Below, piece by piece: positions 1-64,000 of a DNA stretch of 64,000 bases. Below the pieces are notes generated by a model that made no database searches, had not been told where the DNA came from, and saw only the letters and a program-made list of their open reading frames with translations. The stretch lies in assembly GCF_000006405.1 (NCBI RefSeq), contig NW_003213889.1, positions 681,127 to 745,126 of the forward strand, written 5' to 3'. Each line of letters starts with the position of its first letter. The stretch's first letter is position 1. A program made the translations under genes and the position numbers. This DNA comes from Perkinsus marinus ATCC 50983. Lineage: Eukaryota > Perkinsozoa > Perkinsida > Perkinsidae.

Positions 1-324
1 TTGAATCCAACGTTGTTACAACACATGATATTTCCCCTTCCTCTACACTCAAGTAGAACGTCAATATGATCACCCGTCGGGCCGTTGACACTAACCAGAG
101 CGTTACTATTTGGAGGAAGAGGATGAACACAACAGCAACAGTACAACCTCCTACTAGCCATAGCTAGGTGGGACCGATTGCGCAGACGGATTCCACAGGA
201 CACAACTACTAGACGATAGAGTGATCATCAAATACCCCTCAGGGTTTTAGAGACTGTTGCGTTCATTGGTGAGGAGCTGAGAGTGATCGATGCAGTACTT
301 TGGTTGGGGTGCATATCATCGCCG
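1..324. other. upstream non-coding stretch
   Basis: No open frame with convincing coding character is visible here on either strand. It probably holds the promoter and 5' untranslated region of the TRAIP-like gene that starts at 325. Confidence 0.4.
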
Positions 325-1946
325 ATGTCAACGTGTTCGATTTGTATGGAGCTTGTAGGGGCGATAGATTCTCGAGGGAACGTTGGTCAACTTGTTTCAA
401 CGGAATGTAAACACATCTATCACGAGGCGTGCCTCAGTCGCTGGATGAAAAGGTGAGTAAACTGTTGAAAGTATCCGATCGCACAGTATTCACAACCTTT
501 AGGATTTCGATTTCGACTAAGCTGAGCAGTGTTGGAATATATGCATACTTACTTCTGCTGATTGCAGAAGTTTCATCAGTTATTAAAGAAGTTTAGACAC
601 AAATTTGAGTACACAAACTCATGAGAATCTTGTCAATGTCACCTACACGTGTAGTTGATCATATGCAAATTTTCCCACGTGAAACCTCTATAGAAAGTGA
701 CGGTGGTAGCATAATCATTTTGATGAAATTGCGGTAAACACACTCATTGTTCAGGTCCCCGACCTGCCCAGAGTGTAAAGCTGAGCAGAAGTGCAAGCCG
801 GTACGGTTACGGCCAGAGGTGCAGAATCTAGAGGACCACTTGCTTCCTCATGATCTCGATACTGTTGCTGGGCTGTTAGCAGAGATTGCTGATGTTGAAA
901 AGGCTTCTGGGAAGATCGAGGCACAGATAGAATCCGTGGAGACGACTAGTGAGAGTTTAGCAGAGGAGTGTAGATGTGGAGAAATGAGATTGGAAAACCT
1001 CAGAGGTTGCTTGAGGAGAACTAAGCGGGAAAGGCAAACTGCTGAGGAGAAGGTGTATACGGTTGAACATGATATGCAAATGAAATTGGAGGAGTTACGA
1101 CAAATGCAGGATGCTGTGAAAATGGACATGCCTTTGAGAGAACCCCGGAGTGAGATGAGACAACTAAGGGATAATATAGTTAATAATAGGAATATCGATG
1201 TTTTAATAAGGGCTGTGGAGGTGGAGTGGAAACAGCTTTTGGACACGTATAGGCAACCAGGAGGCGATCTCGAGAGTCTTACTATGCAACTGAACGAACT
1301 CGAGGAAGAGTTACAAGAGGCTCGTACGAAATGCCGCCGAAGTCCCGTAGGGAAGCGAAAACGTGTTGGGTTGACCGCCCATGAACGGGTGATGAAACGT
1401 GGGCTGGAGAGGCAGCTTAGTCGAGGAGCAGAGGCGGAGGAGGACCAGAGTGTATTGCAGAGGATGCGAACGCTTGTCTCGGGAGGTAAGGAGAATCAGT
1501 CATCGCAGAGTAATGGGGCTGTGCTGAAAAGGCACGCGACGCGGGTGGTAGACCCATCTCAGTCTGCGGGTTCGGTGAAGGATTCTGTCGTTGTGGCGGC
1601 CCCCTTGCCCAAATTGAAGAGAACGGCAACTGAGGCATCGTCGGACCCATGTCCACTTGAGGATTTACTTGGCGACTTGTTGGAGAGTGAGAGCAGCACT
1701 CGAGTGGCGAGGATGGACGATCACGTGGGGCCTGGGGGATCTACATGCAGTTATGTTCCACAAAGAGAAGGAGGAGAGGACTCGGTAGTGGTGGTGGAGT
1801 TGTCAAGTGATTCAGATGCAGTAGAGACTGTATCGAGATGCCCAGAAGTGCCTTTAAAACGGCGGAGGCTGTATGGAGGGACCCGACCGAGGGTCCAAAG
1901 GCAACTCACAGATTTCTTCTTGAGATCGGAATCTACGGAGGGCTAA
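325..1946 (+). CDS. TRAIP: TRAIP-like RING E3 ubiquitin ligase (RING, coiled coil, SIM-like patch, PIP box)
   Basis: Two exons, 325-452 and 755-1946, join in phase (AAA-AG|G) to give 439 residues, close to animal TRAIP (about 470). Residues 4-53 form a RING: CSIC, then ECKH, YHEAC and, across the splice, CPEC, so the intron cuts the RING between the sixth and seventh zinc ligands. About residues 70-230 are charged and heptad-like, consistent with the TRAIP coiled coil. A run VVVVELSSDSD near residue 390 looks like a SUMO-interacting motif. The C-terminus carries QRQLTDFF at about 424-431, a canonical PCNA-binding PIP box eight residues before the stop. TRAIP family members ubiquitinate the replisome at stalled or converging forks. 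RING plus coiled coil plus terminal PIP box is diagnostic; the SIM is inferred. The only intron carries a miniature repeat element. Confidence 0.85.
528..679 (+). repeat. MITE family 1, copy in the TRAIP intron
   Basis: Begins AGTGTTGGAATATATGCAT and ends with ATGCAAATTTTCCCAC, which are imperfect inverted ends. The 3' part contains CACGTGTAGTTGATCATATG, a diverged form of the block ACATGTAGTTGACCATGTG found in the other copies (2147, 17191, 18180). Non-autonomous size, about 150 bp, with no coding content. Confidence 0.6.
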
Positions 1947-2146
1947 GGAGAAGAGAGCATGCGCATTGTACAATTATCACTTTGAAAAGGGGTTGGGTTG
2001 GTATTCCTCGTCGATGTGAGAGATCTCATTAGCCATTTATAATGGTCAGTAGTTTTCCTCACTTCACCCCAGGGCTTCACTTCTGCAGTGATGGTATTGC
2101 CAACGCTCTTCAAGGTCAGAATCGGTGAGTGTTGCTCGCTATCACT

Positions 2147-2297
2147 CGTGTTGGAGGAATATGTATTCGCTTCCCTCCGCTGCGTTTCCTCACTAATTAT
2201 GGAATTTTGCTGGCAGTTGACAGAAATCAACGAGGAAATCTCCCAAAGTTTTCGTATTCTCACCAACACATGTAGTTGACCATGTGTATATCTTCCT
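2147..2297 (+). repeat. MITE family 1, copy downstream of TRAIP
   Basis: Starts GTGTTGGAGGAATATGTATT at 2148. Near its end it has CCAACACATGTAGTTGACC followed by ATGTGTATATCTTCCTC. Same ends and length as the copies at 528 and 18180. No coding function. Confidence 0.6.
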
Positions 2298-2369
2298 CGA
2301 TATGCGTATGCTCATGCATTCATTCACGCCCTGAAGAGTCCGAGGATTTGGGCCCTTTATCGGTTTCAT

Positions 2370-2663
2370 CTGTTTTTTGGAATCTGTGTTTGAGGATTGT
2401 ATGTTTGGTTTCCTAAGCTGAAATCAGGAGTATCCTCACTGATTACAGGAGTTCACACAAGAATTAGAGTAAAAACTTTGTTCTTATTTGTTTGCTGGTT
2501 AAGGTTGATGAACGTTTCACTTGTGACTCGTATAGTCTACCATGTGAAACGTGTATAATTCTGTTTCCACTCAAAAAAAGAGTAAAAACCAGTGCGAAAT
2601 TCCTCAAAATTTTGATATAGTCACCAGACATGTAGTTGACCATGCGCATGTTTCCTAACACTA
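2370..2663 (+). repeat. MITE family 1, longer or rearranged copy
   Basis: The right half (about 2580-2663) has the family block CCAGACATGTAGTTGACCAT and ends GTTTCCTAACACT, the family's inverted end. The left border is unclear, and an internal CATGTGAAACGTG segment is not seen in the other copies. It may be two nested copies. Confidence 0.4.
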
Positions 2664-3997
2664 TTTGGAGGTGTCTCGAAGGGATCTCGAGAGTCTCAAT
2701 GATCGAGAGTAGAGCGAATTTCTAGCAGGAGTCGATTTACTATTGTAGGCTTAGCTACAGCACAAGAAAAGGAATCAATATTTGGCTATATTCTAGAGTG
2801 GCCTCACTTCACACCCACATCTAGTTTTCTAACATAGGTTCTAATTTCCCGGTAGATGCTTCCAGATTACACGTGTTCGCTGAGGAGAGTGTCGGAAACG
2901 AGAATAGGTATAGAATGAACTATCTGGTATTATATTTCCAGATATTTCGACTATTTCAAACACATCTTATAATGTTCAGTCCATCCCTATGAGCTGACAT
3001 TCTGAAAATACTTAATGGAGCTTTGCATCATGCAGGTTATATTGAGTCTGTAAAATCTTCGTGTACCTCCATCTAGCTCATACCATGACTGGAGTGACTC
3101 AGGTGAACTCAATGACCTCGGTGATGACATTGATAGGTGTTGTGATACCTAGGTCAGGGTCGGTGTCTGTTTTACTGGGGGAACGCAAGGTAGTAGGCAT
3201 AAGGAAAAGTTACAACTCTTATTCTTGTGGAGAGAATAACAGCAGGAAAGCTTGGAGTGGAGGAAAACTTACAATACCTCGCTCTATGAAAAGGGGGAGA
3301 AGCTATGCGTTTGCGTGCCGCGGTATCTTGGCGCGATGGAGAGGGAGGGAGGCGTTCCTTGTCGGTGTGTATGAGGCTTGAAGGAATGAAGAGCAGTTTG
3401 GATGCAGCATAAACGAAAGCCTCGGCAGCCGAGTACATCTAAGTTGAGTATGCGAATGACTTGACATTTTCACGAATCACGTTCTTGTTTACTTGATGGT
3501 TGTGTTATCGTGTCACCACTTCATCATTTGTTCTGCGAGGATGGTACTACGAAGATTTTACACTTTTTCGTCCCACACTCGTCGCGTGCAATGGAAACAG
3601 CTGTGCAATCCCGATGTATAGAACGAATGTTGTTTCCCAACATACCGGTAGCAGATCCGGATGATGCCACACTCATAGGCTGATTGCAAATCAACTGATA
3701 TTGGAGGATCCCGGTCAATGTCATCGACTAATCTTCCCTCACCGGTTACCGATGGTTGCTCTGGGACAGTGCTCTACTTTCCATGCACATATGCATCTCG
3801 ATGAATCCTGCGCTTTGTATCGTAGACCGTAGTAGACAGAATTAGCCGTGTCGTTGTGTCGAAGCAGCATGTCTGAGGCTCAGCTGAAGTTAGCTGCATT
3901 TGTTAGTAAATCTGATTTCATGTTCTAAGTCGAGTTTTTAGTTAGAAGAATACATATGAGTATTTGGTAGTTTACCAGAATTTCGTTCCTCGCTACG
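2664..3997. other. intergenic region before the GST array
   Basis: About 1.3 kb with scattered short open frames on both strands. None has a recognisable domain or consistent splice partners. I see no RNA gene. The last 100 bases probably contain the promoter or trans-splice acceptor of the first GST. Confidence 0.35.
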
Positions 3998-4977
3998 ATG
4001 TCTAGCAGCCTCCTTAAACTTCACTATTTTGACATACCCGCTAGAGCGGAGCCTATTCGTCTGTCATTCGCAATACAAGGTGAGCTCCAACTCGGATGAT
4101 GGAGTTTTCGTTTATGAGAGTTCTTAGGTATTCCTTTCGAAGATATTCGTGAAACGAAGGAAGATTGGGCGAAGACTTTGAAGCCTAATCACGTGTTCCC
4201 CCTCGACCAACTACCGGTTTTGGAATTTCCTGATGGCAAAATGGCGACTCAGAGTTATGCCATTTTGAGATATGTGGCTACGGTAGGCAGAAGTGGATCT
4301 CTCCGATGCATCTCAAATCGTGATTGTTTCAGCTGCGTCCCTCGTATGGTCTCTACCCCACTGACCCTGTTGAGAGGCTGCACATAGATCAGCTGTTGGA
4401 TACCTTTGCCGATATCAGAGAGAAGACAAGGGTGGTCAAGGTCATGTCTGACGGCCCTGCCAAGGAAGCTGCGAAATCGGTAGGCTTGTGATTGTCTGTT
4501 GAGTCTGTCTGATTCGTCGAAGAGTTCAGAATTGATTGCTTTTTACTTCTCAGGAGTTGGCAAATACCACTTACCCGTTTTACTTTGAAAGAGTAGAGCG
4601 CATGATCGGAGATAATAAGTACTCAGCTGGAGACCATCTCACGATTGCCGATCTGGTAAGAAGACTTCAGTGTCTTGGTTGGATCTTATTATTCATGTTA
4701 AGTATGCGAGGAAATTTTTAATTCTCTCCTTGGAATAATCGGTTTGCTTGCTTAGAATGTTACATTTAGTATTTGCTGATTTCCTCAGATGATCGATTCC
4801 ATATTATACTTCATATTCACCCTCGCCAAGTTGGGTATGCAGCCATCCATGTTGAAGCCCTATGAGAAACTCCAAAGGATCCAGACTTTGGTAGCGGCCA
4901 ACCCTGCTGTGAAACTGTGGCGCGAGAAGCGTGAGGTGAAGCCTCTCCCTGCTGTTGCTGAGAGTTTCGCTCATTAG
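3998..4977 (+). CDS. glutathione S-transferase, copy 1 (sigma/alpha/mu-like fold)
   Basis: Five exons (3998-4079, 4128-4282, 4333-4479, 4554-4655, 4789-4977) join in phase to 224 residues, the normal cytosolic GST length. It conjugates or reduces substrates with glutathione. The N-terminus reads LKLHYFDIPARAEPIRLSFA, with the catalytic Tyr expected in Tyr-type GSTs. QLPVLEFPDG and TQSYAILRYVA form the glutathione-binding thioredoxin-like half, where QS binds the gamma-glutamyl group. The rest is the helical domain, including GDHLTIADL, the N-capping box of GST helix 6. The gene is the first of three near-identical tandem copies plus one diverged copy, all in the same direction with introns at the same positions. 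Parts of it match copy 3 and parts copy 2 almost exactly, introns included, which points to gene conversion. Confidence 0.92.
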
Positions 4978-6049
4978 ATAAGCTGTGTAACGCAGCTCGA
5001 TTGTAGCCGATTTTCATCTCAATTCTACAAATTTCATATTTTGTTGCGTTGTTTATCAGTGATGTGGCGAGGTTTCTAAACGCAAGCGAACATATTGTGT
5101 ATGAGCATGATCATCAAAGTGTTTGTGTCCTACTATCAAGAATTCCTGAAGTTAGTGCTGTCCGCGACTCTGTTGTTGCTTATCTGGGAATAGTTGCTCG
5201 TACTTAACTTTGAAAAGTCTTTGTCGGTCAGCAACTCCCTAAATGAAACACATTTTCATTACTTTATGAACTTCTGGAGGGGTTCATTCCTCCATCATAA
5301 AAGCCTTACAGGCTCAGAAACTCAGAAAGGTGAAACGAACATACTCGTTACTTTATAGATCTTAGATGGGGTTAGTTCCCGTCTCACTAATTCTCTCCAG
5401 GTGGGTTTTTATGTCACCCCAAGATTTGCCTTGGTAAAACCATTTCCACCGTTGCGCGATATGAGATTACCAGAAGTTTGTCATGCGTGTCTCAGCGCAA
5501 CACAATCTTTGTCTCTTCGCTTACTAAAGTGGTTAATGCTACAACTGTACTTTTTCCACGTAGGGTGCCTCACACTAGATTCACTAACCATTCACAAGGC
5601 ACTGATGCGCAAACTTGCGACAGGGCTCGTAAATCCAAGGCTCGAGTCATCCTGGATGACTCATCCACGAAGTATTCAATCTCTGATTACTACTACCATA
5701 CCCCGCAAAGTCGGTGGATTTCTTCACCCAAATTTTGCTCAATCGTGAAGTTCCCCCGGGAATTATCTGAAGCTCGTTGATATATGTTCTGCCGCTCGAC
5801 TCGGGAATGCGGCGTTAACAATACACAATTTTTCACCGAGTTTTGCAGTCTGAGCATCTAGTGAAGTATTTGGATTTTAGCTGCAGATAGCTATTTCTGC
5901 TAGTGAGATCTCCGCATGACAATTTAGATGTTTGTGTGTTCCCCTCGGTTAATCTTCAGTTTTTAGCGATGTTCGAGTGTCAGCTATATAACGAATATTA
6001 GTCTATGTCACATAGCGTCTCGGAGTTCTTGACAATTTCTTACTCCACA
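4978..6049. other. intergenic region between GST copies 1 and 2
   Basis: It contains a diverged direct repeat: a block near 5240-5300 (ATGAAACACATTTTCATTAC) and again near 5325-5390 (GTGAAACGAACATACTCGTT), each followed by ACTTTATxxA and a GGGTT(C/A) tract. A fragment ATTTTTCACCGAGTTTTGC at 5827-5846 is shared with the element at 26201. Short open frames at 5401-5780 look non-coding. Confidence 0.4.
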
Positions 6050-7100
6050 ATGTCCAGTAATCTGCTCAAACTTCATTATTTCGACTTGGCTGCTAGGGCG
6101 GAACCAGTTCGTCTGTCATTTGCAATCCAAGGTAGCCTCTAACTCTCGCAGCTTAGCATACCTTCATGTGGCGTTACAGGGATCCCCTTCATTGATCACC
6201 GTATCTCGATGGAAGACTGGAAGAAGAGCCTAAAGCCGACTCATGTGTTCCCCCTCGACCAACTGCCCGTTCTGGAGTTTCCTGATGGCAAAATGGCGAC
6301 TCAAAGTCATGCTATTCTGAGATATGTGGCTACGGTAAGGTGGATTGCATAGTTTACATCAGCTTTCTAATAATGCATTCGTTAGTCTGTTTATTTGTTT
6401 TAGCTGCGCCCATCATATGGTCTCTACCCCACTGACCCTATCCAGAGACTAGGCATAGATCAGCTGTTGGATACCTTTGCCGATATCAGAGAGAAGACAA
6501 GAGTTGTCAAGGTCATGTCTGACGGCCCTGCCAAGGAAGCTGCGAAATCGGTAGGCTTGTGCTTGCTAGTACCCTCGTGACGTGCTGGTTCAATTGTGAT
6601 GAGTATGCAGTGTAATATGTATGTTCAGAGCAGATCAGTTTTCGAATTTCAGGAGTTGTCACGCAGTACCTATCCGTTCTACTTCGACAGAGTTGAGCGT
6701 ATGATCGGGGACGACCAGTATTCGGTTGGAGATCACCTGACAATCTCTGATCTGGTAAGGGAAGTCTCGGCCGAGATTCTCCAGGGAGTTCGATTCAATT
6801 TCGTTTTTCCTGAGAGTTGAATTTCGCGGCGTTTGATCCTCGTGATGTTTCGGGTGATTGTCTGCAAAGTTGTTTCGCCACGTTGCACTTGTTATTTGCT
6901 GATTTGTTCAGGAGATTGATTCAATATTATACTTCATATTCAACATTGCAAATCTGGACGCTCAACCATCCATTATGAAGCCCTATGAGAAGCTACAAAG
7001 GACTCAGGCTTTGGTAGCGGCCAACCCTGCTGTGAAACTGTGGCGCGAAAATCGCGAAGTGAAGCCCCTTCCTACTGTTGCTGAGAGTTTTGCTCATTAG
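6050..7100 (+). CDS. glutathione S-transferase, copy 2
   Basis: Five exons (6050-6131, 6180-6334, 6404-6550, 6653-6754, 6912-7100), each the same length as the matching exon of copy 1, give 224 residues. It has LKLHYFDLAARAEPVRLSFA with the Tyr of Tyr-type GSTs, and QLPVLEFPDG. The glutathione contact reads TQSHAILRYVA, so the usual aromatic or small residue after QS is His here. GDHLTISDL replaces the IADL of copy 1. Exon 3 is almost identical to that of copy 1, while exons 1, 2 and 4 are more diverged. It should be a soluble detoxification enzyme like its neighbours, with substrate range unknown. Confidence 0.92.
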
Positions 7101-7980
7101 ATATTCTTTGAAAGCATCGCTTGATATTTTGGTTTGTAGATGGTTTTTTATCTCAACTTCTACAACCATTGTCGCATCGTTGTTGTGTTGTTTATTGTTG
7201 TGATGTGAAGGAACTGATTCGAAAACAGCACACTAGGGAAAAGTCGCACGATCTACCGCAGACAATCTGTTCAATTTGACTGTTAGGTCACGTGTAGAGC
7301 AGTTAAATTGAGCCACAGTTTGCTTCTGTGTGATCGTCAAGTCTCAATCTCATCTTACGAACCGTGTATGGTGTGCAAGTCGTGTATACTGGGAGACTTC
7401 GAACCATCGGATGCCCAATTTGTCCGTTGATAATAACCTGACAATATTGGTGGTATTATTGTTAACGATGATGGAAGGAAACGTTGGCATGAATTCCCTT
7501 GCTGGAATGAAAGTTCATAAGGCAACATCTGAACAGAGTTAGTTCGCGTAAACCAGATGACAGGATGCTATCGAGTCTACGCAATCTCCGAACCTAGCTG
7601 ATTCAATTCAACCAACTCAACTATAACTCAATAACTACGCACTGTCCCGTGACCGTTGTATGTGAATCTCCCCAGGCTCGTATCTAATGCATCCTCGTTC
7701 TCGCCATCTTACTCAACTCACTATTCGAACCATGCTTGCCTCAGCGTATTCGTGTTAACATCAAATCAATGCAGCTGCGAGAAAAGTTATCTAAGTTTGT
7801 GAAGCAGATACTATGTCTCAATTTTAGCTGAAACAAGCTATGTGTGCTAGTGAAGATACGTTTTAATACCGCAATACGTTCACTACTCATTAATCGGATT
7901 ATTGTCAGTTTAGTACAATAGATATATATGAGTGCAATTCGTATGGTGCCTTAGAATTTAGTAGAATATCATTCTTCATA
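7101..7980. other. intergenic region between GST copies 2 and 3
   Basis: No gene is recognisable. A short open frame at 7330-7542 lacks any known motif. The region presumably holds the 3' end of copy 2 and the promoter of copy 3. Confidence 0.35.
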
Positions 7981-8967
7981 ATGTCCAACAGTCTTCTAAA
8001 GCTTTATTACTTCGATGTGCCTGCTAGAGCAGAACCTATCCGTTTGACATTCGCAGTTCAAGGTTAGCTTCAGTTCCTCTACACTCTATTTTTATGAGAG
8101 TTCTTAGGTATTCCGTTCGAAGATATTCGTGAAACGAAGGAAGATTGGGCGAAGACTTTGAAGCCTAATCACGTGTTCCCCCTCGACCAACTACCCGTTT
8201 TGGAATTCCCTGATGGCAAAATGGCGACTCAGAGTTATGCCATTTTAAGATATGTGGCAACGGTAGGCAGAAATGGATCTCTCCGATGCATCTCAAATCG
8301 TGATTGTTTCAGCTGCGTCCATCGTATGGTTTGTACCCTACTGATCCTATGGAGAGATTACGCATAGATGAGTTGTTGGAAACCTTCGCTGATATGAGGG
8401 AGAAGACAAGACTTGTCAAGATCATGCCTGATGGCCCCGCTAGGGATGCAGCGATTTCAGTAAGGTGTATTTTTTTATCTGATTTCATCGGTGAGAGTTG
8501 ATAGTGGTATACTCAGTGAATTCCAGAATTGATTGCTTTTTACTTCTCAGGAGTTGGCAAATACCACTTACCCGTTCTACTTTGAAAGAGTAGAGCGCAT
8601 GATCGGAGATAATAAGTACTCAGCTGGAGACCATCTCACGATTGCCGACCTGGTAAGAATCGGCTCCTGGATAGGCTCATTCTTTGTGGCTATCACATAT
8701 CAGTTGCTTGTTCAGTCTGTTGTGATTTAATGTGTTTTCGTATCGTTACGTGGTAGTTTATACTCGTTATTCTCTCAGATGCTCTTCGTGATACTAGATT
8801 TCATATTCAACCTCGCACATCTGGGCACTCCTCTATCCATTTTGAAGCCCTATGAGAAGCTCCAAAGGATCCAGGCGTTGGTAGCAGCCAACCCTGCTGT
8901 GAAGCTGTGGCGCGAAAATCGCGAAGTGAAGTCTCTCCCAGCTGTTGCTGAGAGTGTGGCTCTCTAA
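7981..8967 (+). CDS. glutathione S-transferase, copy 3
   Basis: Five exons (7981-8062, 8108-8262, 8313-8459, 8551-8652, 8779-8967) join to 224 residues with exon lengths identical to copies 1 and 2. The start reads LKLYYFDVPARAEPIRLTFA with the active-site Tyr, then QLPVLEFPDG, TQSYAILRYVA and GDHLTIADL. Exon 2, its two flanking intron ends, intron 2 and exon 4 match copy 1 almost base for base. Exon 3 (with MPDGPARDAAIS) is distinct from both other copies. The last exon ends AESVAL rather than AESFAH. It is a cytosolic GST by family knowledge. Confidence 0.92.
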
Positions 8968-9680
8968 ATGGTCAGTCTTCACACACCACTTGATAGTTAA
9001 TCTTCTGACTAGTTAATTTTCATCTCTTCAAATTACACTCGTGTTGTTGTGTTGTTCATTTTGCAGAAGTTGGTGGGTTCCCATTCAAAGTGCAGCGTGT
9101 ATGCTCGTAAAATGACTAATATCAAAGCACTTATCGTGAGAGATTCTAAGTAGTGCTTTACAGTCTATCTACGAGCACTGGCGCAAGTCTGAAATTGATG
9201 AACCATGTCGAGGTATGTTACACATCAGTACGGATCTAGTACTAGGTTCACTCACTTCGAATCGTACATGTGACGTAACTCCTCTGGAATGACGATATTC
9301 GGGATAACTTGATGAATTGTTCGAATCTTCGAGGGAAGAATCAAGAATTGACTCGAAACAATCTTGATCTATCTTGACCTAAGCAAGACGATAAGACCTT
9401 GCGTAGAGAACGCTGCGAATGACCCATACCCTCAGTGCCATAGTCGGCTATTCACCTCGCGTGGTGAAATCTTCACTCACCCTCTATATTCATAGTGAGT
9501 GAGACGTTACGCAACTTTGAAACGCTCTGTGCAAATCACGAACGATGCACACATCTAATTCTGTATGCGCATCGGTCATGATATACACTTATCGAGATTA
9601 TACTGTTGAATGGAGGCTTGATGAAGACCTAGTGTGATGGAGTAGCTTTTTCCAAGTAGTCTCTGCTTGTCTGTTCCTCC
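8968..9680. other. intergenic region between GST copies 3 and 4
   Basis: About 0.7 kb without a recognisable gene or RNA. It likely contains the 3' end of copy 3 and the promoter of copy 4. Confidence 0.35.
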
Positions 9681-10638
9681 ATGGCTGAGTACACCCTTCA
9701 TTACTTCGATGTCCCTGGCGCCGCCGAACCTATCAGGTTGGCGTTTGCCGTCTCGGGTAAGTATCTCGCTGAGTGGCTTGATATTCGTTATACTCCTGAT
9801 TCTATAGCGTTTCAGGGATATGTTGATTCGATCCGATCATATTTGTTCCTCGTAGCCTACGAGTCGTAGGTATTCCCTTCAAGGATCGTCGAATCCCTTT
9901 CGCGGAGTTCCCTGCTATCAAGTCCGAGTTCCCACTTGGTCAAGTTCCCGTCTTGGAACTCAAGGATGGAACCATGATAACTCAGGGATACGCCATCCTT
10001 CGCTATGTGGGATCTGTAAGTCTGCGCGATTCTTGCCCTCCTGTTGAGCCGACGAGTCTTCGTGCAGTTGAACCCTTCTGCCGGCCTCTACCCTCAATCT
10101 GACTTGATGAAGCGTCTACGTATTGACGAGCTCATGGACATGGTCAAGGACACTCATGTGAAGTTAGCGGCTACTATGAAGATGGACGAGGAGATGAAGA
10201 TGAAAACTCGCAAAGTCTGAGGGCGCGTGCATTGTACCGACTTCACAGCTGTAGCGTTTCGCAGGCTCTTGCTGAAGAGGAAATCCCTTTCGTATTCGGG
10301 AAGTTGGATGAGATGATTGGTGACAAGAAGTTCGCTACAGGTGGTGAAATGACAATTGCTGATCTGGTAAGCCCGATACCTATTCCATTTTTTGCGGAAA
10401 TGGACTTTCCAAGCCGTTCACGCCGTGTGGTCTGTACTGCATATGCTGTTGAGTATCTAGGGCTGTTATTCAGTTGCTCACCAACATGATGGAGGTCTTC
10501 ACCAGTGGTTACATCGATGGTTTTCCGGCGACATTGTGCGATCCCTATACGAATCTACAGCGTGTCAAGTCTAACCTTTATGCTGATCCTAGGGTTGTGC
10601 AGTGGAAAGAAAAACGCGAAGTTGGTGCTAGTTCATAA
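9681..10638 (+). CDS. glutathione S-transferase, diverged copy 4
   Basis: Five exons (9681-9756, 9870-10015, 10068-10214, 10265-10366, 10474-10638) join in phase to 211 residues. The intron positions are those of the other three GSTs, so it shares their ancestor, but the protein is clearly older in divergence. It starts YTLHYFDVPGAAEPIRLAFA with the Tyr expected for catalysis. GQVPVLELKDG and TQGYAILRYVG make the glutathione site (QG instead of QS). GGEMTIADL is the helix-6 box. Exon 3 ends in a Met/Lys-rich run (MKMDEEMKMKTRK), and its donor is GTCTGA, a weak splice site. The most likely role is a housekeeping or differently tuned GST. Confidence 0.9.
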
Positions 10639-11804
10639 TTTTCTGGCTTCAAGTAGTTATGCGTATCAGTAGTCTTGAGTAGCTTCATGATGACGTGGAC
10701 TTGAAAAAGCTCATATGTTGTGTTGCGGCTGAATAATTGAGATGACTCTGATATGAGGACGGGGTAAATCACGGGTTAATTTCACCCGTTCAATATAATA
10801 CGCGTAGTTCTGTTGGTGTCGGTAGGTATATAACAATTCGTGACGCGGCTTACTCTTGAAAGAAGTATCCAGAGTCATTCAGGTCAAAAGCGTTGTGAAT
10901 GGCCCTATTTAATAAGCTTGCTTTCTCTATGGAGAAGTACCGTGCACCGGAATTAGGCGCAGATTCAGAAACCGAGCGAGAGATTCTCATGTAAGCTGTT
11001 ACATAATTCCATAAAAACAAAAACGGTTGCAATATACCAGTAGATGACATGTCATACCGCCTGGTAGGAGAGAATTTGTACAGTCACATTGCCGTTGAGA
11101 TACTACGTACGATTCTTCACCATTAGCGTGCAGTAGACGAAATCATTTCAAGTGAGATTGTTACCGTTACAGCGCAACTGGCAGCAAACTGCCGCGAACA
11201 TACATATATCTTCGCTAGAAAGTCTGCTGGTGAGTCCCTCGTTCCGAGACTCCATCCAATTGTGAACGCTGGTTAGCTGAGCTAACTTAGCTCAGCCACG
11301 GCTGAACTTTCACACTGTCCGAGGCTTGCATCTGTACTCAGTGAGGCGCTAGGAGCGTGCTCCTTCTCCCAGCCTTTTTATCATATGAGTCATAGATAGG
11401 TCTGCGAGTGTTCAGATAGCGTATTTGCAACAGGCATGTTACCCTCTCTGCTGTTGATGGCCAATATTTATCTAATGCTCTATTCGTATTGGCTACCAGA
11501 ATAACCAGTAAATGGTTATAAATACTGATGTATCAGTTTTATTGATAATACTATTCATACCATCATTAGTTCGCATAATTTATCCATTACTAAAACAACG
11601 CAACTTGTGGTCATAACAAAATAACGGTTATACATGAGTAGTGTAGGACGATTGTGCTGCTCAACTCAATCTAGCGAACCGGGAATAGGCAACAAGTGCT
11701 GCTATCACAGCTCGGCCTCGGGTGTGGTAGGCGAGAGTCGAGTAGCTTATCGTAGGCACTGATACAGTAGGAGATGTATGTATCTGGTTATGGCAATGAC
11801 AGAG
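10639..11804. other. intergenic region
   Basis: About 1.2 kb, AT-rich in part (11450-11640), with no coding region or RNA gene that I can support. Confidence 0.35.
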
Positions 11805-22148: not shown

Positions 22149-22677
22149 GCGAGATCTATATATAGTGTATGATGTGATCTGGTATACATAGCTACCTCCT
22201 CAGTGAGGACTCCTCACTAATAATAGTCCGATCAATCCGATACGGTTCTGCATGGAAGTTTTGGTAACAATCGAATTAATGGCTCTTTCGAATATTGATA
22301 CTTGTAGTGAACAGGACGTCGTATTCTATCACACCAATCACCAAGGTATATTGAATATACACAACGGCAAGTGGCAATACATGATTACTCCAACCTATCA
22401 CTGAGCGTCAGACACTCTTATCTCAACCAACACGACTATGGGTTGTTATAGATCCCATGAGCGTTGGTTTCGCGATCGTTCGAAGTGTTTCTCTCTTAGA
22501 TGGTGACTTTTACCGCGGCGCCAGAGTGATGTTCTCCGCAGAATTCTCACCGAGTAGTAATATGATAATCGACAATACCGTCGAATTCGTCTTCAAACTC
22601 CCCATAGTAACACAAAATGACGTTTCTAACATGAAACTAATATATGCGGAGACACGACCAACATCCTCGGCATCAAC
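22149..22677. other. intergenic region and 3' flank of the zinc-knuckle gene
   Basis: About 500 bases without supported coding sequence. A plus-strand open frame from 22457 runs into the antisense of the zinc-knuckle gene and is judged a shadow. Confidence 0.4.
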
Positions 22678-23239
22678 TCAACTATTCCTGCAGTTACGTG
22701 CCAGGTGTCCGGGCTTACCACAGTGGAAACAGTTCCTTCCTCCACCACCACCACCTGACAAGAATATACACTCAGAAAGATTCGTCAAGAACAGAAATAA
22801 TGCTCTTACGATTGTTGTTGTTGTTATCTTGATTGTTTTCCTCGTTAGGACACTCACGTGCCAGATGACCAGACTGGCCACAACGAAAGCAGTTCCTCGT
22901 GTCAGCTGATGGGCAATCCCTGCATAAAAAAGGATCCTCAGAGAGACCAGTAGTGCAAGTAGTTGCCTACCTTGCGAAGTGCCCTACTTGTTGACACTTG
23001 AAGCACGGCCTGTCATTGCTTTGGTCCTTGGGACAATCTCGGGCGAGATGATCAGGTTGACCACAGTTATAGCAGTTCTGTGGGCGACGACGCGCTCGCT
23101 GGAGAGCAAGAAGTACTGCCAAACATCACTTTATGAGATAGCCTACCGAGTCATCATCAAATTGTCGTGGACAATTCCTAGCATAGTGCCCAGTCTCGTT
23201 ACAAATGAAGCAAGCTTGAGAAGGAGCTGTGGCGGCCAT
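22678..23239 (-). CDS. CNBP/GIS2-like protein with five CCHC zinc knuckles
   Basis: Four exons on the minus strand (23239-23147, 23098-22971, 22919-22810, 22754-22678) join in phase to 135 residues. Five CX2CX4HX4C knuckles follow in order: CFICNETGHYARNC, CYNCGQPDHLARDC, CFKCQQVGHFARDC (split by an intron), CFRCGQSGHLAREC and CFHCGKPGHLARNC. Between knuckles 4 and 5 is an Asn-rich run and an RGGGGGR segment. Family members (CNBP, Gis2, Byr3) bind single-stranded nucleic acid and mRNA and act in translation control. Size, knuckle number and RGG linker fit well. It is divergently arranged with the serine carboxypeptidase gene 486 bases away. Confidence 0.88.
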
Positions 23240-23725
23240 GATAGAGGTAATACCCAACACCCTGAAGAATGTGACGGGAAACTGCGTGCAGTGAACGCAG
23301 ACACTTGAATAACAAAATTTCAAGATGAACATAGTAAGCAAGATTTTGTGCAAGTCTTGAGTTGAGTCTTTTACGGTATCCACGATCGTTTGATAGTTAA
23401 CGTCAGAATTGGTTCTCAAACTGCGTTCATTGGTTTTGGTTTTTTTGGATTTTATCGGAACCAGATTCGAAATGAATTCCGAAACTTGTTGGACTAATCG
23501 GAAGCCCTATGAATTTCAGATCAGCCCTAGGCAATTCTGTGCTGCATTTTTGGAGTTCAATACCCTCCTCCTCAGTGGAAGAGTTGACCTGATTGAATGC
23601 AAACTGCGCCTCCCAAAGGCCGTTTTTGCTACTCAGGCTTCATCGTGAAACGCTCATATCGCTATGAAAGCCCTTTTATACGTATTGTCCGTCAGTAATT
23701 GATTTAGTCACTGCTCTCTGTTGTT
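23240..23725. promoter_or_regulatory. divergent promoter region
   Basis: These 486 bases separate the start codons of the minus-strand zinc-knuckle gene and the plus-strand carboxypeptidase, so they must hold both 5' regions. No motif can be named with confidence. Confidence 0.4.
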
Positions 23726-26182
23726 ATGTTATCGTCCTTCCAAAGGCATCGGCGGCGGTCGTCGTTTCTGACCCTACTCCCAATTTTACTCCTGACGGCC
23801 GCCCTTTGCCCAATTCTTGTCAATGGAAGAGTCCCTCTGTCTAATTTACGTCACCAAATTGCCAATGCATCATCATTTCCAGGATTCGGTCCTATCACCT
23901 ATCTTCCGGGGTATGCATGGCATCACTATCCGAGCACGGTGAAACCAATACTCAGATACGACCACCCCTTACCCAGAGGAACTAATGCAGGTTATCTCCC
24001 ACTCTACAAAAAGCCTCAACAATGTAAAATAGCGAAGCCCTTGCAAGCGTTAATCATAGCAACTTTTAGGTGTAACGGCCATGTACTTCATTTTAGTACC
24101 AAGTGCTGGTGATCCAGATAAGGACCCCGTAGTTCTCTGGCTGCAGGTACAGTACGCGCACTCTAGAGAGTTTGTTTTATGTCACCGACACAACCTCTGA
24201 AATTTTGTATATAGGCTCTCCGGACTCTATAACATCCTTCATGTCGCGAAAACTAGTGGTTAAAACTCTGTGTGAACTCATCGTGGAGAAACTGCTTCGT
24301 CGCTCAGGGTGGTCCTGGTACGTCCGGGCTCGTTGGATTCTTCCTCGAAAACGGTCCGGTCAAAGCAATACAGACTGAAGCGAAGCTAGTTGACAACAGT
24401 CAATCTTGGCATAACAACGCGACGTGATATCAATAGTGCTTGTTGCCCTCATCAAAGGGAGCTCTTTATTATTAGATATATAGTAGTAGATCAACCTGCA
24501 CCCGTTGGTATGAGCTTCGTCACTGATGATAAATGCCTGCCGGAGAGTGAGGACGAAGCCATCAGAAATCTGGGAGATTCGGTAGGGCATGTTGCTGCTT
24601 GTTCCTATAGAATCGTCCCAAGTCAGGTGAGTCTGCTATTAGGAACTTATTTTCCCAACTTGGCAAAACTCCCTTTTTATGTTTTCGGAGAGTCTTACGG
24701 AGGAAAGTACTACTCGGATGTGGGGGATTGGCTTCTATCTGTCTGCAAGCTTAAGGTTACGTATAAGTCCGGTACTACCGTTTTAGTACAGCTTAAGCAG
24801 ACTAGCTACACTGTATTGATAGATGTCAGTGGAGCCACTGAGCCTATGATACCATAATTTGCTCTATTCACACAATACTTGCAGATACGTACCAGAGCTT
24901 GCTGTTGATTTGCAAGAACGTCATTCCTGGGTCAATCTGCAAGGTGTTGGTGTTGGCGACGGTTGGGTAGACCCTCCAACACAGCAGATGACCTACAAGG
25001 AATTCGCGTAATAAGCTCCTCGTTAGATAGTCGAATTTCCCACACAGATTCCAACACGGATTGATCAATGCTCCTGATAATGCTGAAGTCGAGAAACTCG
25101 AAGAAGCATGTCTAAAGGCACTCGAAGGGACTAATACGTACCCACATGGTGTTGTTGCTCGGACACGTGATAGTTCTCGGGCTCACTCAGCGTGGAGGCA
25201 TGGCGACAGGCTAATGACGTGTGCTCTAGAATAGAAGATTACATTGTGAATAATAGTCAAGTTAACATGTAAACCGTGAGCTTCCCTTACCCACTTTGAA
25301 TGTCATGGCTAGGTACGATGTACGTATGTATGGCGAGTATAATAATGCTGTCCTCACTGAGTGAGTTGGGTAGAGGTCACCTTTGATGATAATTGGGCCC
25401 TTGTAACACGTTGTCGGTCGATCCCTATCCAATTCGAGGGAGTTTATGGCTATATGGAAAGGCACAATAGGACTGTTCATGAGACTAGAGTGAGATGATG
25501 ACTCGTTACGTGGGATCGCGGCCTATGATGATAATGATAAGGATACATTTCTCGATTGGCTTCGCATTGGTCAATAGTTCGATCAGCATGGCGAGGACAT
25601 GGCTAGGTACCTTCGAAAGGCTGAAGTCCGTGCAGCGATGAATGTAGATCCAAGAGCAGCGCCTTGGTCTGAGGACAACGCTGCAATAGCGTAGCTGAGT
25701 TGTTGTTAATACAATGCGGCAATAGATGCTCGGGTGTAGATACATCCTAGCCGGCTGGGAACAGCGATCAGCGGCACATTTGTATACTCAGTTGTTGAGG
25801 AACAACACTCGAACACTCCTTTATAATGGGATGTATGATATGGATTGCAACATGATAGGCACGGCCAGATGGATGCGTGAGTTGATACAGTTTGGGTATC
25901 ATCTCACTGCTCTTATTAGTCAATATGGATTGGGACCTCATAGAGCAGTTTAAGCAGACAAAGCGTAAACCGTGGTCGATCAAACGTAAAGAGTTGAAGA
26001 CCACAGACCAATCAGCGACTAGTGCGAATGGTGGGATTACGGAGAAGGTGGTGGAGGAAACTGTAAGAGAACTCCATCCTGTTTGTTTGAGTGCTATGGT
26101 CGCTCAGGTGGGCGGCTTTGTCGAAGTCGGTGCTCTCACTCACATAGTTATCAATCAGGCCGGGCATCTGGTAAGGGCTTGA
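23726..26182 (+). CDS. serine carboxypeptidase (peptidase family S10), possibly disrupted
   Basis: Multi-exon gene. Exon 1 (23726-24023) has a signal peptide (LTLLPILLLTAALCPILVNG). Exon 2 (24070-24146) gives FILVPSAGDPDKDPVVLWLQ and exon 3 (from 24308) GGPGTSGLVGFFLENGP, the S10 oxyanion region with Thr-Ser-Gly where the family usually has Cys-Ser-Ser. Later exons give YIVVDQPAPVGMSF, FYVFGESYGGKY (nucleophile Ser at about 24692), YVPELAVDLQERHSWVNLQG, FQHGLIN, and LYNGMYDMDCNMIGTARWM with the catalytic Asp. THIVINQAGHLV carries the catalytic His. The protein would be a secretory or lysosomal exopeptidase. In the block before 25700 (GEDMARYLRKAEVRAAM) an in-frame TAG lies just upstream; either an intron ends there or the gene is damaged. 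Most exon edges after 24600 are approximate. Confidence 0.8.
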
Positions 26183-26200
26183 GCGAAGACCTATGATAGT

Positions 26201-26330
26201 CATTGGAGTTCCACTCGTGATATGGAAAACAGTAGTGAAAAACATACTACGACTACTGCATACCGCGAATACCGCATTTTTCACCGAGTTTTGCGACACT
26301 TCACGTTAAACGGGTGGTGAAACTCTACTG
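26201..26330. repeat. MITE family 2, copy 2 (inverted relative to 14916)
   Basis: Left end CATTGGAGTTCCACTCGTG. Right end GGTGGTGAAACTCTACTG. The interior has CTACTGCATACCGCG and CACTTCACGTTAAACGGG, the reverse complement of segments at 14930-14980. It starts just after the carboxypeptidase stop. Confidence 0.6.
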
Positions 26331-26910
26331 TAGGTTCCCATGGATGTGCCCCATATAGCCTCCCATATGCTATATGCTTTTACAAGGGGATGTTCATTAT
26401 CTGATGATACATGTCGTGACGAGGGGATGGGGATAGTATCAACAGCAGCACGAGCCGCAGAAGTGATAGATTTGGTATTAGAGGATCACCTCACATGCAT
26501 TTTGTTTACGTCCATTACTTGAGGTACCGTCACCCTCATAAGGTATCTTATATGACCGCTGCCATGGAGCTCTTCTCATAGAGGAGTACTGGAGTCGAAT
26601 GGTGAACACTAAGTTGGTGCTGCTTCTCGTGTGGCTTGTGTTGTGTCAATCATATGCTGATTATAATAAGAGGTGCTGAGAAATTGCCAAGGGCCGATTG
26701 AGTGTGCAAGTTGAGTCCGTGACGCGCCCGATGAACGATTGTTCTGATTGTTGTTCCTGGTCGCTCTCATAGTCAATCCAACACTTGGTGATTTTGCGTA
26801 TGGTAGCAATGGGAATCCCATTATGGGATCAAAAGAGGTTAATGCACCAATATATATTGTACTTGCGTGCTACAGCTAATGTAAAATGCTGAAGAATCAC
26901 AAGGGAACAA
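26331..26910. other. region next to the assembly gap
   Basis: No convincing coding signal. Short frames on both strands lack motifs. The C-terminal part of the phosphatidylserine synthase gene (minus strand) should lie here or in the gap, but I could not recognise it. Confidence 0.35.
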
Positions 26911-27010
26911 NNNNNNNNNNNNNNNNNNNNNNNNNNNNNNNNNNNNNNNNNNNNNNNNNNNNNNNNNNNNNNNNNNNNNNNNNNNNNNNNNNNNNNNNNN
27001 NNNNNNNNNN
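26911..27010. other. assembly gap (100 N)
   Basis: Exactly 100 unknown bases, the usual placeholder for a gap of unknown size. It interrupts the phosphatidylserine synthase gene. Confidence 0.99.
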
Positions 27011-27541
27011 TGTCGAGAAAGTTGTGTAGATGGTGGGGATTTTCTGCATCCCAAAGCTCACAGTGTCCGCGTAGTTCTTCTCGGGCAAGGGCTTGCCCAA
27101 GTTCGGGTCCAACCATCCCAAGAATTGGCTGATGGATGGTATGATTAATAAGCTGGGAAGATTCTATTACATTGCATTATCCCTATTATAGTTGATCAAG
27201 AGATACAGCAAAAAGCATGAGTAGCACAAGGCGACACCAAGCAGCACTCGCCATACCGCTTTGAAGGGTCTGAGAAGGAGCCTTAGGATTTGGTAAAATT
27301 ATGGTATGGAGTACTTGGTAAAGACACCATGATCTGGTAGATAGACAACACTTAGTGAGACTATGATGACAGCTGCAATAAGTATCTCTACTTTCCACAT
27401 AACATCCTCATCAACATTGACAAGGGGTGCTGCCAAGTTGTTGATGACGTGATTCAGCATTGAGTATTGAGCAGCCCTCTCATCTAGTGCAGGTGGGAAC
27501 GATCTGCTCTCACCGTTTAAGACCCCCGTGGAAACAGCCAT
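27011..27541 (-). CDS. phosphatidylserine synthase, N-terminal part (cut by gap)
   Basis: Start ATG at 27541 (MAVSTGVLNGES). Exon 1 gives YSMLNHVINNLAAPL and a membrane helix VEILIAAVIIVSLSVVYLP. The next exon gives LLRPFKAVWRVLLGVALCY and a second helix ending LLYLLINYNRD. Then FLGWLDPNLGKPLPEKNYAD is followed by TVSFG. The order RPxxAxWR, helix, LDPxLGxPLPExxYA is the signature of eukaryotic base-exchange phosphatidylserine synthases (PSS1/PSS2), integral ER enzymes that swap serine into phosphatidylcholine or -ethanolamine. The catalytic C-terminal helices are missing because the sequence enters the gap. The splice between exon 1 and exon 2 could not be fixed to the base. Confidence 0.72.
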
Positions 27542-27767
27542 GAGTAGTAGAGGGAGTAGAAACAGCCCAAGAGTAAAACTATGCACCCAACCACTCCCTC
27601 CTAACGATCAACAGGTGTACTCCAACATTTCACATACGTCATCAGTCCTGATGACATGAGACGCGCTCGCCCACCTTTGGCGCATAATAAAACGCGCTCG
27701 CCCAAATATTAATTTCGTTGGATTATCGCTTTGTAGAAAGAGTTGAATCCAACACTATGTCCAGATG

Positions 27768-29053
27768 TTATTGGATATCATGGAGCAATTGATTCAACAT
27801 GCGGAGTTTTCGTTGGCTCCTCTCATATATTTTGTCGATATCGAAACCCTTGTCCTCCTCATCGAGGTGCGGCCATCGAGCACGCAATGCTCTCCTTCTC
27901 GCATATGCCTATCGATGATGATTATCGTGAGCAGTTATGTATAAACGCATTTATTATGCGTTCGTGATCCACATCGAGCCCACTCACCTGGTCATCACCA
28001 ATCGAGTACGCTTGCTGCTGACCACTTGAAAGCACCTGAGATTGTCCTACCTATTCGGAAAACACTGCTAATACTTCACTTCCCGTGTTTCGAATATCGG
28101 GAAGACCCTCGGATACCTCTCTGGCACAGCATGTGTACAGGAAGCCGGTAATGGCCGACAAAGACTTTGGTAACTGCGGACCCATGCTGGTGTCAGCAAA
28201 GAGGATCTCCACTTACACACGCTTCAATCGCTCCTCTTCTACTCGGCTCTGTTCCTCCATCTGGTGACGGAATGAACTCATCTCTCTGTCTAAGACCTTT
28301 CTCAATCCACTAGTCCTCATACAAGGCAAGTATGCTTAATGCTACACCTGTGTTATCCGCCGATTCTCCTCCGCTCGTCTATGGTCCCGGTCTACTCTTT
28401 CAAACTGTCCCCAACATCGCGCTACCTGCGCCGCTGAATATGGCGACGACTAGTTACAGTATCTTACTTGATGCTGAGCTCGAGCTCGCAGGGCGTTAAG
28501 CTCGGACTCAACTCTTTTACTCTCCTCTTTGCTTCGGGATTCGTATTCCGCGTTGCTCAGCACAAACAGTGACGCCCCCGCTCGTTTGATGACCTATTCA
28601 CTTGTACCATCCTCCAGAACCATACTCCTTGGATTATATAGAGTCACACGGAGTACCGTTCACTCCGGGATTCCATTTCGGATAGGATCGGTATGCGCGG
28701 AAACACTACCAATTCCATCGACACGAGGAGTAGAAGCAAAAAAACGGAAGCAACTCCCCCCAAAAGTAAAGATTGTTAAGTGGTTCATACCTCCCGTTCG
28801 AGCTCTGGATTCACGCTGAGTGATGCAGTTTGTATAGTAGGATGCCGCCGATATATTCGTCTTGAAGGATCTAGTGGAAAGTACGGATAACGATAGCCCC
28901 TGTCAATGAGGTGCTCGTAGCCCCGAGGTAGATCGTAGCCGATCTAGGACTGGAAAGCTCACTCTTCAACGAGAAAACATAACCAGGACCGCTACGATCA
29001 CCTGGGAGCGTTGACTTACCTGATAGCGATGATGACGAGTAGTTGACAGACAT
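27768..29053 (-). CDS. coiled-coil protein of unknown function
   Basis: Multi-exon minus-strand gene that single-frame reading misses. Start ATG at 29053 (MSVNYSSSSLSGKSTLPGDR), stop at 27768. Next comes an exon reading GYDLPRGYEHLIDRGYRYPY, PLDPSRRIYRRHPTIQ and SVNPELERE. Then VIKRAGASLFVLSNAEYESR and SKEESKRVESELNALRARAQ, VARCWGQFERVDRDHRRAEE, LDREMSSFRHQMEEQSRVEE, short exons, and a last exon ending DIDKIYERSQRKLRMLNQLL. The centre is heptad-like and highly charged, so a long coiled coil is likely. No family is recognised. Joins were chosen by GT-AG and phase; the short exons around 28000-28200 are the weakest part. Confidence 0.5.
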
Positions 29054-29782
29054 CGATGATAAACAAACGGCTGAATGCGGCTCTACCCTCTACCCCCAAC
29101 AAACGGCGTACGGCCTGGAAATCCTGCTCATTGGTTATCGGTCGATCAGTATTAACGATAAAACGTCCATTCGAATTAGCTCTTTGTAAGCGTTTAATCT
29201 GGCATCATACCATTCATGCTGCTCGAGGGCTCTTGCAGATGGGGTGAGCAACTGAGTAGGAATCTCCGGCAAGACTTTTTTTACCAATGACAAAAACACC
29301 TCTAACACCTTTAAAGAGTGACCTCAAACCATATTAGGTTCTTTCAGAGTTTAGTATACCATCAGTTGGCCACGGCCGAGTGAAACAGCAATCGACCGCA
29401 ACAATGATGAAGGCAGGACAAAAATCTACACTCAAGAACTTTCAAGTGCCAACATTCATCCAAATATGGAAGCACTCCAAACTGGGTGATACTGTGGCAA
29501 ACGTCTGTAGTTTCAGCGCTGTAAAAGCATAATACTGCTCGCTTGGTGGCCTCATTGGCAATATCGGCTCTCATTCAGTCAATTCGTCCCCACTCAAACA
29601 CTAGACTAGTGTCATAGTGAACACGAACAGCTCACGATAATGAGAGTTACACATCGATAAACAATCAGAAGTGTGTATATCAACTTTTGTAAGATGCCGA
29701 AGATTGTCTTGTCCTGGACTTAGGCATTTTTCACCATCGATTAAGGATGCCTTGCCGTGAATAGCTGCTGCTCCCTCGACGC
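29054..29782. other. intergenic region
   Basis: About 0.7 kb between the coiled-coil gene and the 3' end of the module-repeat cluster. Open frames here are short and show no motifs. Confidence 0.4.
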
Positions 29783-32700
29783 TCACTGCTTATCCGAGCT
29801 TTTTTTCTTTGTACTCCGCTTCCGCAGCGATAGAGAAGATGGACTTTTCGGTTTCTTGCCGGTTGGTGACCGTACTGCTGACGTCTGAATGGAATCTTCG
29901 CTAGAGCGGGGGCTAACGGTTACTGTCTCGAATGGCGATAAGAGATCGGGAAAAGGCTCATCGATCTTCTCATGGCTCGACCTTGTAGATGGAGAAAGAT
30001 ATTCACCTGATTCTGTTGTGGTCCTCCCATATCTTCGATCATTGCTCGCGACACTTTCTGGTCTACTAAACACCGATCCTTCTTCTGTTGCGGAGCTGTC
30101 CACCGACGCTCGTGCCGGCCCACTTCCACCCGATATCGGTGGGCTCCAATGTCCTATGGAATCCCGGTCAAACACCTCGGGACTGATACTCCCCATCGAC
30201 ATGTACTCTCCGAGTCCCACTCTTCCTGATTCCTGAGCTTCATCGTTACGAACATACTTGTCGTTAACCAAGTCGCTCAGCCCTGACGAGAGTGTCTCGA
30301 AGACATCGTGCACTCTCCCGCGTTGTAAGGTGCTTGCAGACGACTTAGTACTAGCGCGCGGTTTCGTGATTGACGTTTTGGGAGTCAACTTCCCACGCGG
30401 CGGTAAAGGTGGTGGGATCCCCGTTCGCGTCCTAACCGGGGGCAATAAGTCATATAGATCGGGAATCGACTGCCTCTTCGACAAGGGCCCAGGCCTCTCG
30501 AGCGATCCAAGTCCATCAGTAGGTTCAATCTCCACATAATCTCCATTACTAAGGAACTTCATTTGCATCCTAGGCGGCATGTAGGTAGAGAATTCAGGTG
30601 CTGACGCACGTCTCCCTGCTTCTTCCGCCGACCCTTGAAGGGATTGCAGGCTTTGGGTGGTGCGTTTGACTGGATCAGATCCCAATGGTAGAAGAGCTGT
30701 GTTGTTAAACCCATCAGTCGAGCTCGCTCCGTAGAGTTGATTCATCGCCATATAGTCTCCCTCACTCGACTGTGAGCTGTGCCATGCAATCAAGTCGGTA
30801 TCTGTAATACCATGTAATGCCATTGAGCGCTGAGAGGCATCTTTTTCACCTGGCCCGAGACCCACATGACGACTTATACGAGGCTCGCCTGATTTCTCGA
30901 ACTCAGTAGCAGATGGTCTCTGAGTAGAGAACAACCCATAATGCCGGTGAGACTCGGGGATTGGGAATGACTTACGAGGAACTGTTTCGTGGCCTTTCTT
31001 CTCTTCGCTTTAGTAATCGTCGACAAGGATGCTAGGTACTGAATACAAATGCGATTGACTCGTGATAAAAGACCACATGGTTATAGACTAATATTGACCA
31101 ACGATATCTCCGTGGGCAATATCTAGTGATCCAACTACTATTTTGTCCGTTATACTCACTCGTTCTGCATCATATAGGAATTCCGCTTTAGTTATGCGTC
31201 GCCAGTCGAGCTCATACAAAGAGCCGATAGCAGCCCCCAAAGACTTGCTACAAGCATCGAAACTACTTAGACCTTGAACTGGTATCGGTAACGGCAATAA
31301 TCTAAGCCCATGCAATGACGAAGTGTATCCATAGGCACACGTATAGTAACGCATAGATTCATCCCACCTCGAAGAGTCTAGGCTAACTACGATGTATTGG
31401 CGATCCGATTCTGGCAAGACAGATGATGGTGCAAGTGAGACGTCTCCTTTATACGCTTCTAAAAGCAGTAACTGCCGATGGGTTTGGGAAACAGATCAAC
31501 CTACCTGCTTTATAGAGCGTCCATGAGAAAAATTCTCGTGGTGCACGACATTCCACTTTCAAAGTCTTCCGCAACGTCAGCTTACTCTTTTTATGACCAG
31601 AAGTTGGCTGTCGATTAGTTAACATACGTGCATTTGAAGTCTTATTCTCAGGCCCTACCTGTCCTATCTGTTCTCGCTCTTTATCAGCAACAAAACCGAT
31701 AATCTCCAACGTTTGATGCTGAAAGAGGGCGCTGTATACACTATATACGTCCGGTCGGAAATGTCACAATGTGAAGTCTTTCTAGCGCAAAGTTTACGCA
31801 GTTATCGGTGTTGAACAAACACCTCCTTTCTATGGATCATACGAGTCTTATAATACGATTCTGTGGATTCCATGAGGAGCTTCCCCTTACTTCGAAAGGA
31901 GTTAACACTGGCGCTGGTGATAGTATTGCTGTGTTTATCTGCTGCCTGAGCTCCGCCTTGTACACCTGACAAGCAAATAAGTGAGTCTACTGATGAAGGT
32001 CTGATGTTGCTCCCATGAGCTCTACTCGGATCATTCTCATATCGCAAAACGCACGTGGAAACCAAATCTATAGTGGCATCCCACAATACAAATTTAACTC
32101 GACTGAAACCTAGCGAGAGATATACAGGAGGTTACCCGTTCGAAATCGCCCCTAAGGCTCAACGTAGAGATATCATCCATGCCATAATCTCGTTTATAAG
32201 CTCGATCCACGAAGTAGGCCAGCGAGTCTCTGCAGAAGTCAGACCATAGTTTGTCCTCTCCTAGGGAACTCCTTCTTTTTTTCTCTTCATCCCATAATCG
32301 CCTCACATGGATTCCAAGTTCTCTGAGAGATGAACATGTGATAGCGCGAGGAAAGCAGTCGAGGTTCAGACGATGCGCGAAGTAAGAGCCTTCTAAAGAG
32401 TGCTTATCAAGACCGATCTCTCACAGGAGATCCTCTGTGTTGGTGAACTTCACACTCAAAACACTGCCAAAGTCTTCTTGTGGCAATTCAACATATGCTC
32501 CACCATAATCTGAGCTCCACAGAGACCATCGATCCGTGCATGATCCAGTTCCTATCAATGGCTCACCAGTTCTATCAATATGGGACCACCGAAGAGCATT
32601 CATGGCGTCACTGGCTTCACAGATCCTCACCTGAAAAATAACGGAGATTTCCAGGAACTGCCTCCACGGTGCCGACTGCTATAAACACTATTGGCTCGGA

Positions 32701-35073
32701 AAAAATAATGCCTACCCGTATCGAATTCTTCAGTAAGTTGACCAGAGGCCGATCCTGAAAGCAGAAGAAGATGGTGAGATATCAAATCCTCATCTAACAG
32801 GAGAAGTGGTGCGTCACATTTGGAAGTCAGCCACCGTGTAGCGACCACCATTTGAAATGTGCGACTTCGAGACTTCTCACCTTCAGGTCCTCATCTGTCC
32901 CCGTTCTCTCCCACAGCTCAACCTGCAAGCAAGACTACTCTCGAAAAGATTGGAAGGTGGTGCCGTTTGGTCAGTCCGAGGTCGGCTCACCAGGTTCTTC
33001 TGCGGCACAAAATTGTCTCTCTTCTTATGACTTTTGGCATCGAGAGCTTTACTGATGTACTGAACGCAGAAAGAAGATAAGCATGAGCACAGCCCGTCAA
33101 CAGCCTTACCTTGGCAATGTGCGACTGGACCTCACTCGGTGTGAACATCGGGTATCCAGCAGATCCCATAGAGCCATACAAGGCCCAGAGACCCTGTCTA
33201 AGGGCGTCATCACACGAGGTACTGGATTGGTCAAGTCTAACTGTCAAATACCTAAACATAGGACAAGTCTCTATCATCGCTCGAGGAGGGCTTATGGGCC
33301 GTCCGTAGCTCACGCTTGTCGACTCCTTGATACAGGGTATGTGAAAGTGACGTAAGGTCCGTCGAGAAACTCGGTATCACTACTAGGCGCCAGGAGGGAG
33401 CGACCATGCGGCGGTGCCTCTGAAGGGTAAATATCGTGGAATCGCGATAGTGAAAAGCCAGGCATAAGAGGGCTTATGAAGAATCGTACTTCGGCTCGAC
33501 TCCCATGTGAAGTTCACAGCATCGTGCCAACATTTGAATACATATGGATCTCTTCGCCTCCTCAAGCTGACTTTCGGATATTTGATCTGAATAGCAGTGA
33601 TAAAACTCAAGCAAGTACAAAACGATGCGCATACTGCATGCCATGGGAGAACATACCTGGGCTGACGATCCAATCTCCTCGAGAGTAACCATCTGAAAAC
33701 CAAAATCACACCGAAGTGCATAAATACACTCGTCTCTTAATGCTAGTTCTATCCTATTAATAAACTATGTTCTAATGTTGCTATCACTATTGCCGAGCTC
33801 CAGGAATGATAGGAGGCACCATGAGATTGCAGTGTATGATTACTAGTCATCGACTAGTGTTACAGTTCAAGATAACGAATGACAAGCTCCTGCTAGCAGC
33901 ACAAAACTGGATCAACAACTTGCGCGTGAGAGCTCCACGCTGAGCCTTACCCTAAATGAGTCCTTCTCAGTGTATGAGCTCTTCTTGAACCACTAAGAAA
34001 AGAGCAACAAAATTGGAGGTGTCGCTCAAGTGCAAGAAGCTGAGCCGAAGCAGCAGAACGAGTACCGTGGATCCCAAGAGGCTTACTATGCTGAGATCAT
34101 TAACAAGCTGTGCCCAAGTGACTTTGGGCATCACTCGATCCATCTCAGGTTCATGCTTCAGGCTATAGATTCTCGTCAATGCACGCTTCAGGAGGTCTCC
34201 ACAAAACTTAGCGTCTCGCAACTGTGATTCGATCGTAGGAATATAAACGCCGTACTCTCTGAGTGAGAACGCAAGTATACGAATCTCGCACGTTTGTTCG
34301 GAATGAGCCCAAAAACAAAGAGAGAAGTCTGTATGGTCTTACACTTGTCCGACAACAATCGTAATGACATGTTTCGCCGTTGAATCGAGCAAGAGCCGTG
34401 CGGTTTTGTGGTGGTCCAAGGACTCGAATGATCCTAGAAAGAGTGAATCGCACACCGGTGAGCGCTAATGCACGGAGCAACCTCTATCTCGAATTCTCCA
34501 TCGGATCCTGTTGCGGCCTTCCAACTTGATACTGCACTCTGTGACCTACAGGAGAGGAGTAAAAATGAATATACTGGGGGTCCGCAGCCACCTCAGTTGC
34601 ATCTTTGGCAATCAGTGCGAGTGACTTAATCACCTGAGATCATGAAGGGCTCCGCAACATAGCAAGTCCGAGCAGGTATACTAACGATAGAGATGGAGAA
34701 TGCTCAATCATTCACAGTTCGGCTTCGACTAATGAAAACACATCAATTTATTCGCGAAGTAGGTTCGTCAACACATTAGTGAGTTCAACCCTAACCGAGC
34801 ACTGACCACTACCGGGGACTTCAAATGCTTATCAATGATCAAAGAGCCACTGGCTACGCTCTTCGGTGACTTAAGGGCAGGAGAATCAGGATACCGCATG
34901 CCGGCCGTAGACGGGAAGGGCTGAGAATACACGATAGACCGAGACCATGAGTCGTCAGTACGATGAGAACTTACACCACAGTCCGCTCCCATACAGGGTG
35001 TTGGGGGTCCATTGCGGGCTTGGACTACGAAGAGTATACCAGTCAGGAAACAACCGAGAGAGGGCAGTAACAT
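29783..35073 (-). CDS. module-repeat cluster gene 4: secreted-type modular protein with YMxM/proline-rich tail
   Basis: Starts at 35073 with a signal-peptide-like exon (MLLPSLGCFLTGILFVVQAR). One four-unit super-repeat follows in many short exons. Helical Cys units: LLKRALTRIYSLKHEPEMDR (about 34150), SCDDALRQGLWALYGSMG then FTPSEVQSHIAKV (about 33200), CRDSLAYFVDRAY then DDISTLSLRGDFERV (about 32200), and CSKSLGAAIGSLYELDWRRI (about 31250). Strand-rich units lie between them. The last unit runs through ICIQYLASLSTITKAKRRK and splices in phase (intron with GTAAGT donor, about 30928-30986) into a 370-residue tail. The tail is Ser/Pro-rich with GDYMAMN, GEYMSMG, GDYVEIE and GEYLSPS, an SH3-ligand-like PPPLPPRG, and a basic Lys/Ser end. 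No named family is recognised. Exon edges are approximate. Confidence 0.55.
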
Positions 35074-35666
35074 ATTTGGGCAACCACTGATAGGAGAGCA
35101 AGGTAGTGAATCGGGCATGTATAACACCATGGCATCGTCGTTATGGTATGCAATACATCGATTTCCCCAACATCCAGTATGTGGAGAGTAAAACCTAGCA
35201 AGTTACATCGACATCTATCGATCAAACATGTCATTCTCACGGCCGACAACACATCCCATAGAAAAAGAGGCGTCCATTAAGGATAGAGAGAGTCGAGCAT
35301 TGTTACCCTTTCGCAGTTCACCGGTAGTTGATCATACCGTTATCCTCGGTAACTGCTGAGGCGTGGCTAATCTTTACTTTAGTAGGGAGGGCATACCATA
35401 CCGAGGTTGCCGATGTCATGCCTTTGCCCCCTCATGCCGGTGACAGCGCCAGAAATCACTTCGAGAGTTGCTGAACTTCAAGAGACCGATGAAATGACGA
35501 GGAGCCGTTATTTTTCTTCATGCTGATATGATAGATTAGCTAGTTACGTCAGCGGACTCGTACACGGCTCGTGAGTCATCGCATGAATAGAGACATGCCC
35601 TGAGATGGGAGAAGAGACGAAAGGCTGTGCCGAAGACCATCTATGAGCTTCGAATAAGCTCCAAAA
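35074..35666. other. short intergenic region between cluster genes 4 and 3
   Basis: About 590 bases separate the stop of gene 3 and the first ATG of gene 4. Nothing distinctive beyond GC-poor spacer is seen. Confidence 0.35.
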
Positions 35667-38600
35667 TCAGATAAACAGAATCACTGATAGACCAGTTACC
35701 GATGTATACTTTTTAAGTATCGTCGAACTACGTAGATGAGGAAGATGGTTTCTTACACTGGACTCAGCCTTGTCCTCCTTCCTCGACTCGTTTCCAGCTT
35801 CCTCAATAGACACCAAATACTGAAGGAGGAGAACAATACGAATGGTAGCATGCACACAGATGATAAGCATATAAAATGTACTCCCATCCACTCACGTGCG
35901 ATACATCACGAATAAGCTCAGCCTTCGTGACTGCCTTCATGGCGAACTCTTGATATAAGCTTCTTCCAGCTGCCTCGAGTGCTATCGAACATTTTGTGAG
36001 ATCCGGATATTCCAATCGAGAGATGAGCAGAGGGAGTTTCCTGCAAAGGAGAGCAGAGCCTTCTACTCTCCACCCCAGTAGGAGCGCGAAAGGTTTGCGC
36101 TGTTACAAAGTAATCAAAACGAGAGTTTACAGACGATTCGTCATCTGAGTTTGTGAAGAGGTTCCAGCCGAGTCTCTCAACGCGATATGTGTTCCATCGG
36201 ACGTTCCTTCGTTAAATTAGTCGGGGAGAAAATACTGACCTGCCTAGTCCAATCCTCAGCTCAACGTAGGTTGGTTTCGACCCGTCTGCTTTGCCCTTCA
36301 GTTCTGATAGAGCATGCTCGTGCGTCCATGCTCGTGAGACGATGTTGCGATCACCGCTTACTTGGTTCTTGTACGATCCATTCGAGGCCTCCATCATCAC
36401 CAGGCTTGCAAACCATCAATTTCTTACCCCTCGAAAGAGATAACTGCCCAAGAGCATCCCACTCGACTATACAACAACAGATGTGTCTAACCTTGCCTGA
36501 CGTCTGCTGTTGGACGTCTACGTTGTGTCCAATGACTTCGAGAGTTTCGTGCTGACAGGTGAAGTCATCATTCCAGTTGTTCGAAGGTGGACTCACCACG
36601 AGCAGAACCTTTCGTTTACGGAGTATCGGTACTCCATTTTCCGCCACATCTTTCATTATAGTGTCGCGCATCGCCTAAGGCCGGGGAAATCAAATTTATT
36701 GATGCGTATTAAACTGCAAAACGCACCTTTTCCAAGTCTCCTTTCAAAGCCAGGATGGAGATATCGTCTGGGTGGTAATCCGTGCCGTAGCCGGCTCGTA
36801 CGAAGGTGTCCATCGTATTCATACAAGATAAGTGGCCGTCGACGAGGAGCTCCTCCGAGTTAGCATAGGCAGCGAAAGGACTAATAAGATCGATCACTCG
36901 AGGGCACCTTCGGGTTGAGAAGCTCACGGTATTTCCTTTGAGTCCAAAAAGTCTACGAGTAGTGCAGTGTCACTCTCCCCCGTCTGGAAGTTCACAAAAG
37001 GGCCGGGGAATACTAACAGAAAGCAGTTATGTCTAGAGGAAGATGAACCCGATTCCACTCCATGATCACTATCCCAGATGGCGATGCATAGAGAATCAGT
37101 AATCAGAGAACTAACAGCCAACGTACATTTTAGGGGCTCCAACCGCCAAGCCAAGCTAGTGGAGTCGTCGAAGGCAAAGCACGCTTGGGACTGAGGAGAG
37201 CCGAGCATTCCGCATGTCATTCCGATATCATTATACTCACGAGATTGGAGCCGATTGCTATATCCCACCATGATTTTCCCTGAAGTAGATAGGAGCACTA
37301 GTGTATACAGCAGATATGATTGCAATGTAGGCGCATAAAGAAGAGTTCTGGATCGTTAAGCCCTGTGAACTCCCGAGCTTACTGAATAAATGCCGCCTCC
37401 TCCCTGAAAATGACAGAGTCGAAAAGGGGAAATGACTAGAAGAGGAATCCATGCTTACAAGGTCTCGAATCGGCCGAAAGCTCTTGTTAGCGACAGACTC
37501 CTCAGCCACCTAATAGACCGACGTGTAATCGGATGAGACACCGAATACTATCGGCATACCTCCTTCAATCGAGTTTCCACTTCAATTGGGGTAAAACGAT
37601 TGAATGCATTAGATATCCAAACTCCATCTGATTCGGTCTCCTCATACAGATGCTCGAGGCCCAGCTTCAGGGCATGCTCACATGACTTAGGATGCTCAGG
37701 GACTCGAACAGTGAAATACCTACATCAGCAACCACTCGAACAGTAAAAGACCGTTCCGCAGAAATATAAATTGCAGCCAACAGATCGCCCTCACAATCGG
37801 GCTCGCACCATGCTTACTTATCTTCGTGCTTATCGTTCTTCTTCTTAGCACTGAAAATTAGGCTCACGAATGCTCCTTTGAGTGCAGCAGACGGCGCCGT
37901 GCCAACATACTCTCCCGGAGCTCCTCTCAGGCTTACGATCGACGGCGGCCCTGTGTATTTCACTGAAATATCGAAATGCTCACCAACAGGATGACGCCGG
38001 CTACAGACTATCACAGATGAAGGAATCTCACCCTTATAAGCTTTCCATCGAAATTTAACGTCTCGACTGTAACATGAAAACTCTCTCGGCGTGTTTTTCT
38101 AAAAAGGAAGCAGTTCGCTACATTAACGAAGAGTCGAAGCCAAGTTCGGATAATCCCTCAATCACGAGCTTACCTTGACAACAGCATGGAAACCAATCCA
38201 CTGCAGAGTTCTGAACTAAAGCGAAGAAAGTTGGCGAGCGGAGATGAGTCGGGTACCCACCTCAAATTTCGCATCCTTGAGGCCATCACTGAGGGCTCGC
38301 TGATACTGAATAGAAGAAAGTGAATGAGAGGTATGGATACTCCGTGGGAGGAAGATCACCCAACAGGAATGATGGAATCATCTCAACAGAGGAGGCCCCA
38401 ACGGGATCAGCAAGAGTAGAGCACGTAGAGAACGTTACGTGTTGTAGTCAATGACCATAGAATGCGCTCAGAGTCCTTACCAGCAGGATATCATTCCTAA
38501 GCTGCTTTAGACTGTAGTCTGCGTTCTCGATCCCCTGCTCAACCATGCCGGAATCGCCCGTCCGGAGGGCGAGTTTGGCGTCGTTCATGATAATCAGGCA

Positions 38601-41600
38601 GATGTTTGGTTCATCGTATTCCGTATTCTCGTCCCCTTCCAACAGGGTCTTTATGTAACGGCTCTTCTCCAGAGGCAAATCGACACCGTATTCACTGAGG
38701 AGTATCATCAGAGTGAGGCTTGTATACGTATCGATGGTGGATGCCTACACGCCGTCCACTAAGAAGGTGGCAGTGAACTCAGACTGGGGCCTTTCAATCA
38801 GCACGTTGGGCTTCCAATGGTAGAAACGGATAAAGTCATCTGCCATATTCAAGTGACAGATCCTCACGAGTAAGGAGGATCACCTCTACGCCAAAGACGC
38901 CACCAAAGGGTCTGATCCCCTTCCTCTCGGGCCCGACACTCGAAGACCTGCAATAGAGGATAACGACTAACTGGGTATCTCAGAAGCCTTGCCACCGCGA
39001 AACAAGTGAGAGTTTGAGCGGGATAACGATATCAAACTGATGACCACGACTCACCTCAAATGCTCCGCTAGCTGCGACTAGCAATGACTTCGCCTAAGAC
39101 ACGAAGAACTCTATCATGACAAAGCTTCTCTCAGTGGGATGGAGGACGACACAAGTTCGATGGATCATTTTAAGGCCATCATCCTGGATACTTATGTTTC
39201 CAACAGGCTCGTCCACCGGTAGAGTGTAAGTGAATGGATGAGAGTCTTACGCTCCGCTTAATCTTCGGCCTCTCCCCCTTGCGGAGATCCGCAACTCCCT
39301 TGATAGCCATCAAGTACTGATATAACGAGCAATACACGACAGATGGCACCGGGGAAGAACTAGGTAGCCACTGATGCTCTATCTCCTGGCTTACTCGAGA
39401 TATGTCGGAGACAAGCTCGCTTCTAGTGATGGTGTTTGCGATCGAACCCTTGTACAGGTCCTTCATAGCCGCTTCGAGTGCCGTTGAACAAATTGTGAGA
39501 TCTGGATACTCCGATCGAGAAATGAGAAGAGGGAGTTTCCTGAAGTTAGAAGGAGTCGCCGATGATCCCATCCGGCGAAAAGAAGATCTCGTAGGTTCAC
39601 ATACGAAGCTTCATCAGGGCCTCACAGAGCGCCAGATCCCATAATAGAGATATTGTGAAGGGTGACTCTATTGAAGAGAAAATATGTTTAAAAATGACGG
39701 CGTGGGAGGAAGACATCTGGTGGGTTATCGTACGATAAACAATGTATGGGCGTGAACGACGTAATACTCCGGTGACCACGAGATTCGCGTAGCACTGAGC
39801 GGTAACCTCCCCAGTATGGGCTATGAACCACCATCGCGTAGAAGCTTACTGCTAGTCACGATATTTGCATGTAGTGTTGTGCTAAGTCGTAAGAGTTTAT
39901 TCCCCAGTGATAGCAGATCGCAAATGCAACTATGTTTTTATCGAGTACACCCCAACGAACTAGAGGAGTGCAGATTCCTACTTGTCGGGTTCAATCCTGA
40001 GCTCAATGTAGGTCTTTCTGTCCTTCTCTCTTCTTTTTTTCAGTTCTGAAATTAGAGGACTCCCAGATGATCTTGGAACCACCGCTTACTTGGTTCTTGT
40101 ACGATCCATTCGAGGCCTCCATCATCACCAGGCTTGCAAACCATCAACTTTTTTCTTCTCGAGAGAGATAACTGCCCAAGAGCATCCCACTTGACCATAC
40201 AACAACAGATGTGTCTAACCTTGCCTGACGTCTGCTGTTGGATGTCTGCGTTGTGTCCAATGACTTCGAGAGTTTCGTGCTGACAGGTGAAGTCATCATT
40301 CCAGTTGTTCAAGGGTAGACTCACCACGAGCAGAACCTTTCGTTTACGGAGTATCGGTACTCCATTTTCCGCCACATCATTCATCATAGTGTCGCGCATC
40401 GCCTAAGGCCGGGGAAATCGAATTTATTGATGCGTATTAAACTGCAAAACGCACCTTTTCCAAGTCTCCTCTCAAAGCCAGGATGGAGATATCGTCTGAG
40501 TGGTAATCCGTGCCGTAGCCGGCTCGTACGAAGGTGTTCATCGTATTCATACAAGATAAGTGGCCGTCGACGAGGAGCCCCTTCGAGTTAGCATAGGCAG
40601 CGAAAGGACTAATAAGATCGATCACTCGAGGGCACCTTCAGGTTTGGGAGCTCACGGTATTTCCCTTGAGTCCAAAAAGTCTACGAGTAGTGCAGTGTCG
40701 CTGTCTCCTGTTCGGTCGTTCAAAAAGGGACCGATGAATACTGACAAAGAGCAACTCACGACACGGGAAAACACACTCAATGTACCGTCGAGGGGCTCTA
40801 GCCGCCAAGCGAGCTCCACTGGGTCGTCATGGCTGAGGCACGCCTCAGACTGAAAGCAGCTCAACACGCTACATAATAAGCCCGAACAGCCGTACTTACA
40901 AGATTTGAGTTCAGTGCTACATCCCACATGGGTTTTCCCTAAAAGAAGGGAATCACAAGTATGCACCCCGGGGATAACGAAGGATATGGGCATTTTGAGA
41001 GCAACACTGTAGACCATCAAGTTCCCGCCCTTACCGGGCTGATGCCGCCTCCTCCCTGAAAAAGACAGAGTCGAAAAGCGAAAGTGACTAGAAGAGGAAT
41101 CCATGCTTACAAGGTCTCGAACCGGCCGATAGCTCTTGTTAGCGACAGACTCCTCAGCCACCTAATAGACCGACGTGTAATCGGATGAGACACCGAATAC
41201 TATCGGCATACCTCCTTCAATCGAGTTTCCACTTCAATTGGTGTAAAACGATTGAATGCATTAGATATCCAAACTCCATCTGATTCGGTCTCCTCATACA
41301 GATGCTCGAGGCCCAGCTTCAGGGCATGCTCACATGACTTAGGATGTTCAGGGACTCGAACAGTGAAATACCTATACGAGAAAGAGACAATAGTCTGGCT
41401 CGAACAAAGATGTTCAACTTGACGCATTTCCACCTACTTCTCCTTATACTCTTTATCGTTTATCGACAAGTTATAAATAACACTAATAAAACTGCCTTTG
41501 AGCGAAACAGTGGACTTGTCGCCCGTTGAGTCCGCTAATGCCGCTCGCAGTGCCACCAGCGACTTCGGACCGGTGTACTTTCCTGAAATACCAGGCATTG

Positions 41601-43101
41601 CTAGTGTAGCTTGAGCGGAGGTAACTCACTCAAGTAAGCTTTCCAGCGGAACCTCACGTCTCGGTTGTAGCACGAGAGCTCCCTCGATGTATTCCGCTGA
41701 GGAGAGTGGCGATGGATCACAGTGGGCCGGGCACAGTCTAGTATAAATCGACTCTCTCACCTTGATAACAGCGTGCGAGCCGATCCACTGTAGAGTTCTG
41801 AACTAAGACGAAGAGGGTTAGCAAGACAGATCAGACCGGAAGATACCGACCTCAAACTTCGCATCTTTGTGACCATCACTGAGGGCTCGCTGGTACTGAA
41901 TACGAGAAACGAATGGGAGAAGCTCAAGTAGTTGAGTGGGTATGATTAGCAAAAACGCTGTGATGAGGTGAACAAGGACACAAGTTGGGATACCCGATGA
42001 ATATTAGATGTATTGAGTTTTCAGCGTGTGAGCTGAGCGATGAGACACGTCAGCTCTTGCTGAGTGGAGTAGTAGTTTGCACGCTGGCCTTACCAATATT
42101 ATATCATTCCTCAGCAGTTTCAAGCTGTAGCGATACATCAAGCCCCCATCTCCCAGTTCGATCCTGCCGTTTGGATTCTCCCATAGGGAAGTTATCGAAA
42201 TGCTCATGATGAAAAGGCAAATGTTCGCTTGGTTGTATTCCGTTTCTTCGTCCCCTTCCAACAGGGTCTTTATGTAACGGCTCTTCTCCAGAGGCAAATC
42301 GACACCGTATTCACTGAAGAGTATCATCAAAGTGAGGCTCGTATACGTGTTGATGGTGGATGCCTACACGCCGTCCACTAAGAAGGTGGCAGTGAACTCA
42401 GACTGGGGCCTTTCAATCAGCACGTTGGGCTTCCAATGGTAGAAACGGATAAAGTCATCTGCCATATTCAAGTGACAGATCCTCACGAGTAAGGAGGATC
42501 ACCTCTACGCCAAAGACGCCACCAAAGGGTCTGATCCTCTTCCTCTCGGGCCCGACACTCGAAGACCTGCAATACACCCTCTACCTCATTTCAGAACTTT
42601 TGTGAGGGAGACTACTTACTTTGAATGCTCCTCGGGCGGCTACTGCGAGTGACTTGGCCTAGGAGATAATACATAGTCGATACATTATTGGAGGATTCTC
42701 GAAGCGCACATCGCAAAAATGACAATATAGATGCTTCACACGTCATTTCCAACAGCCAAGGGAATGACAAACAATCATCTACCTACCTGTGGATCATAGA
42801 AGAAATCTGATAGCGTCTTCGCCTCTTTTCTCTGTGGTGCACCGTAGCCGGAGAACACAGCACGCAGAGGTCCTTTATCATTGAGTAACTGAGATCGTAT
42901 GTGCCTCGATACTCGGTGATATTGCTTATAGTGGTTACCAATATGAACTCTCACCTCAACGTCTTTAGCGCCAGCGCTTCTCCAAGCAAAGCAACTACTA
43001 AGAACGGCCATCAGGCAGCTGACGCTTTGGAATAGCATTGCAAGGGAGTGCCTCATGGATATCAGAATAGGGAGTACTGAGGACCGCAGCGGCGGCAGCA
43101 T
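35667..43101 (-). CDS. module-repeat cluster gene 3: signal peptide plus two near-identical four-unit super-repeats
   Basis: Exon 1 (43101-42787; alternative ATG 43056) encodes MRHSLAMLFQSVSCLMAVLS, a signal peptide, and ends FFYDPQ. Units then follow twice in the same order. Linker AKSLAVAARGAFK or AKSLLVAASGAFE; strand unit with WWRLWRRGD and FTATFLVDGV; unit 1 with GVDLPLEKSRYIKTLLEGDE and YSLKQLRNDI; unit 2 with SCEHALKLGLEHLYEETES and FTPIEVETRLKEV; strand unit with LAWRLEP; unit 3 with CMNTMNTFVRAGYGTDY and DDISILALRGDLEKV; and unit 4 with CSTALEAAMKDLY and TRSELVSDISR, running on through YLMAIKGVADLRKG. A short tail ends at 35667. One long gene is preferred because the second super-repeat has no signal-peptide exon and is joined by ordinary introns. 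Function and family are unknown. Confidence 0.55.
35980..38952. repeat. 3-kb direct duplication, copy A
   Basis: Matches 39480-42571 in order and orientation. The best-conserved blocks are 36360-36910, 37380-37720 and 38610-38950, where exons and introns alike are nearly identical. The stretches between them differ much more. Homology stops just after the strand-unit exon ending at about 38952. Confidence 0.85.
39480..42571. repeat. 3-kb direct duplication, copy B
   Basis: Partner of 35980-38952, offset about 3.5-3.7 kb. Blocks 40085-40640, 41030-41370 and 42235-42570 are nearly identical to copy A. Offset changes between blocks show indels in the introns. Confidence 0.85.
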
Positions 43102-43676
43102 TCGAAGAGATCAAGTCCAAATACAGCATTGCGACTGTTTAGTATTGATTGTTACTGAGGCTGGAAGCCAGGTTGGATGCCAGAGTGTGAGTCCATCGGT
43201 GCGTGGAGGTCCAAGAGGATGCGGGGTGAAAGCTTAAGAAGTTCTTGGCAATGTTCAAGTCCCTACCAATCACTTCCTTACTGGTATTTCTTCCGTAGCT
43301 ATACTTATTCAGATTGGCTACAGGTATATACCAACCTAGTCTAGATTGACAACGCGACGATACCGCTTCCATGAACAAGTACATCTGACATGTAGGAAGG
43401 GAACTCTCGCCGAAAGCAGTTGAATTTCGATACAAGATGTGTACACTAGAGCAGTCATATTAACACATCTTTCAGCGTAGTCTCATATGAACACCTATAT
43501 AATGACAGAGAGCTGAATCGGTCGTTTCAGAACGGGTAAGTCTCAACGCCATAGAGATGTACTACAGAAAGTTTAATTGCCCAAGAGCATAAGTATTGTT
43601 GTACAGAGGGATGAGTAATAATAGCCCTGCGTATCAAGACGCGGCCCGATCAGGCAAAGCTGGACTACGGATCATG
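43102..43676. other. intergenic region between cluster genes 3 and 2
   Basis: 575 bases. A minus-strand open frame at 43139-43435 has no module features and is judged non-coding. It probably holds the promoter of gene 3. Confidence 0.4.
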
Positions 43677-46600
43677 CTACTGTGCAGAATCAGTGCTGCT
43701 CGTTGTCTTGGATCTTCTCCGGAGGGGCTTAGGAGGTGGCCCCGTCTTCTTTTCACCAGTCAAGTCTACTTGCTCGGGCAATACCTCGACCACGGAGTCA
43801 TCAGAGAGGGGCCCATGATACCGTAAGTAGTCCATGTGCTTGTTGCGAGGAAGTCCAGTAGAACCAATGGAGTATATGAGAGGGCTGAGATCTGGCTGAT
43901 AAGATAGCTCAAGTGGATGGGCCCTAGCCCCGAACGTGCCGGCCTTGCCTTGATACCACTGACATAGGAGAACAGACAATCGACATTAGCCCGATCGTGT
44001 AGGAAAGTTGGACATATAAATCAACGCGAATGAGCTGTCAGTAACCTCACCCCGAATTGCAACTGTGGTCTATGTCCCTTCTCCAATTTCGCAGCTTCCT
44101 GTTTTGCCGTCAGGTACTGAAACAATGGTGATAATGGTTACAAGTGCTCCGCAAGATATGGATCGGAGAAGCTCAAGGAGACCTCTCTCAAGAAGCAGGC
44201 TTACCCTGGATATATCAAAGACCAAGTCGCTCTTCGTGATCATCATGCCGGAGTTAGCATAGAGTAGGTGGACTGCCTCTGCAAGCGCTGTAGAACACAA
44301 CCCGATCTCTCTGGGCTCCTCCTCCTCCTCAGGAATAAATAAAGAAAGTTTCCTGAGGGAGAGTCAGCACGGCTTCTAACTGTCCTGTTCCAAGATGAAA
44401 CAATGACGATAGAGTGATACTCTTCTTACCTGCCATCTCCAATGCTGATCTCAACTTCAGTACCCTTGAGCAAATTCTTGTTTTTTCTCTGACCTTCGAG
44501 GGGAGATTCTAACAAACAATCATTTTCTGCACATATATCAGAGCGGTCTTGTATGAGAATGTCGCATGTTTTACTCACTGTGGAAAGTCCAGTAGAAATC
44601 CGTGGAGTTTCCATCGCAAATGATAGAGCTCGGTCCACGCTTTTTCTTCTTTGTTTTCGTCACATCGGCCTGAACTTCTTTCAGTGTACAAAATACAGGA
44701 GAGGATCTTCCCGACCTCAAGGACAAGTTGCTGTTTCTGTAACTCATCAGCCCTCTCTCCGAGGAACTGGAGCGTCTCATGCTGCCACAACGACGATTAC
44801 GGCAAGGAGTGGTATGAGATGAAGCTTACCACAAGGTTACGTGCCGCAATTTCCAGGGATTTAGCACCGCTCTTTGCTATCTCTCTTACGACGTAGTCGC
44901 GCATAGCCTGAAATGAGTATGTTTCCTTGAGTTCAAGTCGTTCTACTAACCTTTCGCAGATCCCCCTTCAAGCCAAGTATAGATATAGCATCAGCGTTCT
45001 CCTTTCGCGAGTTATACGCGAGTGAGACGAAGGTTTCCATCATAAGCGAGCAAGACAGCTGATCATCATCCTCAGCATAGAGCGGCTTCTTCCAGGCATG
45101 CACTCCAAAAGCCCTGACTATGGAGTATGTCGATGTTGTTGATAGGAAAAACCTTACGGTATTTCATCAGAATCTTCAAAGTTCATAACGATGATAGTGT
45201 CGGATTTCTCACTCTTCTTATTGAATAAAGGCCCCGCAAAATCTGGTGAAGAACAATGGGCAACGGCATAGTTTTCGCAACGAATGAATACTAGATGCCA
45301 GCTTACGAACCACGCACTCACACTTAGGCTCTTCCAGTCGCCACGACAATTTTGCTATGTCGTCGCGGCCAAAACAAACACCAAACTGAGATAGAAAATG
45401 TAGTGAGAGGAATGCTCAACAGCACACTCACAAGCATCGCTCTCTTCGCTATTTCGACAAGAGGTTCACCCTGAAAGACACGAGCCCTAAGGCATCACAC
45501 AGGGGAGCGACCACAGTCCAAAGTAGCAAGAATGAGAGAATCAACTACCGATGACAATTACCAGAGATATTCCGCCTTCTCCCTGAAAGGAAAACAATAT
45601 CAGTGACGGCTTTGATAAGCACATGTACACTTACAAGGTGATTCACAGGCACAAACTTCGTCTCCTTCGCCGAGGCCTCTGCTACCTGAAAGACCACTGT
45701 GCTGTACAACAAAGCGCCTCCCTTGGAGAGACTCAATGGGCGGATACATCATGATGCCGACCTGCTTGAGTCGAGCCTCCACTTCAATAGGCGTGAAACG
45801 CTGAATTGCCTGGAGCTCCAACCCGTCAGGTTTCTCGTACAGCTCTTCCAGACCAATCTTCAACGCCTCCCCGCACGTGGGAGGACTAGCAGACACCTTC
45901 GCAGTGAAGTACCTAGCAAAAGAAGGACGCTTGAATATTGACAGCACTCGCGATAATATACAAGTCTTAAGATCAGTCCATTCTGCGCATCCGCAGATAA
46001 TCAAGTTTCATCACGATATAGAAAAACAGTAGTAAAACAAATTTCACATTTCACAGGCGTAAACGTGATAAACACGTATGGTTTCTCCCACTCACGGTGT
46101 ATAGCGGTGCTTGTAAAATTGTGTCAACGAAAATTCCGGATAATTTTCCAATTAAAGACATACACATCGAAACGTTTTACCGTGAGTAGAAGTCTGTGTT
46201 TCACTAGTGTTTTCCATATTGAGAGTGCAACTCCTGCATATTCAAATAGTTGTCGTCGGGAAACAGTACAAATAAACAATAGAGCAAAAGATTCGAGCAC
46301 CAGTGCAAGTAAAAAATGGTGCAGCACGTACTTGTTCTCATATTTAGAGCCCTTCTTCTTGAGAGGATATATGAGGCTGATGAAGGTCCCCTTTGATCCT
46401 CTTGAGGTACGCGACTCGTTCGGGGCACCTTCGGTGGATTTCCAATTGACTAATGATTTCGGTCCTGTGTACTTCCCTGAAGTTAAAGACTAGATAGAGC
46501 AGCATCCCAGCTGAAATTGACTCACCTCGATACACTCTCCAACGGAATGCTACATCCAGGCTAGAGCATGATAATTCTCTGTCGGTGTCTTTCTACAAGA

Positions 46601-48493
46601 AACAGACCCCTATGCGAACACCATCACAGCCATGTAATGATTATACCGCGCTCAAGATGCAACGAACCACATACACGAAGCTGCTGAGCGGAGGGTCACT
46701 TTTTGATGGTACAACAACATAACGGCGATTCTCACCTCAACCGTCGCTTCTCGACCTAGCCTCTCGAGATCTTTGAACTGAGACACCGAGAAAACCTTCA
46801 CATCACTTCAGCACCTCCCACTTAGCCCTCCTTATCAATGGTTATATGTATAGAGGAGGGCATCTAATATGTATTATATCTAATGAACTAGTAGTATTTA
46901 TAATAACCATATCTATATGGTTATTATAATATCAACTATATTTAATTATCAAGATACACGATAATAACATGTAATCACTATATTAATAGCTCCAGTAGTA
47001 GATATTATTCCAAATAACTAGTAATGTAATAATAGGATATATAGATTAACAATGATACCAGGAACACTTACCTGGAAGGTAGCGTCTTCTTTCCTAGCCT
47101 TGATAGCTCGTTCGAACTGAGAGCACACGGAAAAAATGTGAGGCAATGCGATCTCCAGCCGAAACCTTCACAAAGGTCCTCGAATTGGAACGAATCTCAC
47201 CAGAACAATATCACTCCTAAGTTGCTTCAGCGTATATGTATCCTGTCCTGCCCTTCTTCGTGATGCCGGTTCGAATTCCTTCCTCAGAGTAGATTGCCCA
47301 GCCTTCAGTATAGTCCCACAGACGTCCTTCTGTTCAGCTCGAGTTCCCTCCCTTTCGAGCTTTAGAAGGTCTTTCAGTGATGCCTGCGGTTCCGCATCCA
47401 AGTCGACGCCGTACTCCCTACCACAGCAAGCTGCTCTCTCTATTTTCCCACATGTACTCACAGTCCGTCGACTAGGAATGCCACAGTGAGCTCAGCGTCG
47501 GGCTTACTCCGCAGGACCAAAGGTTGATTACCGTTGTGGAAGGAATAGAAGTCACCTGTAGATGCAATCGGAAAAATCTGCAATCGACGAGGAGAGCCTA
47601 CCTCTATGCCAAAGTCGCCAATATAGGGTCTGCCCTGCATCGTTCTTAGCCCTACACTCTGAAGCCTGATGAACGAAGCTAGTCAAAACCGGGGCAACGG
47701 CTTTCATAGAAAACGTCAGAATGCTCACCCCGAACGCGTCTTCAGCAGCTTCTCCCAGGGACTTCGCCTGAACGGAGCAAGACACTGGAGGTATCGAAAA
47801 TGCCATAAGCTGACCATCCAAGCGTAGCAGCAACAGAGTAATGTCGATACTGCTAGTTCCCTCCAAGCCTACCTGTATGTCTGGAAGCAGGACTCCATCA
47901 CTCACCACTGGAGTGCTTCCATGTTCACCCCTTGTCTGCCCGCTGTCCCCGGATTCATTATTCAACAATCGATCTCTGTCCGACGTCCTCTTCTTCGACT
48001 ACAATTAATCAACATCAATAACCTCGCTATTGAAAACTGCTCATCCTCTACACTTACTTTGAACAGTCTTCCAAAGCAACTACCTCCAAAACACCCACGC
48101 CCTATTGAGACAGCACTAACCGTCGTCACTATCAAGCTTACTACACTTATACGCATTGGTAAAACTGAGTAAAGGCAAATCGAGAACCCAAGCAAGGCCG
48201 GTCGAGTCGCCATTGAATAACAAACACGGTGGAGGTATGTGTTTTTATCATGAAGATGTGCACATCAACAACGGGTGCCATAACAGTGGTACAAAATTTC
48301 AACGTGAGCATACAGCATGAGTCCACGAGAAAGACTACAGACAGTGCGGAAAGGTCAACGTACGAACCAAGTCGAAAGTATAAAGTCAATTTAACGAGGC
48401 GACTTGGGGGGTCCATGCCCGGAGGCTAGCGGCGACGTCGGAAGAAACCGAAAAGGCGATGCTGAAAAAAATGACACTTGTGGCGAACTCCAT
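43677..48493 (-). CDS. module-repeat cluster gene 2: signal peptide, one super-repeat, proline-rich tail
   Basis: ATG at 48493 opens MEFATSVIFFSIAFSVSSDV, a clear signal peptide. The linker AKSLGEAAEDAFG (about 47750) and strand segments LYWRLWHRG and ELTVAFLVDGL come next. Then unit 1 (GVDLDAEPQASLKDLLKLER, VCGTILKAGQSTL, YTLKQLRSDIVL), unit 2 (TCGEALKIGLEELYEKPDG, FTPIEVEARLKQV), unit 3 (LSCSLMMETFVSLAYNSRKE, ISILGLKGDLRK), and unit 4 (CSTALAEAVHLLYANSG, TKSDLVFDISR, then YLTAKQEAAKLEKG). The unit order is the same as in genes 3 and 4. The final exon, joined by a phase-true intron, gives WYQGKAGTFGARAHPLELSY, MDYLRYHGP and TGPPPKPLRRRSK, and stops at 43677. The tail recalls that of gene 4: tyrosine, proline-rich and basic. 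Family unknown; exon edges approximate. Confidence 0.58.
46840..47060. other. AT-rich intron-like segment in cluster gene 2
   Basis: A run of TATTA/TAATA-rich sequence, much more AT-rich than its surroundings, between two exons of gene 2. It may be a decayed repeat; no coding content. Confidence 0.45.
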
Positions 48494-48505
48494 TTCGATA
48501 GCGTT

Positions 48506-51500
48506 CTAATCATCAAGGTAGCCTAGATCATATTTCTGCATTTTCTGCTACCACTCCAACTCACCTTAGGTCGCAAGTCATTCTCGAACGCTTTCAAAGT
48601 GATCTCTGAGAGAGCCTTCCCCGAGCCGTATTTAACTTCTACGGCTCTCGCTAATGAGGTTCGGCAAATGGTCGCGACAACGTCGTCGTGTTTTTGACCA
48701 CCAAAATCCTCCGGCGTGATTGTAAACGACAACCTCACTCTAAAAAAGGGAACAACTCGAGGGATCTTCAACTGCAGGTATTCAATGCAAACTGCTGAGG
48801 TCAACAAGACTGTGAATACTTTCCGTTCGAGATCATGTGTGCTTTCATAGGCTCTGACAGCGGTCCAAAAGTACTGCCTGAGAGCCCAACATTGAGTAAT
48901 GTCAGTACACATTGTGATCGAAGAGAAAAAATACTATCTTACCATCACTTGGCCAGCTCCAAGATATTTCAGAACCGTATCCCTTCAGTGAGCACATCCA
49001 AGCAGATAGCGGTTCTCCACTACGAATCGTAGACTGTCAACCGACAAGTAGCGAATCAATGTTAGGAGGACCTCACTCTCGTGCGACGAGGCGTCAGGCC
49101 CTGGACCGCCTCATCCAGTGTCATCTGCTTGGGTGAACTTTTCCCCTTCGGAGGTGTTGACAACATGACAGGTCTCTCCAGGTCACTAGCAGTGATTGTA
49201 ATAAAGCCAGAGACACTCGAGGTAGCTCCTTACGTTAGAGAGCTCGTTCTCTCGAGGAAGTCCTTCAGCTTTCTCCTCTGCTTTTCTGACCGCTCGCTCG
49301 CCTGACACAAACCTATACATTGTAGTGCTGGGACAAGAACACGACTCACCCGTTTCACACGAGTGTCGAAATCCAAATCACTTTCGATGCACGCAGACGA
49401 TCTATGCAGCCACTGAAGCGAGCAAAGATCATGTCGAGGCCCGGAAGCTACTGCAGTGGCCGTGTGCACTCATCTTACTGGGAAACTCAAGGAAAGCGGT
49501 GGCTCGACTTGCGCTGCCTTCTTATTCTTCTTGGACTTCTTCTTCTTGGATTCCAAGTGCGGTAGTGCTTCATTCAAGTACTGGCAAAAAAACGAATACA
49601 CGAAGGATCGTCCAGACTTCGACCCTACTCGTTCCATGTCGTACACCATCTCGTAGGGCGTCATGATATCCATACTGACCTCCGTATCACTGTCATAGAG
49701 TATATTGAAAGCTTCATGTAGAGCCTCCGCGCACGGAAGTGCTCCTCCCGCCCCGGCACCGCCCATCTCAATGAGGACCGGTATCGCCCTGCAATCATAA
49801 GAACTACGACCGTGAGAATTTAAGCAGGAGATCCAACGCCAAGAGTTCAGCTACCAGCTCAGTTCAGGATTCTCAACAATTGCTCCAAAAATGTACAAAA
49901 AATACGAAGAAAATTAGGGAGGGAACTACGATCCTCTCCTTTCTGGTAAGCAAGGGAAAACAAAAACTGTTTACTTTTTCCAAAAGGTGAATACAACAGC
50001 GTGATATTCTTTGATGTCGTCCGCATTCAGATTCCCCGAAAGAGGCAACACAGGGCCCTTATACTGGCCTGCCACAGAAAGCAACAGCTGCTATTCAGGT
50101 CGAAGGGGGCATCCAAATTCTGCCTTTATCATAGCTTTCCCACTCGAACTCGTGAACACCTCTCAAACTGCATGTCCGCCGTAGGATGAGGTCACCAGAC
50201 TTCTCTGACTTCTTGGAAGTCTGAGATCAGAGAGTAAGATGATAACGCACAAGGCAGCCCTCACCCGTCGCCCAGATTTCTTCACATTTATTTCAACAGT
50301 CGCATCCCGTACATCTCCTAGAGTAATATGCTGAATGGAGAAGGCACGATCAACAGTATTATTAGTGCAACAGTTCTACACTAATTCTCAAATCTTCTGT
50401 GAAGATCAACCCGGCGAAGCCTTCACGCTGAAATAACATACTCTTTACACACATCCCAAGACTGAATAGGAGCCCACCCGTCGGATGTCCCCAGCCAATG
50501 CAGTGAGAGAGAGCTCATCCGACACGTAGTCCGAGCCGTATGTGCTACTGACAGCATACTCCATAGCGGCCTTGCAGTTGAGCCCAACTGGCGAGATAAT
50601 CTGCTTCGGCTCGCCTATGAAAACTCCGAGTACCCTGATGATAGGAGATATAATCGCTGAGGAAAACACGCGTACAAGCACTCACTTGAAGTCACTGTTA
50701 CTGATGTATTCAAGCTCCAACATATACTTAGCCTCGGGTGGGCCAAATATGACCTTGTTCTTAAGTGTTGCCTTGCCAACTGAAAAAAGGGTACCATTTC
50801 ACCACTGAGCACATACTAGATCGCTACTTACCAGAAGACAGTAAACTCATGTGGATAGTATAGAGACCGTCCGCTCCTCGACAACCAAGCGTCTGCACAG
50901 TATAGAGTCAATATTCATATCGCCAGGACACTTTTCTCACTTCAACTGGAGGCGTAGCCTGCGTTATCTCAATGAGAGAGGAGGGCATCTGACCAACACA
51001 AAAAGGGACAAGTTTGGAGGCCAATCCCACTAGATATGCTTACCGTCGCAGCACTTCTCTCTGCATTCTGTTTCTAAGAACCAAAACGAGAAATGAGTTT
51101 ATGACTCAACGAAGTTACATTGAAGAGTTTGAGCGTTCAGACTTACCCTAAACTGTTCGAGCAACTTGATCCGCTTTGATTTTGCAGTCTTCGACGCCAG
51201 CTTGGCCATCTAACGCAGAAGTGAGATGAGTCCTTCAGACCATCGAGCACACCCACTTCTGTGAAAGCTTCCTCCAGCTCAATGGGTGACAATTGTGACC
51301 GCTGGTTGCTGAAAGCAGCAGCGTAGCCGATACCCTCTAGGCCTGCCTGGAAGATATTAGAACAGGTAGGCGGGGATATTCCTGAGGCGACTGTGATAGG
51401 GAAGTACCTGAGGCACCAAGGTAATTTCAAGTAACTAACGCATAGCAATTGTGAAGGAGTTGAAGAACCTACCAATCCTTGTATATGAAACACATCGTGC

Positions 51501-54500
51501 CAGCCGGCCCCCAAGCCGACTGCCTCTTGTTGGCGCACTCAACTGAGAGGAAAAGGTCAGAACTGAGTAAATGACGATGACGCTGTTGGGAGGTGATACT
51601 CATAATGTTGCTTCTTACCTCCACTTAACGACCACATAAGATCAAATCCCGGTACGTGACAAATTTGGCCATCCCAGCAAGCTCCTGAAATTGACAAGTA
51701 TGAGGGTTCATTAATGACTGTGAGGAATTGAATACATCTCAAAACGACAAGCGATACAAAAGTGATATTGTGTCACCGGTGAGATAGCCTTGTTGGCGAT
51801 AGTTGACAAGTTGTAGGCCTGAGGAACAAAAGTAGGCTCTTTGGCCGTGGGAGCATGTGCCTTACCTCGAATATGGTGCGGTCACTAATATTAACCTTTG
51901 CTCTCATTCCATCACGTCGGGCGAACTAAAATGGCATGCTGCGGAGTTCGTAGTGCGGATAGAGAAGCGCACCTCCCAGCAGAATACCTACCATGATTAT
52001 ATCACTTCTTAGATCATCGTAGCTGATCTTCGAGTAGTCGTCGGGATCATATAAATCAGAAAGCCCCTCTTGTAGAGCTGTTGAGCATACACTTCGTTCG
52101 CTGGAGAATCGGTCAGTGCCCAAACGCCATGGGCCATCACTAGCAGATCCCAACGCCAAGGCTCTGTCAAGCCTCAATGGTATTCTCACGCTGTATGGCC
52201 TGAAGCAGTGCATCAACGGTGCGCCAGTCCTTGTTCCCTTTTCCTCACCGGTCGTTAACGCGAAAGATTACTTGCCACTTTTCCTCGCTGATCGCATTGA
52301 AAGTGGTAGGAGTGTCATATAAATGCGATGGTGGTTCCTTGGCTAACAGCATCATCACATATCATGCACTCAACTCCACTATGTCCCTTACGCCAAGCAC
52401 GAATCGTCCAATTCACGCTCCTCTGGCCCTGCCCAGACGAGTCCATCACGTAGCACTCAGTGACCTGAACGAACAGCTCTGAGACATAGACAGACGAGTA
52501 GGCTCACTTGGAGAGCCTTCTCAGCCAAGTAGCCTAGGGAGTATACCTGAGGCGAATACTCCTCCTGCCAAATGGCAAACCATAGAGTATGTTACCTTCA
52601 CCGGCTCAGGACTGCTACCAGCCGCGCTCTCTGTGGAGGCGCGTTGTCGGAGCAATTGGTTGATTCGGTTGTCAACGTCGTCTAGCTCATCTTTATTCAC
52701 TTGATAGTATTGTTTATTCTTTCTCTAAAATAAACAATATCGCAGCTACTCAGAGTTTACAAGCAGATAGGAGCAATAGCGATGCCCCCCAAGGAGCCTT
52801 ACCCATCTCAGCGGGACCAAACAGTCGAAACACGAGCTCTGGTGGGAAAAGGAGGCCGATACAAGGCAGAGGAGTATGAAGATTCGGCGAACCATATTAG
52901 ATCAATCGATAAAGGGATGCAACACAGACGGCGATGCGGAGGCAACTCGACGACTCAAAGTAGCAGACAGGAACACCAAACATGGGAGCTACATATGCAT
53001 ACAGTGGGGCGTTAGGGTCTGGATGAAGAGGGCTATTAAATAGCAGTAAACCTTGCATGATTCAACTGAGGGAAAAACAATGAGATATGACTCATATCCG
53101 TCGTTCGTAGATATTCAAAAAAATGGCAACAAGCCGCTGGGTTGAACCCAGTAGAACGAGAGCTCGTCAGTCAACTCGGAGGGTGTATGTCGTACCAAAA
53201 TTATCAGTTCGCCCTGGTCTTTTGTCCTATCGATCGTTTCTATCTCCCGTAACCTCATCAAAGCATCAAACGCACTTTGGAAACAGCCAGCAGTTTGAGT
53301 ACGACTCGACAGAGGGACGACTACTTCTTTTGACCTGAACAGTCTGCCTACTCACGACTGAGTCTCCCCAGTGCTTAACGATCTTCATCTAGCGGTTGCT
53401 GTGGTGAACACCAACCATCGTTTGACTCACAAGAAGGGTTTTGCAGCGGCAAAGACTGCTGTTACTGGTTTGAGGTTGAGCTTATTCTCATTGTTGAACT
53501 GCTTAGGTATCACCTTTGTGAACTTACCTAAGTCACCAGAGACCACAGTTCGCCCAAGAGGAGTTACTCACCTGCTTCGAACACTTTCCACTTCAGTGTC
53601 ACTGGGACGTAGAGCCCATTTTGTTTGGTCTCAAAGTCGAGATGACATAGCCTCTCGTGAGCGTGCGCCTGTTGACCAGTGATACATAACCATTTAGTAT
53701 TGACGACCAACTTTCAGCAGTTTTTTCCGAAACACGTCCATCAGGATTTTATCGCCGTTTCTAACGTCCGTCCCAGTTTCAAGTTTCAGCCATACTTTGG
53801 CGGCATCGAGGAGTACATCGCATTTTGGTAGGTTGTTGAGTGAAGGCACTGAGACAGCGTCTTGATGTATGCTGAGGAAGAGAAGTTCCGGCTGGCGTGG
53901 TATGCGTCCGAAGCTTACAACTGGTCAGCACTCATAACAACTACGATCATATTCCCAAGTTTCGGGAAATGGCGATTTAATATAAGCCCAGGATAGTCAC
54001 CTAGATAGGCGCATTGATAGTAGTTGTCGAGCGAAATACGCCCACTCATTCTGAAGACGCGCCAGCTGAGCAGAGGTTCCTCGTCTGAAGTCGAATCGGG
54101 AGAATCGCACTGATAGGAAGGTTCATGAGGAGCTTTTCTCGAGTGAGGCTCCGACAAGATTGCATTCCGAGCGATATAGGCTAGAGTCGGGATCTGGAAG
54201 AGTAAATCATCACTCGCCGCAGACTGTGACCAACCTTAGGCTTCGAAATATCTTGTAGGGATGCAGTAGTAATGTTCGAGAGTAGTGAAAACAAGAACCA
54301 CAGCAGGCGGGAGCGTCTTATGATAGGATGGACCGTCATAGTAAGTTAACATTTTCGAGTTAACATTCCCCCCCCCCACTATTGTTTAACATAACTTGTA
54401 TCATTTACTCGAGACAGCAATGGTATCCTGCTCTTCACACCATGCACGTACCACATAATTATAATTCCAACTCTTTATGAGGGCCTGACGATGCTCGCAG

Positions 54501-55431
54501 GCTCCATGACGGTTGAGCCTGTACTGCAGGTGGCCGCGTTCGGCATGTTACTAGATGGCCTTCTAGCATTTAGATGGAGTCTCGGGACACACTCTGGTCG
54601 CTTGGGGAGGTCAGCCGAGAGCCTCACTCTGTCTGGGAAGAGCGGTGGGGTTGATACTATCGTAGGATCAGGCAGGTCATCCGCGACACAATGAGCTGGA
54701 CGAACGGCCTATAGAGAGCTGACGATGAGGAATGTCAGCCGCGGAAGACGAAGGGGCTGTAAGTTCAGCCTGGAACTTTGCAATAGCCATGCATACCGAC
54801 TTGAAAGTACAAAGTATTACCGAGTTAGGCCTCTAACAACTAGATAACAATGTTATCTCTATGCTGCGCGAGACGAGCAAGCAATCCGGAGGATTTCAGT
54901 TTACCTCAGAGTCCTTTAGAGAAATTTCTTCGATGCAGCTCTTTCCCCCGTCTATGGTAAACTTATCATCATTCCGTATTCGGCTTGCAACAGGTTCCAC
55001 ATACCCCGACGAGGCGTTCTAAGAAAATTTATGACAAACGTATCTCATCAAAAAAGGATTCCGACCCGATCTAACTGCAGTTTGTGTATATAGCCGTCAT
55101 AAGCTCGCTTCACCTTGGCCAACAGCTTACCATATGCTTCGTCCTGTACAATAATCGCCTCCCACAGATCGGAGTATACCTTCAACTTCGCCGCACCTAC
55201 AGCAAATCTCCAAGCGCCACAGCTTATCTCTATACCCATAGACAGGTCCACTGTTAGCTGGCGTGAGCGTCTAAGAGCACTTGGTTGACGAGGATGGACA
55301 GGTGCTGCTACAGACGACGTAGTACGATGATGAGGTGGTCCGGGCCTCGTTTGCCCAGGGATATTGCTGGCTTCTCGTAAAACTCTAGTTTGAGCGGTAT
55401 GTGGCCTATAGGAGCATTCGTTCTCGCACAA
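48506..55431 (-). CDS. module-repeat cluster gene 1: long modular protein, 5' end unresolved
   Basis: At least eight Cys units are visible: ISCGAWRFAVGAAKLKVY (about 55200), PKCDVLLDAAKVWLKLETG (about 53820), GCFQSAFDALMRLREIET (about 53250), CSTALQEGLSDLYDPDDY (about 52080), TCSNIFQAGLEGIGYAAA (about 51350), NCKAAMEYAVSSTYGSDY (about 50560), CAEALHEAFNILYDSDTE (about 49720) and CRTSLARAVEVKYGSGKA (about 48650). Strand-rich units between them include LSWRVFRMSGR, VTLKWKVFEA and VNWTIRAWRKG. The middle four units are in the super-repeat order of the other genes. The C-terminus is either DLRPK plus an intron and KYDLGYLDD with stop at 48506, or a stop at 48523. The first exon could lie at 55.4-56.0 kb, where two frames look hydrophobic, but I could not choose a start. 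Function unknown. Confidence 0.5.
54368..54377. repeat. C10 homopolymer
   Basis: Ten consecutive C bases in non-exon sequence of gene 1. It is a likely site of length error or polymorphism. Confidence 0.95.
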
Positions 55432-56158
55432 GTATTGACCGTACCACCCACCGGCGCACTTCCCTCGACTGCGGCCTCCTCCTCATCTCAGTGCACAGCG
55501 CCGACCGCGGTCTGGTAAGGTTAGGCTTAGTAGAGCTCGTTGGCTGAAGCGTACCTGTGTGAATCTCGTGCATAGAACACCTTTAGATAGCCTACTTGAT
55601 ACGCTGTCGGCTCCAGTATGGCCATCTCCACCTGCTCTCTTCCTCAAAAGCTCTCTATCCATATCACTACACGGACCACTTATGACTGATTCAACTTCAA
55701 CTACATGCTATCGATCCTACTATGATGCGTGTGTTCACAATGGCAGCGCCCTCTCTACGAGACGGATGTCGTATATATCCTAGTACTATGGAATTGAGTG
55801 GTTCGGGCAGACACGGAATATTTTCGGGCGGGCGGTAGTTCTTTTCGCGTAGTGAAATTTGGCTAGGCAGTGAGCAGCTTTGGCTCAGCCGAGAGAAGCG
55901 ACCCATTGACACATTTGAAACAGCATAACGAGTATGTTGATTGGACAGCTTTTCAGGCATGAAAAGTTTGACTGATGCTGTGAGCAGCAAGCAATAGAAT
56001 AGGTCCAAATCACCATACAGTTCGACAGTATTGTCCTGACTTCAAGCTGCCGTATCCTGCTTCTCCTCAACTACTGCATGCCTGGAGAGTTGTGGTCGTA
56101 TTTGGCCTCCCTTGAAATGTGTGGCTGATGCTCGTCACACGCATTCATATTACAGGCC

Positions 56159-56515
56159 TATTCAGGAATCTATTTGCCGAATAGGGGGGCCGCTATGCCA
56201 CGGACTATTCCATTCAGGAATCCAAATGCCGAATAGGGGGGCCGCTATGCCGCGGACTATACCATTCAGGAATCCAATTGCCGAATAGAGGGGCCGCTAT
56301 GCCGCGGACTATACCATTCAGGAATCCAATTGCCGAATAGAGGGGCCGCTATGCCGCGGACTATACCATTCAGGAATCCAATTGCCGAATAGAGGGGCCG
56401 CTATGCCGCGGACTATACCATTCAGGAATCCAATTGCCGAATAGAGGGGCCGCTATGCCGCAGACTATACCATTCAGGAGTCCAATTGCCGAATAGAAGG
56501 GCCGCTATACCAGCA
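56159..56515. repeat. 52-bp minisatellite, seven units
   Basis: Unit of 52 bases containing TTCAGGAATCCAATTGCCG and GGGCCGCTATGCCGCGGAC. Units start (at TTCAGG) at 56161, 56213, 56265, 56317, 56369, 56421 and 56473. The central units are identical; the outer ones carry substitutions, the usual pattern for unequal exchange. Confidence 0.95.
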
Positions 56516-57789
56516 GCCAGGGAATTCTCATACACGAGTGAGTAGAGACAATAATTATGTACTTGTCTTTTCTTCATTGGACCAAATATGAACAGGCTAT
56601 CCCGATGGGGATGTTCTTGATCTCATCATTGCTGTTGTGTTGGTGTCACTCAAGGCTAGTACTGTAGTACCAACTCGTGTAATAATAGATGCAGTGGTCC
56701 AACTTTGGGACGACAAGGTGGAAAGTGAGTTCGAATATTTTGTAGAATAGCACACTCTGGTAATAAGCCGACTAGCGGGTGTTAATGGGAAGTCCTCTGC
56801 TCTAGTGTGCTGGTGTTGGTACGAATGGACCGAGTCTGAGGTGTAGGGTGGTAATAGTGTTTGTTGGTGTAGGGGGAGCCGAGATTGAGATGACGACAGA
56901 CGGCGATCATGCCCCTAGTAATGCCAGTGGAATACGCTTGTTAGTACTGCACTCGTCTGAGTCTATGACCAAGCGTACGACATGTTCCTTGTGGACTGCT
57001 AGTGGGACTCGCTTGAATCAAAGTTTGTCCGAGGAGCTGTGAGGGTGGAGATTGTTTATTGTTCCTGAGTGTGTGTCTGTAGTTACAACGACGATGATAC
57101 ATTTCCTATCAAAAAAAGCGGATCCCGAGAAGCTCTCGGTTTAAGGTCTCCCCAGTAAGGGGTTCCAACATCCTTAACGGATCCTTTTATCCGTTTCCGC
57201 ACGCCCTAGGCGCGCGCTCAATGCAAATTCGCTATCTTTTATTGATGTTGCAAGGCGGATTCGGTAGAATTGGCTTGTGTTGAGGCCTGCAGAGCGGTAA
57301 TACGTGTTACCAAGAGGTATCTTGAGCTCGTCAGTGATGGCCTTGAGGAGAAGTCGTCGACCCGGGCGGACGTAACGACGTTCATCCAACTCAAATTACG
57401 AGGTGGAAGTCCCCCTCGCACACGAGGGCTTATTTCCTCGTGTTAGCAGCACTGCATGTCGGTCAGTCTCTGACTATGTATGCTGGAGTGCTACTGAGGA
57501 CGGTGTCGTGTTTAGTGGATCCATGAATCGGAGACAGGTTGCACAATAGGGGACTTGCTCTGCAGCTTTTGCTTGCGTCACGCGTAGCTGTGGCCTCTGC
57601 ACGCATGCGCAAACGCGGGCTGAAGCCTTTTGTAGCCGCGCTAGTGAGGGAATTTTCTGCGTTTCTGCCAAGCGTTAGCAGGCGAACTAATTTTCATATT
57701 TCGGAGTACCTATCGGGGTTCTGGAAGTTAGTCACGTTTGATCTTCAAGGGGTAGGAATCCTGCATGATTTTTTCTCAGGCTTTGTCTG
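56516..57789. other. intergenic region upstream of eEF3
   Basis: 1.3 kb without a supported gene. Near 57100-57200 there are short inverted repeats (CGGATCC and GGATCC...ATCCG type). Small frames on both strands show no motif. Confidence 0.4.
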
Positions 57790-57841
57790 TTGTTTCTATA
57801 CGTTCCTTCCCCCCTCTTTGTTTCTTCCCCCTTCTACGTAG
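57790..57841 (+). promoter_or_regulatory. pyrimidine tract and AG acceptor before the eEF3 start
   Basis: A strongly pyrimidine-rich run (TTCCTTCCCCCCTCTTTG, then TTTCTTCCCCCTTCTACGTAG) ends in AG at 57840-57841, eleven bases before the ATG. No upstream coding exon joins it, so it could be a spliced-leader trans-splice acceptor or the 3' end of a 5'-UTR intron. Confidence 0.5.
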
Positions 57842-57851
57842 ATAAAGCACT

Positions 57852-60800
57852 ATGTCTGTCTCTACTACGGTTTCCGTACCCGTAACGTTTCACCCTAAGA
57901 CCTCTGAGTTGCTCAGTCAGCACACTGTTGTTGAGACTGCTCTTAACAGCGCCTCAGGTGCAGGTGCTGCTGCGGCCGAGAAAGCCCTTATGGAAGTGGT
58001 CGACCTTTGCCAGGAATATTCCCACTCCTTTGAGCCTATCGGTTTTGCCCTTCTACCTCAAATCTTCCTCCTTCACGCTCACAAGAAGTCCCCTGTGGTG
58101 AAGGCCGCTAAAGCTGCTGCCGATGCTATCATTGGGCTTGTCACTGAAGACCGATCTGCCGTCGCAGTGGCTCTCGTGAAGGATGTTGTCATTGATGGTA
58201 TTAAGTCTGATAAGTATCAGGCTCAGCAGGCTGCTCTCACCGCCCTTACGAGAATCGTCAAGGTCTGCGGTGTTGCCTTGTCCATGTACTTGGATGAGAT
58301 TTTGCCCGTCGTCTGCACTGTTATCCATCACATCAAGGCCCCTGTCAAACAGGCTGCTCGTGAATGCCTCGAGGCTCTTTGCCTTACCAACGGCAATCGC
58401 GATATTCAGCCTTTTGTCCCTACTTTAGTTTCCGCTCTCATCAACGCTAACGAGCTCTCTGAGGCTATCCACTCTTTGGGTGCTACTACCTTTGTCCAGC
58501 AAGTCGAGTTGCCTCCTCTTGCCGTTATTGAGCCCCTTCTGGTCCGTGCCTTGAAGGATACCTCAACCAAGACTGACATCAAGCGTAAGGTGTTCGTCAT
58601 TGTCGACAACATGTGCAAGTTGATCGATGATCCCTCGCATTGCCGCCCTTTCGAGGGATGCTTGCTTGAGCTCCTCGACAAGGCCCGTGATGAAGTTTCC
58701 GATCCTGAGGCTCGGGATGTCGCTACTCGGGCTTATCGCACTCTCAAGAGATTATCCGAGACCGCTGCTGACAACGCTCAAAAGGCTGTCACTTTGGACG
58801 AGGAGATCGTTGCCGCTACTGTTCGTGGTGTCTTGGTTAGTACTGCCCCTGCATTCCTTGAGGATGTCTCTTACTGCAGCTTCAAGGCTTTCTGCACCGT
58901 TGCTCAGCATCTAGCTAAGTCAAACGAGTGGTCTGATGAGAAGTGGGTTTCCTGCCTCAACGAGTATCTATCTCTCTTCACTGAGGATTCTGAGACTGGT
59001 GTCGTTGATGTGAGGGATGCTCTTAAGGAGCGTCGAGAGGAAGAGGCTTCTAAGAAGAACAAGGCTCCTGCTGAGGACGAGGAAGAGGAGGGTGAGGACT
59101 TGTGTAACTGTGAGTTCTCCCTTGCTTACGGTGCTATGACACTGCTTGTCAATACCCGTCTCCACTTAAAGCGTGGTCATCGTTACGGTATTGTTGGTCC
59201 CAATGGTGTTGGTAAGTCAACTCTTCTCAAGGCTATCGGTAATAATCAGGTCGAAGGTTTCCCCCCACCGGAGGAGCTTAGGACTGTCTATCTTGCTCAC
59301 GATATCGATGGTGAGATGGGTGACATTACCAGTATCGAGTACCTCATGGGCTCTGAGGCTGTCCAAGAGGTCGGCAACGGTGATCGTGAGACTTGTGTTG
59401 CCAAGTTGGAGGAGCTCGATTTCACCAAGGAACTTCAGAGGAAGAAGGTCTCTGAGCTCTCTGGTGGTTGGAAGATGAAGTTGTCTCTTGCTGAGGCCAT
59501 GCTCCGTAAGGCTGATATCCTTATGCTTGATGAGCCTACCAATCATCTTGATGTTGGTAACGTTGCGTGGATCGAGAACTACCTCAACAGCTTGGACAAT
59601 GTCACTTGCATGATTGTATCCCATGACAGTGGCTTCCTTGATAACGTCGCTACCAACATCATCCACTACGAGGACAGGAAGTTGGTCTCCTATAAGGGTA
59701 ACCTTTCTGAGTTCATCAAGTGTAAGCCTGAGGCCAAGGCCTACTACGACCTTGGTGAGGTGGTTGATGAGTGGACTCTCCCTAACCCTGGATATCTTGA
59801 TGGAGTCAAGACTAAGGGTAAGGCCATCCTCAAGATGACCAACGTGTCCTTCCAGTATCCTGGTGCTGAGAAGAAGCAGATCGATAACATCACTTTGGGT
59901 GTCTCTTTGGGTTCTAGAGTTGCCGTTATTGGTCCTAATGGTGCTGGCAAGTCCACTTGCATCAAGTTGCTCACTGGTGAACTCAAGCCTAGCTCTGGAA
60001 TAGTGTGGAAGCATCAGAACATGCGTCTGGCCTATCTCGCTCAGCATGCCTTCCATCATATTGAGGACAAGCTCGATCTCACCCCCGTCCAGTACATCCT
60101 TCAGCGTTATGAGGGTGGTATTGATAAGGAGGATGTCACCAAGGTCGGACGTGAGACTACTGAGGAGGAAGAGGCTCTCCAGAAGTCCAAGGTTGAGATC
60201 AGCATCGAGGGTGCCGGCAAAGAGAAGCGTGTCATTGACCGTATTGTCCAGCGCCGTAAGGCTAAGAACAACTACGAGTACTTGGTGAGGTGGCAGAATA
60301 AGAGTGCGGAGGATGACACTTGGATGGAGCGCGAGAAGCTTATGGCTTTGGGTTTCCGTGCCCAGATCCTAAGGATCGATGAGCAGGAAGCTGTCAAGCT
60401 TGGACTCATGCGCCCTCTTATCACCTCTGAGGTCGAGAAGCATCTGAAGAACCTCGGTCTCGACCCTGAGTTCGCTACTCATAACCGTATGAGAGGTCTC
60501 TCTGGTGGTCAGAAGGTCAAGGTTGTTCTCGCTGCTGCCACTTGGAATCTTCCTCATATTATCGTCTTGGATGAGCCTACCAACTACCTCGATCGTGATT
60601 CCCAGGCTTCTCTTACTAAGGCCCTTAATGAGTTCGAGGGTGGTGTGTTGATTGTCTCGCATAACAAGGACTTCACTGACCGTATCTGCAAGGAGCAGTG
60701 GGTTCTTAGCGAGGGCAAATTGAAGCGTGAGGGTGAGCTTGGTACTGAGATTACCGAGAAGCAAGAGGATAAGACCGCTGATGATGATTTGTACGACTCC

Positions 60801-60929
60801 ATGGGCAACAAGATTGAGAAGAAGAAGAAGTTGACTCCGAAGCAGATCAAGCAGAAGAAGAAGGATCGTCTGAAGAGGTGGAAGGCTGGCGAAGAGCTCT
60901 CTGAGTGGTCTGGTGATGAATTGTTCTAA
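57852..60929 (+). CDS. EF3: translation elongation factor 3 (eEF3), ABC-F type ATPase
   Basis: A single uninterrupted frame of 1025 residues (yeast eEF3 has 1044). Residues 1 to about 400 are helical and HEAT-like (LMEVVDLCQEYSHSFEPIGF; KAPVKQAARECLEALC). ABC domain 1 has Walker A GPNGVGKST at about 449, signature LSGGWKMKLSLAEAM and Walker B ILMLDEPTNHLD. ABC domain 2 has Walker A GPNGAGKST at about 694, then the chromodomain insertion typical of eEF3 (YEYLVRWQNKSAEDDTWMER, about 808), then LSGGQKVKVVLAAATW and IIVLDEPTNYLD. The C-terminus is Lys-rich (KKKKLTPKQIKQKKKDRLKR), as in fungal eEF3, where it contacts the ribosome. eEF3 helps release E-site tRNA during elongation. Lack of introns and strongly biased codons suggest high expression. 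Long antisense frames here are shadows. Confidence 0.96.
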   Translation: MSVSTTVSVPVTFHPKTSELLSQHTVVETALNSASGAGAAAAEKALMEVVDLCQEYSHSFEPIGFALLPQIFLLHAHKKSPVVKAAKAAADAIIGLVTEDRSAVAVALVKDVVIDGIKSDKYQAQQAALTALTRIVKVCGVALSMYLDEILPVVCTVIHHIKAPVKQAARECLEALCLTNGNRDIQPFVPTLVSALINANELSEAIHSLGATTFVQQVELPPLAVIEPLLVRALKDTSTKTDIKRKVFVIVDNMCKLIDDPSHCRPFEGCLLELLDKARDEVSDPEARDVATRAYRTLKRLSETAADNAQKAVTLDEEIVAATVRGVLVSTAPAFLEDVSYCSFKAFCTVAQHLAKSNEWSDEKWVSCLNEYLSLFTEDSETGVVDVRDALKERREEEASKKNKAPAEDEEEEGEDLCNCEFSLAYGAMTLLVNTRLHLKRGHRYGIVGPNGVGKSTLLKAIGNNQVEGFPPPEELRTVYLAHDIDGEMGDITSIEYLMGSEAVQEVGNGDRETCVAKLEELDFTKELQRKKVSELSGGWKMKLSLAEAMLRKADILMLDEPTNHLDVGNVAWIENYLNSLDNVTCMIVSHDSGFLDNVATNIIHYEDRKLVSYKGNLSEFIKCKPEAKAYYDLGEVVDEWTLPNPGYLDGVKTKGKAILKMTNVSFQYPGAEKKQIDNITLGVSLGSRVAVIGPNGAGKSTCIKLLTGELKPSSGIVWKHQNMRLAYLAQHAFHHIEDKLDLTPVQYILQRYEGGIDKEDVTKVGRETTEEEEALQKSKVEISIEGAGKEKRVIDRIVQRRKAKNNYEYLVRWQNKSAEDDTWMEREKLMALGFRAQILRIDEQEAVKLGLMRPLITSEVEKHLKNLGLDPEFATHNRMRGLSGGQKVKVVLAAATWNLPHIIVLDEPTNYLDRDSQASLTKALNEFEGGVLIVSHNKDFTDRICKEQWVLSEGKLKREGELGTEITEKQEDKTADDDLYDSMGNKIEKKKKLTPKQIKQKKKDRLKRWKAGEELSEWSGDELF

Positions 60930-61999
60930 ACTGTCCATCTCCCTTGTGTAGTGAAGAGTTTGTACGTTCTACAACTGTAGTAGTACAGTACAGGAGTGCA
61001 ACACTCGCGCAAGTGTCTATATTTTCCGAATTGTGTGTAAAACTGAAGGAATCGTTCTACACTGAATTCATTACTGATGTATCAAGATCTCCTTTCGAGG
61101 ACGTTCAATACGAAGCAGCTGTATATTCGGCATATTTCTGCCGTCCACTTTTCCCTGCTCAGCTGCTGTGAAACAGACAGCTTTGTCAGCCACTACGTCG
61201 AACTATTTACTACGGATGATATTGATTCTTGTGTTGCAGTCACCGTCAAGTTGGTAGTTGATGCTGTTAGCCTATAAATCCCGAGAGATGTGTAGACAAG
61301 TTAAGTGGAAGAGAATCCGAACGAAAGTTCACAAACTGTTCCCTTCTGGAAAGAGTTGGAGAACTGTCACAGCTCGTGCTGAATCGACAATGCTGATCTT
61401 GGAGTGAATCTCGCTTTGAAAGCTCTGGTTTGAGCACCATCCGAGGGTTATTTATTCTCCTTCGAAGCGATCGAGATAACGAAGCGATACTATACGGTGA
61501 ACTAACAAAATTCGATACTGACCATTATCGCGTTTCTCCCTGCTATGAAACGAGTAAGGATCATTTACAACATTAACACTCGTGTAACCAAGCACAATTC
61601 GTAGCACTGGATATCGCATGTTATCGACCCTTCTTGCATCTTCTACTTGAAAGAAGGGGGACTAGTGAAACCTGCTTCCTTTCATCACTGTTTAAGAATC
61701 GCTTCCCGAGGAATAGATAACTATGAGGCACGGTTGTCCCTTCATTAATATTGAAGGGTAAGCAAACTATTAGACAAACACCAGAGATCGTACTTCTAGG
61801 GATACGTCCCAATCGGCGACGATTGCTGTGAACAACCTGATTAACAGGAATGTGGGGCACATGATACCGACGCAAGTGAGTAGTGGACAGTGTTGGTGAT
61901 GCTATCGGATGGTAACGCGCCACTCAAGCCGCAGTTCGAGGGTCCTCCTCAATTTCTCATCATCGCTGTTGGTCACGACAACCTCTAATTCTTATGCTA
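60930..61999. other. intergenic region downstream of eEF3
   Basis: About 1 kb with the eEF3 3' UTR. Frames on both strands (61077-61277, 61621-61923) have no recognisable features. Confidence 0.35.
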
Positions 62000-63150
62000 G
62001 TGCCACCACATACTGCCAACGATACCCTAGCTTGACCGTTTATGAATGATTACCTGCCACAGTAGGCCTCCACGGGAGAGAGACGCCGGCAGCACAATGG
62101 TTAGAAGGAGCCATGATGGCTCAGACCTTCTCGGAGTAAACCCCATGACGGTCATGTCAGGAACAGAAATTCGGGATAGAATGTTATACCTGGGCCACAG
62201 TGAGCGAGGTGTGCGTGCGTTTAAAGTCCAACGCCGGGAACGCGGCTTTGGTAGACGAGCATCGATGCACATTAGCTCTCGAGGGATCAGTCTAGCCTAT
62301 TGAATTGGCTCGTATATCACGCCGGGGAATGTTGCCCGGGCAGATACTGCTATTCCTCTCGGCATGATCTGTCTCCACGACTGCGGGGGCTGTTTACGAC
62401 CACGAAACACAAGGACTTCCCACAGCATGTCGAGCACAAGCATCATCTCCGAGACTAGTACATACCCTGGGATAGGCCACCTCTCACCAAAGACTATCAC
62501 AGTGACCGAGCTAAGCAATGAACATGAAGAAACTGACGTAGTCTCAGCACTGAGAGGGAGTTGCTTGCCACCCTGATCCACCACAACGTAATCCTCGTTC
62601 TCCTCGTTAGTCGATGATTAGTCGTCCTCTCCAAAACAATCCACCACATCGGTTGAGCAAGTCGTAGATAACCCAAGTGCCCCAGACAGTCTCTCATCTA
62701 CATTCCACACGGAAAACGTTGAGCTAATGAGCCCAGTTTTAGGTGAGACAATCTACCTCCCTCTCGATACTCCATAGTGCCCAGTCGCCGTACATGTTTC
62801 TGCATCAGCCTTACATACACTCTGAGACTAAGAGTGTATGTAAGGCTGCTCAGACTCTGAGGCACAGAGTCTGAGCTATCGTTCGCTGAGGTGATATTAA
62901 GATGATGAACTGCACCGAAACCACCTTCTTCTGCTTATCGGGGTCCAGAGCGGTGGTAATGGGTAGCTAAAAGTACTACTATTACAGCACACCCTACGGA
63001 GAAGACGTCTACTCTGACGTTCAATGTTGGATAGGATCGGGCGAAGATGCTCCGCTCCGCTAGAACTTTGTGACATGCTTAGCATTTTTGTATATTCAAT
63101 ACTTTGTATCCTTGATGATTTGATTGATAGCCTTGATGTCAAGTAAGTAA
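62000..63150 (-). CDS. possible minus-strand membrane protein, exons only partly visible
   Basis: On the minus strand near 63000 the frame VRVDVFSVGCAVIVVLLATH resembles the DVFxVxxxVxxL helix of PqiA-type modules, as in the gene at 12620. Near 62400-62590, VVVDQGGKQLPLSAETTS, SSCSLLSSVTVIVF and YVLVSEMMLVLDMLWEVLVF are hydrophobic and open. I could not join them into one model. The span is only where the signal lies, and a degraded PqiA-like copy is one possibility. Confidence 0.25.
62806..62876. repeat. two adjacent perfect hairpins
   Basis: Hairpin 1: CAGCCTTACATACACTCT (62806-62823), loop of 7, exact complement 62831-62848. Hairpin 2: GCTCAGACTCTG (62848-62859), loop AGGCA, exact complement 62865-62876. 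They share one base. Confidence 0.93.
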
Positions 63151-63696
63151 TATTCTCACTCTAACTATTAAAGTATTCACGGTAGCACAGGAGAGTAGGC
63201 GGACTTCGTTCTCCGGTATCTCACTGATAACAGTGATTTGGGAGCCTGAGTTTCCGATATTAAAATTGGACGTGTCAAAGCCTTTCTTGGGAACCAGGCA
63301 AACTCCGCCTGAAAATTTTTCAGGCGTTCTCGTAGGCTTTTCTCAACTTGGGACGGTTGCGGTTTACTGCTTCAGTGAGGCTCGGCCTGATGCATTTACC
63401 CCGAAGGATTCGGAATAATTTTGGTGGGTTTATGGTTGCAATCTCGAGTGTTATGCGATAGACTTGTGAAGAATGTATACAGAGAGTTCACTATGAGCTC
63501 TAATGAACCATCTAAATTTCCATTTCATTATCGATGAACTCGAACTAGGAACTATTTTGAAGTTCTTAATCGACTCTGGAACATATACTAAATTACAAGA
63601 TGGAGTTTGGAACCGGAATCGGTTCGTTGATTGATCTTTTACGACGGAACCAAAACCACTCTGTAAGGTTGCCACACTTCCCTGTTTTCCTCCTCT
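63151..63696. other. intergenic region before the cystinosin gene
   Basis: No supported gene. A plus-strand frame at 63233-63418 has no motif. A pyrimidine tract (CTTCCCTGTTTTCCTCCTCT) directly precedes the start codon at 63697. Confidence 0.4.
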
Positions 63697-64000
63697 ATGT
63701 CAAGTAGTGGCAATGTCACCGCAATTGATGAGAAGGTAACTGAGTCGCCGAGTGACTCCGCTGACACCTCTCTCCTCGGGCCGTGGTTGACATTACCTAT
63801 CTTATCACAATGCTGTGGGGTGGCGTATCTTTTCGCTTGGTCGGCTATGTATTACCCTCAATTATACCTCAACTACAAGCGGAAATCTGTGCAGGGATTC
63901 TCTCTCGATTTGTGGTTGTACAATCTCTCTGGTTTCCTCGGGTATGCTGTATACAACTGCTACCGAGCATACATGCAGATGGCATTCGACTTGCCTAGAG
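63697..64000 (+). CDS. CTNS: cystinosin-like lysosomal transporter, N-terminal part (runs off window)
   Basis: ATG at 63697 opens a frame with no stop to the window end, about 101 residues. After a short polar start (MSSSGNVTAIDEKVTESPSD) it gives WLTLPILSQCCGVAYLFAWS, then MYYPQLYLNYKRKSVQGFSL, then LWLYNLSGFLGYAVYNCYRA. YPQxxxNxKRKSVxGxSxD is the first PQ-loop of cystinosin, the H+-coupled cystine exporter of lysosomes, and NxxGFxxYxxYN belongs to the next helix. The long glycosylated lumenal N-terminus of animal cystinosin is absent, as in many protist and plant homologues. It could also be another PQ-loop transporter, but the KRKSVxGxS match is close. Confidence 0.85.
   Translation, partial: MSSSGNVTAIDEKVTESPSDSADTSLLGPWLTLPILSQCCGVAYLFAWSAMYYPQLYLNYKRKSVQGFSLDLWLYNLSGFLGYAVYNCYRAYMQMAFDLPR

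Follow-up and report, generated by a model that had tools for sequence, protein, structure and literature searches.

The window, the whole stretch of 64,000 nucleotides that was analysed, carries on its minus strand between 52895 and 29783 four gene models that are intact: B, C and F with 4 modules each, and D/E with 8. The array is flanked by ordinary genes, an EF3-like gene adjoining it on the right, and the contig ends about 10-11 kb past it, where the window ends as well. The minus strand was read in three frames from 57.7 to 30.85 kb and exon seeds were chosen by eye. A script then matched GT or GC donors and AG acceptors to the frames, picking among the frame-compatible splice sites near the seeds; intron phases were not given as input. 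The final exon of gene F was taken from an open reading frame. Gene B (52895-49470) was modelled with 23 exons and 709 aa, gene C (48156-43677) with 24 exons and 762 aa, gene D/E (43056-35667) with 45 exons and 1296 aa, and gene F (35073-29783) with 24 exons and 1053 aa. The parts are given below, each resting on the gene model unless brackets name another basis.

53115..54339, minus: gene A, signal-peptide-like exon and two candidate modules (frames, profile scores)
52803..52895, minus: gene B exon 1, signal-peptide-like, MVRRIFILLCLVSASFS... (gene model, hydropathy)
51992..52724, minus: gene B module type 1, 5 exons
51257..51925, minus: gene B module type 2; a2-b junction doubtful, phase off
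50478..51209, minus: gene B module type 3, 6 exons
49629..50427, minus: gene B module type 4, carrying one GC-AG intron
49470..49580, minus: gene B C-terminal exon, Lys-rich
48565..49121, minus: lone module between B and C, splicing doubtful (profile score)
48058..48156, minus: gene C exon 1, signal-peptide-like (gene model, hydropathy)
47201..47998, minus: gene C module type 1
45762..47116, minus: gene C module type 2
44951..45685, minus: gene C module type 3
44205..44907, minus: gene C module type 4
43677..44116, minus: gene C C-terminal exons
42955..43056, minus: gene D/E exon 1, signal-peptide-like (gene model, hydropathy)
42094..42888, minus: gene D/E module D1
41212..41895, minus: gene D/E module D2
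40455..41161, minus: gene D/E module D3
39395..40402, minus: gene D/E module D4
39251..39316, minus: gene D/E linker exon between the two four-module halves
38481..39183, minus: gene D/E module E1, first short exon doubtful
37560..38305, minus: gene D/E module E2
36727..37509, minus: gene D/E module E3
35896..36674, minus: gene D/E module E4
35667..35819, minus: gene D/E C-terminal exon, end doubtful
34975..35073, minus: gene F exon 1, signal-peptide-like (gene model, hydropathy)
34087..34920, minus: gene F module type 1
33110..33992, minus: gene F module type 2
32136..33059, minus: gene F module type 3
31160..31965, minus: gene F module type 4
29783..31038, minus: gene F C-terminal exons, long Ser/Pro-rich tail, no Pfam match above the cut-off (gene model, Pfam)

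The four models comprise 116 exons and 112 introns (111 GT-AG, one GC-AG), with a median intron length of 56.5 nt and a range of 31-442 nt. Open frames are kept over all 116 exons, and an identical exon set recurs in five four-module halves. We regard the gene and module architecture, as modelled from the sequence, as nearly certain; B2 and E1 include some predicted junctions that are not trusted. Introns of P. marinus are described in PMC3101222 as canonical GT/AG, 39-1622 bp long and mostly shorter than 100 bp; the two shortest modelled introns (31 and 36 nt) lie below the range given there. The whole window gave no Rfam match at the gathering threshold.

The initial annotation had described minus-strand genes in which strand-rich and helical units alternate, with four unit types in a fixed order, and the gene models bear this out. 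Its counts of four, eight and four units for the last three genes stand, as those of C, D/E and F. Its first gene is not one gene: it merges a TSNAXIP1-like fragment, the doubtful gene A and gene B with its 4 modules. Calling the genes "giant" overstated proteins of 709-1296 aa. The TSNAXIP1-like part near 55431 is a gene distinct from those of the array, with a Pfam TSNAXIP1_N match at 55.07-55.19 kb that scored 26.9 bits in the open frame 55051-55482 (E 6.5e-6) and 28.5 bits in the stitched stretch (E 2.1e-6), against a cut-off of 27. Gene A (54339-53115) shows phases 1 and 2 at the b-c and c-d junctions of both of its modules; one junction requires a weak GC donor, and the profile scores of its modules are no better than those of shuffles (equalled in 22 of 410 scored shuffles for one and 24 of 477 for the other), for which reasons we treat it as a candidate only. 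The extra lone module between B and C scored 15.1 bits against at most 3.3 for 448 scored shuffles. Both gene A and this lone module look damaged or unusual.

A module consists of five exons, a1, a2, b, c and d, or of six in type 3, where an extra micro-exon of 21-42 nt is present. Exon a1 is a linker and a2 is short and, by eye, helix-like; exon b is strand-like with C...W, exon c is strand-like, and exon d has a strand-like start followed by the Cys helix and a second helix. The intron phases are 0, 0, 1 and 2 within a module and 0 at its end, a pattern kept in 19 of 20 modules. The exception is B2, whose distrusted a2-b junction was modelled as phase 1. Matched phase-0 ends together with the full set of parts were found for whole modules only; flanked by phase-0 introns, whole modules could therefore be copied in frame.

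The 20 modules (3067 residues) contain 46 cysteines: exon b accounts for 21 and exon d for 20, and of the 5 others B2 has four (two each in a2 and c) and E1 one (in a1). Eighteen modules have exactly two, one in b and one in d; the third Cys of E1 lies in a doubtful exon, and B2 has seven. The single Cys per unit first reported thus becomes two conserved per module, and a disulfide from the b Cys to the d Cys is predicted as the likely sole bridge of each module. For the type-4 helical exon of gene C (49 residues, with the 20 d exons aligned), structure prediction gave helices at 14-31 and 40-48, with Cys19 within the first (mean pLDDT 79.4, pTM 0.52). Beyond this exon we infer a fold ordered as helix, C...W strand, strand, strand, Cys helix and helix. 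At about 110-145 residues, each module may represent a compact domain of a new kind, held by its disulfide.

The four module types follow one fixed order in B, C, F and the two halves D and E. Each of 19 modules (B2 omitted) was scored by a profile built from the three other types and compared with 200 shuffles. Fifteen of the 19 scored above every scored shuffle, D1 and E3 barely so, and E1, F2, F3 and D3 did not exceed all of theirs; B2, scored against the 19 other modules, was equalled by 1 of 391 scored shuffles. In a tree of the 20 modules, types 1, 2 and 3 each formed a single group, with support of 54/36 (weak), 94/92 and 100/99, and type 4 was split (two changes), B4 straying. The type labels required 3 changes, the minimum, against a mean of 11.6 for shuffled labels, and none of 200 shuffles was so low; B1, B2 and B4 form long branches, and the alignment row of B2 is doubtful. 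Since the modules mostly group by type across genes, the four types and their order are most likely older than the gene duplications. A single ancestral domain would have given rise to the four types, and the four-type protein would then have been copied in tandem, with one duplication, as a head-to-tail fusion, producing the eight domains of D/E.

Gene D/E appears to be a fusion of two four-module sets because it has a linker exon between them and, in the 157 nt from this exon to exon a2 of E1, no second signal-peptide-like start was seen by eye. Its halves are alike in patches. Near-identical tracts span exons and introns at 1b-1c, 2d-3a1 and 3d-4b, and in the intervening tracts the identity is 56-89% for exons and 48-81% for introns, reaching 91-93% in introns at the tract edges. 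This alternation fits patchy gene conversion between old duplicates, which may have shaped the mosaic. Outside the near-identical tracts (1a1 omitted), the pooled dN is 0.29 and the pooled dS 1.18, a ratio of about 0.25, and this excess of dS in the diverged exons therefore indicates coding sequence under purifying selection. Diversifying selection as a general feature of D/E is not supported by these values. The sole exon there in which dN exceeds a finite dS is 4c (0.51 and 0.48); dS is saturated in exons 2b and 2c. Inside the tracts, 12 non-synonymous and 2 synonymous changes were counted without exon 4b, and 13.5 and 6.5 with it, too few to judge in either case. For the nine other pairings of halves, a pS of 0.75-0.82 puts synonymous change at or close to saturation, and pN is 0.37-0.56. 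The expansion by tandem duplication proposed at the outset is supported by the gene models, the D/E tracts and the type-wise tree.

Pfam searches stayed below the cut-off both for genes B, C and F (E<=1, best E 0.02) and for 19 modules (E<=5, B2 omitted, best E 0.0054). Pfam includes a model for FAINT, a domain of secreted Theileria proteins, and FAINT was absent from both sets of matches. There was nothing significant in NCBIfam for the five four-module halves, among PDB sequences for three profiles (best E 0.14, 0.041 and 0.39), or in the protein database for gene C and a five-sequence alignment, where about 8000 candidates sharing most words were scored for each. The initial annotation's statement that the units belong to no known family holds against these four collections. 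As a control, the EF3-like neighbour was searched against the protein database, and none of the best 120 of its 990 matches exceeded 47% identity; close relatives are therefore seemingly absent from that database, and so the missing homologues are uninformative about other Perkinsus species and do not establish the "lineage-specific" character suggested by the initial annotation. Among the papers listed in searches of the literature, chiefly on Perkinsus, no title or abstract opening describes such a family.

Searches of the organism's own genome with proteins C, B, F, D and A returned this locus only, save for one stretch on contig C197, whose 36 matching residues correspond to the TSNAXIP1-like part and not to array modules. 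These searches were insensitive, because the C and D queries missed B and F exons of the same window, and more distant copies are possible. The FLVDG pattern occurs at 51 places in the genome against 36 in the control. The module profile found no module in 30 kb of contig C233, where three FLVDG places lie close together, or in the 20 kb left of the window (best E 0.53). The domain has thus been found so far at one locus of one perkinsid-like genome. A viral origin was rejected: 65 stretches were pattern-matched to viral contigs and 0 were confirmed as relatives.

The first exons of B, C, D and F look by eye like signal peptides, as does that of gene A; three had been reported before, and the number rises to all four plus A. 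A hydropathy scan of B, C, D/E and F showed a hydrophobic first exon ahead of module 1 and, among the four best windows of each protein, no 19-residue window above 1.26 outside it. From the signal-peptide-like exons and the paired cysteines, the proteins very probably enter the secretory route. This supports secretion, which had been proposed together with a surface location; for the latter the scan gives no support.

That the four types keep a fixed order suggests a separate interface for each. For apicomplexan parasites, PMC4413850 describes tandem arrays of secreted and surface families whose members are kept similar through duplication and conversion. Given these parallels, the fixed type order and the signs of secretion, we read the array as encoding secreted binding proteins. 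The best overall explanation, which we put just short of an even chance, is that the genes of this tandem array encode multi-domain proteins that are secreted and bind at a parasite-host interface; an extracellular binding role as such is a tentative assignment, somewhat below that level. A Perkinsus-like parasite would thereby have soluble extracellular binders that engage molecules of its host or prey with several distinct domain faces, and the variety of these binders would be maintained by duplication and patchy gene conversion. A more specific proposal, equally tentative, is that a new one-disulfide secreted domain works through four subtypes that are all required, cannot replace one another and keep a fixed order, and that the array may serve as a diversification engine for parasite-specific recognition or adhesion. 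Such an engine would duplicate whole-domain exon cassettes with phase-0 ends and exchange patches among them by gene conversion.

The same proteins could instead be secreted and structural, their modules serving as the units from which a matrix or wall is built, such as that of the zoosporangium or resting cell. Repeated modules, linkers that are basic by eye and a layout that is secreted and soluble, the hydropathy scan showing no membrane stretch, would all suit such a function; however, the four types, their fixed order and their type-wise conservation across genes suit specific interfaces better than a bulk polymer, the tandem repeat finder listed a single repeat within the array (15 bases, in the Lys-rich tail of B), and we consider a structural role unlikely. 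Rather less probable are multi-domain protease inhibitors, or a polyprotein cleaved at its basic linkers into single modules, even though the multi-domain secreted layout, the two conserved cysteines per module and the linkers, Lys/Arg-rich by eye in several genes, are what one would look for in either. Pfam gave no inhibitor-family match above the cut-off, independent inhibitors would not need a fixed order of four types, and the basic linker sites are, by eye, not positionally conserved.

A signal peptide together with probable disulfides points no further than ER entry, and would equally fit housekeeping proteins that stay in the lumen of the secretory route or of an apical organelle and never reach the host. 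Lumenal housekeeping proteins less commonly expand in tandem or undergo gene conversion, and the halves are far diverged in protein, as the pN values of the nine pairs other than D/E show, so that a lumenal role seems improbable. The module might also be a very diverged version of a known fold, such as an immunoglobulin-like sheet with an added helical hairpin. Antibody light chains rank 1, 3 and 4 among the six PDB entries listed for the 19-module profile (E 0.041, 0.37 and 0.64), C...W being aligned in these matches and a YSLTI-like strand in two of the three. The likeness to immunoglobulin-like domains thus lies in a Cys whose following strand carries a Trp, and in a weak profile match. Against this, the E-values are insignificant, the PDB is rich in antibody chains, and the immunoglobulin Cys pair joins strands B and F, whereas the second Cys of the module falls in a predicted helix, with helices added. 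We take the light-chain match as a lead only and a known fold as improbable. That frames joined by eye were never spliced together, or that the genes are decayed, is highly improbable despite the eye-chosen seeds and the look of gene A and the lone module, given the recurrent phases, the 116 open exons, the excess of dS over dN in diverged D/E exons and the exon set shared by five halves.

Among known systems, the SVSP and SfiI-subtelomeric FAINT proteins of Theileria resemble the array genes in being predicted as secreted and forming repeated families, and the SVSP family, according to PMC4413850, also forms tandem arrays in this alveolate parasite. FAINT is described there as low-complexity and Gln/Pro-rich, and the array genes and modules searched with Pfam have no FAINT match. 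Toxoplasma SRS and Eimeria SAG proteins share with the array tandem arrangement, a signal peptide, Cys-paired domains and gene conversion, which PMC4413850 gives as the probable means of keeping members of those arrays alike. SRS and SAG proteins tend to have six cysteines per domain and GPI anchor sites, whereas the array modules have two conserved cysteines. A GPI-like hydrophobic C-terminus was not found among the four best hydropathy windows of each of B, C and F; D/E has a C-terminal window at 1278 (1.16), where the gene end is doubtful.

If the preferred reading of secreted binding proteins is correct, it would reveal in Perkinsus-like parasites a novel family of secreted multi-domain proteins whose module is clear and whose disulfide and export route can both be tested. 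The array would also be a clean example of a gene family made from phase-matched exon cassettes and reworked by patchy gene conversion. For shellfish, Perkinsus species are notifiable; the genus is not known to figure on lists of controlled dangerous pathogens.

The genome carries the 22-nt Perkinsus spliced leader, ACCGTAGCCATCTTGGCTCAAG, a sequence given for P. marinus in PMC3101222 and PMC9399869. Its last 21 bases (all but the first of the 22) have 34 exact matches in the genome, against 0 for the reversed control.

Inside the array of tandem minus-strand genes B, C, D/E and F, two features were considered.

48565-49121, minus strand: module standing alone, with gene B on one side and gene C on the other, of doubtful splicing
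39982-40045 and 36240-36303, minus strand: strand-like exon c of the type-4 module (exon 4c) in D and in E, the two halves of gene D/E

The lone module may be a remnant or else a fifth module of gene B. When substitutions in exon 4c were compared between D and E, the non-synonymous difference was found to be as large as the synonymous one (dN 0.51, dS 0.48).

Beyond the array, the following features were recorded.

3971-10635, plus strand: GST-like gene, four copies in tandem
19186-21762, minus strand: open frame of 859 residues, stop to stop
26911-27010: assembly gap, 100 N in a row
55066-55270, minus strand: exon resembling Pfam TSNAXIP1_N
56160-56508: minisatellite in the stretch that separates the array from the EF3-like gene, 52-base unit, 6.7 copies, 96% matches
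57849-60926, plus strand: elongation factor 3 (EF3)-like open frame, 1026 residues

The glutathione S-transferase matches of the tandem set lie within single exons (Pfam GST_N_2, 1.9e-6, at 4118-4384; GST_C_3, 0.0017, at 10127-10486, the latter below its own cut-off). The 859-residue frame carries a hydrophobic stretch close to its start and gave no match in a Pfam scan at E<=0.01. A 29-residue stretch near 261.2 kb of another contig of the same genome, C197, shares 59% identity with the TSNAXIP1_N-like exon. The EF3-like frame matched HEAT_EF3_GNC1 (5.2e-32) and ABC_tran (2.5e-42) in Pfam, with identity of at most 47% among the matches listed in the protein database search.
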